Shown: in pieces, positions 1-64,000 of the stretch
Numbering within the stretch: position 1 is the stretch's first letter
How the letters are laid out: the number at the start of each line of letters is the position of its first letter
DNA from: a virus
DNA length: 64,000 nt
Strand: one strand, 5' to 3'
Virus record (IMG/VR): IMGVR_UViG_3300021142_000021
Location: 1 to 64,000 of that record
The notes under the pieces: generated by a model
What the model saw: the letters and a program-made list of their open reading frames with translations, nothing else
Databases searched by the model: none
Told to the model about the DNA's origin: nothing
Program-made: the position numbers and the translations under genes

Positions 1-1480
1 CACTCCCGATACTGAATGCTGCTAGACCAGCTGCTAGACCAGCTAGATTATTGCCATTTATTTCAGATAATGGTTTTAATCCAGATGCAAGAAGCCATAA
101 TCCATTGCCAGATTTCTCACCTGCGAAGCCGAGTTCTAATATTGATACTGCACTTCCGATGCTGAATGCATTTAAACCTTTTGCTAGTCCAGCTAAATTA
201 TTACCAACTATTTCAGCCAGTGGTTTTAGTCCATTTGCTAAAAGTAATAATCCTTCTCCAGCTATCTCACCGGCAATACCAAGTAATCTTATTGACATTG
301 CACTACCCATACCGAATGCATTTAAACCTTTTGATAATCCAGATAGATTGTCTCCATTTATTTCTGATAGTGGTTTTAATCCCTCGGCTAACATTTTTAT
401 TCCTGGCGCTGCATCAGCGGCCGCTGCGCCAAATTTCATTAAATCCAATTTACCATTAGCAGTTAGAACACCTAAACCTATTCCTAAATCTATTAATGAT
501 GATCCATCTATATCAGCTAACAATGTAAGACCTTCGCCTAGCATCTTTATTCCGGGTGCTGCCATAGATGCTGCGATACCAAATGCTGCTAATCCAAGAG
601 ATCCTAATAATAGTAATGGTGATGCAATAACGGCTGCTGTTCCTAGTGCTATAAGACCATACGAGATGCCAATCATATCCAATAAACTAACATCCTTAAA
701 TGCTTTCATACCTTCGGCTAACGACTTAAAGCTATCACCTAATAATCCTATTCCTGGGGCCGCAATTAATGCTGCTAAACCTATTGCTGTTAGACCGACA
801 GATGCCACTAATAAGAAAGGTGTTGCAAATGCAAGTGAAACACCTAATGCAGCAATACCATATCCGATACCTACTAATCCCAAGAATCCTATAGCTGATA
901 AATTTGTAATTGCTTCGCTTAATATTTTAAATGCGAAACTAACGCCTAATAATCCGGGCGTAGCTATTAATGCCGCTACACCAATTGCAATTAATCCTGC
1001 CGACCCAATTACCAAGAATGGTGATGCAAATCCAAGAGCGACCCCAAATAACGTTAAGGCGCCTCCTACTGCAAGTAAATCACCCGCACTAACTTCCATT
1101 AATGATTTAAGACCCCATGCTAATAATGCAATAGGTACTGCCGCGATTGCCGCAGCAACACCAAATGCTGCTAGAGGAATGGCAGCTAATAATAATGCAG
1201 GAGAAACAAGTAGTATTGATGCCGCTAAACCTGCAAGTCCTAGAGCAATACCTGCTATTTGCATGCCACTGATATCGCTCAGTCCTTTAAGGCCCCATGC
1301 TAATAAAGCAAGACCGGGTCCTGCTACCATTGATGCTGCACCTAATGCTACCAATCCTACCGACCCGATTAATAAGAATGGAGTAGCAAATGCCAGCCCG
1401 GCACCTAATGCCACTAACCCGGCAGAAATACCTATTATATCTAGTAAACCAATATCTTTTAGAGAATCAAGCCCATCACT
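1..1480 (-). repeat. Hydrophobic protein repeats within tape-measure gene
   Basis: The encoded protein contains about five units of 60-70 residues, typified by GLKxLSDI, GLxALG and FATPFLLIGSVGL, each ending in an APGI or AWGLK-like junction. These are followed toward the left edge by at least four shorter units of about 50 residues typified by GLKPLSEINGNNLAGL. The last units are very similar at DNA level, and bases 18-41 are a perfect 2x12 bp tandem copy encoding GLAAGLAA. The array runs off the window. This suggests growth by unit duplication; each unit has one or two segments hydrophobic enough to enter a membrane. Confidence 0.75.
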
Positions 1481-3538
1481 GAGCATTGTAAATCCGGACC
1501 CTATGGCTTGTATTGCTCCACCTAATATCCATAATGCTGCACTGAATAATCCAATGCCGGCGGCTGCGAATGCCAATGGAACAAACATTGCATCTAATAC
1601 AGGTGCAACTATTGCTAATATTACAGTTAATCCTAGAAGTGCTACACCGGCTTTTGCTAAAGATTCCCATTCTATAGTATTAAACTCGACTAGTGCCTTA
1701 CTAAGAATCCATAATGATGCAGCAATCCCTGCCATTGCTAGTACACCTTTCAATACTTGAGTAGAACCAAATGCTTTTATTCCGTTTGCTATACCTTTTA
1801 ATATATCAGTAACGGCTTTGCCGGCGCCTTTCGCTAAGTCTGCAATACCTTTGCCTAATGTGGATAATGCACTACTTGCTCCACCACCTGCGGCTTCAGC
1901 TGCACCACCTGCGGCGCCTTTCGCTGGGCCACCCACAACTCGAGCAGCAAGGTTTTTAAATCCATTTTTTAAACCACTTAAACCACCTAGTAATCCTTTA
2001 AAGACTGGTAATAATGCCGCACCAATAATGCCTACACCGATCCAAGCTGTTAAATCAAAGCTATCAGCAAGTCCGAAAGCACTTAATACTCCACCTATCT
2101 TTTCACCTAACCAATCTAATCCGTTTATAACCCACTCAATTGGTTTAATCAATAGGGTTAATGCGCCGGTTAATATATTCATCATTGTAGCAGTAGGGCC
2201 AAATGCTCTTTGTAGCAACGATATGAATTTTTCCCATGCATTTGTAAGACCTTTACTTGCAGCATTGCTCGCTTGTAGTCGCTTAATCTCTTCTTCTTTA
2301 AGAGGTTTAATAGCGTTGGCTTGTTTTTCTAATCCTACAATGAAATCTAATGCTGCACCTGCCTCAGCAACACCTGCCTGCTTTAGTAATGCTAATCGTT
2401 GCTTCTGCTGTGCAAATTCACCTTTGTGTGCTTCAACGTATGCTTTTAATTTCTGCGCTTGTTCTTCTGCTGGCATACCTTCGAGTGTTTTAGTGAAGGC
2501 TGTAAATTGTTGAGCAAAACCACCCATACCTACTTTCTGAAGATTCATAAATGTATCATTTAGTTGTTTAATAGGACTAGACATTAAGTTTAATATCTGT
2601 TGAGCGATGTTTTGATTCTTGAATGATCCTAAAAAGGTAGTCATTCCTTCTGCTGCTTGTGTGCCGACCTGCCCAGCATATATATTTGCTTCTGTCATTT
2701 CAGCAAGTGCTGTTGTCTGCTTTATGATTGTTTCGCGTGACTGGCCTGTTGCCATCGATAATCTAAATACATTCTTACCAAATTTCTGTAGACCATCATT
2801 TGTTTCTTCGGCTGTCTTATGGCTGACATCTGAAGTCTGTTGTTGTATGCTTAGATACTGTCCTAATAATTCTGCACTTTCTTTAGCAGAGAATCCAAAT
2901 TGTGTTAAATTAGAACTTGCCATACCTACAGTTTTAGCAAATCTTCCAACACCAAAGGAATTTACCGCATTAGAATATGTTGTCATTGCGGCAGCAAGTT
3001 CTGTAAACCTAACACCAGTTTCTGCTGTAAGTTGACGCAATGATTGAAAACCATCTTTGGTTGCGCCCATACCACTTATAACATTTACACCAGCAGCAGT
3101 TAACTCATCAAATGTCTTCTTATTTTCAACAAATGTATCACCGATAAGCTTTGCGGCGCCAGCAAGACTAAGATCGAAAGAGATTCTTTTACCAAATACT
3201 TCTGCATTTTCTAATCGACGTTTCTTTTCTTTCTTATCTTCAAGCTCTTTCTCTTTATTACGCTTCTTTTCCTTGACATTCTCATCTTTTAAGTCTTTGG
3301 CCCAGTCTTCAAACGCATCCTTAACATCATTAACTTCTTTTGGAGTTAAACCAGAGCCTCCGGCAGCGGCAGTTTTAATGAGTTGAGCAAGAGCCTGTTT
3401 CTGTACAGATAAGCTTTGAGCAAGTATTCCTTTAACTGTTACCGCGGTATTTTCCGTTGCCCACGGCGGTAAACTCTCAATTTCTTCAGTGAGCGCACCT
3501 TTTGCGATGCCAGTTATAAAGACAGAATTATCAGCCAT
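1..3538 (-). CDS. Tape-measure protein, 3' end beyond window
   Basis: The minus strand is open from an ATG at 3538 to the left edge, giving 1179 visible residues without a stop. The N-terminal third is helical and charged, with a Lys/Glu-rich coiled-coil-like stretch near residues 75-110. A Gly/Ala-rich linker near residues 540-570 follows, then a long series of hydrophobic repeats. Tape-measure proteins set tail length and are ejected with the DNA; great length, helical N-terminus and membrane-like segments fit that family. Its place next to the gp26/gp51-like genes also fits, because those act in tail hub assembly. It is transcribed divergently from them, probably from the minus-strand late box at 3590-3597. 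The ribosome binding site is weak (AAAGAAA). No specific domain was recognised, so the call rests on architecture and context. Confidence 0.75.
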   Translation of the reverse strand, partial: MADNSVFITGIAKGALTEEIESLPPWATENTAVTVKGILAQSLSVQKQALAQLIKTAAAGGSGLTPKEVNDVKDAFEDWAKDLKDENVKEKKRNKEKELEDKKEKKRRLENAEVFGKRISFDLSLAGAAKLIGDTFVENKKTFDELTAAGVNVISGMGATKDGFQSLRQLTAETGVRFTELAAAMTTYSNAVNSFGVGRFAKTVGMASSNLTQFGFSAKESAELLGQYLSIQQQTSDVSHKTAEETNDGLQKFGKNVFRLSMATGQSRETIIKQTTALAEMTEANIYAGQVGTQAAEGMTTFLGSFKNQNIAQQILNLMSSPIKQLNDTFMNLQKVGMGGFAQQFTAFTKTLEGMPAEEQAQKLKAYVEAHKGEFAQQKQRLALLKQAGVAEAGAALDFIVGLEKQANAIKPLKEEEIKRLQASNAASKGLTNAWEKFISLLQRAFGPTATMMNILTGALTLLIKPIEWVINGLDWLGEKIGGVLSAFGLADSFDLTAWIGVGIIGAALLPVFKGLLGGLSGLKNGFKNLAARVVGGPAKGAAGGAAEAAGGGASSALSTLGKGIADLAKGAGKAVTDILKGIANGIKAFGSTQVLKGVLAMAGIAASLWILSKALVEFNTIEWESLAKAGVALLGLTVILAIVAPVLDAMFVPLAFAAAGIGLFSAALWILGGAIQAIGSGFTMLSDGLDSLKDIGLLDIIGISAGLVALGAGLAFATPFLLIGSVGLVALGAASMVAGPGLALLAWGLKGLSDISGMQIAGIALGLAGLAASILLVSPALLLAAIPLAAFGVAAAIAAVPIALLAWGLKSLMEVSAGDLLAVGGALTLFGVALGFASPFLVIGSAGLIAIGVAALIATPGLLGVSFAFKILSEAITNLSAIGFLGLVGIGYGIAALGVSLAFATPFLLVASVGLTAIGLAALIAAPGIGLLGDSFKSLAEGMKAFKDVSLLDMIGISYGLIALGTAAVIASPLLLLGSLGLAAFGIAASMAAPGIKMLGEGLTLLADIDGSSLIDLGIGLGVLTANGKLDLMKFGAAAADAAPGIKMLAEGLKPLSEINGDNLSGLSKGLNAFGMGSAMSIRLLGIAGEIAGEGLLLLANGLKPLAEIVGNNLAGLAKGLNAFSIGSAVSILELGFAGEKSGNGLWLLASGLKPLSEINGNNLAGLAAGLAAFSIGS

Positions 3539-3561
3539 ATGTTTCTTTGATTAAGTCCCGT

Positions 3562-3569
3562 GATAAATA
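3562..3569 (+). promoter_or_regulatory. Late promoter box GATAAATA
   Basis: GATAAATA lies 49 bases before the gp26-like start. It resembles the T4 late box TATAAATA read by gp55, and a gp55 homologue is encoded in this window. It is complementary to the opposing box at 3590-3597, so the divergent promoters form a 9 bp inverted repeat (3561-3569 with 3590-3598). Confidence 0.65.
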
Positions 3570-3589
3570 AGATAAACAATGTTCGATAC

Positions 3590-3597
3590 TATTTATC
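3590..3597 (-). promoter_or_regulatory. Late promoter box, minus strand
   Basis: TATTTATC on the plus strand reads GATAAATA on the minus strand, 52 bases upstream of the tape-measure ATG. The opposed box at 3562-3569 faces it, so the two late transcripts should start within about 10 bases of each other and overlap slightly. Confidence 0.6.
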
Positions 3598-3618
3598 AAA
3601 TATTTTAAAGAGGAAATT

Positions 3619-4464
3619 ATGAAACAAGAAATTCGCCAAAACCCGCTGAAGGGGTACTTCAGACAATTTAAGTTATTTCTAAAACTACCTAGCGGAACAT
3701 CATATTATGCGCCTGGTGCTATAACTTTTTCAGATAATGGAGAAGTAGGAATTATGCCCATGACTGGCAAAGATGAACTTATCTTAAAGAATCCAGATGC
3801 TCTATTAAACGGTGAAGCATTGCTAGAAGTTATTAGAAGCTGCACGCCGGCGGTAAGTGATCCGCGGATATTACTAACAAATGATATCGATGCGATTATC
3901 ACAGCTATTAGATTTGCTACATATAATGATGCACTTGAGACAGAATTAACCTGCCCTGAATGTAGTCATAAGAATCTATATCCACTAGACTTGCAATATT
4001 CTATAGATAATATGTCTTTCTTAGATACAGAGTATGTTGTTAATATGGATAATGGATTAAGTATATTTGTTAAACCTTATGGTTTTCCAGAATTACTCAA
4101 AGGCCTACATGCCCAGTTTGAACAAAGCAAACTAACACGCGCTATCGAAAGTGAGAATATCACAGAAGATGCTAGACTAAAACTTTTTGCTACAGCATTT
4201 AAAGAACTATCTGTTATTACATACGAACTAATGGTTAATTCTGTATTAAAAGTTGTTGATGAAAGTAAGAAAATTAATGTGTCAGATAAGAATGATATTA
4301 AAGAATTCTTACAAAACATTGATAAGAAGAGTAGCGACAAGATTAGTGATTTAATTAAAGAAATAAATCAGATTGGTATTAAAAGAACATTTACTCCTCA
4401 TTGTGAAAAATGTAATCACGAATGGGAAAGCGAGATTGATTTTAATCCAGTAAATTTTTCATAA
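3619..4464 (+). CDS. gp26-like baseplate hub protein
   Basis: The 281-residue product resembles the T4 gp26 family of baseplate hub proteins, which act in assembly of the hub and tape measure. Two cysteine pairs are visible, CPEC near residue 114 and CEKC near residue 261, in the arrangement of a split zinc-binding site. Length and the N-terminal region with PGAITFSDNGEVGIMPMTGKD fit the family. The start has a good AGAGGA ribosome binding site. The stop overlaps the reading frame of the next small gene, and a slippery heptamer sits just before the stop. A late box lies upstream. Confidence 0.75.
   Translation: MKQEIRQNPLKGYFRQFKLFLKLPSGTSYYAPGAITFSDNGEVGIMPMTGKDELILKNPDALLNGEALLEVIRSCTPAVSDPRILLTNDIDAIITAIRFATYNDALETELTCPECSHKNLYPLDLQYSIDNMSFLDTEYVVNMDNGLSIFVKPYGFPELLKGLHAQFEQSKLTRAIESENITEDARLKLFATAFKELSVITYELMVNSVLKVVDESKKINVSDKNDIKEFLQNIDKKSSDKISDLIKEINQIGIKRTFTPHCEKCNHEWESEIDFNPVNFS
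4452..4458 (+). promoter_or_regulatory. Candidate -1 frameshift site A_AAT_TTT
   Basis: In the gp26 frame the codons read gtA AAT TTT TCA TAA, so the heptamer fits the X_XXY_YYZ rule for -1 slippage, two codons before the stop. The -1 frame continues directly into the gp51-like reading frame, which lacks an ATG, GTG or TTG start. No convincing downstream pseudoknot is seen. Known family fact: phage tail-assembly chaperones next to tape-measure genes are often made by such frameshifts. Confidence 0.4.
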
Positions 4465-4472
4465 GGTCCTTA

Positions 4473-4691
4473 ATTTTTCTACCTGCTGAACAATTAGGTG
4501 ACCTAATTCAATCATATGCTAAAGAATCATTATTACTAAGAGAACAAATAGCTGATATATGCTACTTTATGAAGGGCGGGATTGAATGGAATTCAGCATG
4601 GGGTATGAGCTTTCAAGATAGGGAGATTACAATTAAAGTTCTCAATAAGAGATTGAAAGAGCAGAACCCCGGTGGTAAGGAATATATGTAA
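4473..4691 (+). CDS. gp51-like hub assembly protein, non-standard start
   Basis: The -1 frame after the gp26-like gene is open from 4446 to a TAA at 4689-4691. The predicted protein has the short helical pattern seen in T4-like gp51/tape-measure chaperone partners, with AEQLGDLIQSYAKESLLLRE, GGIEWNSAWGMSFQDREI and a C-terminal KEYM. No ATG, GTG or TTG occurs before the ATG at 4566, which would delete half the protein. The best independent start is ATT at 4473, with AAGG six bases upstream. The alternative is a -1 frameshift fusion to the gp26-like protein at 4452-4458. The next gene starts 10 bases downstream. The frame is convincing; the mode of initiation is open. Confidence 0.65.
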   Translation: MFLPAEQLGDLIQSYAKESLLLREQIADICYFMKGGIEWNSAWGMSFQDREITIKVLNKRLKEQNPGGKEYM

Positions 4692-4700
4692 GGAAAATAT

Positions 4701-5282
4701 ATGCAAAAAAAGACAGACACGCTAGAACTTGATATCCCGGTAGATGATATCGAGTGTTGGGAGCGTTATCCTAAACATCGATGGGTATACGACCTATCAC
4801 GATTACTTGATGCTCAAAACATCAAGTGGAGTCCTTACGAGACAGACACTTTGCAAGATAAAGAAGTGAATATGTATTTTAATTCAAATAGAAATATTAT
4901 ATATGAAACTTCACATATCTATATTAATAAACCAGAAGGTGATCATATACTTACGGAAGTATATATCACCAAGGGTGAGATTAAGTTAACAAGACATATA
5001 GATAAGAGAACTCGTGTAGAAATTCAAGAGTTCATGGGAAATATCGAATTACGTGTCAATGCATTTGTATCTATGCATTTTCAGAAATTCACAGGAGTCA
5101 TTACAGCAGAATCTATTGGCAACGATATTATGTCAATACGCCTACGTCCATATTCAGAACTTAGTATTAATGTCAGTCCTGATATTATTAAGCTCACAAA
5201 GCGCATATATAAGAAAACTGATATAACCTTAAGTGGTCTTACAGACCAAGTCATTCGCGAAACGAATACGTTATCTATTTAG
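4701..5282 (+). CDS. Unknown protein in hub gene cluster
   Basis: This 193-residue protein is not recognised. It starts at an ATG with a strong AAGGAAA site overlapping the end of the gp51-like gene, so it is probably co-transcribed with gp26 and gp51. The sequence alternates beta-strand-like segments (YETSHIYIN, ILTEVYITKGEIKLTR, RVEIQEFMGNIELRVN) and has no signal peptide or membrane segment. Position suggests a hub component; T4 has further small hub proteins here (for example gp28), but no similarity can be claimed. Its TAG stop overlaps the TAA of the converging gene by three bases in the shared TTAG. Confidence 0.7.
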   Translation: MQKKTDTLELDIPVDDIECWERYPKHRWVYDLSRLLDAQNIKWSPYETDTLQDKEVNMYFNSNRNIIYETSHIYINKPEGDHILTEVYITKGEIKLTRHIDKRTRVEIQEFMGNIELRVNAFVSMHFQKFTGVITAESIGNDIMSIRLRPYSELSINVSPDIIKLTKRIYKKTDITLSGLTDQVIRETNTLSI

Positions 5283-5527
5283 TACTCATCAGAATAATAT
5301 TGTTGCTTAAAATATGGGTCCACAGGACACCCATTATTTGCAGAATTACCGGATTGTCTTATAAGTTTATACGGTAGCATCTGTTCTGCTAATACGCATA
5401 ATATATTATATTGCTTTTCAGAAATATCATCTTGTTTATGCACTCCCTCTAAGAGAGTCATTTCCCACATATTAATCTTCTTCTCAAAGAGTGCTCTACG
5501 TGCCTCATCAAGATCTATAGGTATCAT
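5279..5527 (-). CDS. Small unknown protein, 82 aa
   Basis: An 82-residue acidic/helical protein on the minus strand, starting at an ATG with a strong AAAGGAA site. It has no recognised domain; two short helices and a C-terminal Tyr-rich tail (YFKQQYYSDEY) are visible. It converges with the preceding plus-strand gene through a four-base TTAG overlap. A host-type promoter candidate lies at 5635-5663, which would give a leader of about 100 bases containing the long hairpin at 5572-5620. That pairing of a small gene with a structured leader is unusual in this window. Confidence 0.65.
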   Translation of the reverse strand: MIPIDLDEARRALFEKKINMWEMTLLEGVHKQDDISEKQYNILCVLAEQMLPYKLIRQSGNSANNGCPVDPYFKQQYYSDEY

Positions 5528-5571
5528 ATATTTCCTTTGTTATTAATGATCCATCACTTCGTGCCGTATCA

Positions 5572-5620
5572 GCAATAGATTAAATACCATCCGCTGTCGC
5601 GTCTGTATTTAATCTATTGC
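5572..5620. repeat. 16 bp perfect inverted repeat, 17-base loop
   Basis: Bases 5572-5587 and 5605-5620 are perfectly complementary (GCAATAGATTAAATAC against its reverse complement), with a GC-rich 17-base loop. There is no T-run on either side, so it is not a simple terminator. On the minus strand it would lie in the leader of the 82-residue gene. Confidence 0.75.
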
Positions 5621-5634
5621 TCGAACTCACGTGT

Positions 5635-5663
5635 ATTATAGAGACATAATGTAGATAAAGCAA
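5635..5663 (-). promoter_or_regulatory. Sigma70-like promoter candidate, minus strand
   Basis: On the minus strand TTGCTT (5658-5663) and a perfect TATAAT (5635-5640) are 17 bases apart. The same TTGCTT -35 occurs in the candidate at 10076-10105. It would drive the 82-residue gene ending at 5279. The -35 matches consensus at only three positions. Confidence 0.4.
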
Positions 5664-5745
5664 TATAACTGACGGAGGAGTCAGACCAAGGGTATCCAAA
5701 ACCTGGATACTGGAATACCTGACGGTTTCGCAGACTGTTATATTG
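5661..5745. ncRNA. Candidate multibranch RNA element
   Basis: A 9 bp closing helix (CAATATAAC 5661-5669 with GTTATATTG 5737-5745) encloses two clear hairpins: TGAC-GGAGGA-GTCA at 5670-5683 and GTATCCA-AAACC-TGGATAC at 5692-5710. A weaker third arm lies around 5719-5733. The nested complementarity suggests a folded RNA domain. It does not match tRNA, the hammerhead core or a group I intron core as far as can be judged by eye. All helices exist on both strands, so the orientation is unresolved. Confidence 0.45.
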
Positions 5746-6190
5746 AAATATTTTGTAGTGTTGGATTGATTATGTCAACTACCGCTTCTTACAGCGTTTC
5801 TGAAGGGGTCTCTAGGACTCGACGCATTGCAACCACTTATAACCAATGATTACGCATCTGGGAGGGCATACCCGTTTCACGTGCCTCCCACAAACTTAAA
5901 CTCAATCATCTTACTCACGACTCGGCCGCTTTCATATGATTTTGCCATTGCATATCCAACGGGCTTGGCTGTTGCGCCCTATTCTGAACGACACGCCGGC
6001 GAGAAATTAACTTGGCTCGCTAACCTTAACTATGATTTTCTAACGTTGATTTTTGATTTTGAAAAGATTTGGGTTTTATTGTGCTTGTGTAGTTTTGATT
6101 TATAAAACCTATACGCTGGAGTTCTTAATACGTTCACAGGGCGCGTCAGTCCTGCTATCTATATAATTTTGCTTGAACAGATTTTTTTAC

Positions 6191-6231
6191 TGTTGCACTA
6201 CTTTATCGTTGCTGATCTCAGTAGTGCAACA
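6191..6231. repeat. 11 bp inverted repeat after endolysin gene
   Basis: TGTTGCACTAC (6191-6201) and GTAGTGCAACA (6221-6231) are perfectly complementary around a 19-base loop, 12 bases beyond the stop of the minus-strand endolysin gene. There is no U-run after the stem on the minus strand, so it is not a standard intrinsic terminator. It may block exonucleases or belong to the structured region to its left. Confidence 0.6.
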
Positions 6232-6242
6232 ATATTGATATG

Positions 6243-6815
6243 CTAAAAACTTCGTGCTGGGCTAGTAACAAATGCACGCATTTCTTTCACTCTGCGTAAC
6301 CAGCCATCTAAGAATTTCTGTTGAGTAGGATCCTCAGCAACAATTTCGTTATAATATTTTACACGCTGATCGCAGACTGAGTTACATATTTCAGTAGCAT
6401 CTTGATCAGCTAGGCTAGCAAGTGTTATGGGGCCGATTGCACCATCATCTTCTACTTCTATAGCACGTTGAATAAATTTAGATGCTGTACCAGGACCATG
6501 TTGAATTGCACCATCGAACTGCAATGCTGCTAAACGACCATCCATCTTATCACATTTAGCATTCAGCCAATAGTGACTGAAATAAACAGCCTTGGCAGTA
6601 TCCCAATCCATATGTGTAATATCTAAATCGGGGTTAGAATTCTTAGCAATTCCGTACTTTGTTTCTCCACCATGATCATGGGGGTCGTTTGTATATCCGC
6701 AGGCCCGAGCATTAGTACCATCTTCTGCACCCGGTGTATCGAGATTCCAGAAGCTACCGACTTCGTATAACATTGCGTGATTTATAGCCTTTTCAAATGC
6801 TTGTGTATATTCCAT
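6243..6815 (-). CDS. GH108 peptidoglycan hydrolase (endolysin)
   Basis: The 190-residue protein matches glycoside hydrolase family 108 lysozymes: an N-terminal catalytic domain with Glu18 in YEVGSFW and the family signature GYTNDPHDHGGETKYGIA around residues 40-57. A C-terminal peptidoglycan-binding domain follows, with LQFDGAIQHGPG and VEDDGAIGPITLASL. It probably cleaves the cell-wall glycan at lysis. There is an insertion between the catalytic Glu and the GYTNDP motif compared with the usual spacing. No signal peptide is seen, so export would need a holin, which is not found here. The start has an AAGGAG site; it follows the methyltransferase gene by nine bases. Confidence 0.85.
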   Translation of the reverse strand: MEYTQAFEKAINHAMLYEVGSFWNLDTPGAEDGTNARACGYTNDPHDHGGETKYGIAKNSNPDLDITHMDWDTAKAVYFSHYWLNAKCDKMDGRLAALQFDGAIQHGPGTASKFIQRAIEVEDDGAIGPITLASLADQDATEICNSVCDQRVKYYNEIVAEDPTQQKFLDGWLRRVKEMRAFVTSPARSF

Positions 6816-6824
6816 AGTTCTCCT

Positions 6825-7385
6825 TTATAAGACAAAATTTCCATAGAAACATTTTCCATAGCATCCGTTTTGTCCTGTTAATTCTGTTACTTTACCTGCT
6901 TGTCCAATCCACTTTTCTAAATTCTGCTGCGTTAGCATATGTGGATGCCCTTCGTGTGCTGGTATATCGATCCATTCAAATATTCGTAGTACCTTAGCGG
7001 CACGCTTGGCATTCTGAATAATCTTCTTAGGATTTTCTGAATGTTGCATAACATTGTAAATCCACACTTCATCCCAACCAGTTTCTTTAACATCCTCGCC
7101 GCCCACTACTTGGACTGAAATATTTTTGCTCTTATATCTATCTTTAGTCCATTGAGGATAATTTATAGGATCACAAACCTTACCTTCGACAAGATTATAT
7201 GTCTTTAATAGCATAGAAGTAGGCCCACCGCCGATATCGAGTATTCTTTTATTCTCTGCATCATAAGAAAAATAATTACCCACTAATCCCATTAGATTAC
7301 CGTAGATAAAATGTTTCTGATCTTCGCCAAATGTATTACAGCAATCGCCCCAGAATCCCTGTTCAAATTCTAAATCGTTATGCAT
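6825..7385 (-). CDS. Class I SAM-dependent methyltransferase
   Basis: The 186-residue protein has the methyltransferase motif I RILDIGGGPTSML near residues 47-59 and the post-motif region DEVWIYNVMQHSENPKKII near residues 105-123, typical of Rossmann-fold SAM enzymes of the Methyltransf_11/23 type. The target cannot be inferred. Its start overlaps the end of the upstream glycosyltransferase gene by eight bases, so the two are co-translated and may modify the same glycan or protein. There is no membrane segment. Confidence 0.8.
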   Translation of the reverse strand: MHNDLEFEQGFWGDCCNTFGEDQKHFIYGNLMGLVGNYFSYDAENKRILDIGGGPTSMLLKTYNLVEGKVCDPINYPQWTKDRYKSKNISVQVVGGEDVKETGWDEVWIYNVMQHSENPKKIIQNAKRAAKVLRIFEWIDIPAHEGHPHMLTQQNLEKWIGQAGKVTELTGQNGCYGKCFYGNFVL

Positions 7386-8514
7386 GTGGGAATTCCTTCT
7401 TTAACCAATCTAAATTCTTTCTTCCAGGATTAGGTTCATACCAACCCTTCTTACCGTGTATATTTAACACTGATTGAAAATATTCCTCATACATAGGTGC
7501 TATTCTTTCCATAGAGTAATTCTTTTCCGCATATTGTCTGCAATCTGCCGGTTTAATATTACCAATATTTTTAGCTGCCCATACAAATTGTTCAAATGTT
7601 CTACCACGATATCCTGTATAACCGTGTATGTTATTTTCAGCCAACGCACCCCAATCAGAAGATATAACAGGTGTTCCCGACAGCATAGATTCTATCTGCA
7701 CACCTGCGAATGGTTCGTTATACATCGAAATAACAAAAGTAGCACGAGCCTTACTCATTAACTTTCGTCTTAATTCTGTATCAGCATGGCCTACTTCAGT
7801 AACATGATCAGGGATAGTCTTATATCCCATATCTAATAAACTGCCTTGACCAGCAATAACTAACTTTGCACCAATTTCTCTAGTAATTTGTTCAGCAATA
7901 TGAACACCTTTACCATCATAAACACGACCTATGTATAAGAAGTAATCATCTTTCTTCTTTGTATAAGTAAAATCATTTAAATCAAAGTAGTTAGGTATTA
8001 CAACTTCATACCAATCTTCATTACACTGTAATACACTATTTAATCCATAATAGGCAGAATGCATGGCATATGATTCAAAAATCTTATATCTAGCCCAATG
8101 CCCTGCTGGATATCCAATACCGGGTTCAACTGTTATAAGATCGGGGTGAGCATCACATACAGGTCTAACGCCGTGACCCCAGAAAGGTAATATGAAATCC
8201 TTAGGTTGTTTGCGTTTTCCAATTTCTTTAATAGCATTCTTAAAAAAAGTTTGATATGCTAAGTCATTTAGATCGTATTTAAAGAATGATTTACGCCAGT
8301 CGTAATCACCATATGTTTGTTTCCATACATCTGATGTTAGAACCGTAACATGTTCATCACATACAACATCAGACTCTTCGTGACCGTAATGTATGATAGT
8401 ATGACCACGGTCAGACATCATTTGACAAAACTTAACTACTTTTTGTGTGAAGGCACAAGCTGTAAATTCTTTACTGCTAACCGTGTGCGGAACGCCTAAT
8501 ACGTGAAATCTCAT
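7378..8514 (-). CDS. Glycosyltransferase, GT4-like (GT-B fold)
   Basis: A 378-residue protein of the GT-B type. The C-terminal donor-binding half shows IGRVYDGKGVHIAEQI, LVIAGQGSL and the EX7E-like motif EPFAGVQIESMLSGTPVISSDWGALAE near residues 264-290. The N-terminal half is more divergent. It should transfer a sugar from an activated nucleotide; acceptor unknown. It heads a three-gene minus-strand unit with a methyltransferase and the endolysin. The start has an AAGGGGA site, and a TATAAATA box lies at 8536-8543, so late expression is likely. Possible roles are virion glycosylation or modification of the host surface. Confidence 0.8.
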   Translation of the reverse strand: MRFHVLGVPHTVSSKEFTACAFTQKVVKFCQMMSDRGHTIIHYGHEESDVVCDEHVTVLTSDVWKQTYGDYDWRKSFFKYDLNDLAYQTFFKNAIKEIGKRKQPKDFILPFWGHGVRPVCDAHPDLITVEPGIGYPAGHWARYKIFESYAMHSAYYGLNSVLQCNEDWYEVVIPNYFDLNDFTYTKKKDDYFLYIGRVYDGKGVHIAEQITREIGAKLVIAGQGSLLDMGYKTIPDHVTEVGHADTELRRKLMSKARATFVISMYNEPFAGVQIESMLSGTPVISSDWGALAENNIHGYTGYRGRTFEQFVWAAKNIGNIKPADCRQYAEKNYSMERIAPMYEEYFQSVLNIHGKKGWYEPNPGRKNLDWLKKEFPHA

Positions 8515-8535
8515 CTTTATTCCCCTTGCTTCTTA

Positions 8536-8543
8536 TATTTATA
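8536..8543 (-). promoter_or_regulatory. Late promoter box TATAAATA, minus strand
   Basis: The minus strand reads TATAAATA, identical to the T4 late consensus, 22 bases before the glycosyltransferase ATG at 8514. It is divergent from the plus-strand box at 8550-8557. Confidence 0.6.
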
Positions 8544-8549
8544 ACGGGA

Positions 8550-8557
8550 GATAAATA
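8550..8557 (+). promoter_or_regulatory. Late promoter box GATAAATA
   Basis: GATAAATA lies 31 bases before the ATG at 8589. The ribosome binding site CAAGGG (8576-8581) can pair with CCCTTG at 8523-8528, but this may only reflect the two divergent genes having similar binding sites. Confidence 0.6.
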
Positions 8558-8588
8558 GCAGGTAAATAGTGATAACAAGGGACTTAAC

Positions 8589-9092
8589 ATGGCAACAGGA
8601 AAAGTAAATGGGAAAAGTAAAGGCAATACATTCGAAAGAAAAATTGCTAATCTGTTGTCTGAGAGATTTCACCAACATACCGGTATAGAAAAAAGCTTCA
8701 GAAGAAATGCAGACAGTGGTTCATTCTTTGGTGGCGGTAACAAATCGAGAGTAACACAATACGACTTAGAACACGCTGCATTTGGTGACTTAATATGCCC
8801 TGATACTTTTTTATTCTCAGTAGAATGCAAGCACTATAAAACCGGGCCATCATTTCAGTCGATAGTCAATAAAGAAGTGACACAGTGGGATACATGGATC
8901 AAGCAGGTAGAACAAGATTCCACAAACGCAAATAAATTACCATTATTGATTATAAAATACAATAACGTTCCAGAATTTGTATTTGTGAAAAACAAGTTAG
9001 AGATAGATGAGATACTACAATATAAGGGGTATTATTCTTATACCTTATCTGAGATATTAAAGCTGACTAATGAGATATTCTTTAATAATTAG
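8589..9092 (+). CDS. PD-(D/E)XK nuclease-like protein
   Basis: A 167-residue protein with the pattern of small resolvase-like nucleases: KGNTFERKIANLLSERF near residues 11-27, an acidic residue in AFGDLICPD near residue 60-70, then FSVECKHYK, a classic E-x-K element, at about residues 76-84. These fit a PD-(D/E)XK core like that of Holliday junction resolvases or restriction-type nucleases. T4-like phages need a resolvase to unlink DNA before packaging, but a precise role is not shown. It stands alone behind a late box and converges on the next gene with a TTAG overlap. Confidence 0.65.
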   Translation: MATGKVNGKSKGNTFERKIANLLSERFHQHTGIEKSFRRNADSGSFFGGGNKSRVTQYDLEHAAFGDLICPDTFLFSVECKHYKTGPSFQSIVNKEVTQWDTWIKQVEQDSTNANKLPLLIIKYNNVPEFVFVKNKLEIDEILQYKGYYSYTLSEILKLTNEIFFNN

Positions 9093-10048
9093 CTATTCAA
9101 CAAAATAAACTCTTCATAAGAAGGTGCAAGAGTTTTTATAAATCTTCCATTGCTAATTTTCTCTAAGTGTAGTAAGGTTATATTATAATTCTCTTCACAT
9201 CTCCAGTGGAATGGTACAGTATATCCAAACTCTTCACTCCACCTCAACCAAATATTTATACCACCATCATTGAAAATATGAACCGTGTCGTGCTCATCAC
9301 TTGTTAAGATAATGCAACCTAAGATTTCTACATGTTCTTCTTGACTGAAATTTTTATAATTCTTTAAACCTAGTAATTGAGATGGCTCTTTGGTTTTATA
9401 TGTACTACCACTTATACTATATTTTGCATGATGATACTGTACAGGAATATTAGATCTAAGTTCTTTTGTGTTTGGATCTGATAATTTTATGCCTTCAATA
9501 GGACGTTTAGTAAAATGCGATTCTAGTTGTCTCTTAGAACTATTCGGCCCATGCTGCAGAAGCAACCCATATTCTAAATTTTCATCCTTAAAGAATGCCT
9601 GCCTAAGATCGCCACCCTCTTTAGTTCCGTGGTGTCTTAGGGTGTATTTCTTGTCCTTCCGCAATTCAAAATCAACTCTATATGTATCTAGTCTATCAAA
9701 TATATTATCAGATTTACCTCTAACAATTGCATGTTTATCTTTAAGATAAATTAGATTAGATATAGTCTGTTGATTAAAATATCTATCATATAATGCTATT
9801 TTAAATATTTTTCTTGCAATAACTGAGTTAGTGACATTGAGAATAGGGTGGAAATATTTTTCATCATGAAAGGTATAGTTATTTTTATCTAATTCGTGTT
9901 GCTCTAATGATAGATCTGGTAGAAATATTACTTGATCTATATCTGAGATAGCAAAGACATTAAGAGCCTTAAGATCGGCCTCGGATAAATTTTCGAACTT
10001 GTATGTATTGTTTTTATATTTCTGATGTTGTGTATATTCTGTAGACAT
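9089..10048 (-). CDS. Unknown protein, 319 aa
   Basis: The product is not recognised. It starts at an ATG with an AAAGGAAA site and is rich in charged and aromatic residues, with no signal peptide or membrane segment. Segments such as YRVDFELRKDKKYTLRHHGTKEGG and EILGCIILTSDEHDTVHIFNDGG look like beta strands, and HFTKRPIEGIKL and HWRCEENYNITLLHLEKI carry His and Glu residues that might bind metal. A host-type promoter candidate lies at 10076-10105, so it may be expressed early. It converges with the nuclease-like gene. Confidence 0.65.
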   Translation of the reverse strand: MSTEYTQHQKYKNNTYKFENLSEADLKALNVFAISDIDQVIFLPDLSLEQHELDKNNYTFHDEKYFHPILNVTNSVIARKIFKIALYDRYFNQQTISNLIYLKDKHAIVRGKSDNIFDRLDTYRVDFELRKDKKYTLRHHGTKEGGDLRQAFFKDENLEYGLLLQHGPNSSKRQLESHFTKRPIEGIKLSDPNTKELRSNIPVQYHHAKYSISGSTYKTKEPSQLLGLKNYKNFSQEEHVEILGCIILTSDEHDTVHIFNDGGINIWLRWSEEFGYTVPFHWRCEENYNITLLHLEKISNGRFIKTLAPSYEEFILLNS

Positions 10049-10075
10049 TGTTTCCTTTGTTGTGTCAAGAAGTTC

Positions 10076-10105
10076 AGTATATGCTCAACATTTACTGAAA
10101 AGCAA
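10076..10105 (-). promoter_or_regulatory. Sigma70-like promoter candidate, minus strand
   Basis: Minus-strand TTGCTT (10100-10105) and TATACT (10076-10081) are 18 bases apart, 28 bases upstream of the 319-residue gene. The spacer overlaps a 7 bp inverted repeat TTCAGTA/TACTGAA (10073-10099). Confidence 0.4.
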
Positions 10106-10116
10106 TGAACTTCGCG

Positions 10117-11892
10117 TTAAATCACTACATCACTACTCTCTAAACTAGTGAAACCACCTTCTTTAACAACCTTCAACACGTTTGATACGCGACCTACAAG
10201 TTCATCCCTATGTGAAATTAAGTAAATATTTCTATTATTTTCTCTACACATCTTTTTTAATATAGCGACAGAAGCTTCTACACCACTTGAATCGAGTCCC
10301 GAATCTACTAGTTCATCGATAAACAATAAGTTGATCTTGTTATTCATATTCTCAAATACGTCTCTAAAACTCCAACTTAGAGATAATATTAATCGTGTGC
10401 GCTCGCCACGAGAAAGGTTATCAAAGTCAAATTCCTTACCATACATAGAAATCTCTACCTCCAGATCGGATTTGAATTTTACTAAATGTGGCAAACCTAT
10501 GTCTGTTAAATAATGTGCTAAACGATGATTTAAGAATGCTAAATTTTGATCAATAATCTTCTTACGAATAAATGAGTCTTTGTTTGTTAATAGCTTTAAT
10601 AGAAAATCTTGATGATCTCGTAAATTGACAAGATTATTCAATACCGTAAAATCAATTGCTTGTAATCCGTCCCGTTTTAGAACTACGATCTGATCTACAT
10701 ATGGATTAATTGTATCTAAATCCGATGCTAAACTATTACCTAAGGTATCTAGTGTTGTCTTATGATTCCATGCTTCATCAATTGTATCGTAGAAGGGCTC
10801 GGGCAACTTAGGGATCATAGATGCAACTGTTGTTGCAAGTGTTTTTACTTCGTCCCGTTTTACTGCTTTTTCGGCTAATCTTGTCTTGGCGTCGCTATGT
10901 TGGGCTACATATTCGCTATGCACCGCAGCATGTGTATCTTTGTCCATTTCCTGGCTACATGTAGGGCAGATCTTCTCGACAGAACTTGCTAAAACTTTAT
11001 CTAAACGAACAATCGTCCTAGATGAATCAGTAACATCCTTTTCGAGCCCGCTTAATTCTTTAGCAAGAGATCTATACTCAGCAGTTAAATCTTCAACTTC
11101 TTTCTTAGACTTGTGTAAAGCAATTTCATCATCGATATTAACATTAAGTAGTTCTAAGATAGATGCTTGAAGTTTATCTATCCTTAGCGACTTCGCGCTA
11201 TCCCACGCCTTGGACTTTGCCTCAAGCCCTGTAATATTCTGTTCAATCCTTTTATTAGCCTCCGTTGCCGCCGTAATTCTAAATTCCTCTTCTTTGATTT
11301 CATCTTTTGTTATCCTTGCTTCTTCTTTAAGCTTGTCTGCTTTTTCAGAGAGTTTGGTAATGCCTAAGAGCTGCTCAATTATAATTCTTTGATCATTTGT
11401 TTTTAACGCAAGGAAAGGTTCTACGTATGTGTTAAGGGCTACCAAGTGACTAAAAAGGTCATGCGAAATGCCAAGTATTAATTCTATTTCTTTTTGTGTA
11501 TTAGAATTTTCACCTTGTGCCTCATCTGTCTTTTCACCATCATCTTGTTCTGTGCCATCTTTAATAAACTTAAATATATTAGGCTTTCTACCACGTATAA
11601 TTTTATATTTTTGCCCATGCACTTCAAAATCGACTGTAACAACCATATTCTTTTGGTTTGTGGCATTAATTAGATTATCTTTTCTGATCTTTGTTAATGC
11701 CGCACCAAACAATCCATAAGATAATGCATTTACAATTGCCGATTTACCAACTCCGTTACGATTATCGTTGCCGCCTAGATCTAAATTTTCACCCAGAACC
11801 AAAACTAAATCAGTGCCGTGAAAATTAATACTCTGAACAACATTACCGATACTTAAGAAATTCTTAATTGTTATTGAATTGATTACTATCAT
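10117..11892 (-). CDS. 46: gp46-like recombination nuclease ATPase (SbcC/Rad50)
   Basis: A 591-residue SMC-type ATPase. Walker A is NGVGKS at residues 46-51, a CPTC zinc hook lies near residues 305-310 between two coiled-coil arms, the ABC signature LSRGERTRL is near residue 490 and Walker B NLLFIDELVDSGLD near residue 520, followed by LISHRDEL. This is the large subunit of the T4 gp46/gp47 complex, which resects DNA ends for recombination-dependent replication and degrades host DNA. Length is close to T4 gp46 (560). Its start overlaps the gp47-like gene by four bases (ATGA). Confidence 0.93.
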   Translation of the reverse strand: MIVINSITIKNFLSIGNVVQSINFHGTDLVLVLGENLDLGGNDNRNGVGKSAIVNALSYGLFGAALTKIRKDNLINATNQKNMVVTVDFEVHGQKYKIIRGRKPNIFKFIKDGTEQDDGEKTDEAQGENSNTQKEIELILGISHDLFSHLVALNTYVEPFLALKTNDQRIIIEQLLGITKLSEKADKLKEEARITKDEIKEEEFRITAATEANKRIEQNITGLEAKSKAWDSAKSLRIDKLQASILELLNVNIDDEIALHKSKKEVEDLTAEYRSLAKELSGLEKDVTDSSRTIVRLDKVLASSVEKICPTCSQEMDKDTHAAVHSEYVAQHSDAKTRLAEKAVKRDEVKTLATTVASMIPKLPEPFYDTIDEAWNHKTTLDTLGNSLASDLDTINPYVDQIVVLKRDGLQAIDFTVLNNLVNLRDHQDFLLKLLTNKDSFIRKKIIDQNLAFLNHRLAHYLTDIGLPHLVKFKSDLEVEISMYGKEFDFDNLSRGERTRLILSLSWSFRDVFENMNNKINLLFIDELVDSGLDSSGVEASVAILKKMCRENNRNIYLISHRDELVGRVSNVLKVVKEGGFTSLESSDVVI

Positions 11893-12908
11893 AGATTATT
11901 ATATATTTCGATGAACTTATTAATTTCAAACTTTGAATCATTATCTAACGTGTTTAGACATTCGATAACAATTTGATCCACTGTTTTTAGTGTAATATCA
12001 CCCGTAAATTCCTTAGTTAAATCATCATTGGGGTTTCGAATAAGCTTAAACTCTCTTACGCTATACTGAGACATAAATGTTTCACGTAAAAAAGCTGCTT
12101 CTTCGTACGTTATGTCGATGTCTAAAGTAACTTGAAGATATGTTTTAGGTTTAAGATAGATATCTGGATTAGCTAGTAATGCCGCTAAGTTGATACTTAT
12201 AAAGCGCGGTCCACCTGTATAATCTAAGAACTCTGGTTCCTTATCCCATTCTAAATACATGGCACCACGTTCAAAGTCCCAAACATCGCTGTAATTATGT
12301 CCGAAAGGATTACCAATATAAGTAACCTTGCCTTTTGTTTGCCGTAGGTGAAAGTGTCCAGAGAACACGTAATCCTGATGTTTGAAATGTTCTGCATTGA
12401 TGCCACCGTGATCGGGCATCTCGACTTGAGCATTCATTTTAAATCCCGGAAGTTCTAAATGACCGAAAAGATATTTTGATTTGATGTTAACAATATCTTC
12501 CCACTCATCATTAACTAACCAAGGCACAAAAGCAACATCATCGACGACAAGAGGTTCATCTACGAGCACAATATTAGGATATAGTGCAGCAAACTTCATT
12601 GATGTTACAGAACGGTTATCACGAAAGTATAAATCGTGATTTCCAACCATAAAATATGTCTTCTTAAACGAACTATTCAACATACCTAGCAATTTAATGC
12701 TATATTCGAGTGTCTGAGCATTGATTGTATTCCTATGGTGCATAAAGTCGCCCATAAAAATACATGTATCAACATCTCGACTCTTTGCTTCAGCTATTAA
12801 CCATTCGGTATAGTCTATGCAATCGTCGAGATGTGTTACTGAATTATGCTTTAGACCGAGATGGATGTCACTGAAAACTATCGCTCTTTTAAAAAGTTGA
12901 TTTGTCAT
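11889..12908 (-). CDS. 47: gp47-like nuclease (SbcD/Mre11)
   Basis: A calcineurin-like metallophosphoesterase of 339 residues. Metal-binding motifs are in order: FSDIHLG at residues 12-18, GDFMHHR near 53, GNHDLY near 95, GHLEL near 150 and GHFHLRQ near 180. It is the nuclease partner of gp46. The start is taken as the ATG at 12908, which overlaps the upstream endonuclease stop as ATGA and has an AGGGGG site eight bases away; a GTG at 12917 is also in frame but would have no better site. Translation is thus coupled to the inserted homing endonuclease. Confidence 0.93.
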   Translation of the reverse strand: MTNQLFKRAIVFSDIHLGLKHNSVTHLDDCIDYTEWLIAEAKSRDVDTCIFMGDFMHHRNTINAQTLEYSIKLLGMLNSSFKKTYFMVGNHDLYFRDNRSVTSMKFAALYPNIVLVDEPLVVDDVAFVPWLVNDEWEDIVNIKSKYLFGHLELPGFKMNAQVEMPDHGGINAEHFKHQDYVFSGHFHLRQTKGKVTYIGNPFGHNYSDVWDFERGAMYLEWDKEPEFLDYTGGPRFISINLAALLANPDIYLKPKTYLQVTLDIDITYEEAAFLRETFMSQYSVREFKLIRNPNDDLTKEFTGDITLKTVDQIVIECLNTLDNDSKFEINKFIEIYNNL

Positions 12909-13657
12909 ATCTCCCACCCCCTAAATCCGCGATGAGTTTTATTTTCTTTTGTTTTTAATAATATACGATCTATTATGCACCCATATTCTCTACTGAATGC
13001 TGATTTACTATCGTATATTTTAATTGTCCCATCGACAAATTCTATCTTTACTTTTTTAGATACTTTTGCTGCACCTAATAATCCGCCTAGTTTTGCCTGT
13101 TCATCTCGAATTTCTTTATTTTTATTTCGTGATATAATCATTTGTTCTCTTTTCTTTTCCACTAACTCGGGATGAGATTTATAAAATTCGATAAGTGTCT
13201 CTGATCTTTTTTTATATACTTCTTCAGTATGTAAATGCTTCGTTAATTCGCGTCGTTCGTCATTAGTTTTATTCTTCCATTTTATATTATAATTATAGTC
13301 GGTCATTGTAAAACTATATAATTGCTTTAACTGGTTAATCTCATCTTCTGTAAATTGCGATAAATCTTGTCCTATACCGTCACCGCCACGGGTAGAATTA
13401 TAGCCCTTCTTGTATGAATTATACTCATCTATCCAGTAAATCTCTTTAAATGCTAAATCGATAATTCTGTCAGAATGATCAATGATCTCGTATCGGAATT
13501 TATCTGGGCCTTTTCTTAGAGCCATATAGAATTTTGTATCTTTAGTGAGACAATCCCGTTTATGTGTTTTCCATCTATGTTCGAGATGTTCGAGATGTGT
13601 ATCGAATCCGATATAGCAGAGATTATTTTCGACATTTGTTATTTTATAGATAAACAT
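12905..13657 (-). CDS. GIY-YIG homing endonuclease
   Basis: A 250-residue free-standing endonuclease of the Seg/GIY-YIG type. The catalytic module is at the N-terminus: MFIYKITN, CYIGFDT, an Arg in EHRWKTHKRD and the catalytic Glu in FKEIYWIDEYN near residues 75-85. A Lys/Glu-rich linker follows, then a C-terminal helix-turn-helix-like module (IKIYDSKSAFSREYG) of the IENR1/NUMOD1 kind. It sits between gp55 and gp47 genes. Start ATG 13657 is preferred over a TTG at 13669 because MFIYKI begins the domain. A hairpin holding a late box lies directly upstream and covers the ribosome binding site. The stop is fused to the gp47 start as ATGA. Confidence 0.85.
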   Translation of the reverse strand: MFIYKITNVENNLCYIGFDTHLEHLEHRWKTHKRDCLTKDTKFYMALRKGPDKFRYEIIDHSDRIIDLAFKEIYWIDEYNSYKKGYNSTRGGDGIGQDLSQFTEDEINQLKQLYSFTMTDYNYNIKWKNKTNDERRELTKHLHTEEVYKKRSETLIEFYKSHPELVEKKREQMIISRNKNKEIRDEQAKLGGLLGAAKVSKKVKIEFVDGTIKIYDSKSAFSREYGCIIDRILLKTKENKTHRGFRGWEI

Positions 13658-13662
13658 ATTAC

Positions 13663-13699
13663 GATCCAAAGTGTATAATGTTATTTATCACTTTGGATC
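13663..13699 (-). promoter_or_regulatory. Late promoter in RBS-masking hairpin
   Basis: A perfect 11 bp inverted repeat (GATCCAAAGTG 13663-13673 with CACTTTGGATC 13689-13699) has a 15-base loop. On the minus strand the loop, with its first stem base, contains GATAAATA (13682-13689). The 3' arm holds the GGA ribosome binding sequence seven bases before the endonuclease ATG. Read-through RNA from the gp55 promoter would fold and hide the site; RNA started at the late box would lack the 5' arm. T4 I-TevI is controlled in the same way. Confidence 0.7.
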
Positions 13700-13702
13700 A
13701 CA

Positions 13703-14605
13703 TTATTCGTTGTCATCTCTGGCCGCTTCCTGTGCTTCTTCTCTTAGTTGCCTAATATCTGCTTCGATATTTAACTGACGTGTAAAGCTAGGACTTGCTC
13801 CACTATCGATTAATAAATCATCGCGCAGATCTTGATTTTTCTTTTCTAAGTTAAGAACTCTCGTAAAGCTATTCTGTAAAGATTGTGTATAATATGAGAA
13901 TGGATTATCACTCTTGGATTCGTCAAACTGTAAACCCATTTGCGCTAATTGAAGTAGAGCCTGCCCCTTCATTTCATCAATGTATGTATAACCGCGCCAG
14001 TTGCCACGTTGACCGTATTTGTTTACCATAAGGATAAACATCTTAGCAAGCTTATTAGTAATAGAACCGCGCTCTAGATTAAACTTTCCACCTTTGGAAT
14101 GTGATCGGCCAACTTCTTTTGTAGTACCATTTTCAATAATATAATGTTTGAATGGGAAGAAATTTAATTTAACATGGCTATCTGCTGTGCTCTTTGGATT
14201 CTTCTTTCTACCGGGTGCAAGTGGAATATGTTCAAATGTTAAAACACGATATACTAAATCATCAACATTAATTGTATCAGGTTTAATCTTATATTCGGAC
14301 ATCTTTGGTCTCTCTGTCCTAGATGTGTTGTTAGCTACCGCTACAGCAAATGCAGCCGATCCAATTCTAGCTGCTCTGGCAGCTTTTGCTTTTTCCTGAA
14401 CTTCGGGAAGAAATGCTTCTTGAGCATTATCTATGATAACATCATAGTCAGCATACTTCTGATCAGTATATTCACAGAAAGAATTCTTACTCTGGTGAAT
14501 TTCCTTCAACATATCTTTGTTATTTAAGTAGTTAACTTTCTTAACCGGGAATATTGAAATAACCTCCGGTGTTTCCTCTTCTTCAAAATCTATAGAACCG
14601 ATCAT
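13703..14605 (-). CDS. 55: gp55-like late transcription sigma factor
   Basis: A 300-residue protein similar to T4-like gp55, the small sigma factor that directs host RNA polymerase to late promoters. The region-2-like core YTYIDEMKGQALLQLAQMG and NPFSYYTQSLQNSFTRVLNLEKK lies near residues 210-265. An N-terminal extension of about 100 residues makes it longer than T4 gp55 (185). Start ATG 14605 is chosen because it has AAAGGAGA at the right distance; an in-frame ATG at 14641 does not. A sigma70-type promoter at 14632-14660 explains expression before the late phase. GATAAATA boxes in this window are its likely targets. Confidence 0.88.
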   Translation of the reverse strand: MIGSIDFEEEETPEVISIFPVKKVNYLNNKDMLKEIHQSKNSFCEYTDQKYADYDVIIDNAQEAFLPEVQEKAKAARAARIGSAAFAVAVANNTSRTERPKMSEYKIKPDTINVDDLVYRVLTFEHIPLAPGRKKNPKSTADSHVKLNFFPFKHYIIENGTTKEVGRSHSKGGKFNLERGSITNKLAKMFILMVNKYGQRGNWRGYTYIDEMKGQALLQLAQMGLQFDESKSDNPFSYYTQSLQNSFTRVLNLEKKNQDLRDDLLIDSGASPSFTRQLNIEADIRQLREEAQEAARDDNE

Positions 14606-14631
14606 ATTTTCTCCTTTAGAGCGTTCTGTAC

Positions 14632-14660
14632 AGTATAACAAAAGAAGTTCGTAGAGTCAA
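14632..14660 (-). promoter_or_regulatory. Sigma70 promoter for gp55
   Basis: On the minus strand TTGACT (14655-14660), a 17-base spacer and TATACT (14632-14637) match host sigma70 consensus at 5/6 and 5/6. It lies 26 bases before the gp55 start. Early or middle synthesis of the late sigma factor is expected. Confidence 0.75.
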
Positions 14661-14694
14661 GGGTTCCGTGATTAACACACCTGTTTATAACCAA

Positions 14695-14702
14695 GATAAA
14701 TA
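14695..14702 (+). promoter_or_regulatory. Late promoter box GATAAATA
   Basis: GATAAATA lies 21 bases before the ATG at 14724 and heads the run gp48/54-like, gp53, hub and spike genes. An AAGGGA ribosome binding site follows. Confidence 0.65.
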
Positions 14703-14723
14703 AGCAGATAAGGGAATATATAA

Positions 14724-15398
14724 ATGTCAAATCAAGATCAACGAGCACGATTACAACCGAAATCATTAGATAATGAAGAGGTTCTCGGCCCACGAGATCC
14801 TACAAATATTTTATTCCCTCTATGGTCAACACGTGGTGTCCTTTTTCCTTATACGCCGTCTGTTGCTACAGGCAACGTTGTAGAGTACGATCCTTCAAGC
14901 TTTATTCATTCAAACTATGGATATAATGCTTATGTTAGGTCATATCCGAAACCTATTAGTATTTCTGCGGAATTTACAGCGCAGTCAAATGATGAAGCTA
15001 TATATTTATTGGCGGTGATAAGTTTCTTCCGGTCCGTTACGAAATCTTATTTCGGTGTTAACCCGTATGAGAAGGCAGGAACACCTCCCCCGACCCTTAT
15101 ATTTAACTATTTAGGTGATTATCAATTTAATAATGTCCCTGTTATTGTTAAGAATTTCGAATACACATACGAGGCAGATATTGATTATATTCCAATTAGT
15201 ACAGCAAATAATCAAATATTCTCTAGCAATATTGGCGTAAATCTTCCGATTGGTAATAACGGTGGTTTCACTTGGGTACCAACACACTTAAAGGTGCAAT
15301 TAGATTTGGATACTCAGTATATTCCTATTAAGATGAGAAATGAATTTAATCTAGATAAATTCCGCCAAGGTAAATTACTTAATAAGGGATACATTTAA
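14724..15398 (+). CDS. Baseplate tail-tube cap/initiator (gp48/gp54-like)
   Basis: The 224-residue protein has the pattern of the T4-like tube-initiation proteins that join the baseplate hub to the tail tube: a central beta core with PISISAEFTAQSNDEAIYLLAVISFFRSVTK near residues 72-105, then PPTLIFNYLGDYQFNNVPVIVKNFEYTY near 120-150. The next gene is a gp53-like wedge protein, which supports the baseplate assignment. It cannot be settled by eye whether gp48 or gp54 is the closer relative; only one such gene is present. Start has an AAGGGA site and an upstream late box; the stop overlaps the next ATG by one base. Confidence 0.7.
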   Translation: MSNQDQRARLQPKSLDNEEVLGPRDPTNILFPLWSTRGVLFPYTPSVATGNVVEYDPSSFIHSNYGYNAYVRSYPKPISISAEFTAQSNDEAIYLLAVISFFRSVTKSYFGVNPYEKAGTPPPTLIFNYLGDYQFNNVPVIVKNFEYTYEADIDYIPISTANNQIFSSNIGVNLPIGNNGGFTWVPTHLKVQLDLDTQYIPIKMRNEFNLDKFRQGKLLNKGYI

Positions 15399-15685
15399 TG
15401 GCAACCAATTCTAAAGACACGAGTCAGTATCTATTGACCCCAGTTAAAAATTGGTATCTAGATCTATGGGTGCCAAGAACTATTGCCGCAAACGACTATG
15501 ATAAGATTTTAGTCATACCGCCGGCATTTGATCAACGCCCTGACTTATTAAGCCAACAAGAATATGGCACTCCAAAGTTATGGTGGGTATTCTCTCTTAG
15601 AAATCCAGATCTTATAATTGATCCTATAAATGACTTTGTTTCCGGATTAGAAATTTATATTCCTAAAAACATTTTGAAGAATTAA
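15398..15685 (+). CDS. 53: gp53-like baseplate wedge protein
   Basis: A 95-residue protein matching the conserved core of T4 gp53, which links neighbouring wedges around the hub. The core is the LysM-like segment YGTPKLWWVFSLRNPDLIIDPINDFVSGLEIYIP at about residues 53-88. It is shorter than T4 gp53 (196 residues), as in many aquatic T4-like phages. The start overlaps the preceding stop (TAATG), so translation is coupled; the next gene starts one base after its stop codon. Confidence 0.8.
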   Translation: MATNSKDTSQYLLTPVKNWYLDLWVPRTIAANDYDKILVIPPAFDQRPDLLSQQEYGTPKLWWVFSLRNPDLIIDPINDFVSGLEIYIPKNILKN

Positions 15686-15686
15686 T

Positions 15687-18434
15687 ATGCCAGTAGATTC
15701 ACCGAAAAGTTTCATGGCGCCGCCTGTCACCACACATACCTATACACTTAATGGCAGAACTGTTGACAAGGCAACATATGATAAAGAATCTGCAGCATTT
15801 GATACTGCACACGGATTTACAACTAGCACACCTCAAGTCGGCCCAGCGCCAGTAACAAATGCATCATATGCTCCTGCACAGGCACCTCAAATTGTAAACG
15901 CTCCGGCAAGCACATTTAATCCGGCAAAAGATTCTCAATCGGCATATGCAAATATGGCATCGCCGATTAATAATATTAGTATGGCATTTACGCCCAACAT
16001 ATTAGATTACTATGATGTTTATACATATCATTGGAAATTATTTATGGTGCCTATGTCTGCTTCTGCATCCGGGACAGTTCTTAATACTGCTATTCAGTCG
16101 ATTATTGCTGAAAGCGGTGTGTCTGATTTAACAATAGATAAGGTAGAAGTCTCGTGTATCGCCACCCCATCGGTAGAAAGTGGTTGCGGCACAATGACAA
16201 ATGTTAAATTTGAAATTGTAGAACCATCGGGTGCAGGTTTATTAGACAAAATATTCTACGAAACAATTTCGCTAGGTTTAGGTAATTGGATGACTAGTCC
16301 ATTTTATCTACAATTAGAATTTAGAGGTCGCGATCCAGAAACAGAAGCATCTGTTATCAATGGAGTAGATGGCGGAATCGGGCAGATGAGGTGGGTGTGG
16401 CCTGTTACTATATCTAAGTCAAAAATTAATGTGACACACGTTGGCACGAGATACGAATTTGAAGCAGTTTTGTATGATGAAAAAGCTCAAGCAAATGCAT
16501 ACTCTTCGTTATTACATAGCGTTACACTAAAGAATCTAGCAAAATTTAAAGATGCGATGGCGGACCTAGAAAAGAAATTAAACGAAGATGCGTATGAACA
16601 ATTAATTGACAATTATAGCATACCTGATACATTTAAAATTATTGTAGATCCGATATTAGCTAAGATAGATCTAGTTAATCCAGATTATAAGAAGAATACT
16701 CAACGAGCATCCGATTGGGTCGATCTTTCAAAGAAGTCCGCAACATTTACACAAGGTACGAGTGTTGATAAGATTGTTGATTCATTATTGGGCAGTACAT
16801 CGTTGGGCCAGGAATTGGTACAAGATTCTAAGACGCCTTCCGCAAAACCTAATACACCTCAAGAAAGCAAAGATCAGATGAAAAAGCTCTGGAGAGTTGT
16901 AACAGAGACTAAGCCTATTGCGTATGATGCCCAGCGACAGAATAATGCTAATGCAATAACCATTTATGTAGTTCAATATGATCTAGGTAATCTACAAGCA
17001 GATGCAGCACAGACAGGGCAGACACCCGATACAATACCTGCTATGAAAAAAAGATTAGATGAATATCTTAAGAAAAAAATCTTAAGAAAGAAGTATAATT
17101 ACATATTTACGGGATTAAACGATCAAATTATAAAATTAGATCTAGATATGAATTATGCATTCGCAACTGCAACAGCGCGTTTCGGCGGCATATATGTTGA
17201 TAGTGCCGCTGGCAGCACAAAGGGTATTACTCAAGAAGAGAATCAAGATAATGAAAAGAAAGCTGGTGAAATTATCAGAAATACTTTAAAATTCATTAAT
17301 GATTCACCTCCCGGAACTAATGTCGATGCCAAGATTGCACAAGCAAAAAAGTCGATAGCTGCTACGAAAGTAAGTCCTGAGGTTGCGGCGAAATATGCTG
17401 CCATATTAGACCACAGTCGACCTGGCCAGAAACAAGCATACGGAAAAGAACTTGCAGCAGGTGGTGGCCTAAATCAGAAAGGTACAGTAGGAACTGCAGG
17501 TCAGACAGATCCATTGACAGGTAAACCGTATAAGCCTTTAACAATGAGCTCGCTGGCATCTTCTACCCAAAGTAATCAAGGAAAGCTAAATTTTGTTTCT
17601 GATGTAGATATAAGTTCGCCAGCCGCTCAGAGTGCTCGATCAACAGCTGAAGCTTCCGGAAGAGGAAAATTAAGACCTATTCCCACTCAGGTAGCACCAC
17701 AAGAAGGCAACTTTAAAGGTATTGATCCTGCTGCTGATTCGGGTCGTGCCAAAACTTCTAGTATGTTTGCTGCGGCACTATATTCCGGACAAGGTGCCGA
17801 TTTACAAAGTATTAAAATGACAATTAAGGGAGATCCTTTTTGGCTATTCCCTAGAAGTCTTAGCAGGGATGCTACCTCTTTAGTTTATAAATCCAATATG
17901 GCTGACGCTGATGCAATTGCAGAAATAAAGAATGTGCCGCCAGGAGATGATGCTACAGTAAATATACTTGGGACAGATAATTTTATTGTTATTCGTTTTA
18001 GAACACCGAGAATATTTAATGACACCACCGGGTCAATAGACCCATTTACTGAGTCAGAAGCATTTAGTGGCATATATAAAATGACGCGAGTAATAAGCAA
18101 ATTTGAGAATGGCAAATTTAGTCAGGAATTAGAAGCTATCTTAGATCCATTGATCGATTTCGGTTCTTTACCTGAGTTTTTACGTCTGTTATCAACGTTA
18201 GAAGCAACAAATAAAGATTTACAATCTACCAGTATTCCTGCGCCACCGGCAATCCCAGTAACTGCTACAAAAACAGAAAAATTAGCAGGTACTGCAAGTA
18301 ATCCACCGGGTGTAGATACAACTAAACACGTGAGTCCTACAACAAAAACATCTACATCAAATATTCCATCTAATAGTGGATTAACAGCAACACAGAGAAT
18401 AGGTCAGCAATTGCCCCAAAAGTCTTCACCATAA
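15687..18434 (+). CDS. Large baseplate hub-like protein, 915 aa
   Basis: A large structural protein immediately before the gp5-like spike gene, where T4-like phages keep hub proteins. After a Pro/Ala-rich N-terminal 95 residues comes a region (YYDVYTYHWKLFMVP, near residue 108) with repeated beta elements, FYLQLEFRGRDPETE and MRWVWPVTISKSKINVTH. The C-terminal third returns to beta structure (FIVIRFRTPRIF, GIYKMTRVISKFENGKFSQELEAILDP) before a Thr/Pro-rich tail. The last segment resembles the late-control gpD/gp27 barrel pattern, so a gp27-like role is plausible. T4 gp27 has 391 residues, so this would be a much enlarged form. The assignment is inferred mainly from position. Confidence 0.55.
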   Translation: MPVDSPKSFMAPPVTTHTYTLNGRTVDKATYDKESAAFDTAHGFTTSTPQVGPAPVTNASYAPAQAPQIVNAPASTFNPAKDSQSAYANMASPINNISMAFTPNILDYYDVYTYHWKLFMVPMSASASGTVLNTAIQSIIAESGVSDLTIDKVEVSCIATPSVESGCGTMTNVKFEIVEPSGAGLLDKIFYETISLGLGNWMTSPFYLQLEFRGRDPETEASVINGVDGGIGQMRWVWPVTISKSKINVTHVGTRYEFEAVLYDEKAQANAYSSLLHSVTLKNLAKFKDAMADLEKKLNEDAYEQLIDNYSIPDTFKIIVDPILAKIDLVNPDYKKNTQRASDWVDLSKKSATFTQGTSVDKIVDSLLGSTSLGQELVQDSKTPSAKPNTPQESKDQMKKLWRVVTETKPIAYDAQRQNNANAITIYVVQYDLGNLQADAAQTGQTPDTIPAMKKRLDEYLKKKILRKKYNYIFTGLNDQIIKLDLDMNYAFATATARFGGIYVDSAAGSTKGITQEENQDNEKKAGEIIRNTLKFINDSPPGTNVDAKIAQAKKSIAATKVSPEVAAKYAAILDHSRPGQKQAYGKELAAGGGLNQKGTVGTAGQTDPLTGKPYKPLTMSSLASSTQSNQGKLNFVSDVDISSPAAQSARSTAEASGRGKLRPIPTQVAPQEGNFKGIDPAADSGRAKTSSMFAAALYSGQGADLQSIKMTIKGDPFWLFPRSLSRDATSLVYKSNMADADAIAEIKNVPPGDDATVNILGTDNFIVIRFRTPRIFNDTTGSIDPFTESEAFSGIYKMTRVISKFENGKFSQELEAILDPLIDFGSLPEFLRLLSTLEATNKDLQSTSIPAPPAIPVTATKTEKLAGTASNPPGVDTTKHVSPTTKTSTSNIPSNSGLTATQRIGQQLPQKSSP

Positions 18435-18449
18435 TTTTAACAGGTACAT

Positions 18450-21014
18450 ATGTCGTATACAGATACACTAACCAGAACAACAAAAACAACGAAATCTGAT
18501 GCCGGCGAGGCAATGGGTCGGTCATCGCCGCTGACTGGGTTGTTTATAGGATTTATAAAAGAAGCGACAGACGTCCAAAGAAACGGTAGATTACGTGTGT
18601 GGATTCCAGAATTTGGCTCTGCACCAGATAACCCCGATGGATGGACGATTTGCAGCTATTGTTCACCGTTTGCTGGTGCGACAAACGTCGATACTATAAG
18701 CAAGACAGACACTCATTCATTTGATCAGACGCAGACATCATACGGTATGTGGATGGTGCCGCCTGACATTAATAATGAAGTATTGGTAATGTTTATTAAT
18801 GGTGATGCATCTAGAGGGATATGGATTGGATGCCTGTATAATCAGTTTATGAATAATATGATTCCCGGTATGGCTGCAGATGCTAAGAACTGGGAATATC
18901 CGGGCAAGGTTATACCTGTTGCCGAATATAATAAATGGGATAACATTGATACTCCTGATCGAGCAATTAAACCGTATCAGAAGACGAAATTTAAAGGTGT
19001 CGGTAATCAGGGACTTATTAACGATAAAGGTCGCGGCACAACAACATCCGGCGCAAGACGCGAAGCGCCAAGTACTGTATTCGGTATTATTACTCCGGGA
19101 CCATTAATTGATAGCAATGTGACCTCTGATAAGTTTAGAAGAAAAGGTGGCTCATCCTTTATTATGGATGACGGCGATGGTACAGAGTATGTTCAGCTTG
19201 TTACAAAGACAGGTGCCCAGATTAGACTAGATGAAACCAATGGTTTTGTTTACATGATTAATCGAGATGGTACAGCATGGGTTCAGATGGATCAAACTGG
19301 AAACATAGATATCTTTAGTGCTGCTACTATCTCCTTACGCGGCCAGAAAGATATCAATATTCGTGCAGACAGAAATGTAAATATTGAGGCGGGACAAAAC
19401 GTCTTTATAAAGGCAGCGAAAGATACAATACAAGAAACTACTGTATTCACATATGATGTAAATAATGTACCGAAAACAAAGACTATCCCTGTCTGGAACT
19501 ATAAAGGCGAGGGACTCGGTGACGGTGGCAATATTGTTATGCAGGCTCTTAATAACTGGCACAGCACTACACAAAATAATGCATTCTTAACTGTTGTTAA
19601 TAATGATATGGACATTGATATCGGTAATGCATTTAGTCTTACAACAATTGCAGCAGGTCAAGATTATAATGCTAAATTAGGTATTAAGATGTCTACTCAA
19701 GCTTCTATAGATTTAGTGGCAACAAGTAATATCAGAGTAGGAGCAAATGGTAGCGTATCTGTTGTAGGTATGGGCGATGTCGTATTATGTACTAGTGCTA
19801 ATATGAGTCTTAATGCATCAGGTAATATTATAGAAACTGCTGCAGGATCATTCTCGTTAGATGCATCATTTGTGGGAATTGGCACTAGCGTTGGTATTAA
19901 TGGAAACTTAGATGTCACTGGCAATATAACAGGCGGCACCATAGTAGGAAATTTCCCGGGACTTCGCGGCGGCGATGGCGCCACAACTGGCGGCCCTGGT
20001 GCAGCACCATCACTAAGTTCACCTATTGCTGCACAACCTGCAATGACATCAGGTGTTGCTAAACAAGCCGAAATAAAACCACTTGTTGAGAAAATTAATA
20101 TTCTTGCAACCTGGATTCCTACTGTAACATACCCTAAGTGGAAAAAAGATACGGCATACAATTCTGGCGATCTTATTACCAATAATGATATTATATACAT
20201 ATGCAATGCAGGTGGCCAACCACCATCGGCAACATTTCCTGCACAACAATGGACAATACTTATTCCAGAAGATAAGTTTAAGAGAAAGGCCGAGTCTTTA
20301 GAAACAACACTTTCTAGACTTCCTACATATGAACCGTGCCCAGAACATGAAAACTTTGGTTTTGGATCTATTAGCGGTTATACACCAAAACAGACAGAAG
20401 CATCTAAGACATATGAAGGTTCGGGTGGTGCAGGTGGCGGAGCAACATCGTCGCCGGCGACTAACACAACACCGGGTGCAAATAATAAAGATATTGCACC
20501 TGTACCAGCCGAAGATAGTGCAATATCCAAAGACTTTAACATGGCCGCTTATCAATGCGAACTAAAGATAAACGAAGGTGTAAAATACGTCTCTTATAAG
20601 GATACAAAGGGTTTGCCAACAGGCGGCATTGGTCACTTATTGCGTCAAAATGAAATATCACAATATCCTGTACCGACTACTATTTCCGAAGCACAAGTCA
20701 ACACTTGGTTCCAGTCTGATGCGCCAAGTTCAATAGGTGGCGCACAACGATTATTAGGTATGGATTGTTGGAGTGGTTTATCTGATATTAGAAAACGTGC
20801 ATGTGCAGACTTATGTTACAATATGGGTGAAGGTGGATTATCCAAATTCAAGAGCTTCTTAGCAGCAATGAAGGCAGGTAATTTCAATGAAGCTGGAGCA
20901 CAATTAAAGAGTTCTGCTTGGTTTAACCAGGTAGGACAACGTGGTCCACGAATTATAACAATGATTGTACAAAACGTCGACAGCAACGGTTGCGATAAAA
21001 AGTGGCCGACATGA
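18450..21014 (+). CDS. 5: gp5-like spike with C-terminal lysozyme
   Basis: An 854-residue central spike protein. Residues about 28-130 form the gp5-type OB fold (GLFIGFIKEATDVQRNGRLRVWIPEFG, WMVPPDINNEVLVMFING). Residues 250-500 are repeated beta-helix-like segments (INIRADRNVNIEAGQNVFIKA). A short aromatic module near 565-600 (YPKWKKDTAYNSGDLITNNDIIYIC) resembles a CBM5/12 carbohydrate-binding domain. The C-terminus from about residue 695 is a T4-type GH24 lysozyme with all catalytic residues at T4 spacing: Glu709, Asp718, Thr724. In T4 gp5 the lysozyme precedes the beta-helix, so domain order differs. The protein punctures the envelope and digests peptidoglycan at infection. Confidence 0.85.
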   Translation: MSYTDTLTRTTKTTKSDAGEAMGRSSPLTGLFIGFIKEATDVQRNGRLRVWIPEFGSAPDNPDGWTICSYCSPFAGATNVDTISKTDTHSFDQTQTSYGMWMVPPDINNEVLVMFINGDASRGIWIGCLYNQFMNNMIPGMAADAKNWEYPGKVIPVAEYNKWDNIDTPDRAIKPYQKTKFKGVGNQGLINDKGRGTTTSGARREAPSTVFGIITPGPLIDSNVTSDKFRRKGGSSFIMDDGDGTEYVQLVTKTGAQIRLDETNGFVYMINRDGTAWVQMDQTGNIDIFSAATISLRGQKDINIRADRNVNIEAGQNVFIKAAKDTIQETTVFTYDVNNVPKTKTIPVWNYKGEGLGDGGNIVMQALNNWHSTTQNNAFLTVVNNDMDIDIGNAFSLTTIAAGQDYNAKLGIKMSTQASIDLVATSNIRVGANGSVSVVGMGDVVLCTSANMSLNASGNIIETAAGSFSLDASFVGIGTSVGINGNLDVTGNITGGTIVGNFPGLRGGDGATTGGPGAAPSLSSPIAAQPAMTSGVAKQAEIKPLVEKINILATWIPTVTYPKWKKDTAYNSGDLITNNDIIYICNAGGQPPSATFPAQQWTILIPEDKFKRKAESLETTLSRLPTYEPCPEHENFGFGSISGYTPKQTEASKTYEGSGGAGGGATSSPATNTTPGANNKDIAPVPAEDSAISKDFNMAAYQCELKINEGVKYVSYKDTKGLPTGGIGHLLRQNEISQYPVPTTISEAQVNTWFQSDAPSSIGGAQRLLGMDCWSGLSDIRKRACADLCYNMGEGGLSKFKSFLAAMKAGNFNEAGAQLKSSAWFNQVGQRGPRIITMIVQNVDSNGCDKKWPT

Positions 21015-21020
21015 TAAATA
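21013..21020 (+). promoter_or_regulatory. Late promoter box GATAAATA at HNH gene start
   Basis: GATAAATA overlaps the gp5-like stop and ends four bases before the HNH endonuclease ATG (21025). A transcript starting 6-7 bases downstream would miss that ATG, so the box more likely serves the M15 peptidase gene at 21752. A 7 bp hairpin (21018-21024 with 21029-21035) presents the ATGA of the endonuclease as its loop. Confidence 0.45.
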
Positions 21021-21024
21021 TAGT

Positions 21025-21750
21025 ATGAACTATATACAACATTATAATAATCTAATAGATCGAGCAAAATATAGAAATCTCGAAATATATAAAGAACAAC
21101 ATCATATATTACCGATATGCATAGGTGGGACGAATCATAAAGATAATCTTGTTTATCTTACACCCGAAGAACATCTTATTGCACACTTGTTATTGATTAA
21201 AATATATAATGATCCTAAGTTAATATATGCGGCTAAGTGGATGACAAATCGTGTAAAAAATAATAAAGAATATGGGTGGTTAAGAAAAAAACATTCGGAA
21301 ATAATGTCGAATCGAATTATTTCTAATGAAACAAAACAAAAGATGTCTATAGCTCAGAAGAATAGACCAAAAGACGTACAAGACAGAATAACTTATGCCC
21401 AACAAAATAGATCTCCCGAAACAAGAAAGAATATGTCAGATGCACATATGGGACATATAGTATCAGATGAGACAAAAGAAAAAATTAGAAACGCAAATAT
21501 AGGTAGACGACATACAGAAGAAACCAAACAGAAAATGTCTGCATCCCGATCGGGAGAAAAGAATCATAGTTTTGGAAAAAGTCCAACCCAAGAGACACGA
21601 TTGAAAATGAAAGAATCGGCTAAAAATAGGCCACCACAGTCAGCAGAGACAAAAAGAAAGAAATCTGAAAAATTAAAAGGCAGAATTATGTCTACTGAAA
21701 CAAAACAGAAGATGCGAGACGCTGCAAATAAACGATATCATAAGGAATAA
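21025..21750 (+). CDS. HNH homing endonuclease with NUMOD3 repeats
   Basis: A 241-residue HNH endonuclease. The nuclease core EQHHILPICIGGTNHKDNLVYLTPEEHLIAHLLL is near residues 21-55 and contains the His-His, Asn and His of the HNH motif. The C-terminal half is a string of NUMOD3-type DNA-binding repeats of the form ETKQKMSxAxxGR, at least six, rich in Lys and Arg. It lies between the spike and M15 peptidase genes, an insertion in an otherwise structural operon. Start ATG 21025 is taken; no ribosome binding site is visible, and the codon sits in a hairpin loop. The unusually Lys/Arg-rich, AT-rich coding differs from neighbours. Confidence 0.85.
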   Translation: MNYIQHYNNLIDRAKYRNLEIYKEQHHILPICIGGTNHKDNLVYLTPEEHLIAHLLLIKIYNDPKLIYAAKWMTNRVKNNKEYGWLRKKHSEIMSNRIISNETKQKMSIAQKNRPKDVQDRITYAQQNRSPETRKNMSDAHMGHIVSDETKEKIRNANIGRRHTEETKQKMSASRSGEKNHSFGKSPTQETRLKMKESAKNRPPQSAETKRKKSEKLKGRIMSTETKQKMRDAANKRYHKE

Positions 21751-21751
21751 T

Positions 21752-22531
21752 ATGGCCGGATGTAAAGCGCCCACTGTGATTGTTGGTGGAGTGACAATGT
21801 CAACAAGCGATGCCGAAAATGCCCAGGCATTATTAGAAGAACTCGGCGGCGATAACGGCGATCCAACATTCGACGAATACAATAGTAACATAGCCGGCGG
21901 CAATAATGCAAATGGTGCCAATGGTGTCCAGGTAGGTAATCCATCGACACAAACATCGTTGCCCGGGCCAAATACAACACCTCCATTTGCTTCCGATGAC
22001 AAGGTTCCGCCATATATTCCAGGTAAACCAGTACCTCAAGGAGCATGGTCCGGCGATTATGACGAACCATTAAGTCCTAATTTTAAAGTCAGAGATTTTA
22101 CTATCAATGCATTCTTCCCTAATCAACTTACTAATTTTACGGATATTACAGATCGATTTAATAATTTAAAGGCCCTGGCTGTGAATGTAGCAGAACCACT
22201 TTTGGCTAAATTTGGTAAGTTTAGAATAAATTCTTCTATAAGAAATCAGGAAACTTGTCCCGGCCCTAATCATAGTCAACACACGCAAGGTATGGCTATG
22301 GATATACAATTTCCGGGATGGAGTCTCGATAAGTATTGGGAAATGGCACCGTGGATAAGGGATAATTTACCGTATGATCAAATGATATACGAGTATAGTG
22401 ATAAGTCAGGATCTGTATGGTATCACCTAAGTTATAATCAGGCCGGTAATCGAAAACCCGGTGATCCGTTGAAAGTTATGACAATGTGGCATAATAAATA
22501 TGACCATGGCGGGCTAAAAAGGTACGCATAG
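21752..22531 (+). CDS. M15-type peptidase, probable spike-tip or hub enzyme
   Basis: The C-terminal domain of this 259-residue protein (about residues 105-245) is a Peptidase_M15_3/DD-carboxypeptidase-like fold. Zinc ligands are visible as His177 and Asp184 in HTQGMAMD and His225 in VWYHLSY, and SSIRNQETCPGPNHSQ precedes them as in the family. The N-terminal 95 residues are Gly/Asn/Pro-rich and start with CKAPTVIVGGV. The enzyme should cut peptide cross-links of peptidoglycan, complementing the glycan-cutting lysozyme of the gp5-like protein. The position within the baseplate operon suggests a virion enzyme used on entry. The start is one base after the homing endonuclease stop. Confidence 0.75.
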   Translation: MAGCKAPTVIVGGVTMSTSDAENAQALLEELGGDNGDPTFDEYNSNIAGGNNANGANGVQVGNPSTQTSLPGPNTTPPFASDDKVPPYIPGKPVPQGAWSGDYDEPLSPNFKVRDFTINAFFPNQLTNFTDITDRFNNLKALAVNVAEPLLAKFGKFRINSSIRNQETCPGPNHSQHTQGMAMDIQFPGWSLDKYWEMAPWIRDNLPYDQMIYEYSDKSGSVWYHLSYNQAGNRKPGDPLKVMTMWHNKYDHGGLKRYA

Positions 22532-22550
22532 ACACCGAAATAAATACCTA

Positions 22551-22587
22551 TATAATTTTCTTGATAAATAACAGAAAGAGAATTATA
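22551..22587 (+). promoter_or_regulatory. Late promoter in RBS-masking hairpin before gp25
   Basis: TATAATTTTCTT (22551-22562) pairs with AAGAGAATTATA (22576-22587), 12 bp with one G-U pair. The 13-base loop begins with the late box GATAAATA (22563-22570). The 3' arm holds the AAGAG ribosome binding sequence and the A of the gp25 start codon. RNA from upstream should be masked; RNA from the late box would begin near 22577 and lack the 5' arm. Confidence 0.6.
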
Positions 22588-23006
22588 TGGCATCAAATCA
22601 GCGTGGGTTAGTTCAGAAAAACATCATAACAAGGAAACCCTACTTTGTTGGATTCAACACGGTAAACCAGCCCTCACCTCCGTATTCGATGACTAATATT
22701 AATTTAGTCAAGAGAGATATCCTGAATCAATTTGCTACACCACTGGGAACTAGACTAATGTTGCCGGGATTTGGTACAAACATTTATAGCTATTTGTTTG
22801 ATCCGTTTGATGATTATACTAAAAATGCAATTATTGAAGATGCCGTAAGAGTTGTACAAGACGAACCGCGAGTAGAACTTGTATCTATTGATGTCTTCCA
22901 AAGTGACCAAGCATTAACTATTGCTATGGTATTATTATTTGTACCAGAATCTATTACTGATAGTTTATTTGCTACATTCTCGCTAACCGATAAGGAATCG
23001 TTCTAA
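22587..23006 (+). CDS. 25: gp25-like baseplate wedge protein
   Basis: A 139-residue GPW/gp25 family protein, the most conserved component of contractile-tail wedges, which starts sheath assembly. The core runs from INLVKRDILNQFATPLGTRLMLPGFGTNIYSYLFDPFDD (residues 37-76) to the family hallmark arginine region VRVVQDEPRVELVSIDVF (residues 91-108). Length agrees with T4 gp25 (132). The stop overlaps the gp6 ATG (TAATG), and gp25, gp6 and gp7 follow in the usual T4 order. Confidence 0.9.
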   Translation: MASNQRGLVQKNIITRKPYFVGFNTVNQPSPPYSMTNINLVKRDILNQFATPLGTRLMLPGFGTNIYSYLFDPFDDYTKNAIIEDAVRVVQDEPRVELVSIDVFQSDQALTIAMVLLFVPESITDSLFATFSLTDKESF

Positions 23007-26000
23007 TGTCTGAAAGTATTCGCCAGTCAAATCTTTTCGCCTCAGAAGATTATAAGAAAGTCTTTCAGGCATATCAATTTATTGATTATACAGCCTATGA
23101 CTTCGACACACTAAAGCAGGCAATGATTAATTATATTCAGATCTATTATCCTGAAGATTTTAACGATTATGTTGAAAGTTCTGAATTTATTGCAATCATC
23201 GAACTTATTGCATACTTCGGAACAAGTTTAGCATTTAGAACTGACTTAAATAGTCGCGAAAACTTTATTGATACAGCCGAACGTAGAGAAAGTATTATCC
23301 GTTTAGCTCAGATGGTTAATTATGTTCCAAGTAGAAATATTGCCGCAGCTGGATTATTTAAGGTTGCGTCTGTGCAAACAAATCAGCCACTTACTGATGC
23401 AAACGGTATTAATATTGGTTCTCGTTCGGTATATTGGAACGATCCCAATAATCCAGATTGGTTTGACCAATTTGTGCAAATTTGTAATGCTGCATTTAGC
23501 TCGCTAAATCCGTTCGGTCGTCCTACAAAAAGCGGAGTAATAGGAAATATTCCAACTGACCTATACCAGTTAAATAATGTTACAAGACAAAATGTTACAT
23601 ATCCGGCTATTATTACTATCAATAGTCAGCAGTATCCTATAGATATCTGTAATCCAGATTTTATATCTAATCAAACAATCTTTGAGAGGGATCCAGATCC
23701 TGATAACGCATTTAATTTCTTATACAGAAATGATAGTCTCGGTGTCGCATCTGCAAATACTGGGTTCTTTCTATACTTTAAGCAAGGCAATTTAATAAAC
23801 ACAGATACGAATTTTGATTTCCCTGTGCCAAATAGATTATTCCCGATTGATATTCAGAATATTAATCAAGATGACGTGTATGTTCAACAGACGGATCAGA
23901 CAGGTACGGTTATAAACAAATGGCTTAAGGTGCCTGCACTCGCCGGGGAAAATATTATCTACAATAGTATTCAGTTTGCACAAAGAAATATTTTTGACGT
24001 ATTATCTGGTGCTAATGATACTGTCACTATAAGATTTGCTGATGGTAATTTCGGTAATGTACCGACAGGATTATTTAGATTCTGGACTCGTATTAGTGCA
24101 AATCAAGCTCTTGTTATTAGACCAAATGATGCACAAGGTCTTCAGATCAATATTCCTTATATTGGAGTAGATCAGCAATCATATACATTGCAAGTTATTT
24201 TCAATTTAGAACAAACAATTGGTAATGCTGCTCCATCAGAAACTAATGATCAAATTAGATTGCGTGCTCCAGAAGTATTCTCAACGCAATCTCGTATGGT
24301 TAATGGTAGTGACTATAATGTTCTACCACTTATTTACGGTAATCAGATTACAAAGTTACAGGCAATAGCTAGAACATTTAGTGGAGATAGTCGTTATATC
24401 GACCTAAATGACCCAACTGGTTTCCATAAGGATTTAATTATATTCGGGCAAGATGGTGCATTATTTAGAGATAATCAAAACGTATTAACAGAAGTTATAC
24501 AAGACTCATCTAACTCGGGAACAATTAATCAGATCCTTGTAAACACAATTCAGTCAATGTTGCAAGATCCTAAAGTTAATAAGTTCTTCTATGATGAATA
24601 CGTGCCTCAATTCGAGTCTACGATTAGAGTTAATCCGCCAAACACCGGTAGATCATTACTGGATTTAGTGCCAACATTGGGTGATCCTTCGTCGCCACTA
24701 TTCTGGCAGACAAGCCCTGCTAAATTTAAAAATACAACAGGGTTCTTTAGTGGAGCAGCGGGTTCTCCTACAGCCTTACCATTAGTAAATACACTCACAC
24801 CAGATAATCTTCCAAACAGTGTGTATGAACCGTGGAACCTTATATCTGCAGGGGCAGTATTACAATTTGAATTACCAGGAGACTCAACTACACTGAACTC
24901 GGCAGGGGTGAATAGTGTTATTCAAAATGGTATTCCACAAATTGTTAATCCATTAAATCCATATGCTAATATCGGCCCGATAGAATTGGGTGTGAATGAA
25001 CAAGTGAATTATCGCGCAGCAAAGGTGTATCCTGCTTTTAGAAATGTATTAAATTCTACAGAAATTAACGGTAATGGTGGGTCCGAACCTACAGGATTCT
25101 ATGGAATTAACAACAGAATAAATGATGGACAATCATTCTGGATGTATTATGATTTATTAACAGACGAATGGCATACATTTGCGAATCCGGGAGCAGGCGT
25201 ATCACAACCGTTTGAATATGCACCTGCCGATATTGATATAATAAGCGGGACTCCACAAATCTATTCAACAACTAATTGGACAACAACAACACAGGGTGGT
25301 CTATTATATATTTCTATTGTTCCTAATCTAGATACAACAGTAACATATGATCTAACGGCTAGAGGCCGAGTTTACGTTTTTGAATCATATAGAGATGTTA
25401 GATTCTATTGGGAACCAAATAAAGTTATTATCGATAATGCCTCTGGATTAGCATTGCAAGATTCTATTGAATTTATGCCCTTCATTAATACAAATGCTTC
25501 TATTGATAACAACTTACCGCCAGCGCCACCAATTAATGGTCTAACAGCATTTCTGAATGCTCGGGTTGATTTTAATATCTCCGGAGTATATATTCAGGAC
25601 GATGGATATCTTGATAATGCCAAAGTGCAGATATCACTTGTTGATGTAAATGGTGATGGTATACCCGATGACCCAGGTGCATTTGACAGAATAGTTTCAA
25701 CAACAGATAGAGTTGTGTTTGAATATTATACAGATGCTATATCCGGTTATCAAAGTACTCGTCCGTGGATTTCTAGGTGGAAAACTAATCTAGAAAATAT
25801 ATCTACACCATTATATGTTTATTTCCCTATGTTAACCCCGGGAAGTGATATAACAATTTACAGTTCACCATATATAGCAGATCAAATATTAACAGGTACA
25901 GATATTCTTAATCCTGGCGGCGTTAGTGGACTTAATTATGTATATATGGATTCTGTAGATTTACTATTCATTAATAATCTAGCACAACTTCATTATACAG

Positions 26001-26971
26001 ATCCAATCGGCCACCCAGCACCATATGTTGTTAGTATTGCTAATCAATTAAGTTTATTTTTCAATAATACTAGCTCATCAACTGATGCAATTATATCTGC
26101 AATTTATCCTTGGTTGGCAGGAACATATACTCTAGTTAATAAATCAAGTACTTTAACAACATACTTCTTAAATAAGAGTTATCTAATACCTAATACTCCG
26201 GGATTTGGCGTATATTATACATTCGGGTTTGTGACTACATCTAATACAGGGTATATCACTGGCAGCGTAATAGAAGATGCACTAGATACAACTCATTATG
26301 ATAAAAATGGTAAATCGTTTACTCAAAATACAACGGTACCTACGGCACAACAATTGCCGGTATACTTCAAATGGAGTCATTATTCCCCGATTGACCAACG
26401 AATAGACCCGGCAGCAACAAATATTATTGATATGCTTGTTATTACTAATAGTTTCTATACCGATATGATAAATTGGAGAAATAGTAATGGAACTGTTCTT
26501 ACTTTACCTGCATCGCCAACAACAGAAGATCTTAGAATACAATTTCAGAACTTAGATCAATATAAAATGGTTAGCGATTCAATGATATGGAATTCGGGTG
26601 TATTTAGATTATTATTCGGCACACAGGCTGCACCAGAATTACAGGCAACTTTTAAAGTAGTAAAGGCAGCATCAACAAACATTAGCGATAATGAAGTTAA
26701 GACAATGGTTATAACTGCTATAGATCAATATTTTGATATCAGGAACTGGGATTTTGGTGAAAACTTCTTCTATACAGAACTTGCAGCATTCATACATCAG
26801 CAACTTTCTACAATTATTAGCACTGTTGTTATTGTGCCTAATAGTGCCAATTCGTTATTTGGTAACTTATTTGAAATTATAGCAAAACCTAACGAATTGT
26901 TTATGTCAACTGCAACAGTAAATAATGTGCAGATAGTGTCCGGTTTAACAGACCAAAATCTCCGAGTTTAA
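23006..26971 (+). CDS. 6: gp6-like baseplate wedge protein, enlarged
   Basis: A 1321-residue homologue of T4 gp6, the baseplate J-like wedge backbone. The N-terminus is typical: YKKVFQAYQFIDYTAYDFDTLKQAMINYIQIYYPEDFNDYVESSEF, then FIAIIELIAYFGTSLAFRTDLNSRENFIDTAERRESIIRLAQMVNY. Those stretches lie at about residues 17-110. The C-terminus (near 1220-1321) has the conserved WDFGENFFYTELAAFIHQQL region. It is twice as long as T4 gp6 (660), with beta-rich insertions between, as in larger aquatic T4-like phages. It is joined to gp25 by a one-base overlap. Confidence 0.88.
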   Translation: MSESIRQSNLFASEDYKKVFQAYQFIDYTAYDFDTLKQAMINYIQIYYPEDFNDYVESSEFIAIIELIAYFGTSLAFRTDLNSRENFIDTAERRESIIRLAQMVNYVPSRNIAAAGLFKVASVQTNQPLTDANGINIGSRSVYWNDPNNPDWFDQFVQICNAAFSSLNPFGRPTKSGVIGNIPTDLYQLNNVTRQNVTYPAIITINSQQYPIDICNPDFISNQTIFERDPDPDNAFNFLYRNDSLGVASANTGFFLYFKQGNLINTDTNFDFPVPNRLFPIDIQNINQDDVYVQQTDQTGTVINKWLKVPALAGENIIYNSIQFAQRNIFDVLSGANDTVTIRFADGNFGNVPTGLFRFWTRISANQALVIRPNDAQGLQINIPYIGVDQQSYTLQVIFNLEQTIGNAAPSETNDQIRLRAPEVFSTQSRMVNGSDYNVLPLIYGNQITKLQAIARTFSGDSRYIDLNDPTGFHKDLIIFGQDGALFRDNQNVLTEVIQDSSNSGTINQILVNTIQSMLQDPKVNKFFYDEYVPQFESTIRVNPPNTGRSLLDLVPTLGDPSSPLFWQTSPAKFKNTTGFFSGAAGSPTALPLVNTLTPDNLPNSVYEPWNLISAGAVLQFELPGDSTTLNSAGVNSVIQNGIPQIVNPLNPYANIGPIELGVNEQVNYRAAKVYPAFRNVLNSTEINGNGGSEPTGFYGINNRINDGQSFWMYYDLLTDEWHTFANPGAGVSQPFEYAPADIDIISGTPQIYSTTNWTTTTQGGLLYISIVPNLDTTVTYDLTARGRVYVFESYRDVRFYWEPNKVIIDNASGLALQDSIEFMPFINTNASIDNNLPPAPPINGLTAFLNARVDFNISGVYIQDDGYLDNAKVQISLVDVNGDGIPDDPGAFDRIVSTTDRVVFEYYTDAISGYQSTRPWISRWKTNLENISTPLYVYFPMLTPGSDITIYSSPYIADQILTGTDILNPGGVSGLNYVYMDSVDLLFINNLAQLHYTDPIGHPAPYVVSIANQLSLFFNNTSSSTDAIISAIYPWLAGTYTLVNKSSTLTTYFLNKSYLIPNTPGFGVYYTFGFVTTSNTGYITGSVIEDALDTTHYDKNGKSFTQNTTVPTAQQLPVYFKWSHYSPIDQRIDPAATNIIDMLVITNSFYTDMINWRNSNGTVLTLPASPTTEDLRIQFQNLDQYKMVSDSMIWNSGVFRLLFGTQAAPELQATFKVVKAASTNISDNEVKTMVITAIDQYFDIRNWDFGENFFYTELAAFIHQQLSTIISTVVIVPNSANSLFGNLFEIIAKPNELFMSTATVNNVQIVSGLTDQNLRV

Positions 26972-26989
26972 ACTGTATATAATTTTCGT

Positions 26990-26997
26990 GATAAATA
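26990..26997 (+). promoter_or_regulatory. Late promoter box GATAAATA before gp7
   Basis: GATAAATA lies 50 bases before the gp7 start and is preceded by TATATAATTTTC, the same upstream string found before the gp25 late box. The shared context suggests an extended promoter motif or duplication of the promoter segment. Confidence 0.65.
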
Positions 26998-27004
26998 CTG
27001 AAAA

Positions 27005-27030
27005 GAGATAGTCATGCACATGGCTATCTC
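27005..27030 (+). promoter_or_regulatory. Leader hairpin of gp7 late mRNA
   Basis: GAGATAG (27005-27011) pairs with CTATCTC (27024-27030), extended inward by a T-G pair and CAT/ATG to a four-base loop. It falls just inside the predicted late transcript, 18 bases before the gp7 start, and leaves the binding site free. It may stabilise the mRNA end. Confidence 0.45.
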
Positions 27031-27047
27031 GTACAACGGAAATCATA

Positions 27048-30000
27048 ATGACTCAGTATATTAAAAAACTGCCGGCGGTATTTCAGACAGTAACTGAAAC
27101 AAAATTCTTTGATGCTACATTTGATCAAATTTTCTCAAAGAGAGATAGTGATTTATTGGCAGGATATTTAGGACGTAGAGTAGCCGGAAATTATAATCCT
27201 GTTACTGATTTTTATCTTCCAGAACCTAATAAGAACAGAACATGGTGGCAACTAGAAGCAACAGCATACGCACAAGATGCTAGTAGCAATAAAACGAATA
27301 TTTTCTTTTATGAAGACCTATTAGATAATATCGAATATTACGGTGGTAATATTCTTAATCAAGATAGACTATTTGAGTCTGAATATTATAGCTTCGGGCC
27401 TCCGATCGACTATGATATGTTTATTAACTACCAAAATTATTATTGGGTCGAGCAGGGATTAACTACAATCACTATTACTGGTGTAACCGGTGCCGATATT
27501 ATTGGTAAACCATCATTTAATACAAATGATGTTTCGGGTGCCACACCTGCTAATTTAACTATTACAACTGGCATGTCCATTTCATTGGCTGATGACCCAT
27601 TATATTCCGCTTCTCACACAGTTGAGAATATTGGTGGGTGCATAGGTATTCAATTAGTCCCGCAGTTTCCAGATTATACTCCGGGAACTATTTTTGAATT
27701 CTTACCCTGGGACGGATCTATACTACTATCTACTGGTAGAATTATAGATAATACGAACTGGGATGCATCTACATGGGATACTCAGACTCAGCCACTTGCA
27801 GGTGATTATATAACAATCGAGCGTGGATCTATTGATAGAAATGCGTGGTCTAGAACCAATAAATGGTTTCATATCGATGCAATCACCGCAACCATTGCTG
27901 CCACAACAACATCCTTCCCTGTAAATGCTACACGAGCATTAAGACCTATTATTCAATTTATAGCTGATCTAACTCTTTTCAAATCAGGTACACAATTCAG
28001 AGCCGATATTAATTACGGATTTGCAGATATATCAGCTAATGTACCAATCTTATTGGCCACCTATCAGGGCGTGCAGGCATCTATAGTTAATGCTGCCCTT
28101 GGAACTGATTTTGTAGGCGGGGAATTAGTCTGTTTCTTTAATGATAAAACAACATTTGGTGTATGGGATATATCGCGCTGGGAAACGCCACCTGGTTCTT
28201 GGGATGCCGGTAACGGAGTAATTAATGATTATATCTTTCAGACAAGCATATTACCGGGCGGACAAATTATTTTCTCGCCTTACACTGCTTGGTCAACACC
28301 TATACTCGAAGGCGATATTCTCTTTATTACAGAAGATGGTCCGTATAACTCTGCGTTAAGAGGGAGCACCTGGTACTATAGTTTAGGCACATGGCAAGAA
28401 GCACATAATGATAAGATATCTGTTAACCAACCACCAGAGTTTCAGTTGTATGATCATAACGGAATAGGCCTCGATAATCCAGTAACTTATCCAGCAAGCA
28501 CATTTAACGGAAGTAAGATATTCTCTTATAAAGTTGATACAACGCCGGGTGTAACAACAGACCCTGTCTTAGGATTCGGTATTATCTATACTGCTCTCGG
28601 CCAAGCATCCGACATTGTTTTTCAGAATAATCTTATTACTGACAGATATACATATCAAACTGCAGAATTACCTATTAATGGATACTACTATTATAAGGCA
28701 GTAACTGATCCTGTACTATATAACAATTGGAATTTATATCAGCCGTGCCCGTGTAATATTACTCCGACGCCTCCTGCAAATTGTTTAGAGACAAGTAAGC
28801 AACGAGTTATTGATAAATTTATAATCGGATATGTATCAGAGTTCCAATTTAAATTAAGTGTTACACCGTATGGTTACACATTTGGCGCGGGCGATATTCA
28901 ACCAACAGCCGATCTATCTGTATCTGTAAATGGAAATCAAATTCAGAATAAAATTGGTGGATTTATATTTTCCGAAATTAACAATAGTGTGTATGTTGAT
29001 TTAACTGCATATATCACTAATCTATTAACTACAACTCAAACACAAGCACCTGTTGTTGAAGTACAAACATATACTCAGGGATTATTAGATCCACTTGCAC
29101 CGGGTTATTTTGCGATACCGCAACAGTTAGAAGCTAACCCAAATCAGTTAGAAATCTCTGAAATTAGTGGAAGTAATCTAACTGAACATTTTGCATCTAT
29201 TATTGCAAATCAGATCGGTGAAATAGGTATTGCTTTTGGTGGCAATAATAATTATAGAGATACTAGAAAAAATAGATCTGTTGGCACCTATATATTACAG
29301 AATGTCGCACCTGTATTAAAGACGATGCTTGTATCATCGGAAGATGATCTTGATTTTATTGCAGGAGAAAGATTCAGTCAAGATGAATATACTAAATTTA
29401 AGAACAAGTATTTAAAGACTGCTCTACAACTTATTAATCAGGGATTTAACCCAGTTCAATACCATAATAACACTATTGTGGTTAGTGCATGGGTTGAAGA
29501 AATTCTAAAAGTTGTAAATATCTCAAATGAATTTTCAAACGCATTTGCATATTCTTACATGATTGCAAATGGTAGTGCATATTTAAATGAAACAAATAAT
29601 GTTCCAGTGAGTGGGCTACTAACATTAACAAATTATATTGACTTATCTGATGCAAGAAATGCATTATATATCTATGATGTAACCGGACAAGAAACTTTAC
29701 TTGTAATTGGTGAAGATTATGAGATTGTATCAATGAATCCAATTACTGTGCAATTTACTGCAAATGTTCCTGCTGGTAGTGCAGTAGTGGCCAATCTATA
29801 TAAAAATCCTTTGCCGGCATATATTCCATCTACACCATCTAAGATCGGTGCATATCCTACATATCTACCTAGAATGGAATGGGATACATCTTATATAAAT
29901 CCGACAAATGTTATCATTGGTCATGATGGCTCTAAGACAATTGCATATGGTGATTATAGAGATCAGCTTTTATTAGAACTAGAAAAAAGAATTTATAATC

Positions 30001-33000
30001 TAATACAATACAAATTTAGACATCAATATTATCTACCACTAAGAGTGGAATCAGTTAAGTCTGGATATTTTAGACAAACTCGCTATTCAAGGCAAGAATA
30101 CCTTGGTGTAACAGAATCATACCTAAATAAGTGGGCATCTAAGAATCGTGCCAATTATCGTGCCAATGATTGGTATTCAGCGAGCCTAGATCCCGCAGTA
30201 GTACCGAGTTTTGTTCCGGGCTCTGGTAATATTTGGAAACTATATAATTACAGCTACGCAGTAAATGCAACGACACAGCCATTAAATCTACCAGGTAATT
30301 GGAAAGGTATTTTTCAATATTACTATGATACCATCTATCCAGATACTCGTCCTTGGGAGATGTTAGGATTTAGTGAACAACCGGTGTGGTGGGTTGATCA
30401 ATATGGTACAGACTGGTCTTCTATCAATGCATTACTTTGGGCAGACTTAGAACACGGCATTATCCGCCAGGGACCTTGTGCTATCTATGATCCTGTAACT
30501 TTATTACCACAAGAGCAGCCTATGTGGGCAAGACCCGGACTATCAGCAATTATTCCTGTAGATGCTGCCGGAGAGATTATCCCCGCAATGACTATATTTG
30601 ATATTGCTTTCTCTGGTAACTATTATGAGCCATTTGATCACTTTGATGCAGAATGGAAATATGGCGATGGTTCACCAGTTGAACAAGCTTGGATGTCAAC
30701 ATCTGCATATGCATTTAGTGTACAAGAATTCTTATTCCTGATGAGACTGGCACCATATGGAGAATTATTGTGGGACACAGTTGGCACAGAACTATCTTCT
30801 GGTATGATAACAGACCCATTAGTATTTTTTCCGGATCCTGTACCCGAATTACCAGTAATGTCAACTTCTAATTGGCAATTTGTACAAAATGATACATTTA
30901 CGAGTGCTGATCCATTCTTTGCATGGATGCGTCCAAAAAATGCAGATCAAATTGTTCACGCCGAAACAGTCAATAATGTAGTGCAAATTAGATACGGATA
31001 TCAACGCTGGATTAGTGATAGAATTCTTTTCTTAGGAAAAGATATTACCACCACATTTGGCCAAAAGGTTAGAACACTTGATGTAAATCTTGCGAATAAA
31101 CTAGCAGGATTCACCAATAAAGACACAACTAATCTCTATATCGAGTCAGTCAGCCCTAACGCTACTACAACCAGTTTAATTATACCCTCGACTAATTTTC
31201 AGTGTATTCTTCATAAGAGTCCGGTAGTAGACACCTACTCATATAGCGGTGTCATTATTCGCGCACTAGCCGATGGCACATTTGCTGTCTATGGTTATGA
31301 TTTATTGAATGCAGAATTTACAGTATTTGATCGTTCAGATGCCACATTGATAGATGTATCAATCGGTGGAACTCCTGCACCTTTCTTATATTTTACGGCA
31401 GGTGCTACATACAATCAGGGAGATATTGTTAGATACAATGGTGTATATTATGTAAGTCTAGTTACTCAGACAGTACAGAAATTTATATCAAAAGGTTATC
31501 AGAAATTAAAGAGCCTACCCATTATCGGCGGAGTCTCTGCAATCTATAAGCCGGCATCTTTAGCGACTATTACAAAAATTCCATACGGATCTATCTTAAA
31601 GACAGCACAAGAAGTATTTGATTTAATGATCGGTTATCAGGCATACCTAGAATCAAGAGGATGGCAATTTCAAGATGTAAACCAAGATACAAACATATTA
31701 AGCGATTGGTTATATTGTGCAAAACAATTCCTGTTCTGGATAAACACAAATTGGGCGCCTGATGCATCAATACAATTAAGCCCATTAGCAAATAGTGCAA
31801 CACTTATTGTTTCTCATGGATATCCTAACGATGTAGAATCGTTATCAAATGGTGTATACAGTATACTAGACAAATATGGTGTAGCTATTCCGCCTAATAA
31901 TACTACAACTAATAGAGATGCTCGACTTATTACTGTTGAACCAACCACACTATCTTCGGGTGGCATATTTTATCTACAAGTTAACACATCTGAAACAGAA
32001 CACATTATCATAATCGATAATACGACAAGTTTCAACGATACTGTTTATTCACCGTTATTGAGCGCAAGACAACAACGTCTACGATTCAACGGCTTTAGAA
32101 GCAATGGCTGGTACGGTAAAATGGAAGCACCTGGTTATCTTGTTATCAACAGTCAACTTGTTCCTAACTTTGATACAATCGTAGATAGTATGAGATATTT
32201 CTATGATCCAAATATTGTAATTGATAATCCGAGTCTTGAAGCGTTAGGTCATCATTTAATCGGCTACGAAAGTAAGAGTTACCTTGATAATCTTCAGGTA
32301 GCTAATAATATTCAATATCTATTCTATCAGGGCGCTATTAGACAGAAAGGCACTACCCAGGCTTTCGATAAACTATTTAGATCTACCAAAGTTCAGAGCA
32401 ACGAAATTATTCAGGTGTTTGAAGAATGGGCATTAAAATTGGGAGAGTTCGGTAATACAATCGAACAGGTATCTACTGAATTTATTCTACAACCAGAGCA
32501 GAATACCGGAGAGGTTGTTGTTGCGCGGTTAAATTATATTCCTTCTACAATCGGGTTTGTAAAACAGATCAGCATATTAAATGCAGTGAATACATATGTA
32601 ACAGTACCTAAGGTTATAATTAGTGCACCTGACGCAAGTCCTTCGGATCCTAATCTAACAGAAGCATTACGCCAAGCTAAGGCATATATTGTGCTCAGTG
32701 CAACAGGACAAATTTCTCGCGTAGATATTACAGATCCGGGTTATGGATATCTACAGAGCCCTGTAATTAGTATTGATTCATCACCAACAATATTCTCTAT
32801 ACCAGACCAACTTTACAGCGTATGGCAAGGCTCAATTATAAGCGACAATGTTTTAGATAACATCATTAATATAGATATTGATCAAACAGATGTGTGGACT
32901 GTTCGTCCTGCAGATCCGGCATATTCTTTAGAGTTCCCTGTAACACCACAAATTAATTATTCCTTACCTAATGCAGGATATGTAAATTTTAATGATATTA

Positions 33001-36000
33001 CGTGGACGTCTTTCGATGTAACTCAAACAGCAGTAAATTGGGGAACTGCCTCCTTGAACCCTGGTGTAAATGACACAGTCTGGGTCGCTAAGAATTTCAT
33101 CGAAGATTGGTCCGTCTATAAAATGGCAGAATTTACTGAAAATTGGATAGTTACCAAAGACAATAATGATGATTTATTATTATTAACTGATTACGGCGTA
33201 GTATCTACATTATCGGTTCTTGTGGTGCAAGCCGGCCAGGCTACTGCAACTGCAGAGCTTATTGGGACAGCCATATTAACAGTTACACCCTCCAACACTG
33301 GCGGGTATTATTATACAATACCGTCGGTTAGTATATTCAATACCAACGGGGCTGCACCAACAACATTGGCCGAGGTAACAGCAATATTATCGGAAGGATC
33401 CAAGGGTATTATTACAGGCTATACAGTCAGTGTTTCGGGTGCAGGTTATACAACACCGGAAGTCCTTATAGATGCGGCACCGCCAGCACTAGGTAGTGGG
33501 GCAGTATTAGAGCCAGTAGTCGATCGGTACGGTCGCATCGTCTCTGTTAATATTATCGAAGCAGGTATCGATTATACTGTTGTCAATACCGTTATTGCAG
33601 CAAGAGCAATACCTGGCTCACTATCAGATATTGATGCAACATTCTCAATTACAACAAGCGTAGTCGGTGAAATTCTTACAGTAGAAGTTATGAATAAGCC
33701 CGGTAACACTCACGGTTTACCAGTTAATTCCGGCTATGCACCTGTTGCCAATGTAACTATTATTCCAGAGTTATGGAATTCGGTAGTCGGTGATAGAACC
33801 GACTTCGGTAACATGATTGTTCTACAACAGGTCATTGATGGAACACCAGTTGGTTCTAATAATTACACAGTTGGCATTCTACCGTATACCACTACAGATT
33901 ATAACGACCCGGGCACATATACAGACCCTGATACTCTTATAACATATAATGCATATTATCTAACAACATTAGCTGGTGTGAATATAACTTCTTCTGATAT
34001 TGGTAACTATGCTGATTTCACAGATATGTTATTATATAAGACTATGCGATTCCCTGTCACGCCAGACTGGGGATATCCTCCATCGTATATTCAGTATAAT
34101 GATAAAATTTGGGTAGATGATGTAGATGGTAAATGGAATGTATTAACTTGGTTATTTGTATATGAATGGGGTATTTTAACACCATTTAGGCAACAAGAAC
34201 CCCTAATCAATACTTCGTTATTTGAGAGTGCAAGTATATTTGCGTCAGATACAAGAAATGAATTAATTCAACTACCCATCTATGATCCGTTTAAGTCTAT
34301 ACTACCGGGCCCTGCAAAACAGAATATTGCATATATATCTGAGCAAGATCCTGCCAGTTACAATGTCACAGCTGACGCAACATTGTTCAGTGAAAACATA
34401 ACTTTCGCTAATAGACAAGTTGGTCAATTATGGTGGGATCTATCATCCACTAGATATACTTATTATGAACAACCTCGTTCTTTAAAAATGGAGAACGGGA
34501 CATTAGTTTATGATGAAACTGCATTAGATAACTTAGTTTATAGAAGAAACAATTGGGGACAACTTTTCCCGGGTAGTATCATTGCGATTTATGAATGGGT
34601 ACAGAGTTCTGTACCACCAGCACTCTATACCGGGACAGGAACACCGAGAGATATAACAACATATGTTCAGGTAACGACATCAAATAGATTTACTAGTGCC
34701 ACGGTTACCAATTATTATTTCTGGGTCTTGAACACAACCGATAAACCAAATATCGAAAATAGAACAATGGCAGCGCAAGACGTTGCTCTTATGTTGCAAT
34801 CTCCAATGAGTCAAGGTTTTGCATTCTTCTGTCCAATTCAACAAACATCTACAAACAATTCGTATATATTTTATAATGTACAAAATATCCTCTCATATCA
34901 GGGTGATAATGTACAGATACAATACAGACTTGCAGAGAGAAACGATCAGAAGCATACCCAGTGGGCATTCTTTAGAGAAGGTGACCCTGCATCTATTATA
35001 ACAGATCAATTCTGGAACAAGATGGTTGATAGTTTATGCGGATACTCGGCATTATTACCGGCAACGGGTGAATCTATAGATGGAATTCCTACATGGACTT
35101 CATTACCGTGGGATAGTGCCGGTTGGGATACATCTTTCTGGGATAATGCAGACTATGGTGTAATTTTACCAGTACCTGATCCAAAGTTAAGCGAAGGTGA
35201 AAAATACGGCATCGATTATAGACCACGTCAGGGAATGTTTGTAAACTTACCTTCAGCAAGACAAATATTCACACAGGCTGCAAATCAATTACTTGTGTAT
35301 ATACCTATACGTGATAATAATCCGGGATGGGGTGCATCGATACCTACCTGGAACTTAACAACATCTACTGATATTTACTATGGTATATATTGGACATATA
35401 CCGACTGGTATGCGGTTGGTTACGAGAATGTAACACCGAATATTGTATTCCAAACTTTACAGAATGCTAAGGATGCATTGACAGCTGGATTACTTAAAGT
35501 AGAAGATATTGTTGAAGTATCTAATGGCACAACTGATGGACGTTGGGCACTATATGCAGTTTCTCAACTTAATCCCAATATTCCTGTACTTAGCCTAACG
35601 CTTGTCGGTATTGAAAGTAGTGCTATTAATTTAATGAATTCAATATATACAACTACCGGTGTATATAGTCTTTCAACGGAACTTAGAGCATTATTAAATG
35701 CATTCAGATTAGAGGTAATGGTTGACGCATTTATTGTAGATCAGAATGAACTATTCTTCTCTATGATGAATTATGTAATGAGTGAGCAGAAAAATCCAAA
35801 CTGGTTATTTAAATCATCTTATATCTATGTTAAGGAAAATAACATACCATTGACACAAACTCAATTATATGTCCCTGATCAGATTACTAATATCCTGCAA
35901 TTTATTACTGATTCTAAACCATATCATACTCAGATTAGAGACTACACCAGCACATATCTTACTACTGATATTGCAGCTGGTACGGCAATAGATAGTCACA

Positions 36001-37178
36001 AATGGAATATCCAATTGCAAATTGGCCCAGATTATCCTGGTTTATCTTATGATACACCATCTTATATTTTAGATGCACAAACATTTATTGACAACATAGA
36101 TCAATTTGTTTCAAGAGAAGATGTATATACCGTACCATTAACTTTCTACGATTCAAGTAAGGTAGGGTATTCGGCATTATTTCCTTATACATTTAACTTC
36201 AATGATATAAATTTAAGTAATCCACAAAATATTGTCACACCGTATAATATAGTTGGAATTCAGATAGGTACGACTGTTCTACTATATGGGCAAGATTATT
36301 ATGTCGGGGATAACGATAATACAACATTTACTGTTTATTTCTATAATGATCCAGGAACTTCACCTACGCCAGTTGCACTTGTATGGTTTGATGGTGGTCA
36401 ACTATTAACAATGAATTCAGGCACTCATAAAGATGAAATTGCAAGAGGTTTCGCGACAGATGATCTAGTTATTAATGTTGATACAAGATTACCTGCCGAT
36501 ATATCAACTGGTATACCGACAGCATATGTAGGATGGGGAGATACCTGGGATTCTATCGCAAACCCTATAGCTCAAGCACTTGTAGATGCTGGCGGATCAG
36601 CAAGTATACCGTGGGACCCGGTGTTGGTACTAGAAATATTACCTAATACAATTAGCTCTAAGGAAAATTCAAATGATAGAGATGGTGCCAATTTCTATAG
36701 AAATGCAGAAATAGACTCAGCAACATTGGTATATGATTTATTGGCACCACAAGAACCTAATGAAAATATAGAAGTTATTACAGTGCTAGATATTAATCAT
36801 GTACTACCGGATCCGGGCGCAGATCACGGCACCATATGGATAGGTGGTGAAAGAATTGAATATAGAGTAAAAGAATTAGTTGCAACAAATACGTGGGAAC
36901 TCAAACTGATACAGAGAGGGACAATGGGTACATCAGCAACAGAACATACAGTTTTGATTCCTAGTCTAGCAGATCCGTTAGTCTTAGTGCCGAATCCAGT
37001 ATGGGTTGAGAGAAGCAATTACATGCCAACAACCTCTGATGTTGATGTGTGGAATGCATACGACACTACACCAAATGGGTCCGATAATATTACATCCGTT
37101 CCGATAGGTGGACTATGGTACGCACAGACACCGGAAGCCGTGTTCTTAAAACAAGAACAGGGCGTGAGTATACCTTAA
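27048..37178 (+). CDS. 7: Giant gp7-like baseplate wedge protein, 3376 aa
   Basis: A single 10.1 kb frame following gp25 and gp6 in the T4 wedge order. The N-terminus (LPAVFQTVTETKFFDATFDQIFSKRDSD, GYLGRRVAGNYNP, TWWQLEATAYAQD) matches the start of gp7-like proteins of aquatic T4-like phages. T4 gp7 has 1032 residues; this is more than three times longer. The body is beta-rich with many WVxxxF/YxxGD segments. Near residues 1890-2180 are GxGY repeats (DPGYGYLQSPVISI, GAGYTTPEVLI), a pattern common in phage fibre-like proteins. No separate gp8, gp9 or gp10 gene is seen downstream, so it may have absorbed peripheral wedge functions. A late box and a leader hairpin precede it. Confidence 0.75.
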   Translation: MTQYIKKLPAVFQTVTETKFFDATFDQIFSKRDSDLLAGYLGRRVAGNYNPVTDFYLPEPNKNRTWWQLEATAYAQDASSNKTNIFFYEDLLDNIEYYGGNILNQDRLFESEYYSFGPPIDYDMFINYQNYYWVEQGLTTITITGVTGADIIGKPSFNTNDVSGATPANLTITTGMSISLADDPLYSASHTVENIGGCIGIQLVPQFPDYTPGTIFEFLPWDGSILLSTGRIIDNTNWDASTWDTQTQPLAGDYITIERGSIDRNAWSRTNKWFHIDAITATIAATTTSFPVNATRALRPIIQFIADLTLFKSGTQFRADINYGFADISANVPILLATYQGVQASIVNAALGTDFVGGELVCFFNDKTTFGVWDISRWETPPGSWDAGNGVINDYIFQTSILPGGQIIFSPYTAWSTPILEGDILFITEDGPYNSALRGSTWYYSLGTWQEAHNDKISVNQPPEFQLYDHNGIGLDNPVTYPASTFNGSKIFSYKVDTTPGVTTDPVLGFGIIYTALGQASDIVFQNNLITDRYTYQTAELPINGYYYYKAVTDPVLYNNWNLYQPCPCNITPTPPANCLETSKQRVIDKFIIGYVSEFQFKLSVTPYGYTFGAGDIQPTADLSVSVNGNQIQNKIGGFIFSEINNSVYVDLTAYITNLLTTTQTQAPVVEVQTYTQGLLDPLAPGYFAIPQQLEANPNQLEISEISGSNLTEHFASIIANQIGEIGIAFGGNNNYRDTRKNRSVGTYILQNVAPVLKTMLVSSEDDLDFIAGERFSQDEYTKFKNKYLKTALQLINQGFNPVQYHNNTIVVSAWVEEILKVVNISNEFSNAFAYSYMIANGSAYLNETNNVPVSGLLTLTNYIDLSDARNALYIYDVTGQETLLVIGEDYEIVSMNPITVQFTANVPAGSAVVANLYKNPLPAYIPSTPSKIGAYPTYLPRMEWDTSYINPTNVIIGHDGSKTIAYGDYRDQLLLELEKRIYNLIQYKFRHQYYLPLRVESVKSGYFRQTRYSRQEYLGVTESYLNKWASKNRANYRANDWYSASLDPAVVPSFVPGSGNIWKLYNYSYAVNATTQPLNLPGNWKGIFQYYYDTIYPDTRPWEMLGFSEQPVWWVDQYGTDWSSINALLWADLEHGIIRQGPCAIYDPVTLLPQEQPMWARPGLSAIIPVDAAGEIIPAMTIFDIAFSGNYYEPFDHFDAEWKYGDGSPVEQAWMSTSAYAFSVQEFLFLMRLAPYGELLWDTVGTELSSGMITDPLVFFPDPVPELPVMSTSNWQFVQNDTFTSADPFFAWMRPKNADQIVHAETVNNVVQIRYGYQRWISDRILFLGKDITTTFGQKVRTLDVNLANKLAGFTNKDTTNLYIESVSPNATTTSLIIPSTNFQCILHKSPVVDTYSYSGVIIRALADGTFAVYGYDLLNAEFTVFDRSDATLIDVSIGGTPAPFLYFTAGATYNQGDIVRYNGVYYVSLVTQTVQKFISKGYQKLKSLPIIGGVSAIYKPASLATITKIPYGSILKTAQEVFDLMIGYQAYLESRGWQFQDVNQDTNILSDWLYCAKQFLFWINTNWAPDASIQLSPLANSATLIVSHGYPNDVESLSNGVYSILDKYGVAIPPNNTTTNRDARLITVEPTTLSSGGIFYLQVNTSETEHIIIIDNTTSFNDTVYSPLLSARQQRLRFNGFRSNGWYGKMEAPGYLVINSQLVPNFDTIVDSMRYFYDPNIVIDNPSLEALGHHLIGYESKSYLDNLQVANNIQYLFYQGAIRQKGTTQAFDKLFRSTKVQSNEIIQVFEEWALKLGEFGNTIEQVSTEFILQPEQNTGEVVVARLNYIPSTIGFVKQISILNAVNTYVTVPKVIISAPDASPSDPNLTEALRQAKAYIVLSATGQISRVDITDPGYGYLQSPVISIDSSPTIFSIPDQLYSVWQGSIISDNVLDNIINIDIDQTDVWTVRPADPAYSLEFPVTPQINYSLPNAGYVNFNDITWTSFDVTQTAVNWGTASLNPGVNDTVWVAKNFIEDWSVYKMAEFTENWIVTKDNNDDLLLLTDYGVVSTLSVLVVQAGQATATAELIGTAILTVTPSNTGGYYYTIPSVSIFNTNGAAPTTLAEVTAILSEGSKGIITGYTVSVSGAGYTTPEVLIDAAPPALGSGAVLEPVVDRYGRIVSVNIIEAGIDYTVVNTVIAARAIPGSLSDIDATFSITTSVVGEILTVEVMNKPGNTHGLPVNSGYAPVANVTIIPELWNSVVGDRTDFGNMIVLQQVIDGTPVGSNNYTVGILPYTTTDYNDPGTYTDPDTLITYNAYYLTTLAGVNITSSDIGNYADFTDMLLYKTMRFPVTPDWGYPPSYIQYNDKIWVDDVDGKWNVLTWLFVYEWGILTPFRQQEPLINTSLFESASIFASDTRNELIQLPIYDPFKSILPGPAKQNIAYISEQDPASYNVTADATLFSENITFANRQVGQLWWDLSSTRYTYYEQPRSLKMENGTLVYDETALDNLVYRRNNWGQLFPGSIIAIYEWVQSSVPPALYTGTGTPRDITTYVQVTTSNRFTSATVTNYYFWVLNTTDKPNIENRTMAAQDVALMLQSPMSQGFAFFCPIQQTSTNNSYIFYNVQNILSYQGDNVQIQYRLAERNDQKHTQWAFFREGDPASIITDQFWNKMVDSLCGYSALLPATGESIDGIPTWTSLPWDSAGWDTSFWDNADYGVILPVPDPKLSEGEKYGIDYRPRQGMFVNLPSARQIFTQAANQLLVYIPIRDNNPGWGASIPTWNLTTSTDIYYGIYWTYTDWYAVGYENVTPNIVFQTLQNAKDALTAGLLKVEDIVEVSNGTTDGRWALYAVSQLNPNIPVLSLTLVGIESSAINLMNSIYTTTGVYSLSTELRALLNAFRLEVMVDAFIVDQNELFFSMMNYVMSEQKNPNWLFKSSYIYVKENNIPLTQTQLYVPDQITNILQFITDSKPYHTQIRDYTSTYLTTDIAAGTAIDSHKWNIQLQIGPDYPGLSYDTPSYILDAQTFIDNIDQFVSREDVYTVPLTFYDSSKVGYSALFPYTFNFNDINLSNPQNIVTPYNIVGIQIGTTVLLYGQDYYVGDNDNTTFTVYFYNDPGTSPTPVALVWFDGGQLLTMNSGTHKDEIARGFATDDLVINVDTRLPADISTGIPTAYVGWGDTWDSIANPIAQALVDAGGSASIPWDPVLVLEILPNTISSKENSNDRDGANFYRNAEIDSATLVYDLLAPQEPNENIEVITVLDINHVLPDPGADHGTIWIGGERIEYRVKELVATNTWELKLIQRGTMGTSATEHTVLIPSLADPLVLVPNPVWVERSNYMPTTSDVDVWNAYDTTPNGSDNITSVPIGGLWYAQTPEAVFLKQEQGVSIP

Positions 37179-37196
37179 TAAACTAAGTAGATAATA

Positions 37197-37349
37197 ATGA
37201 TGATAAATAATGAAAGTAATGATAGAGAGCAGGCACCTGAACCTAAAAAAGATAGCGGTATCGTTGATACAGCGCACATGGACGTTCAATGTCATTTGAT
37301 AATAAAAGATAAAGATACTGGTGAAGTGCTAGTAAATAAAAGGGGTTAA
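37197..37349 (+). CDS. Small 50-aa protein, partial duplicate of next gene's start
   Basis: A short frame of 50 codons between gp7 and the next structural gene. Its C-terminal part (LIIKDKDTGEVLVNKRG) resembles residues 14-29 of the following protein (KIIDKDTKEVLVDTHN). At DNA level 37311-37337 and 37402-37428 match at about 22 of 27 bases, so a tandem duplication is likely. A late box GATAAATA (37202-37209) lies inside its first codons, so late RNA would miss its start; no good ribosome binding site is present. It may be a decaying duplicate or a small accessory protein made from read-through RNA. Confidence 0.45.
   Translation: MMINNESNDREQAPEPKKDSGIVDTAHMDVQCHLIIKDKDTGEVLVNKRG
37202..37209 (+). 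promoter_or_regulatory. Late promoter box GATAAATA
   Basis: GATAAATA lies about 140 bases before the gene at 37351, within the first codons of the small 50-residue frame. It would give the structural gene a leader of about 135 bases. Confidence 0.5.
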
Positions 37350-37350
37350 G

Positions 37351-38121
37351 ATGCAAGATATTTTTCGTGCTTCCATCCAGGGTTTCGTTAAGATTATAGA
37401 CAAAGATACTAAAGAAGTACTAGTAGATACACATAACGACGTCCTTTATGGAAATATGTCGGCTGCGCTGGCACACGCATTAATTGGTAATTCTGATAGT
37501 TTCTTGTACTATATGGGGTTTGGTAATGGTGGTGCATACATTGGGACGACCGGAACTATATCATATAAACCATCTTTAGGTGGTACAGGGAGTCTAATTA
37601 AGAATCCTACGGCTAATTTATATAATACAATCTATGTAAAAAAACTATCAAACGATTCAACAGACACACCGAGTTATGATCAACTATCAAGAGCATATAT
37701 TTCAGCTGAAAATTATGCAACAAATTACGAAGATATTATCGTGGATGTTACAATCGGTTATAGTGAACCACCGGTAGGAATTACTGCTTCTACTATTATT
37801 CAGCAGACTGCTTTAGATAATTCTACATTTGTAGGAAATAGTTCTATAGTTAACAGTGGTGCCGCAACAGACTTCACAGCAAACCAACTTGTATTTAATG
37901 AGATTGGATTATTTGCAGGTTCTAATAACTTATTTGTTGGCGGGTTTACCCAAAATATATCTGATGTTGATAATTTTATTACACAGACTCCTAATTTTTC
38001 AACTACGCCCGGTGCGAAGTCTAAATTAATGCTTACTCACGTTATCTTTCACCCAATACAGAAATCTGCTAATAGATCACTTGAAATCGTATATACCCTT
38101 AGAATACAAATGGGTGCATAA
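37351..38121 (+). CDS. Virion structural protein, 256 aa
   Basis: A beta-rich protein without recognised catalytic motifs. The N-terminus (SIQGFVKIIDKDTKEVLVDTHNDVLYGNMSAALAHALIG) and the C-terminal LMLTHVIFHPIQKSANRSLEIVYTLRIQMGA resemble conserved structural proteins placed after the wedge genes in aquatic T4-like phages. NEIGLFAGSNNLFVGGF is typical of tail or fibre subunits. It starts just after a GGGG-containing binding site and is followed by a late box for the next gene. Probably a baseplate-periphery or fibre-attachment protein; the exact role is unknown. Confidence 0.6.
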   Translation: MQDIFRASIQGFVKIIDKDTKEVLVDTHNDVLYGNMSAALAHALIGNSDSFLYYMGFGNGGAYIGTTGTISYKPSLGGTGSLIKNPTANLYNTIYVKKLSNDSTDTPSYDQLSRAYISAENYATNYEDIIVDVTIGYSEPPVGITASTIIQQTALDNSTFVGNSSIVNSGAATDFTANQLVFNEIGLFAGSNNLFVGGFTQNISDVDNFITQTPNFSTTPGAKSKLMLTHVIFHPIQKSANRSLEIVYTLRIQMGA

Positions 38122-38123
38122 GT

Positions 38124-38131
38124 GATAAATA
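38124..38131 (+). promoter_or_regulatory. Late promoter box GATAAATA
   Basis: GATAAATA lies 24 bases before the ATG at 38156. Weak pairing of the AAGG site (38140-38143) and start region with ATATACCCTT (38091-38100) is possible but poor. Confidence 0.6.
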
Positions 38132-38155
38132 ACAAAACAAAGGAATTTTAAGTAT

Positions 38156-38734
38156 ATGGCATATACAATTCATAAATCAGATGGTACCGCAGTAACGGTC
38201 CCCGATAATGCAATCGATCTTGCATATTACAATCAATCCGGTGGAACTACAGGGTTAGGTCAAGGTACACAATTAGTTGGTAGAAATACAATTGACTACG
38301 GTGCACCTATTGCACAAAATTTCTTGCAAATGGTAGAAAATTTCGCAAGTTCTACAGGATTCTTTCCTAGTGATGCAACAGCATTACAAGGTCAGCTATG
38401 GTTTAATAAAACTCTTGGTGCTTTATATGTGAGAACAACTGGTGCCACATCAGGTGGAATAGCAAACTGGCAACAAATTGTTACATTAGACGCTACAGGT
38501 AATTCTACAATTAATGGAAATTTACAAGTTAACGGAACTGAAAATATTACTAGTGACCTAACGGTAGATGGATCAATCACAGCAGAAGGTGGATTACACG
38601 TGCCTGTGATATTTACTGCCTTACCTGTCTTACCACAAGTGGCACTAAATGGTGATATGATGGTTGTCGGTTCGGTTATATCGATTTATGCCGGTGGTGC
38701 ATGGAATCAGATCTTCCCAGCAATCTATTCTTAA
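38156..38734 (+). CDS. Tail-fibre-like structural protein, 192 aa
   Basis: A 192-residue protein with LQGQLWFNKTLGALYVRTTG near residues 80-100 and a stretch of short beta repeats (STINGNLQVNGTENITSDLTVDGSITAEGGL) near 118-150. These are common in trimeric fibre or whisker proteins of T4-like phages. The N-terminal half (DLAYYNQSGGTTGLGQGTQLVGRNTIDYG) is conserved in such proteins. It has an AAAGGAA site and its own late box. It is likely a short fibre or fibre-associated subunit. Confidence 0.6.
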   Translation: MAYTIHKSDGTAVTVPDNAIDLAYYNQSGGTTGLGQGTQLVGRNTIDYGAPIAQNFLQMVENFASSTGFFPSDATALQGQLWFNKTLGALYVRTTGATSGGIANWQQIVTLDATGNSTINGNLQVNGTENITSDLTVDGSITAEGGLHVPVIFTALPVLPQVALNGDMMVVGSVISIYAGGAWNQIFPAIYS

Positions 38735-38747
38735 GGTGGAAAGATAA

Positions 38748-39722
38748 ATGACCTACCAACAATACGGCACAATACAGGCTTCAACATATAATGCATTTTC
38801 AGCTATCGCGAATAGCATTTATGCAGATACAAATGCGGGCACAACTTCATATACAAGCGCATCTTATGGGTATGGTCAAACTGCCTTATCCACCTCCATA
38901 GCAAGCGGCGCAAAAGTACAAGCGGCTGAATGGGCGGCATTATTTTCTGATATATCGAAATGTGGAAATCACCAAGGCACTACTGTTGTACCGCCATTAC
39001 CTGGAGTCGGACCAGGATGGCCTGCGCCAGTGACTGGATCTACTACTCTACCTGTTGCCGGTAGTGCTATTACAGCATATAATAGTCCAGCTGGCGCACT
39101 TACGACATTACTTAATACTCTTATCACAAATAGATTTAATTTGTATGCAGGTCAGACTTCTGTCGTAAATATGCCATCAACACCTTTTGCAGCACCTTCT
39201 TGGACACATACGTTAACATATACATTCACAGCAACTTTTAGTGACTGGGATCATGCTAGATATTTCTTCAATGCCGGCGGCGCAATTTATATCTCTGGTG
39301 CTCACCCAGGTGTATCTGGTGATGATGCCGAATGGAACGGAATGTTAACCAGTATGAGTCCTTTAGTGTTTAATTATGGTGCCACAACACCAAATACCGG
39401 GACTCCTGGATCTATCGGAGGATTCTGGAACACAGGAACTACAAATCCGTTAACATCAGCATATCAAACAATATATACGCAAACATATGCTCTTTCACCA
39501 TATTCTGGAAGTTATATCCAAGTAAATGCTAAATTAGGTGCTGCCGCCGGATCAGCAGGTACTACGGTAATTACATTCCAGGTAGTCTTCTTCCAGGCAG
39601 ATTCGGGAACACTTTTTGCTGCAAAGACAGGAACTACAATGACACCAGCATACAGAAATTCTGCAGGTGCGGTTCCTACAACTGCACCTGTACTTGCAAG
39701 TCTAGGATTTGTTGCTACCTAA
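38748..39722 (+). CDS. Virion structural protein, 324 aa
   Basis: A Ser/Thr/Gly/Ala-rich, beta-type protein of low complexity and nearly free of Lys and Glu, as in receptor-binding or decoration proteins. It starts 13 bases after the fibre-like gene, with a GGTGGAAAG site, and so shares its transcript. Segments such as WTHTLTYTFTATFSDWDHARYFFNAGGAIYISG and ITFQVVFFQADSG suggest a jelly-roll-like fold. No catalytic motif is seen. It is the last structural gene before the glycan island, separated by a hairpin with a late promoter. Confidence 0.55.
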   Translation: MTYQQYGTIQASTYNAFSAIANSIYADTNAGTTSYTSASYGYGQTALSTSIASGAKVQAAEWAALFSDISKCGNHQGTTVVPPLPGVGPGWPAPVTGSTTLPVAGSAITAYNSPAGALTTLLNTLITNRFNLYAGQTSVVNMPSTPFAAPSWTHTLTYTFTATFSDWDHARYFFNAGGAIYISGAHPGVSGDDAEWNGMLTSMSPLVFNYGATTPNTGTPGSIGGFWNTGTTNPLTSAYQTIYTQTYALSPYSGSYIQVNAKLGAAAGSAGTTVITFQVVFFQADSGTLFAAKTGTTMTPAYRNSAGAVPTTAPVLASLGFVAT

Positions 39723-39741
39723 ATAATAGATCACATCCTAC

Positions 39742-39785
39742 AAGCCTCCGTTAACACTATAGATAAATAGAGCAAACGGAGGTTT
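39742..39785 (+). promoter_or_regulatory. Hairpin with late promoter in loop and RBS in 3' arm
   Basis: CCTCCGTT (39745-39752) pairs with AACGGAGG (39775-39782), extendable to 11 bp with flanking A-T and one G-T pair. The 22-base loop contains GATAAATA (39762-39769). GGAGG in the 3' arm is the ribosome binding site of the ATG at 39789. Upstream RNA would form the stem and mask the site, and the following TTTT could also cause partial termination; late RNA starting near 39776 keeps only the open site. Confidence 0.75.
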
Positions 39786-39788
39786 TCC

Positions 39789-40148
39789 ATGGAAGAAAGA
39801 TTACAACAAGCACTAGAGTTTGCTAACTATAGACAAACTCTCAACAACCAACTCCACAAAGTAAAAGTTAAAGCCGAGGGGCTTCTAATGTTTGCTAAGA
39901 ACGGAGGCAATTTTACTGTTAATCAAGAACTAATTTGTTTCTTAGATTATCTAGTACGCACTGGAGTAACTGAAGCAAATATATTAGACATTGATAATAC
40001 TCCTGTTAAAATTGAAGATATTGCTAGTTTTTCTAAAGATATAACACGAAGATATTTTGAAGTAACAGATGATTACCTAAGAGAGTATCAGTCCATTAGA
40101 AAATTAAGAAATGTTAAATCTATTATCGGTGTAAAGGTTGAAGAATGA
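39789..40148 (+). CDS. Small unknown protein heading glycan island
   Basis: A 119-residue, mostly helical and charged protein with no recognised domain. The N-terminal helix MEERLQQALEFANYRQTLNNQLHKVKVKAEGLLMF could form a coiled coil. Its GGAGG ribosome binding site lies in the hairpin at 39742-39785, so it is probably made only from the late promoter there. The stop overlaps the next ATG (ATGA), and as first gene of a long coupled operon its translation may set expression of those following. Confidence 0.65.
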   Translation: MEERLQQALEFANYRQTLNNQLHKVKVKAEGLLMFAKNGGNFTVNQELICFLDYLVRTGVTEANILDIDNTPVKIEDIASFSKDITRRYFEVTDDYLREYQSIRKLRNVKSIIGVKVEE

Positions 40149-41047
40149 GCCGCGGAGTATTAATGTTCGCACACAACAATACTGAAATTGATTATTTCAA
40201 AATTGCTTGTGCTAATGCGTTAATGGTTAAGAAAAATCTTAATGTACCTGTTACGCTGATAACTGATTCAGGCACTGCAGATTGGGGTAAGTCAGCTTTA
40301 GGTAAAGATTTTGTAGATAGTTGTTTCGATAACATCATTGAAGTAAATAGAGACTGGATGTTTAAAAATACACGAAATTTTTCTGATACGTCATATTCTA
40401 CAAAATCTCTACAGTTTTATAATTGCGGTCACGGTGCAGCCTATGAGTTATCACCGTATGATGAGACTCTACTTATTGATAGTGATTATCTAATTATGAG
40501 TTCAGCTCTAAGTAAATGTTGGGACAGTAAATACGATGTAATGATTAATCATAAAATATTTTCACCTCTTGATGCGAAACCATATACACAAAATGTAGAT
40601 GAACTAAGTATTACTCTTTATTGGGCAACTGTGATTTATTTTAGAAGATCCGATCTTGCCAGACATCTGTTTTCTCTGGTAGAAGATATTCAACTAAATT
40701 ACGGATATTATAGAGATCTATACTGTTTTTCGAGCAGCATGTTTAGAAATGATACAGCATTTAGTATAGCAATACATATGCTAAACGGATTCAACAGCGA
40801 AGAACCTATCATAAGTGAATTACCTATTGTAGGATTGTTAATGTCCTGGGATAGAGATGATATTTATTGTATTAATGATATAAATGATATTACTCTCTAT
40901 ACTGAAAAAGTTAAACAATCAGGAACATATATTTTAACAAGATTAAAAGATACAGATGTCCATATTATGAATAAATGGGCAATAAGTCGCCACATAGATC
41001 GTATAATCGAATTATATAAGGAAATCACATGTCAAGAGGCTACTTAA
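40145..41047 (+). CDS. Glycosyltransferase-like (GT-A) protein, 300 aa
   Basis: A protein with the layout of glycogenin-like GT-A enzymes: MSRGVLMFAHNNTEIDYFKIACANALMVKKNLNVPVTLITD at the N-terminus, then SPYDETLLIDSDYLIMSS near residues 107-124 with a DSD motif in the place of the metal-binding DxD. The acceptor and sugar are unknown. It is paralogous to the next gene (MSRGYLILSQ..., DETIILDADMLF). Start overlaps the preceding stop as ATGA, and its end overlaps the next gene by 19 bases. Confidence 0.65.
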   Translation: MSRGVLMFAHNNTEIDYFKIACANALMVKKNLNVPVTLITDSGTADWGKSALGKDFVDSCFDNIIEVNRDWMFKNTRNFSDTSYSTKSLQFYNCGHGAAYELSPYDETLLIDSDYLIMSSALSKCWDSKYDVMINHKIFSPLDAKPYTQNVDELSITLYWATVIYFRRSDLARHLFSLVEDIQLNYGYYRDLYCFSSSMFRNDTAFSIAIHMLNGFNSEEPIISELPIVGLLMSWDRDDIYCINDINDITLYTEKVKQSGTYILTRLKDTDVHIMNKWAISRHIDRIIELYKEITCQEAT

Positions 41048-41880
41048 TTCTCTCTCAAAGTACAAAGAAGGATAATTATACTAGATTAGCATATGCACTA
41101 GCATTAAGTATTAGAAATTCTCAAAGTACCGAAAGTAATGTGGCATTAGCCACTACTGACGTCAATCTTCCAGATAAGTATCTCGAAGTTTTTGATCACG
41201 TAATAGATATACCGTGGACAGATCAGGCTGAGTATTCTAAGTGGAAAATTGAGAATAAATGGAAATATTATTACATGTCTCCTTTTGATGAAACAATTAT
41301 TTTGGATGCTGATATGTTATTTCCGACTGATATCAGCCATTGGTGGGATACTCTATCTAAGAAAGACATATGGATTACAGATAAACCTAGAACATTTCGC
41401 GGCGAAGTAATCACATCAAATAGATATAGACAGTCATTTGTTTCAAATGAATTACCGAATGTACATACAGCATTTATGTATTTTAAGAAATCAGAAATTG
41501 CGGCGGAATTATTTAAAATGGTAGAATTAATTTTTGAAAATTGGGAAAGATTCTTCTATAATTATATGGACGAAACTCGTCCAAAATATCTATCAGGTGA
41601 TGTTGCTTACGCATTAGCAATTAAAATATTAGGAATAGAAAAGGAATGTTTCGGTAATTCAGATCTTGTGCCGTCATTTGTACACATGAAATCATTTTTA
41701 CAGAATGTTGATGAAAAATTCTTAACAGACGATTGGACACAACATTTTCCTACGTATTTTGCCGAAGACGGGACATTTAAGGTAGGCAATTATCAGCAGA
41801 CATTACCGTTTCATTATCAAACTAAATCATGGTTAACAGATGAAATGATTGATATCTTAGAAAAGAGGCTCGACATATGA
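41029..41880 (+). CDS. Glycosyltransferase-like (GT-A) protein, 283 aa
   Basis: Paralogue of the preceding gene, with MSRGYLILSQSTKKDNYTRLAYALALSIRNS at the start and a clear DxD motif in SPFDETIILDADMLFPTDISHWW near residues 84-106. The C-terminal part (YLSGDVAYALAIKILG, FVHMKS) fits the acceptor region of GT8-like enzymes. A GGAAA binding site precedes the ATG. The ATGA at its end couples it to the next gene. The two tandem paralogues probably act on related acceptors. Confidence 0.65.
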   Translation: MSRGYLILSQSTKKDNYTRLAYALALSIRNSQSTESNVALATTDVNLPDKYLEVFDHVIDIPWTDQAEYSKWKIENKWKYYYMSPFDETIILDADMLFPTDISHWWDTLSKKDIWITDKPRTFRGEVITSNRYRQSFVSNELPNVHTAFMYFKKSEIAAELFKMVELIFENWERFFYNYMDETRPKYLSGDVAYALAIKILGIEKECFGNSDLVPSFVHMKSFLQNVDEKFLTDDWTQHFPTYFAEDGTFKVGNYQQTLPFHYQTKSWLTDEMIDILEKRLDI

Positions 41881-42545
41881 ATACCTTAGTTTTAATGTAT
41901 GTCTTCTATGATAAGAATGGAGATATCAAGGCAATCACACCGATATTGGATGAAAACTTTTCTATTAACTTTTCATCAGCGACTTTTCCATTGGCCGAAG
42001 TAGAAATGTTTTTAACAGCACAGAGTAGTACATTTGATTATCAAGTAAAACAAATTGACAAAGTTTCTGGCACAACCTATAAGATTGTTAAGAAACAAAC
42101 TAATGTAACCTATACAAGAACATTAGATTCATATTTAACTAAAGTAGATGATGTTAAACGTCATGAAACTATTCTTACCATAACAAATATCACAGACGAT
42201 AGTGTTATATCAGTGGAAATTAATAAAGATTTTAAGGAATTATATATCAAAAACGAATGTTCCGAAGAACAACAAGAAAGTATTGCTACTTTTTTTACTA
42301 GCGGGCCGTCAGTGGTATATCTAACAAAGAAGAATAATCCATATCATTTATTATTCTCTTTTACCTTCACGCCAATAGATCTTATTAGAGTGGATAAGTT
42401 GTATTTCAACTATACAGGGGATTATACTGATACAAGTACAAGTGTTTATACGAAGAAACTCATAATCGGCTATGGATACAAAGAGACTAATAAGAAACAG
42501 TTACGTATACAAAAAAGAGGTATAAAATGGCTTTCAGATCGTTAA
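41877..42545 (+). CDS. Unknown protein, 222 aa
   Basis: A soluble, beta-rich protein with no motif that I recognise. It has many Thr, Lys and Ile residues and short amphipathic strands (DYQVKQIDKVSGTTYKIVKKQTNVTYTRTLD). Coupled to its neighbours by an ATGA overlap upstream and an 18-base overlap downstream, it probably works with the adjacent glycosyltransferases, or is a structural protein that they modify. No better assignment is possible. Confidence 0.6.
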   Translation: MNTLVLMYVFYDKNGDIKAITPILDENFSINFSSATFPLAEVEMFLTAQSSTFDYQVKQIDKVSGTTYKIVKKQTNVTYTRTLDSYLTKVDDVKRHETILTITNITDDSVISVEINKDFKELYIKNECSEEQQESIATFFTSGPSVVYLTKKNNPYHLLFSFTFTPIDLIRVDKLYFNYTGDYTDTSTSVYTKKLIIGYGYKETNKKQLRIQKRGIKWLSDR

Positions 42546-43531
42546 ATGAATTAGATGTTATTTTTATCAGTTATGATGAAGATAATTGTGAAGAAAATTG
42601 GGCAGACCTAGAAAGTAAGGTTCCCTGGGCCAAACGAGTACATGGTGTAAAAGGGTCAGACGCTGCACATAAAGCTGCCGCCAACTTATCAGAGACAGAT
42701 AGATTTATTTCTGTTGATGCTGATAACATTGTAGATCCGAATTTCTTCGATATGGAATTAGATTTTGATCACCCGAAGTTATCCGGAAAAGCAGTTAGTT
42801 GGGCAGCAGTCAACTTCGTAAATGGATTAGAGTATGGTAATGGTGGGTTGAAATGTTGGCCGAAACAGTACGTATTAGATATGCGTACTCATGAGAATGC
42901 TGTGAGTGAAGATGAAAGAAATCAAGTAGATTTTTGTTGGGAGGGTAGCTATGTGCAGATGGCAAATCAGTACAGCACTACCTATCCCAATGGTAGTCCA
43001 CGGCAAGCATTTCGTGCAGGATTTAGAGAAGGCGTTAAGATGAGCTTGGATCAGGGTGGCAAAGTACACCCTGATGATTTTAAGAAAAAGATCTGGTGGG
43101 GTAATTATAAACGTCTTATCACATGGTGTAGCGTCGGCGCTGATGTAGAAAATGGATTATGGTCTATGTATGGTACGCGACTTGGTTGCCAAATGACTAA
43201 TCTAACTGAATGGAATTACGTAAACGTAAGAGATTTTGACTATCTTAATAATCTTTTCACAGATGAAGTTATGCCAAAGTTTGCTACAAGATCCGGCCCA
43301 CACTATGCAGAGAAATGCTATAAGACAGGCTATGTATGGGATAACCAGAAGTTATGGACCGCTATAACTGACTTAGGAACAGAACTAAGAAAAGGGCTCG
43401 GTATGGAACTTGCAGAACTAGACGAATCCCAGAGCAGGTTCTATAAGGCAGCACAATATAATGTTCCACGCATGAATAAGATGTTTACTGAAGAGGAACT
43501 GTATGAACTTAGAAGGATTAACAATAAATGA
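42527..43531 (+). CDS. Glycosyltransferase-like protein, 334 aa
   Basis: The N-terminal part has the GT-A order: LDVIFISYDEDNCEENWADLESKVPWAKRVHGVKG, then DRFISVDADNIVDPNFFDMELDFD near residues 58-82, with DADN in the metal-site position. The rest is rich in Trp and Tyr (NGGLKCWPKQYV, FCWEGSYVQMANQY). It starts inside the preceding gene with an AGAGG site and overlaps the next ATG by four bases. Donor and acceptor unknown. Confidence 0.65.
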   Translation: MAFRSLNELDVIFISYDEDNCEENWADLESKVPWAKRVHGVKGSDAAHKAAANLSETDRFISVDADNIVDPNFFDMELDFDHPKLSGKAVSWAAVNFVNGLEYGNGGLKCWPKQYVLDMRTHENAVSEDERNQVDFCWEGSYVQMANQYSTTYPNGSPRQAFRAGFREGVKMSLDQGGKVHPDDFKKKIWWGNYKRLITWCSVGADVENGLWSMYGTRLGCQMTNLTEWNYVNVRDFDYLNNLFTDEVMPKFATRSGPHYAEKCYKTGYVWDNQKLWTAITDLGTELRKGLGMELAELDESQSRFYKAAQYNVPRMNKMFTEEELYELRRINNK

Positions 43532-44118
43532 TTGACTCCCAATTCTTAATACGCTATACTAATGGCTTATATACAACGGAATCCAAAGATGCCCCTACAT
43601 ATGAAGAATTTAGAGATATGTTTAGTTCGGGGCAGATCCTAAGTAAGGAATGGCTCATTGATAAACTCAAACAACTAAACATTATCTCTGATGAATCTGT
43701 TGTTATTGTCGGGGCTTGGTATGGGACACTTGGATTAATGTTAAAGAAACAATTTCCATACATTGCTCTAACAATGTTAGATATAGATCCCAGATGTGAA
43801 ACATATCTAACTAATATTACATATGATCTAGATGTACTATCTATAACCAAGGATATGTATAATTATAAGTACAGGGAACAGGTCGTAATAAATACTGCCT
43901 GTGAACATATACCAAATGTTAGATGGTGGTTAGATAAGTTACCAAAAGGCACTATTGTGATCTTACAATCGAATAATTTTACCGAAGGTGAAGATCACAT
44001 AAATTGTGTACGAAGAATTGAAGAGTTTGAGGCACAAACAGCACTGGCAGAAGTTTTGTTCTCCGGTGAACTAGAGACACCGATGTATTTTAGGTACATG
44101 ATTATAGGAAAGACTTAA
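43528..44118 (+). CDS. Methyltransferase-like protein, copy 1
   Basis: A 196-residue protein with a Rossmann-like SAM-binding pattern: ESVVIVGAWYGTLGLMLKKQFPYIALTMLDIDPRCETYL near residues 57-95 (motif I and the acidic end of strand 2) and VVINTACEHIP near residue 115. The first glycines of motif I are altered (VGAWYG), so activity is uncertain. It has a tandem paralogue in the next gene, sharing the N-terminal MIDSxFxIxYTNxLW/Y and PTYEEF. Start overlaps the previous stop by ATGA. Confidence 0.6.
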   Translation: MIDSQFLIRYTNGLYTTESKDAPTYEEFRDMFSSGQILSKEWLIDKLKQLNIISDESVVIVGAWYGTLGLMLKKQFPYIALTMLDIDPRCETYLTNITYDLDVLSITKDMYNYKYREQVVINTACEHIPNVRWWLDKLPKGTIVILQSNNFTEGEDHINCVRRIEEFEAQTALAEVLFSGELETPMYFRYMIIGKT

Positions 44119-44128
44119 AGGTTAGAAA

Positions 44129-44695
44129 ATGATAGATTCCTGGTTTATTATAAATTATACAAATGCATTGTGGTCACTACCCCCGGAAAATTCTCCTACA
44201 TACGAAGAATTTCAACAGATGTTCAGATCACATGAAATTTATAGATATGAATGGGCATTAAATCAGCTAGGTCAGTTAAGGATTGTTTCGGATGAAACAA
44301 CTGTACTAGTGGGTGCTGGGTATGGTGTCTCGAGCTTAATGCTACAACGATTCTACAAATATATACCTATAACTTTACTAGAAACGAATTCCAAGTATGA
44401 AGTATTCTTAAATCATCTCATTAAAGTTATACCGCTTTTGAAGACAGAGATAAATGACATTTATACTCGCACTTATACGGAACAGATTGTTATAAGTCTA
44501 TCTTGCGAAAACATAGATGTAAAGAAATGGATAAAAAAATTACCAAAACATACAATTGTGGTCCTACAGACACTAAATGATTTTGATGAATTTAAAGAAC
44601 AAACACAGTTATCTGAGACCTTATTCTCGGATACTCTAAAGATAGAAACATCCGTAGGTACAATCACACGCAATATGTTAATAGGACGCACATGA
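44129..44695 (+). CDS. Methyltransferase-like protein, copy 2
   Basis: A 188-residue paralogue of the preceding gene: MIDSWFIINYTNALW, PTYEEFQQMF, TTVLVGAGYGVSSLMLQRFYKYIPITLLETNSKYEVFL and IVISLSCENIDVKKW. Motif I (VGAGYG) is closer to the consensus than in copy 1. The tandem arrangement indicates gene duplication followed by divergence. The gene overlaps the radical SAM gene by four bases. Confidence 0.6.
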   Translation: MIDSWFIINYTNALWSLPPENSPTYEEFQQMFRSHEIYRYEWALNQLGQLRIVSDETTVLVGAGYGVSSLMLQRFYKYIPITLLETNSKYEVFLNHLIKVIPLLKTEINDIYTRTYTEQIVISLSCENIDVKKWIKKLPKHTIVVLQTLNDFDEFKEQTQLSETLFSDTLKIETSVGTITRNMLIGRT

Positions 44696-46089
44696 AAACA
44701 CTAACTATCCCAATTCACGCTTTTAGAGATCAACTAAATGCAATAAGCCCGTCCTTTTGCGCTGCAAAGTGGCAGCAGGTTACTTTGCATCTCCAGACAG
44801 GACATACGCATAGTTGTCACCACCCGCGTACACATAAGATTCCATTAGATGAATTATTAGCAAATCCGTCAGCATTACATAACACAAACTTTAAGAAGTT
44901 GCAAAGAAAGAAGATGCTCGAGGGTGTTCGTCCTAACGAATGCGATTATTGCTGGAGAATAGAAGACGGTCCCGGTGATGGCCTCAGCGACAGAATTTAT
45001 AAATCGTCCGATGACTGGGCGATTCCACACATCGACGCAATTAAAGAGATGCCATGGGATAATGATGTTGTCCCTTCTTACTTAGAGGTATCTTTTAGTA
45101 GTGTGTGTAACTTTAAATGCAGTTATTGCACCCCACAGGTTAGTAGTAAATGGATGGAAGAAATTGAGAAATTTGGACCATATCCTACATCTACGAAGTT
45201 TGGCGATATTGAATGGCTAAGACAGAGTGATGCTATGCCTATTCCTCATAAAGATGAAAATCCTTATGTCGACGCATTCTGGAAATGGTGGCCAGATATC
45301 TATACTAAGTTAGAGCATTTCCGTATCACCGGTGGTGAACCGTTGCTCACAAAGGATACATTTAAGGTATTAGATTATGTCATTGATAATCCTAATCCTA
45401 ATTTACGTCTCTCTATAAACACTAATATGTGTCCACCAGACGGATTATTAGATAAATTTATTGAGAAAATTAAGATTATTTGTGGAGAGAAGAAGGTAAA
45501 ACAACTCAATATTTTTACCAGCGCAGAAGCACATGGTAAGCAGGCAGAGTATATTCGACATGGGTTAGATTACAATAAATGGTTATCGAATATTAGAAAA
45601 GTATTAAGTGAAGTACCTAACTGTACATTCACGATTATGAGTACCTATAATCTGCTCAGTGTTACCACATACAAAGAATTTATGAAGGATATTCTGCAAA
45701 TCAAATTAGATTTTAGCAGATTCGATAGGCCAGATTCACCGATTATTCTTGATGTCCCATATCTACGATATCCAACTCATCAGGCAATTTTTGTTATGCC
45801 TGAGAAATTCTTACCAATTGTATATGATCAGGTAACCTTTATTCATCAACATATTGAGAATTCATTATGGTTTGGTACTGCAAGTAAAGGCTTCTATCAA
45901 TGGGAGGCAGACAAGTTTAAGAGAATTTACGAATTGGTCTGTAAGGTAAAAGACGTAGAAGCAGTTAATCAAAATCAGAAAGACTTTATTAAATTTGTTG
46001 ATGAGCACGATCGTCGACGAGGCACAAATTTCTTAGAAACATTCCCTGAGATGGAAGAAGAATATCGTAAATGGTCTAAGGCTCTATGA
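44692..46089 (+). CDS. Radical SAM protein, twitch-type
   Basis: A 465-residue radical SAM enzyme with the iron-sulfur motif CNFKCSYC giving Cys139, Cys143 and Cys146, preceded by PSYLEVSFSSV and followed by HFRITGGEPLLTKDTFKVLDYV (GGEP motif) near residue 220. The N-terminal region contains HSCHHPRTHKIP and NECDYCWRIEDG, cysteines that could hold an auxiliary cluster. Such twitch-domain proteins occur in aquatic T4-like phages and are of unknown substrate. In this setting, modification of a glycan precursor or a structural protein is possible. Coupled to both neighbours by ATGA-type overlaps. Confidence 0.8.
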   Translation: MKTLTIPIHAFRDQLNAISPSFCAAKWQQVTLHLQTGHTHSCHHPRTHKIPLDELLANPSALHNTNFKKLQRKKMLEGVRPNECDYCWRIEDGPGDGLSDRIYKSSDDWAIPHIDAIKEMPWDNDVVPSYLEVSFSSVCNFKCSYCTPQVSSKWMEEIEKFGPYPTSTKFGDIEWLRQSDAMPIPHKDENPYVDAFWKWWPDIYTKLEHFRITGGEPLLTKDTFKVLDYVIDNPNPNLRLSINTNMCPPDGLLDKFIEKIKIICGEKKVKQLNIFTSAEAHGKQAEYIRHGLDYNKWLSNIRKVLSEVPNCTFTIMSTYNLLSVTTYKEFMKDILQIKLDFSRFDRPDSPIILDVPYLRYPTHQAIFVMPEKFLPIVYDQVTFIHQHIENSLWFGTASKGFYQWEADKFKRIYELVCKVKDVEAVNQNQKDFIKFVDEHDRRRGTNFLETFPEMEEEYRKWSKAL

Positions 46090-46862
46090 ATTTAGAAGAG
46101 AGAATCGCAGTCTGTTTCAGCGGACAATTAAGAACGGGACTAGAAACTGCCCCGTTCTTAAAGAGATTCTTCGGTGACCTATTACCTAAAATGGACTTCT
46201 TTATACATACATGGGATACAGATACCAGCCTAGTTTGGGATCCGAAAACAGGTATGTTTCCCGAACCAGACCTTGTTGAACATCTGCCCATTGAGGCAGA
46301 TAAGTTTATTAAGATAAAGGAAATATATAATCCTATCAAAATGGTAGTGGATAATATAAATGCGTATGAGATATCCTATCATCAAAGAGTAATTAACCGA
46401 TCTGGATTACCACCCGTATTGCACACAGGGATGTTTCAGAGTCTATATGAGTCAAATTCATACAAGACAGAATATGAAATAGAAAATAGTTCCGAATATG
46501 GGCTTGTCATACGTATACGATTTGATATATTCTTTGATCCGGGTCACACATTACAAGAAGAACTTGAGTATCTCAATGTCGAGCCAAATAGGTTATATGT
46601 TTCTGACTTCATGGCGAAATTGCCGAGAAGTGTAGAGGATATCTGCTGGATAGCAAAATCATCTACAATAAATACTGTATGTGATTTTAGTCTAGAAAGA
46701 GAAACACGAAGCGACATGACTGTCATTGATTGGCAAGATCATCTTAGATACTATCTTTACAAACATGATATATTTCCTGTAAAATGGAAGAATAACAACC
46801 TGTATATCTATAGAACAGCTAATGGCGCATTTAGTCCATTTGATACAAAGGATTTAAAGTGA
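46086..46862 (+). CDS. SGQxR/TWD family glycosyltransferase-like, member 1
   Basis: First of nine island genes sharing one fold: N-terminal RIAVCFSGQLRTG, then DFFIHTWDTD near residue 36-45, YGLVIRIRFDIFFDPG in the middle and DICWIAKSSTI before the C-terminal YIYRTANG. The pattern (hydrophobic strand ending in SGQxR, a TWD motif and a central R(P/F)D) suggests a GT-A-like nucleotide-sugar enzyme, but no canonical DxD was identified. Length is 258 residues. Overlaps the upstream stop by ATGA and the next start by GTGA. Confidence 0.55.
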   Translation: MNLEERIAVCFSGQLRTGLETAPFLKRFFGDLLPKMDFFIHTWDTDTSLVWDPKTGMFPEPDLVEHLPIEADKFIKIKEIYNPIKMVVDNINAYEISYHQRVINRSGLPPVLHTGMFQSLYESNSYKTEYEIENSSEYGLVIRIRFDIFFDPGHTLQEELEYLNVEPNRLYVSDFMAKLPRSVEDICWIAKSSTINTVCDFSLERETRSDMTVIDWQDHLRYYLYKHDIFPVKWKNNNLYIYRTANGAFSPFDTKDLK

Positions 46863-47635
46863 GTAATAGAATAGCGATATGTTTTAGCGGACAAATTCGA
46901 ACAGGTGTAATAGCTTCACAGAGTATCTTGCGGTATGTAGGAGATCTATTGTCTGATGTTGATTTCTTTATACATACATGGGATACAGAAACTATCTCTA
47001 AGTGGGGTCTGCAAGGACGAGATAAAAACTTGGCTGATAAGCCATTTCCTGTAAATCCTGAAAAATTTATAAAAATGGAAGAAATATATCATCCAATAAA
47101 AATGCAGATAGATAGTTTCGGAGAATACACGCAGAAAAAACATGATTTACTGAGTTATGCTGGATATAGTGAACACCCATTATTTCATAGTGCATACGAA
47201 TCAAATATGCTCAAGAAGCAATACGAAGATGCAAACAATTTCAAATATAAATTAGTAATAAAAATGAGACCCGATATGGTAATGAATTCTCGTCTAAGAC
47301 TAGAAGATGAAGTTCACTATGTATGCGATCACCGTAAAACAGATGTATTCTATGTTAATGATCAATGGAATAAGTGTCCCGAGTCTATAGAAGATATATG
47401 TTGGATGTCATCTTCAGATACTATGGATATAGCATGTGATTATATACGCGAAAGAGAAATTAATAATTCATATAGAGATATTGATTGGCAAACACACCAT
47501 AGTATATATCTTAAAGAACACAACATACTCTCTAGACCGTTTAAATATAACGAACTATATATCTATAGAGATTATCACGTCGAAGCTGGAATTAGTCCAT
47601 TAGATACAATTTCAATTAAATCATTTACAAATTAA
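46859..47635 (+). CDS. SGQxR/TWD family glycosyltransferase-like, member 2
   Basis: A close paralogue of member 1, the same 258 residues long: RIAICFSGQIRTGVIASQSI, DFFIHTWDTETISKW, YKLVIKMRPDMVMNSRLRLEDE and DICWMSSSDTM. It begins at GTG 46859, within GTGA shared with the preceding stop. Presumably arose by tandem duplication with member 1. Function inferred only from family features and neighbours. Confidence 0.55.
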   Translation: MSNRIAICFSGQIRTGVIASQSILRYVGDLLSDVDFFIHTWDTETISKWGLQGRDKNLADKPFPVNPEKFIKMEEIYHPIKMQIDSFGEYTQKKHDLLSYAGYSEHPLFHSAYESNMLKKQYEDANNFKYKLVIKMRPDMVMNSRLRLEDEVHYVCDHRKTDVFYVNDQWNKCPESIEDICWMSSSDTMDIACDYIREREINNSYRDIDWQTHHSIYLKEHNILSRPFKYNELYIYRDYHVEAGISPLDTISIKSFTN

Positions 47636-47643
47636 TAAATATT

Positions 47644-48489
47644 ATGAAAAGAATAGCAATATGTTTTAGTGGGCAACCACGTACCTGGGAGAAGTGTAGT
47701 GATACATGGGATTTACTCTTCCATAAAATAGAAGAGAAATTTAATGCAGAAGTAGATATCTTTTGTCAAGCATGGGACTTTAATACATCATCACACGTAG
47801 TTGTGATCAACAAACCTGTAAATTTTCTACATTATACAGGTGTTGCTATATCTGAAGAAGAGAAGAAGAGACTAGTGAATGTAATGCAACCGAAAGATTT
47901 TATATTTGAAAATGAAACTGCTAGTTTATCATCTGTTTATCAGACACTAAACAGAAATAGAAATCAAATCATGCAGCACGGTGCAAGTGTAATTCCGTGG
48001 GCATCTAGTCAATTCTATGCTATAATGCGTAGTGCCCACCTTAAGAAAAAATATGAATTTGAACACGGATTTAAGTATGATATGTGTTTACGTATGAGAT
48101 ATGATCTTTTCTTCGATGAAGGTCAATTAGGATGTCTTCTAGGACACGATCTTGAGATGCCAGAATATAATACTCTTTATTCGTGTCATACTTCTCATGA
48201 TGAACACACATTTCCTTATGTAAGATTGGGAGATGTTTTTTGGTATTCCGACAGCGTAACATTTGATAGAATATGTGATTTCTATAGATGGTATCCTGTT
48301 ATTGGAAAGAAGAGTTTCCCTCATTCATCTGTCGGTACCGAACATACTCTTTATTTCTATGCAAAAATGTTGAATATGACTATAAGTCCTATATTAGTAG
48401 ATCCGAAAATATTTAGAGAAGCGAGTTATCTAGATAAAAAAATTGAAGCTGGACTCACAGGAGGATTAGGTAATCATGAACTCATCTAA
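47644..48489 (+). CDS. SGQxR/TWD family glycosyltransferase-like, member 3
   Basis: A 281-residue member: RIAICFSGQPRTWEKCSDTW, then an altered second motif (DIFCQAWDFNT in place of HTWDT), YDMCLRMRYDLFFDEG and GDVFWYSDSVTFDRICDFYRW. It lies eight bases after member 2 and has no obvious strong binding site. Its altered TWD motif suggests a different acceptor or donor. It overlaps the next gene by 14 bases. Confidence 0.55.
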   Translation: MKRIAICFSGQPRTWEKCSDTWDLLFHKIEEKFNAEVDIFCQAWDFNTSSHVVVINKPVNFLHYTGVAISEEEKKRLVNVMQPKDFIFENETASLSSVYQTLNRNRNQIMQHGASVIPWASSQFYAIMRSAHLKKKYEFEHGFKYDMCLRMRYDLFFDEGQLGCLLGHDLEMPEYNTLYSCHTSHDEHTFPYVRLGDVFWYSDSVTFDRICDFYRWYPVIGKKSFPHSSVGTEHTLYFYAKMLNMTISPILVDPKIFREASYLDKKIEAGLTGGLGNHELI

Positions 48490-49336
48490 CTTAGAAGATC
48501 TCTTCCCGAGATCAAACACGTTTCGGATTGCTGTGTGTCTTAGTGGAGAACTTAGACACTGGAGAACAGCGGTGGCGAATATAAAGCAATTTTTCGAGTT
48601 TCCAGAATCTCAAAGATATATAAATGGAAATCAAAATCTGCCTATTACGACAGATTACTTTATACATACGTGGGATACTAATACATGGCGATATTATAAG
48701 ATGGAACATGTACATTTTAAGATTGAACCACATAGTGATAAGAGTGATGTATATGCGGCATATAATCCTAAGGGAATGATTCAAGAACCGTGGGAGCAGC
48801 CTAGGTTTAAAAGAGCATGGGATTCTATGTTCTATAGTCATGCAAGAAGCGTAATGCTAAAAAGAGAGTACGAATTAGAAAATAATTTTCAATATGATAT
48901 GGTTGTTAAAAGCAGGTTCGATACTGTTTATAATCCGAGACATAAAATTCCATTAGATCTAATGACTACCAAAATGTGTTATTCTCCACATGTTAGTTTA
49001 ATGCCATTAGAATTTAATTATAACAACTTCGATGATGTCGTGTTTTATGGTGATAGTCCTACTATGGATTTAGTGGCTGATTTATATCATACGTATAAAA
49101 TACTGCATTCACCAGAGAAATTACAAAAGGGATTAGAAACCAATGATGTAGATCCTTCAATGTACTACGGACCCGGATGTTTATTATATAATCATATGAT
49201 AAGGTTAGGAATACATCCAGAACGACATCATACCTTTGACTACGCAATAGTTAGGTCGACTGCCGCTGAATTAAACTTAGATGGAATTAAAGATTATGAC
49301 GAAATTAGAAAAAAATGGTTTGATTGGTACATCTAG
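48476..49336 (+). CDS. SGQxR/TWD family glycosyltransferase-like, member 4
   Basis: A 286-residue member with FRIAVCLSGELRHWRTAVANI (SGELR for SGQxR), DYFIHTWDTNTWRYY, YDMVVKSRFDTVYNPRHKIPLD and DVVFYGDSPTMDLVADLYH. The start ATG lies within the end of member 3, with GAGGATTAGG upstream. The C-terminus (DYDEIRKKWFDWYI) is similar to those of members with a short Trp-rich tail. Its 3' end overlaps the next gene. Confidence 0.55.
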   Translation: MNSSNLEDLFPRSNTFRIAVCLSGELRHWRTAVANIKQFFEFPESQRYINGNQNLPITTDYFIHTWDTNTWRYYKMEHVHFKIEPHSDKSDVYAAYNPKGMIQEPWEQPRFKRAWDSMFYSHARSVMLKREYELENNFQYDMVVKSRFDTVYNPRHKIPLDLMTTKMCYSPHVSLMPLEFNYNNFDDVVFYGDSPTMDLVADLYHTYKILHSPEKLQKGLETNDVDPSMYYGPGCLLYNHMIRLGIHPERHHTFDYAIVRSTAAELNLDGIKDYDEIRKKWFDWYI

Positions 49337-50219
49337 GTTGCAGATCATCTGCGATGGAGATAGTTGGGTATTCGGTTGTGAGATTGCAGACCCGGAATTA
49401 GCTAAGAAATATTCAGCTGATACACACCCGGGTGCCTATGATTTTCTACCAGAGAATGATTGGTATCGCATACCAAAAATATTTCCTACGCATCTATCTA
49501 ATCTATTAGATGCAGAAGTAATTAATCTATCCTGGCCAGCAGATGATAATGCAACCATTTTAAATCGGACAGTTGATTTTATAACTAATACTTATATAGC
49601 AAGAGGTATATCCACTGATAATCTATTAGTAGTTATAGGATGGAGTAGTCCAGAGCGAAATTCATTCTGGTATAAAGACGATAATCTATCTCGACCGTTT
49701 AGACTATGGCCACAGGTTCCTAATTTTGATGTTCCTGCACAAGAAGAAATTTGGAAAACATATGTAACCTATCTCTGGAATGCTGAAGAGTATATACCGA
49801 GATATGTGCGTAATGTTATATATCTTCAGAATTTTTGTAAGGCACATAACATAAAATGGATGTGTTTCAACAGTTTTTATCAAACACCAAAGAAAACAAT
49901 ATCCGATTGGAAAGATTTAGATATCGCTGCAGAACTTGATTCTATAAAAGAAACAATGAAGCACCCGTATCATTTCAACTCTACAAGAGACGGTTTGACA
50001 AAATATAATGCCGTACTAGATTATAAGGCATTGTGGGATACAGTGGATCCTATTAGATTTTATAAGAAAGATATACCTAATAACACATTCAAGTCATTTA
50101 TAGAAAATCCTGATAGAAATATAAATCCTGTATTTACAGGATGGCATCCTAGTCCGGAAGCACACAAGGCATGGGCACAGGAATTAGCAACTTATATAAG
50201 AGACAATAATATAATATGA
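49296..50219 (+). CDS. SGNH-hydrolase-like protein, member 1
   Basis: About 307 residues with the SGNH/GDSL block pattern: IICDGDSWVFGCE (block I, GDS), INLSWPADDNATILNRTVDFI (Gly/Asn region), LLVVIGWSSPERNSFW (block III-like) and GWHPSPEAHKAWAQEL near the C-terminus with the His. Such enzymes are esterases or O-acyl transfer/deacetylation enzymes of glycans. The start is uncertain: ATG at 49281 or 49296, or TTG at 49338 just after the preceding stop; 49296 is used. It is joined to the next paralogue by an ATGA overlap. Confidence 0.55.
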   Translation: MTKLEKNGLIGTSRLQIICDGDSWVFGCEIADPELAKKYSADTHPGAYDFLPENDWYRIPKIFPTHLSNLLDAEVINLSWPADDNATILNRTVDFITNTYIARGISTDNLLVVIGWSSPERNSFWYKDDNLSRPFRLWPQVPNFDVPAQEEIWKTYVTYLWNAEEYIPRYVRNVIYLQNFCKAHNIKWMCFNSFYQTPKKTISDWKDLDIAAELDSIKETMKHPYHFNSTRDGLTKYNAVLDYKALWDTVDPIRFYKKDIPNNTFKSFIENPDRNINPVFTGWHPSPEAHKAWAQELATYIRDNNII

Positions 50220-51073
50220 TCGATACCTTGTATACAAACGGGTGCAGCTGGACATCAGGTAATGAATTAGAGTGCGACATGGCATATCAGGATTACTTAA
50301 TAGAACATGAACTAAGACATAGTCCAGTGGATAAGTGGGTTCTAATAGATAAAAATAATAAACCTGCAGGTCATGTCAATGATTACTGGTGTAAATTTAA
50401 TTGGCCAGGAAAATTATCAGAGAAACTTGCTATACCTACCTTAATAGATCAATCAGTTGGTGGCGGCAGTAATTCTAGAATATTAAGACAGACATGTGAA
50501 TTTATTAAAAACTATCCTATTCCTGCTAGAGAAAATCTTCTTCTTGTTATCGGTTGGACAATATCTGATAGGCAGGAATTATATTTAGATAATGGACAAG
50601 GATATGCAGACTGGGTCCAGTTTAATTCTAGCACTCAGTTTAGCAAATCAATACACAGAGAATTTTCGAAAGATAAAGACTTTGCAAATAGTATAGATCA
50701 GTTTCAGAAAAATTACATAACAAGTATTGATACTGAATACGCACAATTATACCAATATTTTCAACAAATATATCTGCTATCGAGTCTGCTATCGAGTCTT
50801 AATATAAAGTACCTGTTCTTCAATGCATTAACTGCCTGGTGGGAAGCAGGTAGCGGAAAGTACATATTAAATGTAGACGAAGTTTTCAAGAAGGAATTAG
50901 CATGGCAAAATAGTCATCCTAATATGATGCATCATAATAGAGGTTCGATGCACTCATTTGTTCACCGGAACGCCTTTCCACGCGGCCCGGATAAACATCC
51001 ACTAGCATTAGCACATGATTTATGGGCAGAATATATTCTAACTCAATTAAAACAAAGAGGTATAGTTCAGTGA
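50216..51073 (+). CDS. SGNH-hydrolase-like protein, member 2
   Basis: A 285-residue paralogue: LYTNGCSWTSGNELECD (block I, with GCS in place of GDS), IDQSVGGGSNSRILRQTCEFI, LLLVIGWTISDRQELY and KHPLALAHDLWAEYIL with the C-terminal His. Bases 50774-50797 are a perfect 2x12 bp tandem copy encoding the SSLLSSL stretch, a recent slippage event. The stop is shared with the GTG start of the next gene (GTGA). Confidence 0.55.
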   Translation: MIDTLYTNGCSWTSGNELECDMAYQDYLIEHELRHSPVDKWVLIDKNNKPAGHVNDYWCKFNWPGKLSEKLAIPTLIDQSVGGGSNSRILRQTCEFIKNYPIPARENLLLVIGWTISDRQELYLDNGQGYADWVQFNSSTQFSKSIHREFSKDKDFANSIDQFQKNYITSIDTEYAQLYQYFQQIYLLSSLLSSLNIKYLFFNALTAWWEAGSGKYILNVDEVFKKELAWQNSHPNMMHHNRGSMHSFVHRNAFPRGPDKHPLALAHDLWAEYILTQLKQRGIVQ

Positions 51074-51813
51074 AAATAGCTATATGCTTCAACGGCCATC
51101 TTAGGACAGCTCTTGCGGCAGCACCTAATTTAATAAGATACTTCGGTGAACTATCACCTTGTATAGATGTGTTTATACATACATGGGATCTAAGTGTGGA
51201 TGCGGTGTACGAAACCAACCTAGACATAGAGGATCACAATCGGCCACCTATAGAAGTAACCAGCCGAGAATTACAGGAACTCTCTAAGGTGTATAATGTC
51301 AAGGGATTTGAAATAGATAATAATGAGTTAATTATAGAGAGATTTAACTCACCAGCAACGCCCCGGTTCTATTCATTTTATAACAGTGTAAGATTAATGA
51401 CAGACTATGAAATAGCAACTGGAACAAAGTACGATGTATGTATTAAACTTAGACCCGATATTATTTTTCCTAAGAAGAGACATTTAGCAGAAGAAGTCAT
51501 CCGTTTTGTACTGGATAAAAAGTCTTTCTACTCTGATAATTGTACTTTGAAGTATTGTAAACCTATTATGATAGATGATATATTCTGGCTATCATCTCCT
51601 GATATAATGAGAAGACTAAGTCTATATTTTTTCGATAATATGTTGTTGAATATGCATTTTTTCGATTATATAAAACTATCTAATATACAGGTTAAAGACA
51701 TGGTAGGAGGGCCTTATACCATCTATAGAACAGAAGCACTAATGTTGGATCCCTTAACTGAGTTTGACGCATGTCACGAAATTGATCGAAAACTTTTTAG
51801 GATACTACACTGA
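51070..51813 (+). CDS. SGQxR/TWD family glycosyltransferase-like, member 5
   Basis: A member of 247 residues from GTG 51070, chosen because GTGA joins it to the preceding stop and the family domain starts there (KIAICFNGHLRTALAAAP); an in-frame ATG at 51022 would add 16 non-homologous residues. Motifs: DVFIHTWDLS, YDVCIKLRPDIIFPKKRHL and DDIFWLSSPDIM. It is most similar to the gene at 52616 (shared RLMTDYEIATG, SFYSDNC, YTIYR), although another member lies between them. Confidence 0.6.
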   Translation: MKIAICFNGHLRTALAAAPNLIRYFGELSPCIDVFIHTWDLSVDAVYETNLDIEDHNRPPIEVTSRELQELSKVYNVKGFEIDNNELIIERFNSPATPRFYSFYNSVRLMTDYEIATGTKYDVCIKLRPDIIFPKKRHLAEEVIRFVLDKKSFYSDNCTLKYCKPIMIDDIFWLSSPDIMRRLSLYFFDNMLLNMHFFDYIKLSNIQVKDMVGGPYTIYRTEALMLDPLTEFDACHEIDRKLFRILH

Positions 51814-52619
51814 TGAAGATTGCTGTATGCCTTAGTGCCCAGATAAGAACCGGTATCGACGCTGCACCTAATATATTAAATTACTTAGGTGATTTATTAC
51901 CTGATATAGATTTCTTTATACATACATGGGATAAAGAAACTATTTCTTACTGTGAATTAAATGAAAATCTGATGTTACCTAATATCTTTGATGTTACCGA
52001 ACCATCTGTAGGAAATATGATATCGGCTCATCTTACGATGCCTGTAGGTAAAATAGATAAATTTCTAGACATATATAAACCTAAAAAGTTTAAAATAGAT
52101 AATCAAGAAACATATATTCAATCTCTGACAAGGCCTGGACCACCCGCCTTGTATTACAGTATGCATGAAGTAAATGCGTTAAAACAAGAATACGAACGAG
52201 AGAATAATTTTACCTATGATGTTGTAATCGCTACGCGGCCAGATTTAATCTTCAGTTCAGATAAACACCTCGGTGATGATCTAAAATCTATGGATTTAAA
52301 CTCTAATCATATATACGGATTACGATGGGATAAAACACCAATTAATCTATTTGAGAATATATGTTTCACAGGTAGATCAGATATTATAGATATTTCTACT
52401 AATTTTATTAATTGGGACCCTTCTTTTTTCGATACCACAGATACTCAAGAATTACATTATCGATATCTAATAGAGAATAATATTCTTCCATGCGACATAG
52501 CTTCTAAAGAGTTTATCGTGTACAGGTATTATCAGAAGTATTTGCATAGTCAGGGTAAGTCATATGATTCGATAATTAAAGAATGGGTAGGTCCCTGTGG
52601 TAAAGGACTATATCAATGA
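51813..52619 (+). CDS. SGQxR/TWD family glycosyltransferase-like, member 6
   Basis: A 268-residue member: KIAVCLSAQIRTGIDAAPNIL, DFFIHTWDKETISYC, YDVVIATRPDLIFSSDKHLGDD and NICFTGRSDIIDI. It is closer to members 1 and 2 in the central HTWDxETIS motif than to its two flanking neighbours. The start overlaps the preceding stop in TGATG, and its end overlaps the next ATG by four bases. Confidence 0.55.
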   Translation: MKIAVCLSAQIRTGIDAAPNILNYLGDLLPDIDFFIHTWDKETISYCELNENLMLPNIFDVTEPSVGNMISAHLTMPVGKIDKFLDIYKPKKFKIDNQETYIQSLTRPGPPALYYSMHEVNALKQEYERENNFTYDVVIATRPDLIFSSDKHLGDDLKSMDLNSNHIYGLRWDKTPINLFENICFTGRSDIIDISTNFINWDPSFFDTTDTQELHYRYLIENNILPCDIASKEFIVYRYYQKYLHSQGKSYDSIIKEWVGPCGKGLYQ

Positions 52620-53350
52620 AGATTGCTGTATGCTTTAGCGGACACTTTAGGGCGCCTTATGCTTCGTCTGTGAACCTAAAAAGATACTTCGGTGAATTAT
52701 TACCTGATATAGATGTCTTTGTTCATACATGGGATACAGACGGATATCGACCTTGGCTAGATGAAAAACAACATCTAGGACAGAATATCGTTATTCAAGA
52801 AACAATAACTGATAAACATCTAGAATATCTTTCTAAGATATACAATATAAAATCTTACGAGATCGAAAAAGAACTTGCTGGCGGTCTTAAGCACGGAATA
52901 TCACCACTGTATTATTCATTCTATAAAAGTATAAGATTAATGACAGACTACGAAATAGCTACAGGCATTGACTACGATGTGTGTATTAGACTTAGATTAG
53001 ATACTATTTTTCCGCCAGCCCGGAGACTAAATACAGAGATCGTTAACTTTATAGAAGATAAGAACTCTTTCTATTCCGATAATTGCGAAGTTGTCGACAA
53101 CGAAGTAATTAGGATAGATGAATTATATTGGATAGCATCTCCTAAAATAATGAGTCGTGCATCTTTATTTTTCTATGATAATACATTATTAGATATGAGA
53201 TTTTTTGAATACCTAAAGCATTCTAGGGTTAATATAAAAAATATGAAAGCGAGGGGATATACTATTTACAGACCAGAAACATATGGTTATCACCCAGTAG
53301 AAGAGTATGATACATGTTTCGACATAGATGCATTATATTATAAACCATGA
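52616..53350 (+). CDS. SGQxR/TWD family glycosyltransferase-like, member 7
   Basis: A 244-residue member: KIAVCFSGHFRAPYASSVNLKRYFGELLPDIDVFVHTWDTDG at the N-terminus, RLMTDYEIATGIDYDVCIRLRLDTIFPP and DELYWIASPKIM, then YTIYRPETYG. It is the closest relative of the gene at 51070, at DNA level too around RLMTDYEIATG. The A-B-A order with the gene at 51813 implies duplication followed by insertion or recombination. Coupled by ATGA on both sides. Confidence 0.6.
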   Translation: MKIAVCFSGHFRAPYASSVNLKRYFGELLPDIDVFVHTWDTDGYRPWLDEKQHLGQNIVIQETITDKHLEYLSKIYNIKSYEIEKELAGGLKHGISPLYYSFYKSIRLMTDYEIATGIDYDVCIRLRLDTIFPPARRLNTEIVNFIEDKNSFYSDNCEVVDNEVIRIDELYWIASPKIMSRASLFFYDNTLLDMRFFEYLKHSRVNIKNMKARGYTIYRPETYGYHPVEEYDTCFDIDALYYKP

Positions 53351-53982
53351 ACAATTTATACGTATACGGATGTAGTTTCAGTGAACCTTTTGGATTAGTG
53401 CCAGACGGAATCGCAACCATCAATGAAGATCTTACTCGAGATTTCCATGGAGTAGATTTCTGGGGGACACATTTAGCAGAGAGATTAGGGATAAATTGTA
53501 TCTCTAAGAGCTGCGCTGGCCGAGGGTGGAATTACATAAATGATCGAATAGATGAAGATATAATAAGTTGGTCAAAGGATGATATTATTATTATTTCTCC
53601 TAGCTATTTTAGTAGATCAACCATTGAAGAATTTATCGATCCCGCATGTCAACACAATCTTGTAGATAGATTTAAATCATGGGATGAAATAACCTTATAT
53701 AATGAATCTAGATGGTGTCATAAAATTAAAACCTTACAATATCTAGGATATAAGGTATATACATGGGCAGTAGAACCCACAAGATATGTCGGTGAAGTTA
53801 AAAACTTAATACCGGCAGACGGATTTTATAACTGGAAAGACTGGATGGATCAACATATGGAATATTGGCAAGATCCTACAAGAAATAAGTATCCGGGCGG
53901 AGATTGGCATTTTAATCCAATCTGCCATGTAGCTGTAGCTAACATAATGTACGAATTTATAACAAGATGTCAACCGCTATAA
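53347..53982 (+). CDS. SGNH-hydrolase-like protein, member 3
   Basis: A 211-residue paralogue: LYVYGCSFSEPFGLV (block I, GCS), CISKSCAGRGWNYINDRIDEDI, DDIIIISPSYFSRSTIEEF and, near the C-terminus, GDWHFNPICHVAVANIMYEFI with the expected His. It is shorter than the others. Start ATGA overlaps the previous stop; its end overlaps the next gene by 16 bases. Confidence 0.55.
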   Translation: MNNLYVYGCSFSEPFGLVPDGIATINEDLTRDFHGVDFWGTHLAERLGINCISKSCAGRGWNYINDRIDEDIISWSKDDIIIISPSYFSRSTIEEFIDPACQHNLVDRFKSWDEITLYNESRWCHKIKTLQYLGYKVYTWAVEPTRYVGEVKNLIPADGFYNWKDWMDQHMEYWQDPTRNKYPGGDWHFNPICHVAVANIMYEFITRCQPL

Positions 53983-54719
53983 TAGTATCGGGTGTGATGC
54001 GTAATATGATTAATGCATCTAGTAGCTGGAGAAGTCTCCCGGGTGATTTCCATTTGGTAATAGATAGAGGTATCTATAAGTCGCAAGGCAGAGAATTAGT
54101 AGGATATGCCGTAGATTCTTTAGCATATAACCTTAATAATTCTTCTGTCGAATTTAAATCTATTAATATATGTACGGCAGATGAAATAAAAGAGTCTCAT
54201 CCTAAATTATATCTTCATCCTACCATAGAGATGATATGGAAGTGGAGATACGCATATCATCTAATTCAATCTTATCAATTAGAGAATTACGATAAGATAT
54301 TACTTATACGGCCCGATCTATATACACAATTTGTTCAGCCCGTATCCAAATTAGATGATATAATACTAGAAGATAATTATATATCTTCTACATCATTTAT
54401 ATACACAAAGAATGGTAGTCCGCACGCTAGTGATCTATTCCTGTATTGCAACATGCAAACATTTGGTGTCTTAAGTACATTGTACGAATATGCGGTGGAA
54501 CATAGTTATACAGAAATACATAGTCTATTCGGTCAATTCCTGATAGATAAGAAAATAAAATTAGATAATAAACTCATTGATGTAATACAGAACATAGTAT
54601 TAAGAGACGATACGACTGATCATATGTTTGAAAATGGTCAATTAAGACACGGGTATAGCATTAATGATTTAGCAGAAGAAAAAAATAAATGGGATAACAA
54701 AATATGGAAAAAGCAATAG
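53967..54719 (+). CDS. SGQxR/TWD family glycosyltransferase-like, divergent member 8
   Basis: A 250-residue distant member. The N-terminus AIIVSGVMRNMINASSSW keeps the SG..R pattern and the centre has YDKILLIRPDLYTQF, matching the RPD motif of the family, but the TWD motif is missing. It may be an ancestor-like or degenerate form. It lies between two SGNH-like genes, with overlaps of 16 bases each side. Confidence 0.5.
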   Translation: MSTAIIVSGVMRNMINASSSWRSLPGDFHLVIDRGIYKSQGRELVGYAVDSLAYNLNNSSVEFKSINICTADEIKESHPKLYLHPTIEMIWKWRYAYHLIQSYQLENYDKILLIRPDLYTQFVQPVSKLDDIILEDNYISSTSFIYTKNGSPHASDLFLYCNMQTFGVLSTLYEYAVEHSYTEIHSLFGQFLIDKKIKLDNKLIDVIQNIVLRDDTTDHMFENGQLRHGYSINDLAEEKNKWDNKIWKKQ

Positions 54720-55501
54720 TAGTTTGTGGTGATAGTTTTAATGTCGGAATAGGGTGTCGCGATTTAAAGAACGAACCGTATGGTGCATTATTAGGTAAAG
54801 AACTAAATAAACCCGTAATTAATTTGGCAAAAGGTTCTAGTACCAATTTTAGTATATATCTGCAGGCAAAATATGCTGTAGATAAATTAAAAAATAAAAC
54901 AGATTTAGTCCTAGTATCAAATACAAGCTATGATAGAGTAAATTGGTTTCCAGTCGACTTTGAACATAAGAATGCAGAAATAACAAATACTGTCGTAAAT
55001 TATCATCAGTATCCTCCGTATGGCCCGGCCAGTTATATCACCCTACTAGACAATCCGATGAAGGATGATCCAGAATATACAGGTGAAATGTTTACTGAAA
55101 ATTATATGGGTGTAATCGATTATTGGGAGAATTTTGCGTCTAAGAATAGAGAATCAGGGTATTACAGAAGATTCAAAGATGAACCTAAAGAAAGAACAAA
55201 GATATTATACGATTTTGCTGCAAGCATACATGATCCAAGAATAGATCGTATACAATGTATAGGTGTTCTAACAATGGCACATCAGTTACTGAAAAGGGCT
55301 GGGATAAGACACCTAATGCTAATAGATGATGTTAAAGAATATAGCAAATTTATGGATCCAACTAATCTAGTATATGTCTCGTGGGGAGAATTAAGTAATA
55401 ATTATCCGGACGATCTACCAAGTCTGCATACTTCTGCTGTCGGGCAACGTGTTGTATTTGATTCTGTTTTAACTAAACTAAAGGAAAATTCGTGGATATA
55501 A
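54704..55501 (+). CDS. SGNH-hydrolase-like protein, member 4
   Basis: A 265-residue paralogue with a canonical block I: AIVVCGDSFNVGIGCRD (GDS), then VINLAKGSSTNFSIYLQAKYAV, DLVLVSNTSYDRVNW and LPSLHTSAVGQRVVFDSVL with the catalytic-type Asp/His region. It starts inside the previous gene, before AAAAAGCAATAG, and its end overlaps the next gene's GTG by 10 bases. Confidence 0.6.
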   Translation: MEKAIVVCGDSFNVGIGCRDLKNEPYGALLGKELNKPVINLAKGSSTNFSIYLQAKYAVDKLKNKTDLVLVSNTSYDRVNWFPVDFEHKNAEITNTVVNYHQYPPYGPASYITLLDNPMKDDPEYTGEMFTENYMGVIDYWENFASKNRESGYYRRFKDEPKERTKILYDFAASIHDPRIDRIQCIGVLTMAHQLLKRAGIRHLMLIDDVKEYSKFMDPTNLVYVSWGELSNNYPDDLPSLHTSAVGQRVVFDSVLTKLKENSWI

Positions 55502-56631
55502 AAAAAATTCCTAGAATAATTAATATAGATTCTAACCAGCAACCTGAAATTGAACATCTATATACCTTTAAAGATTTTCCGGTTTTTATGGGAACTACTG
55601 AAAAGAGCATCGACGACGATTTAAGAGCAGATATGAATATCTATATCAATAAGATTGATGGTATGCTACAGGTTAATCCGGTACTACCATTAGATATTGT
55701 TTACCAGCATGAACATAACTCTGGTACCACAGGAAAGGTATGGAAAGATCATCATTCAGAGTTAGCATTATTCCTGAGTAAACAAAAGCCACAGGCTATA
55801 TTTGAAATAGGAGGTGCCCACGGTATTCTATCAAAAGAATATACATATGATAAGATTCCCTGGACAATCTTAGAACCTAATCCTTCGCCAACTGAAAATT
55901 GCACGGCTACGTTTATCAAAGGATATTTTGACAGGGACTTTAAGTTTAATAAGTATTTCGATACTGTTGTTCATTCTCATGTATTTGAGCATATGTATAA
56001 TCCCGATGAATTTATATCCTTGCTATCAACACTGATAGATGATGGTAAGAAGTTAGTATTCTCTATCCCAAACATGAAAGGAATGTTAGAAAGAAAGTAT
56101 CTAAACTTCATGAACTTTGAACATACATTCTATCTCGGTGATGAACATGCAGAATTCTTATTAGCGAAATATAAATTTAGAATAGTAGATAAAACCTACT
56201 ACACAGAAGATCATAGCATATTCTATTCTGTAATTAAAGATACAACAGTTACACCTATACAGATGCCCGTCGGCATCTATGAAACGAATAAAATATTATT
56301 TTCAGAATATATAGATCATTATACAGCTCTTGTTGATAAACTTAATCAGCAAATTTCTATATCAAATAGTCCTGTCTACCAATTTGGCGCTCATGTATTT
56401 TCCCAATATTTAATAAATTTTGGATTAGATATTACGAAGATAGTATCCTTGTTAGATAACGATGTATCAAAACAAGGTAAAAGACTATACGGAACTACAC
56501 TCTATGCAGAATCTCCTAAGGTGCTTAGGGGTATAAAGAATCCTATTGTATTACTTCAAGCTGGACCATTCTCAAATGAGATTAAGAAAGATATCTTAGA
56601 AAATATCAATTCAACAACCATATTTCTGTAA
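55492..56631 (+). CDS. SAM methyltransferase, sugar C-methyltransferase-like
   Basis: A 379-residue protein starting at GTG 55492 with AAGGA seven bases upstream. Residues about 95-225 form a class I SAM domain (AIFEIGGAHGILSKEY, WTILEPNPSP, FDTVVHSHVFEHMYNPDEFI, KLVFSIPNMKGML). The C-terminal 110 residues (VYQFGAHVFSQYLINFGL, IVSLLDNDVSKQGKRLYG, NPIVLLQAGPF) resemble the Methyltransf_14 domain of NDP-sugar C-methyltransferases. The Cys-rich zinc domain usual at the N-terminus is missing. It likely methylates an activated sugar. The gene is followed by a 53-base gap with a late box. Confidence 0.7.
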   Translation: MDIKKIPRIINIDSNQQPEIEHLYTFKDFPVFMGTTEKSIDDDLRADMNIYINKIDGMLQVNPVLPLDIVYQHEHNSGTTGKVWKDHHSELALFLSKQKPQAIFEIGGAHGILSKEYTYDKIPWTILEPNPSPTENCTATFIKGYFDRDFKFNKYFDTVVHSHVFEHMYNPDEFISLLSTLIDDGKKLVFSIPNMKGMLERKYLNFMNFEHTFYLGDEHAEFLLAKYKFRIVDKTYYTEDHSIFYSVIKDTTVTPIQMPVGIYETNKILFSEYIDHYTALVDKLNQQISISNSPVYQFGAHVFSQYLINFGLDITKIVSLLDNDVSKQGKRLYGTTLYAESPKVLRGIKNPIVLLQAGPFSNEIKKDILENINSTTIFL

Positions 56632-56661
56632 CACATTTACGAAATACAGATTAAATATACA

Positions 56662-56669
56662 TATAAATA
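56662..56669 (+). promoter_or_regulatory. Late promoter box TATAAATA
   Basis: TATAAATA, identical to the T4 consensus, lies 15 bases before the cupin ATG and is followed by GGAG. It is the only other late box noticed in the island after 39762, in its only sizeable gap. The leader would be only about 10 bases. Confidence 0.5.
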
Positions 56670-56684
56670 GTACGGAGATACATC

Positions 56685-57143
56685 ATGACAATTATACAAC
56701 TCATTCAACCGAAATTCGTAAAAAAACCGTGGGGTCACGAATTATGGATTGCAGATGGTGTAAGAACACCATACGCAAATAAAAAGATATTATTCAATGC
56801 AGGTAACCAAACAAGCCTTCAAGTTCATAAGCACAAATATGAAACAAGCTATGTTATAAGCGGTACAGGCATACTTCTTCTATCAGATAAGTTCTTTAAT
56901 GTAGATTTATATGTTAATGGAAATATGTCAGCAGAAGAAATAAAAGATCACATTGATAGTTTGAGATCGGTACCTTTATCCCCAGATGTAATTTTCGATA
57001 TATCGCCTGGCCACTTACATAGAGTGGTAGCAACCACAGATCTAACCTTCATGGAAACAAGTACAGCAGAATTAGATGATGTCATGCGACTATTAGATGA
57101 TACAAATAGGCAGAATGGTAGAATCGATGCAGAACACAAATAA
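56685..57143 (+). CDS. Cupin, mannose-6-phosphate isomerase type II-like
   Basis: A 152-residue cupin with the hallmarks of the PMI/GMP C-terminal domain: KKPWGHELWIADG near residues 13-26, LQVHKHKYETSYVISGTGILLL near 45-66 (two His metal ligands) and FDISPGHLHRVVATTDLTFMETST near 105-130. Such domains bind a metal and isomerise phosphosugars or act as sugar epimerase-like modules. A GGAG site and late box precede it. It would supply or modify a precursor for the neighbouring transferases. Confidence 0.7.
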   Translation: MTIIQLIQPKFVKKPWGHELWIADGVRTPYANKKILFNAGNQTSLQVHKHKYETSYVISGTGILLLSDKFFNVDLYVNGNMSAEEIKDHIDSLRSVPLSPDVIFDISPGHLHRVVATTDLTFMETSTAELDDVMRLLDDTNRQNGRIDAEHK

Positions 57144-57753
57144 TTCTACCATCTTCAATAGATTAGTAGTATTCGGGTGTAGTCATACTGTTGGCCAATT
57201 TCTTCCTGGATGGGAACCCGAACCCGGTGAGCAAGGTATACTTAGTAATCTTGCCTGGTCAAATCATCTTGCAGAATATCTAAATATTCCTGAAATAATT
57301 AATAAGGCATCCGGTGGTAACTCCAATCATGAGATCTTATTAAATATAATGAATTTTAAATTCTTACCAGGTGACCTATGTGTAATATGCTGGTCATATG
57401 CTAACAGAGAAATTCTATTCGACTATCATGAAGCCACCGGGTGTATAAGAACATCGGTTCTATTACATATCGATAAAGATGATACTTTTTTTAAAGTGCA
57501 TTCTATGCACGATCTAGAATTTAGAAGTAGAGAATATATCAATCATGCCACTCTATTATTAAAGAGTGTTGGAATAGAATATCGAATGGGGAAGATAGAA
57601 AACTGGGTGTCTAATAAAAATATAAACTGGTCAGACTATTCATATGACGATTTTCTATCTTTCGTAGTATCGGATTTCGGATCAGACGGATATCACCCCG
57701 GCGTGATATCTCATAAAGAATTTGCAAAGAAAATATATGAATCATTTAAATAA
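57127..57753 (+). CDS. SGNH-hydrolase-like protein, member 5
   Basis: About 208 residues: RLVVFGCSHTVGQFLPG (block I, GCS), IINKASGGNSNHEILLNIM, DLCVICWSYANREILFD and SDGYHPGVISHKEFAKKIYESF with the C-terminal Asp-x-His pattern. The ATG at 57127 is preferred over 57097 or 57115 because the conserved domain begins soon after; all overlap the cupin gene. Its 3' end overlaps the nucleotidyltransferase-kinase gene by 17 bases. Confidence 0.6.
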   Translation: MQNTNNSTIFNRLVVFGCSHTVGQFLPGWEPEPGEQGILSNLAWSNHLAEYLNIPEIINKASGGNSNHEILLNIMNFKFLPGDLCVICWSYANREILFDYHEATGCIRTSVLLHIDKDDTFFKVHSMHDLEFRSREYINHATLLLKSVGIEYRMGKIENWVSNKNINWSDYSYDDFLSFVVSDFGSDGYHPGVISHKEFAKKIYESFK

Positions 57754-59269
57754 TCTAACAGTCCTTATACTTGCAGCTGGTTACGGCCGACGTATGGGAC
57801 CGTTCTCGCGCATGGTAAACAAGAGTCTTATACCGTACGATAACAAGCCACTAATTAGTCACATTATGGGCAAATTTAGCTCTAATACAAGATTTGTTAT
57901 TGCGTGTGGCAACATGGGGCAACAGGTTAAAGATTACGTCTCAAATGTGCATTCTGAGAAAAATATCGTTTACGTGGATATTCCAGAATTCGACGAAGGT
58001 AATACAGGTCCTGCCACCACAATTAGGTACTGTTCAGATCATCTACCAGGTAGTTTTTTATGGATTACATGCGACACATTATTTGAATTTAATTTCGAAG
58101 ATAAGCTAGATCATAATTGGATTGCTGTGCATCCTGTTGATAGTAGTGTATCACAGGATTATTGTTGGGCTCAAAGAAACGGAAACGATATAGTTGATAT
58201 CAAGAACAAAGTAAAATCGGCTAGTGCGGTTGATGCATTCATTGGTCTCATGTATGTCAAGGATAAGGAATATATTCAGTACCTGATTGATGCTAATGCA
58301 AAAGAAACGTATGAAGGATTCAAACCTGCGCTTAATTTAAAAGCATATACAGTTGAAGAATGGCAAGATTTCGGTACATATGAAAAATGGCAAACGTTGA
58401 GTGAAGGTCTGCCCGAGATAAGTTTTCCGAAGCCCGATGAATTATTTTATTGTGATAATGGTAAGATTATTAAGTATACAACAAATGAAAAATTATCAAC
58501 TCTTAGATATAATCGTGCCTTATTAAATCCTGGTTGTATGCCCACCAATGTTGAGAAACATAATAACTTCCTTATCTATGACTATACAGAAGGCAAAACA
58601 ATGTACACCTGTTTGACGCCTGAAATATTTTCTAAATTCATGGGATGGGCTGAAGAGAATCTCTGGATTCATGCAGAGACATTTGGAGATACTGTTGCTT
58701 ATGCTGATGATTTTTATCGTAAGAAAACACTCGATCGTTTAGGAAAATTTAGAATAAAGTATAGCACATGGGTAGAATTTCCGGTAGTTAATGGTCGTGA
58801 CGTAAAATCAATAGATGAGTATCTTGCCGACATTGACTTTGCTTGGCTTGCATCAGAGACAAACTGGTGCTTTACACACGGTGATATGCAGTTTGATAAC
58901 ATCATATACAATGACGGAAAATTTACAGCAATAGATTGGAGAACAGATTTCGCAGGAGATCAGTACGGTGATATGTATTATGATCTATCTAAGATGCTCG
59001 GCGGATTGTATTTGAGCTATAAAGCAGTAAAAGAGGATAAGTTTACATACAGAGAACTCAGTGATCAAGTTATCATCGATTACCCCATGGTAGACAATAT
59101 AAACTTGTATGTTACTCAGCTTCACGAGTGGGTATTGGCAAGAGGACATGACTGGGACAAAGTAAAAACACTTGTGCCTATTATATATCTTAATATGTCT
59201 CCTTTACATGAAGCGCCATTTGATAAATTTTTAATCGCATTGGCACAACTCTTCTTTTCACAACTATAA
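57737..59269 (+). CDS. Nucleotidyltransferase-APH/choline-kinase fusion
   Basis: A 510-residue bifunctional protein. Residues 1-230 are a nucleotidyltransferase (LAAGYGRRMG from residue 12, then KSLIPYDNKPL and FLWITCDTLFEF). Residues about 250-510 are an aminoglycoside/choline-kinase-like kinase with the Brenner-type motif HGDMQFDNIIYN near residue 380 and the metal motif AIDWRTDFAGDQYGDMYYDL near 397. It would phosphorylate a small substrate and convert it to an NDP-linked form, comparable in logic to LicA plus LicC or AmgK plus MurU. The substrate is unknown. Start ATG 57737 is used; a TTG at 57722 is in frame. Confidence 0.75.
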   Translation: MNHLNNLTVLILAAGYGRRMGPFSRMVNKSLIPYDNKPLISHIMGKFSSNTRFVIACGNMGQQVKDYVSNVHSEKNIVYVDIPEFDEGNTGPATTIRYCSDHLPGSFLWITCDTLFEFNFEDKLDHNWIAVHPVDSSVSQDYCWAQRNGNDIVDIKNKVKSASAVDAFIGLMYVKDKEYIQYLIDANAKETYEGFKPALNLKAYTVEEWQDFGTYEKWQTLSEGLPEISFPKPDELFYCDNGKIIKYTTNEKLSTLRYNRALLNPGCMPTNVEKHNNFLIYDYTEGKTMYTCLTPEIFSKFMGWAEENLWIHAETFGDTVAYADDFYRKKTLDRLGKFRIKYSTWVEFPVVNGRDVKSIDEYLADIDFAWLASETNWCFTHGDMQFDNIIYNDGKFTAIDWRTDFAGDQYGDMYYDLSKMLGGLYLSYKAVKEDKFTYRELSDQVIIDYPMVDNINLYVTQLHEWVLARGHDWDKVKTLVPIIYLNMSPLHEAPFDKFLIALAQLFFSQL

Positions 59270-60093
59270 TGTTTTCAGATATAGACAATTATTACTCTCA
59301 TCTCATTACGCTCAGATCAATGCATAATGTTGAATGGGCAGACTACGATGTTATAGAGAACTATAAAGAATCAACTCTAGCAGGCCCCAATCCCTACGGG
59401 TTACATGATATTAGTTACAAATATAATATAGACGGATTTCGATGTGATGACTTCAACCTATCATCTGAATTACCTATTTTATTTATGGGCTGTAGTTTCA
59501 CAGAAGGTACGGGATTACCTATAAATCATATTTGGGCTAATTTATTATTAGAAAGAATTAAAGTACATACAGGTAAGAATATACCGTATTGGAATACTGC
59601 ATTATCGGGCGCATCTATAGATGCAATGGCCAATGGCCTATATTGGTTTGATAGAAAATTTGCTGTCGACTTAAAATATATAGTAATGCTATGCCCTCCC
59701 TTTCAAAGGAGAGAATATCTATACGGTGATGGCAAGATTAAAACATGGTATAATCCGATAGGAATTGCCACCGATAATGATGCAGTTAACAGTTTATTCA
59801 TGGATAGAAATTTCTCATACTATAGAACAGGTGTTGATTTAATGCTGATAGATTCTATAAGAAGAAGAACGAATGCCTCAGTAATATATTCGTCCTGGAA
59901 GATGCCGGGTACCGAAACCGAAAACGAAACTGCATTTATAAAAAGAAATTGCCCCGATTTTAATTATGTAAACTTTCCTGCTATAGAAAAGTTTAATACA
60001 ACTACAGCAAGAGATGGTGAGCATTTCGGCGTGGATATGCATAACAAGATATGTGATTATTATTGGGACGAATATTTCGTAAAGAATCTATGA
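59269..60093 (+). CDS. SGNH-hydrolase-like protein, member 6
   Basis: A 274-residue paralogue with an extra N-terminal 70 residues (NPYGLHDISYKYNIDGFRCDD). Block I is ILFMGCSFTEGTGLP, followed by YWNTALSGASIDAMANGLYWF, IVMLCPPFQRREYLY and ARDGEHFGVDMHNKICDYYW with the C-terminal Asp-x-x-His. The ATG overlaps the preceding stop by one base (TAATG) and its stop overlaps the next ATG by four. Confidence 0.6.
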   Translation: MFSDIDNYYSHLITLRSMHNVEWADYDVIENYKESTLAGPNPYGLHDISYKYNIDGFRCDDFNLSSELPILFMGCSFTEGTGLPINHIWANLLLERIKVHTGKNIPYWNTALSGASIDAMANGLYWFDRKFAVDLKYIVMLCPPFQRREYLYGDGKIKTWYNPIGIATDNDAVNSLFMDRNFSYYRTGVDLMLIDSIRRRTNASVIYSSWKMPGTETENETAFIKRNCPDFNYVNFPAIEKFNTTTARDGEHFGVDMHNKICDYYWDEYFVKNL

Positions 60094-60785
60094 AAGAGTT
60101 TTATAGTCTAAGTAGATATCCGGGTAAGACAGGAGAACATTTCTTTAACTCTATGTTTAAGAAATTTGATATGCCATATACCTATACTGCTTTAGCCTGT
60201 GATAATATTGCAGATGGAGTTAAACAAATGAAAGAATGTGATGCTGCAGGTTTCAGTATTAGCATGCCATTCAAGACAGATGTTATAAAACAAATAGACT
60301 TTGTAGAAAATACAGTTTCTCGATTTGATAGCTGCAATACAGTATATAAAGAACGCGATGGTCTACACGGATACAATACAGATTACTTTGGTGCATATCA
60401 TGTACTTCAACAGCTACCGGAAAACTCTAAAGTAAGTATTCTAGGCGATGGCGCAATGGGATCTATGTTTAAGAAAATACTAGATGATAGAGCACTTGTA
60501 TATTCAAGAAGATTAGGAAACTGGGAATATAGATATAGGGCAGATGATGTTGTCATCAACTGTACCTCATATGGTACAGCGGCACAAGATTCCCCTTTTA
60601 ATATATTACCGCCAGTGAAATTAATAATCGATCTTGCAATTAAGCCAAACCAGTTAGAACAACAGGCCGCGGCGGCAAATGTTAAATACGTAGGCGGTAT
60701 GGAGTTCTACAAGCGTCAGTTTATCAGACAATTCGGAATCTATACAAAAAAATTAATTACAATAGAAGATGTGAATAGTATATGA
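60090..60785 (+). CDS. Shikimate-dehydrogenase-like protein (AroE family)
   Basis: A 231-residue protein with the AroE substrate-binding domain and its key residues: SLSRYPGKTGEHFFN at the N-terminus, GFSISMPFKTDV with Lys62, SCNTV with Asn83 and GYNTDYFGA with Asp98, the positions of the catalytic Lys and Asp in the family. The NADP part has KVSILGDGAMGSMFKKIL (GxGxxG-like). It is shorter than usual AroE (about 270). Start ATG 60090 overlaps the preceding stop by ATGA; an ATG at 60063 is in frame. In a glycan operon it probably oxidises a cyclic or sugar-derived substrate, not shikimate itself. Confidence 0.75.
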   Translation: MKEFYSLSRYPGKTGEHFFNSMFKKFDMPYTYTALACDNIADGVKQMKECDAAGFSISMPFKTDVIKQIDFVENTVSRFDSCNTVYKERDGLHGYNTDYFGAYHVLQQLPENSKVSILGDGAMGSMFKKILDDRALVYSRRLGNWEYRYRADDVVINCTSYGTAAQDSPFNILPPVKLIIDLAIKPNQLEQQAAAANVKYVGGMEFYKRQFIRQFGIYTKKLITIEDVNSI

Positions 60786-61252
60786 TTAAACACTTGGTAA
60801 TGGATGTTGATGGTGTCCTTAATACAGGGCACTTTTTCTATAGTGCAGAAGGAAAGATATTTAAAGCATTTGGACCGCACGATAAAGACGGTATAAAGAT
60901 TGCTCAGAAATTAGGACTGACTATTGATTTCATTACAGCCGATGCTAATGGATGGGAAATAACCTGTGCTAGATTAATTAAGGATTGGGGATTCACAAAT
61001 TCAAATGTTCACCTTGTTACCGAAGGTGATAGATTAGGATGGATTGAAAAACAATATAATCTAGAAGAAGTTGCATATATCGGTGACGGGATTCATGATG
61101 CACCTATATTGGCTAGAGTAGCTGTAGGTATAGCACCAAAGAGTGCAAGAAGAGAAGCGATTGCTTCAGCCGATTATGTGACAGAAAGTGATGCAGGATC
61201 TGGTGCAGTATTAGATGCTGTGCTTATATTACAATCTATTATTAACAGATGA
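60782..61252 (+). CDS. KdsC-like HAD phosphatase
   Basis: A 156-residue, cap-less HAD phosphatase of the 3-deoxy-octulosonate-8-phosphate phosphatase type. Motif I MDVDGVLNTG has the nucleophile Asp8 and Asp10; KAFGPHDKDGIKIAQKLG near residues 29-46 and GDGIHDAPILARVAVGIAPKSAR near 100-125 are highly characteristic of KdsC-like enzymes. It should remove phosphate from a sugar acid or related metabolite. Overlaps with both neighbours are four bases (ATGA). Confidence 0.8.
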   Translation: MIKHLVMDVDGVLNTGHFFYSAEGKIFKAFGPHDKDGIKIAQKLGLTIDFITADANGWEITCARLIKDWGFTNSNVHLVTEGDRLGWIEKQYNLEEVAYIGDGIHDAPILARVAVGIAPKSARREAIASADYVTESDAGSGAVLDAVLILQSIINR

Positions 61253-62682
61253 AGAAAGTTGCTGTAGTAATTTGTGGTCAGTATCGAGAATTCGATATCG
61301 CATTTAGGTCATGGAAGTTTCTAAATCTTCCATTAGACGTTGATATCTATTTGTCGACATGGGATACGTCATACGAGGAGTTGTATGATACGTTTAATAC
61401 ACCAGCGGGTCCTATTGAGACAATTACTATCGATCGCATATTAAAGACAGTACCTAACATCAAAGATTATAAACTTAGCACAGAACCAGTCCCACGGATC
61501 AATACCATACATAAATTTGAATACCATATAAAAACTGGTTTACAGTTAATGATAGATTCTAATATAGAATATGACTATGTTATGATAATTCGTACTGATA
61601 TGTGGTTAACAAATGGAATAAGATTTGATCAAATCTTATTGGCTGATTTTTTACCAGATGATGTTGTATATGGGCCAAGCGAGTTAAATTTCAACGAACC
61701 ATTTTACGGACCTTGGGTAATAGATTGTTTTTTAATAGGCAATTATAAGACGATGAAAAAGTTTACAAAATTATCATTAAGGCCGGATGATGATTTTGGT
61801 TCAGAGCGTATGTTCGGAGACTTTTATGTGGCTGAAAATCTCCGAGCTGTACCTATACCGGGTATGTATGAATTGTTGGGTGTAAGATCTAATAGTAGAG
61901 ATTTACCGAGATTCACAGAGGCCGCTATTAGAAAGAAAACAAAGGAATGGTGGAACTTAAAACATCCAGAAAATGCAGTAGAACTTAATTCAGTAAAGAA
62001 AGTTGCCGTACTAATATGTGGGCAATATAGAGAATTCGAAACTGCTGTCAAGTCGTGGAAATTTATGCCACCCGGTATGGAATACGACATGTATATGTCC
62101 ACATGGAATACAACGTATGAAGAATTATACGACGGAGAATGGACACCTGCAACTGATATAGAAGAAGTAACTACAGAAAGAATAAGAAAAATAATCGGGT
62201 TAAAAGATTGCAAAACCTTCACAGAAATAAGCGGACCAACATTAAATAGGTTTGTATTTCTTATAAAGGCAGGAATCAATATGATGATTGATTCTGGTAT
62301 AGATTACGAATATGTTATAATAATTAGACCAGATTTATGGGTAGTTGATTCAATGATAAGTGGTATAACAGAAATATTTAAAGAGCCTATTCCAAATAAT
62401 GTTTCTTATGGGACAGGATTATTAATGAATGATGTTAATAATCTTCCCTGGGCTATGGATTGTATATGGATAGCCAATCAGCTAACCATAGAGAAATTCT
62501 TAGAATTTCCAGACAATAATCCAAATTATGGTATGGAATCGTTACTAGGTTCTTTCTATACCACTAATAAAATTGAAGTAAGATTAATACCCAATGAGTG
62601 GGAAATGGCTATAGTAAGATCGAATTGCAAAGATCTACCAGAATTTACAGAAGAAGCTATTAGAAAAAAATCTATAGAATAG
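61249..62682 (+). CDS. Two-domain SGQxR/TWD family protein, member 9
   Basis: A 477-residue protein consisting of two direct copies of the family domain: KKVAVVICGQYREFDIAFRSWKF (residue 2 on) with DIYLSTWDTSYEELYD, and KKVAVLICGQYREFETAVKSWKF (near residue 250) with DMYMSTWNTTYEELYD. Each copy ends with RKK(T/S). Copy 1 continues WWNLKHPENAVEL; copy 2 is cut by TAG at 62680, but the frame goes on as YHLKHPESIIL to a TGA at 62716. The stop therefore looks like a recent nonsense change. Both domains are otherwise intact. Confidence 0.65.
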   Translation: MKKVAVVICGQYREFDIAFRSWKFLNLPLDVDIYLSTWDTSYEELYDTFNTPAGPIETITIDRILKTVPNIKDYKLSTEPVPRINTIHKFEYHIKTGLQLMIDSNIEYDYVMIIRTDMWLTNGIRFDQILLADFLPDDVVYGPSELNFNEPFYGPWVIDCFLIGNYKTMKKFTKLSLRPDDDFGSERMFGDFYVAENLRAVPIPGMYELLGVRSNSRDLPRFTEAAIRKKTKEWWNLKHPENAVELNSVKKVAVLICGQYREFETAVKSWKFMPPGMEYDMYMSTWNTTYEELYDGEWTPATDIEEVTTERIRKIIGLKDCKTFTEISGPTLNRFVFLIKAGINMMIDSGIDYEYVIIIRPDLWVVDSMISGITEIFKEPIPNNVSYGTGLLMNDVNNLPWAMDCIWIANQLTIEKFLEFPDNNPNYGMESLLGSFYTTNKIEVRLIPNEWEMAIVRSNCKDLPEFTEEAIRKKSIE

Positions 62683-62714
62683 TATCATCTAAAACATCCG
62701 GAAAGTATAATATT

Positions 62715-63680
62715 ATGAAAAATTATAAATTAGGCGTCGGACCCATGAGTCACGAAATCATTGAGTCTATTAATGAATACGGAGAGACTAATAAATTAAT
62801 GGTAGTGGCATCACGCAATCAAGTTGACTATAATCATGGTTATGTATGTACCTCTAAAGAATTAACTAACCTAATTCTTAATCCTGGTATTCTTATTTGT
62901 CGAGATCATTGCGGACCTTATTTTAGCGACTCTGATAAAGGCCTGTCATTGGCCGCAGCTATGGATGAATGTAAAAAGACTATAACAGAAGATATTGAGG
63001 CAGGATTTGACCTCATACATATCGACGTATCAAAGATAGCCGACAATCAATTTGTATACGCTAAGGAACTAATCGAGTTTACATTAGATCTTAGTCCAAA
63101 TATTATGATGGAGTTCGGCAGCGAAAATAATACAGGTAAAAACTTAGATAATAGCTTATCTCATATTAGTGAACAATTAGATTTCATTACACAATATGCA
63201 GGTAATATTGTATTCTTTGTCACACAGACGGGAAGCTTTACACAACATAAGCAGATGGGATCATTTGATGTTAATTTCAATACGCCAATAGCACAACGGA
63301 TTCACGAAGCAGGGTTCCTATTCAAAGAACATAATGCAGACTATCTTACAAAAGAAGAAGTTAAATTGCGAAGTGCAGGAGTCGATGCACTGAATATTGC
63401 ACCGCAATTAGGAACAGTTCAAACAAGAATTTTACAGGATCTATCTAAGAATAGTGTAGAGTGGATTGATTTTGCAAACGCTGTTTATAAATCAAATCTC
63501 TGGGCCAGATGGATGCCGGCAGATCTACATGATAATAATATGGCTGTTATTGTAGCCGGACATTACATGTTTCATACACCCGAATATAAGAAATTAATTA
63601 AATCTATTGATTCGGAGTTATTCAACTCACAACTTAAGAAAGAGATGTTTGACATCTTCGATACATATACAAAGGACTAA
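62715..63680 (+). CDS. GatZ/KbaZ-like aldolase family protein
   Basis: A 321-residue TIM-barrel-like protein with features of the tagatose-bisphosphate aldolase accessory family: LMVVASRNQVDYNHGYV near residues 29-45, ILICRDHCGPYFSD near 60-73, EDIEAGFDLIHIDVSKIA near 95-112 and FKEHNADYLTKEEVKLRSAGVDALNIAPQLGTVQTRIL near 205-245. It may catalyse or assist an aldol step in sugar precursor synthesis. The start overlaps a TGA that was probably the ancestral stop of the preceding gene. Assignment to the family is by motif recall, not search. Confidence 0.6.
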   Translation: MKNYKLGVGPMSHEIIESINEYGETNKLMVVASRNQVDYNHGYVCTSKELTNLILNPGILICRDHCGPYFSDSDKGLSLAAAMDECKKTITEDIEAGFDLIHIDVSKIADNQFVYAKELIEFTLDLSPNIMMEFGSENNTGKNLDNSLSHISEQLDFITQYAGNIVFFVTQTGSFTQHKQMGSFDVNFNTPIAQRIHEAGFLFKEHNADYLTKEEVKLRSAGVDALNIAPQLGTVQTRILQDLSKNSVEWIDFANAVYKSNLWARWMPADLHDNNMAVIVAGHYMFHTPEYKKLIKSIDSELFNSQLKKEMFDIFDTYTKD

Positions 63681-63681
63681 T

Positions 63682-63810
63682 ATGAACTGGATTAAAAAAT
63701 GGATAAGCGATAACTGGTTAACAAGATTACTTGCGAAACGTCGCACCGAAAAAAGATATAAGAAGAAGTTAGCAGAAATTAAAAAACGAGATCCGTTTAT
63801 TTACAAATGA
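63682..63810 (+). CDS. Small basic protein before carbamoyltransferase
   Basis: A 42-residue strongly basic protein: MNWIKKWISDNWLTRLLAKRR at the start, KKKLAEIKKRDPFIYK at the end. An AAAGGA site precedes the ATG. It is joined to the carbamoyltransferase by an ATGA overlap. Amphipathic helices suggest membrane-surface or partner binding; function is unknown. Confidence 0.6.
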   Translation: MNWIKKWISDNWLTRLLAKRRTEKRYKKKLAEIKKRDPFIYK

Positions 63811-64000
63811 ATATAATTTGGGGAATCTGTGCTCTCAACCATGATGCATCTATTACGGTGATGTCTGGTAATGAAATCCTATTTGCAGGGCACTCTGAAA
63901 GGTATTCGAGAGTTAAGAATGATCCATATTTAGATAAGGGTCTAATCGAGGCTGCTGCAAAATTCGGAACACCATCTGAGTTTATTTGGTTTGAAAGACC
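63807..64000 (+). CDS. Carbamoyltransferase (NodU/CmcH family), 5' part
   Basis: The frame from ATG 63807 is open to the right edge. The first 64 residues have the family N-terminus: IIWGICALNHDASITVMSGNEILFAGHSERYSRVKNDPYLDKGL, where NHDAS and ERYSRVKND are the conserved metal- and substrate-site strings. These enzymes place carbamoyl groups on sugars or antibiotics. Together with the neighbouring genes this suggests a carbamoylated glycan. The rest lies outside the window. Confidence 0.85.
   Translation, partial: MNIIWGICALNHDASITVMSGNEILFAGHSERYSRVKNDPYLDKGLIEAAAKFGTPSEFIWFER

Follow-up and report, generated by a model that had tools for sequence, protein, structure and literature searches.

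Ten predicted GT-A-fold paralogues in one operon of an uncultured tailed phage: candidate enzymes of stepwise glycan assembly

To our knowledge, virion glycosylation has been described for only a few phages. It occurs with phage-encoded glycosyltransferases (GTs) in mycobacteriophages Che8 and Rita (cited in PMC11256854), for which few GTs and no comparable module are described. The host recognition clusters of pelagimyophages and cyanomyophages are, in the accessible part of their description, large variable islands near the tail fibres with several GTs, mostly GT8, and radical SAM cassettes; the GT family analysed here, the SGNH genes interleaved with it and their fixed order are absent from that part (PMC7029224). 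In the cultured jumbo phage XacN1, proteomic analysis by its authors revealed at least two glycoproteins (PMC5852040). The stretch analysed here, the window, comprises 64,000 nucleotides (positions 1 to 64,000 of the IMG/VR record IMGVR_UViG_3300021142_000021) and comes from a large uncultured tailed phage that groups with PA5oct/Rak2-type jumbo phages; the record, 82 kb long, probably represents only part of a jumbo-phage genome.

Between positions 46086 and 62682 of the + strand, nine homologous genes with ten domains form one family (Table 1), as a sequence-only reading of the window had proposed and as single-sequence, profile and profile-profile matches bear out. Seven of the genes (starting at 46086, 46859, 47644, 48476, approximately 51070, 51813 and 52616) match one another in an all-against-all phmmer comparison with E-values from 1e-6 to 1e-75. 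A profile of these seven, before the tandem gene at 61249-62682 was included, found that gene at E=1.3e-11, and a profile of a later round, from which gene 53967-54719 was absent, found this gene at E=5e-16. Profile-profile comparison is in agreement, with E=6e-8 for the two tandem domains and E=3.6e-6 for the 53967 group. Lying within the same interval, but outside the family, are the six SGNH genes and a number of genes for sugar metabolism. Ten domains is the top count, with one to seven matches in the 49 other member-bearing records, many of which are fragments.

The motifs by which the family had initially been described, a strand ending in SGQxR (or SGExR, CGQxR), TWD and a central RPD, capture a shared core in wording that proved too strict. 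SG[QE]xR or CGQxR is present in six of the ten domains, the remaining four having NGHLR, SAQIR, SGHFR and SGVMR; TWD is found in seven, replaced by AWD at 47644 and by TWN in the second tandem domain and missing at 53967; RPD is found in five, and RxD in all ten. Seven residues are invariant across the domains (A6, R14, D35, Y130, R137, D139 and R237, numbered as in 46859-47635), and the fixed core of the family consists of an arginine after strand 1, an aspartate in strand 2, RxD and a C-terminal arginine. The subgroup of the divergent member g8 is also present in loci L016, L018, L020 and L021.

Table 1. Genes of the operon within the window, in order of position
Feature	Coordinates	Strand	Remarks
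Upstream conserved module genes	40145..43531	+	GT-like: 40145, 41029 (DxD), 42527 (DAD), GT call from motif only; 41877 unassigned
Two small methyltransferase-like paralogues	43528..44695	+	assigned by sequence reading only
Radical SAM protein	44692..46089	+	usual first gene of GT block in related phages
g1	46086..46862	+	GT family member; SGQLR, HTWD, RFD
g2	46859..47635	+	GT family member; SGQIR, HTWD, RPD; modelled, predicted GT-A fold, pLDDT 94
g3	47644..48489	+	GT family member; SGQPR, AWD, RYD; orthologues in other phages up to 59% identity
g4	48476..49336	+	GT family member; SGELR, HTWD, RFD; orthologues in other phages up to 58% identity
SGNH gene 1	49281..50219	+	GDSW, HPxxxAH; DUF6071; start approximate
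SGNH gene 2	50216..51073	+	SGNH family
g5	51070..51813	+	GT family member; NGHLR, HTWD, RPD; sister of g7, 48-49% identity; start likely a GTG overlapping the preceding gene's stop
g6	51813..52619	+	GT family member; SAQIR, HTWD, RPD
g7	52616..53350	+	GT family member; SGHFR, HTWD, RLD
SGNH gene 3	53347..53982	+	SGNH family
g8	53967..54719	+	divergent GT family member; SGVMR, no TWD, RPD
SGNH gene 4	54704..55501	+	modelled, pLDDT 97; closest in fold to solved SGNH esterases/acyltransferases
Methyltransferase	55492..56631	+	Methyltransf_23
Cupin resembling mannose-6-phosphate isomerase C-terminus	56685..57143	+	below curated cut-off
SGNH gene 5	57097..57753	+	SGNH family
Sugar nucleotidyltransferase fused to APH-type kinase	57722..59269	+	
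SGNH gene 6	59269..60093	+	SGNH family
Shikimate-dehydrogenase-like oxidoreductase (AroE-like)	60063..60785	+	
KdsC-type HAD phosphatase	60782..61252	+	
g9	61249..62682	+	GT family member; fused domains 61249-61995 (g9a) and 61996-62679 (g9b); CGQYR in both; RTD / RPD
GatZ/KbaZ-like aldolase-family protein	62715..63680	+	

To obtain a structure model, g2 was folded with AF2 from a 139-sequence alignment, for which relatives had been searched with a five-sequence family alignment as query; the model is confident (pLDDT 94, pTM 0.92). Compared with the PDB, all 50 of the 50 matches listed are glycosyltransferases with a GT-A-type domain, including XXYLT1, B3GNT2, B3GALT5, SpsA, glycogenin and BoGT6a as well as the multidomain proteins chondroitin polymerase, LH3 and COLGALT1, and 123 structure matches reach E<=0.001. 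As TM-scores against solved structures are only 0.34-0.50, at 6-11% identity, the match is to the GT-A fold and to no specific enzyme. Among viral models, the matches include proteins annotated as glycosyltransferases, and the same fold group contains giant virus/chlorovirus models (Catovirus, Fadolivirus, Tupanvirus and CroV E3T516; TM 0.5-0.7, E down to 4.5e-14), which are from viruses of eukaryotes and mostly uncharacterised. On the strength of this model the family is predicted to possess the GT-A nucleotide-sugar-transferase fold, the point on which the glycosyltransferase-like assignment had been made to depend.

The family resembles GT-A enzymes such as XXYLT1, B3GNT2, SpsA, glycogenin and BoGT6a in its predicted fold, in an N-terminal strand and loop with conserved residues and in an acidic motif after a central strand, and differs from them in having RxD for DxD, a conserved C-terminal arginine and no solved relative by sequence. 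RxD comes after strand 132-136, which is the place of DxD in GT-A enzymes as judged from secondary structure; in the 139 relatives its arginine and its aspartate are each kept in 137, and the first aspartate of DxD is absent. The putative active-site residues are conserved across the family: each of the ten window domains has R14, D35, R137, D139 and R237, which at least 91% of the 139 relatives share, and eight of the ten have D179. We infer that the family catalyses glycosyl transfer. Since an arginine occupies the position of the first DxD aspartate in nearly all members, metal and donor use may be unusual, and some RxD members may have lost activity. That substitution, together with the divergence of the copies down to 14-20% identity, would also fit activity-less GT-A-fold proteins serving as glycan-binding or structural proteins, which we nevertheless regard as very unlikely given the retention of the five residues and the presence of the GT genes alongside sugar-nucleotide synthesis genes.

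As had been noted from the outset, no functional family with a name could be assigned to these proteins. The PHROGs family phrog_13607, which carries no function, matches eight of the nine genes, seven at E<=8.6e-8 (down to 7e-13) and gene 48476 at 5.3e-5, chiefly over the N-terminal two thirds, with gene 53967-54719 unmatched. DUF7796 (PF25072) is matched at E<=0.01 by 48 of the 139 relatives (best E 1.9e-8); against the window genes its best score of 19.1 bits does not reach the Pfam gathering cut-off of 27 bits, so that the family is a distant homologue of DUF7796 and no member of it by the Pfam rule. A literature search found no paper naming DUF7796. Pfam, NCBIfam and PDB sequence searches point to no named CAZy glycosyltransferase family, and the full family profile gave only chance matches against PDB sequences.

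Most of the ten domains are paralogues of long standing that have orthologues elsewhere among phages, rather than cassettes of recent origin. Two lineage-specific duplications were recognised, g5/g7 and the g9a/g9b pair, the latter 45-46% identical and confined, within our sample, to this phage. These duplications, the high copy number and inter-copy stretches of 26-134 nt with 60-94% DNA identity could be taken to mean that the copies are a recombining or switchable antigenic-type repertoire instead of steps in one pathway. However, most copies are deeply diverged, each with its own orthologues elsewhere, synonymous codon identity is near chance in nearly all of the 45 pairs, with an excess in only one (z 3.3), and scans revealed no long homopolymers, phase-variable tracts or long tandem arrays of note; we consider such a repertoire very unlikely. 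Gene conversion among the copies was likewise not found, apart from that one pair. Of the antigenic-type diversification suggested by the sequence-only reading, active cassette switching is thus not supported, and what is supported is diversification between phage lineages, which acquire and lose GT and SGNH genes. Since the number of these genes within a conserved frame varies by lineage, glycan structure probably differs among phages.

The family is embedded in a single overlapping operon at 40.1-63.7 kb, in which the genes between 40145 and 63680 meet at 27 junctions, 23 of them overlapping and only two with more than 10 nt separating the genes; a promoter scan was at chance level and a terminator scan weakly above chance. 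Just past the window lie carbamoyltransferase, nucleotidyltransferase, aminotransferase and radical SAM/SPASM genes. The second expanded family of the operon consists of six homologous SGNH acyl-esterase-like genes interleaved with the GT genes, with an invariant block I serine (S11), a block V histidine (H242) kept in at least 90% and, in one model, the SGNH fold, for which the top PDB matches are TesA, acetylxylan and CE2 esterases and the SsfX3 acyltransferase (E>=1e-3). There are 195 SGNH genes in 1.13 Mb of GT-bearing loci, which are partly redundant and were selected for carrying the GT family; PA5oct, SCTP-2 and XacN1, examined as a control over 183 kb, have none. GT and SGNH copy numbers correlate moderately (Spearman 0.41, p 0.0035, 48 loci with limited flanks), so their co-expansion is suggestive only. 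The combination in one operon of ten diverged domains that keep the core residues with genes for sugar activation and for acyl, methyl and carbamoyl decoration supports the idea, already put forward from the sequence, of stepwise assembly of a complex glycan.

Phage DNA-modification pathways include glycosyltransferases with radical SAM and transferase partners, and the enzymes could in principle glycosylate modified phage bases as a protection against restriction. This is very unlikely, as no thymidylate-synthase-type enzyme is encoded in the 82 kb record (itself probably a fragment), the module is located in the tail region, and base modification would need less than a set of sugar-biosynthesis genes with ten diverged GT domains and six SGNH enzymes.

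What favours a virion acceptor is the position of the operon, the absence of predicted membrane proteins and the precedent of XacN1. In nine of the ten records with a strong wedge homologue, the GT block is found on the same strand as the baseplate wedge gene and 16.5-35 kb downstream of it (19 kb in this phage); as in a host recognition cluster, it forms a variable island in the structural region beside tail genes. XacN1, a related jumbo phage, has the same layout, its ORF325-334 island following a gene of about 10 kb that comes after the baseplate wedge gene; this smaller island contains a GT9, a PF11397 transferase and a carbamoyltransferase at the equivalent place. Because neither the GT family nor the SGNH family is present in the examined stretches of XacN1, the likeness is one of position and not of an orthologous system. 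None of the 28 proteins of the operon, nor any of the four encoded past it, has a 19-residue segment whose mean hydropathy exceeds 1.6, and hence the operon contains no flippase, polymerase, phospho-glycosyltransferase or oligosaccharyltransferase, nor the set of membrane initiator, flippase and polymerase or transporter of a Wzx/Wzy or ABC-type locus.

O-antigen loci typically carry sugar-nucleotide synthesis together with acyl and carbamoyl decoration genes, and the GT-A enzymes might instead remodel the host envelope, extending or modifying lipid-linked O-antigen or capsule intermediates via the host's initiating transferase, flippase and polymerase and thereby blocking adsorption of competing phages. 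Synechococcus phages S-SM2, S-SKS1 and B23 carry the GT family next to sugar-synthesis genes, the 24 LPS genes of P-SSM2 have been interpreted as host-envelope remodelling (PMC2984593), and the accessible part of the pelagimyophage study reads the GT-rich host recognition clusters as modifying the host O-chain (PMC7029224). We see this as the main rival to a virion acceptor, possible but less likely in view of the operon's lack of membrane proteins, the near absence of multi-TM ORFs from related loci, the linkage to baseplate and tail genes and the glycoproteins of XacN1, a cultured phage with a similar island (PMC5852040). Host machinery could provide the missing membrane steps, which counts against a virion acceptor.

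The same gene order recurs in many contigs, with approximately 33 distinct environmental viral loci having at least three other module families, and is nearly absent among 50,697 annotated phage records; in one pattern-limited scan, only four bacterial contigs with the family were found. Literature searches found no biochemical study of any module-carrying phage and no paper that joins SGNH, glycosyltransferase and radical SAM with a phage genome.

Taken together, our preferred reading, to which we give about an even chance, is that the ten GT-A paralogues serve the cytoplasmic stepwise assembly of a decorated glycan, most likely on virion proteins. The operon would supply the GT-A enzymes, sugar-nucleotide synthesis and enzymes of acyl, methyl and carbamoyl transfer or hydrolysis; each domain would act in the infected cell's cytoplasm and add one sugar to the growing chain, with roughly one enzyme per linkage, and the products of the SGNH, methyltransferase and carbamoyltransferase genes would decorate it. 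The acceptor would most likely be one of the phage's own tail, baseplate or fibre proteins, so that the finished glycan would be displayed on the virion. More tentatively, uncultured jumbo phages might possess a dedicated, self-contained protein-glycosylation system, a soluble pathway in which at least ten RxD-type GT-A enzymes and a parallel SGNH acyl-transfer/esterase series build on tail proteins a long glycan bearing acyl, methyl and carbamoyl groups, with lineage-specific structures arising through GT and SGNH gain and loss.

The recurrence of an operon in which a GT family of unassigned type reaches as many as ten copies would suggest that elaborate glycans are made by many large environmental phages, which would affect adsorption, recognition and tail chemistry. 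The family would also supply a new GT-A subfamily in which RxD replaces DxD, and the module would offer a clear test case for deciding between the host surface and the virion as the target of such islands.

The nine genes picked out by the sequence-only reading (g1 to g9 in order), in a window made up of bases 1-64,000 of an environmental virus record 82,375 bases long, are all open frames on the plus strand. All-against-all phmmer comparison links g1 to g7 pairwise (E-values of 1e-6 to 1e-75); each before its own inclusion, the tandem gene g9 was matched at E=1.3e-11 by an iterated profile built from these seven, and g8 at E=5e-16 by an iterated profile, and HHalign backs both memberships. 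The earlier count of nine genes with ten domains is therefore right. The earlier motif description was loose: the supposed RPD is RxD, and seven positions are fixed in all ten domains (A6, R14, D35, Y130, R137, D139 and R237, numbered as in 46859-47635). As had been claimed, the family is unnamed and, across the libraries searched (Pfam, NCBIfam and PHROGs among them), uncharacterised: no Pfam or NCBIfam model names it, DUF7796 matches the window genes only below its cut-off, and the PHROGs entry, phrog_13607, is of unknown function; a CAZy family number is possible. Frames of about 590 codons in other phages (loci L035, L036 and L046) each contain two matched transferase domains, and domain fusion therefore also occurs outside the window's phage.

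The AlphaFold2 model of the transferase domain, computed from 139 aligned members, taken from the window as well as from viral and bacterial loci, has a pLDDT of 94 and a pTM of 0.92. Each PDB match listed in a structure search is either a glycosyltransferase that has a GT-A-type domain or a multidomain enzyme containing one, among them xyloside xylosyltransferase, B3GNT2, B3GALT5, SpsA, glycogenin, BoGT6a, chondroitin polymerase, LH3 and COLGALT1; 123 matches reach E<=0.001, the strongest at 1.4e-5, with low TM-scores (0.34-0.50) among the matches listed. Among the viral models listed, the nearest come from Synechococcus phage S-SKS1 and from giant viruses (Catovirus, Fadolivirus, Tupanvirus) and are uncharacterised; a protein of Cafeteria roenbergensis virus called a "glycosyltransferase" is listed too. 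GT-A enzymes carry a DxD motif after a strand and before a short strand, whereas the present family appears to depart from this usual form, with RxD at the same position, after strand 132-136 and before a short strand, as judged from DSSP secondary structure and not from coordinates. The predicted structure thus shows a GT-A-type fold, together with the conserved residues, in keeping with the earlier description of the family as glycosyltransferase-like.

The stretch from 40145 to 63680 is a single operon-like run in which genes overlap at 23 of 27 junctions and gaps exceed 10 nt at only two; some start codons were chosen by us, and the overlaps also stand with the listed starts. No predicted membrane protein is encoded in it. 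Interleaved with the transferase genes are six mutually homologous genes of a second family, in which one Ser is invariant and one His nearly so; a structure search with the model of one member (pLDDT 97) retrieves SGNH esterases and acyltransferases. This SGNH hydrolase-like family, a second expansion with some 195 ORFs in loci L015-L091, tracks the glycosyltransferase block and mostly lacks Pfam annotation. The run also encodes a radical SAM protein, methyltransferases, a cupin, a nucleotidyltransferase-kinase fusion, an AroE-like oxidoreductase, a KdsC-type phosphatase and a GatZ-like protein. Neither the AroE-like nor the GatZ-like gene fits into glycan assembly in an obvious way; their products may act in unusual sugar or cyclitol synthesis.

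Features of the island and of the rest of the record (L010, continuation of the record past the window)
Feature	Position	Strand	Remark
Transferase genes g1-g7 (starts)	46086, 46859, 47644, 48476, ~51070, 51813, 52616	+	
Transferase gene g8	53967-54719	+	
Tandem transferase gene g9	61249-62682	+	two fused domains
SGNH hydrolase-like genes	49281-60093		six genes
Nucleotidyltransferase fused to APH-type kinase	57722-59269		in about half of related loci
AroE-like gene	60063-60785		frequent module neighbour
GatZ-like gene	62715-63680		frequent module neighbour
Carbamoyltransferase, sugar nucleotidyltransferase, radical SAM/SPASM protein, aminotransferase	L010 808-4853 (record ~63807-67852)		island beyond window
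GT-B-looking glycosyltransferase beside methyltransferase	6825-8514	-	separate, outside island; sequence reading only
GIY-YIG- or HNH-like ORFs of homing-endonuclease type	12905-13669, 20965-21750; L010 16646-17281, 17998-18675		as read from sequence
1183-codon frame	1-3550	-	open at window edge

When the families were mapped onto related loci, a recurrent order emerged: GT-like genes, radical SAM, transferase block and SGNH block, then cupin, nucleotidyltransferase-kinase, AroE-like and GatZ-like genes, with gene numbers in the two blocks varying between loci. After similar loci were merged, at least three other module families were found in 33 of 48 viral loci and SGNH genes in 39; PA5oct, SCTP-2 and XacN1, which are related phages, showed no SGNH homologue in 183 kb. 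Among 50,697 annotated phage records, g6 has only six matches, g3 three and the nucleotidyltransferase-kinase two, so the module is mainly one of uncultured phages. Large marine phages with islands rich in glycosyltransferases are already known, as are glycosylated virions; no description of this fixed module, with its glycosyltransferase and SGNH series, was found in the literature examined.

In a tree of 139 rows, g1 and g2 fall within a supported ten-member set that includes sequences from L015, L016, L017 and L020, among others. Beside g3 and g4 stand their own orthologues, at identities of up to 58-59%; g6 clusters with sequences from L015 and L039, while g8 forms a supported subgroup with L016, L018, L020 and L021. 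Within this sample, duplications confined to this phage are seen only for g5/g7 and for the two g9 domains. In nearly every pair of copies, synonymous codons agree about as often as expected by chance, which makes recent gene conversion unlikely; switching repeats were sought and none was found. The record has nine matching frames (ten domains); the other 49 records, which include many fragments, have one to seven matches each.

A late sigma factor, a recombination endonuclease and baseplate genes mark the phage as a T4-related myovirus; its endonuclease subunit and baseplate wedge protein are 56% and 41% identical to PA5oct-type jumbo phage counterparts. At the window's start, the 1183-codon frame, with 14 hydrophobic segments and long antisense frames opposite it, is possibly a tape-measure-like virion protein. 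The island follows a giant virion-protein gene of about 10 kb, itself after the wedge gene. Ten records have a strong wedge homologue, and nine of these carry the transferase block 16.5-35 kb downstream of it on the same strand. At the equivalent position PA5oct has tail-fibre genes and XacN1 has a small GT9/PF11397-transferase/carbamoyltransferase island; proteomic analysis of XacN1 reported at least two glycoproteins, which its authors suggest are made by phage-encoded transferases (PMC5852040).

Because of this position, the absence of lipid-carrier or export machinery and the XacN1 precedent, we give the virion about an even chance of being the glycan acceptor. The main alternative, which we consider less likely, is that host membrane enzymes take part in modifying the host's own lipid-linked glycans; host-glycan modification has been proposed for P-SSM2 (PMC2984593) and for pelagiphage host recognition clusters (PMC7029224). 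Each transferase domain would transfer one sugar from a nucleotide donor, partly the product of neighbouring enzymes, the SGNH, methyl and carbamoyl enzymes would decorate the chain, and the acceptor would be a soluble protein, with a tail component as the likeliest candidate.
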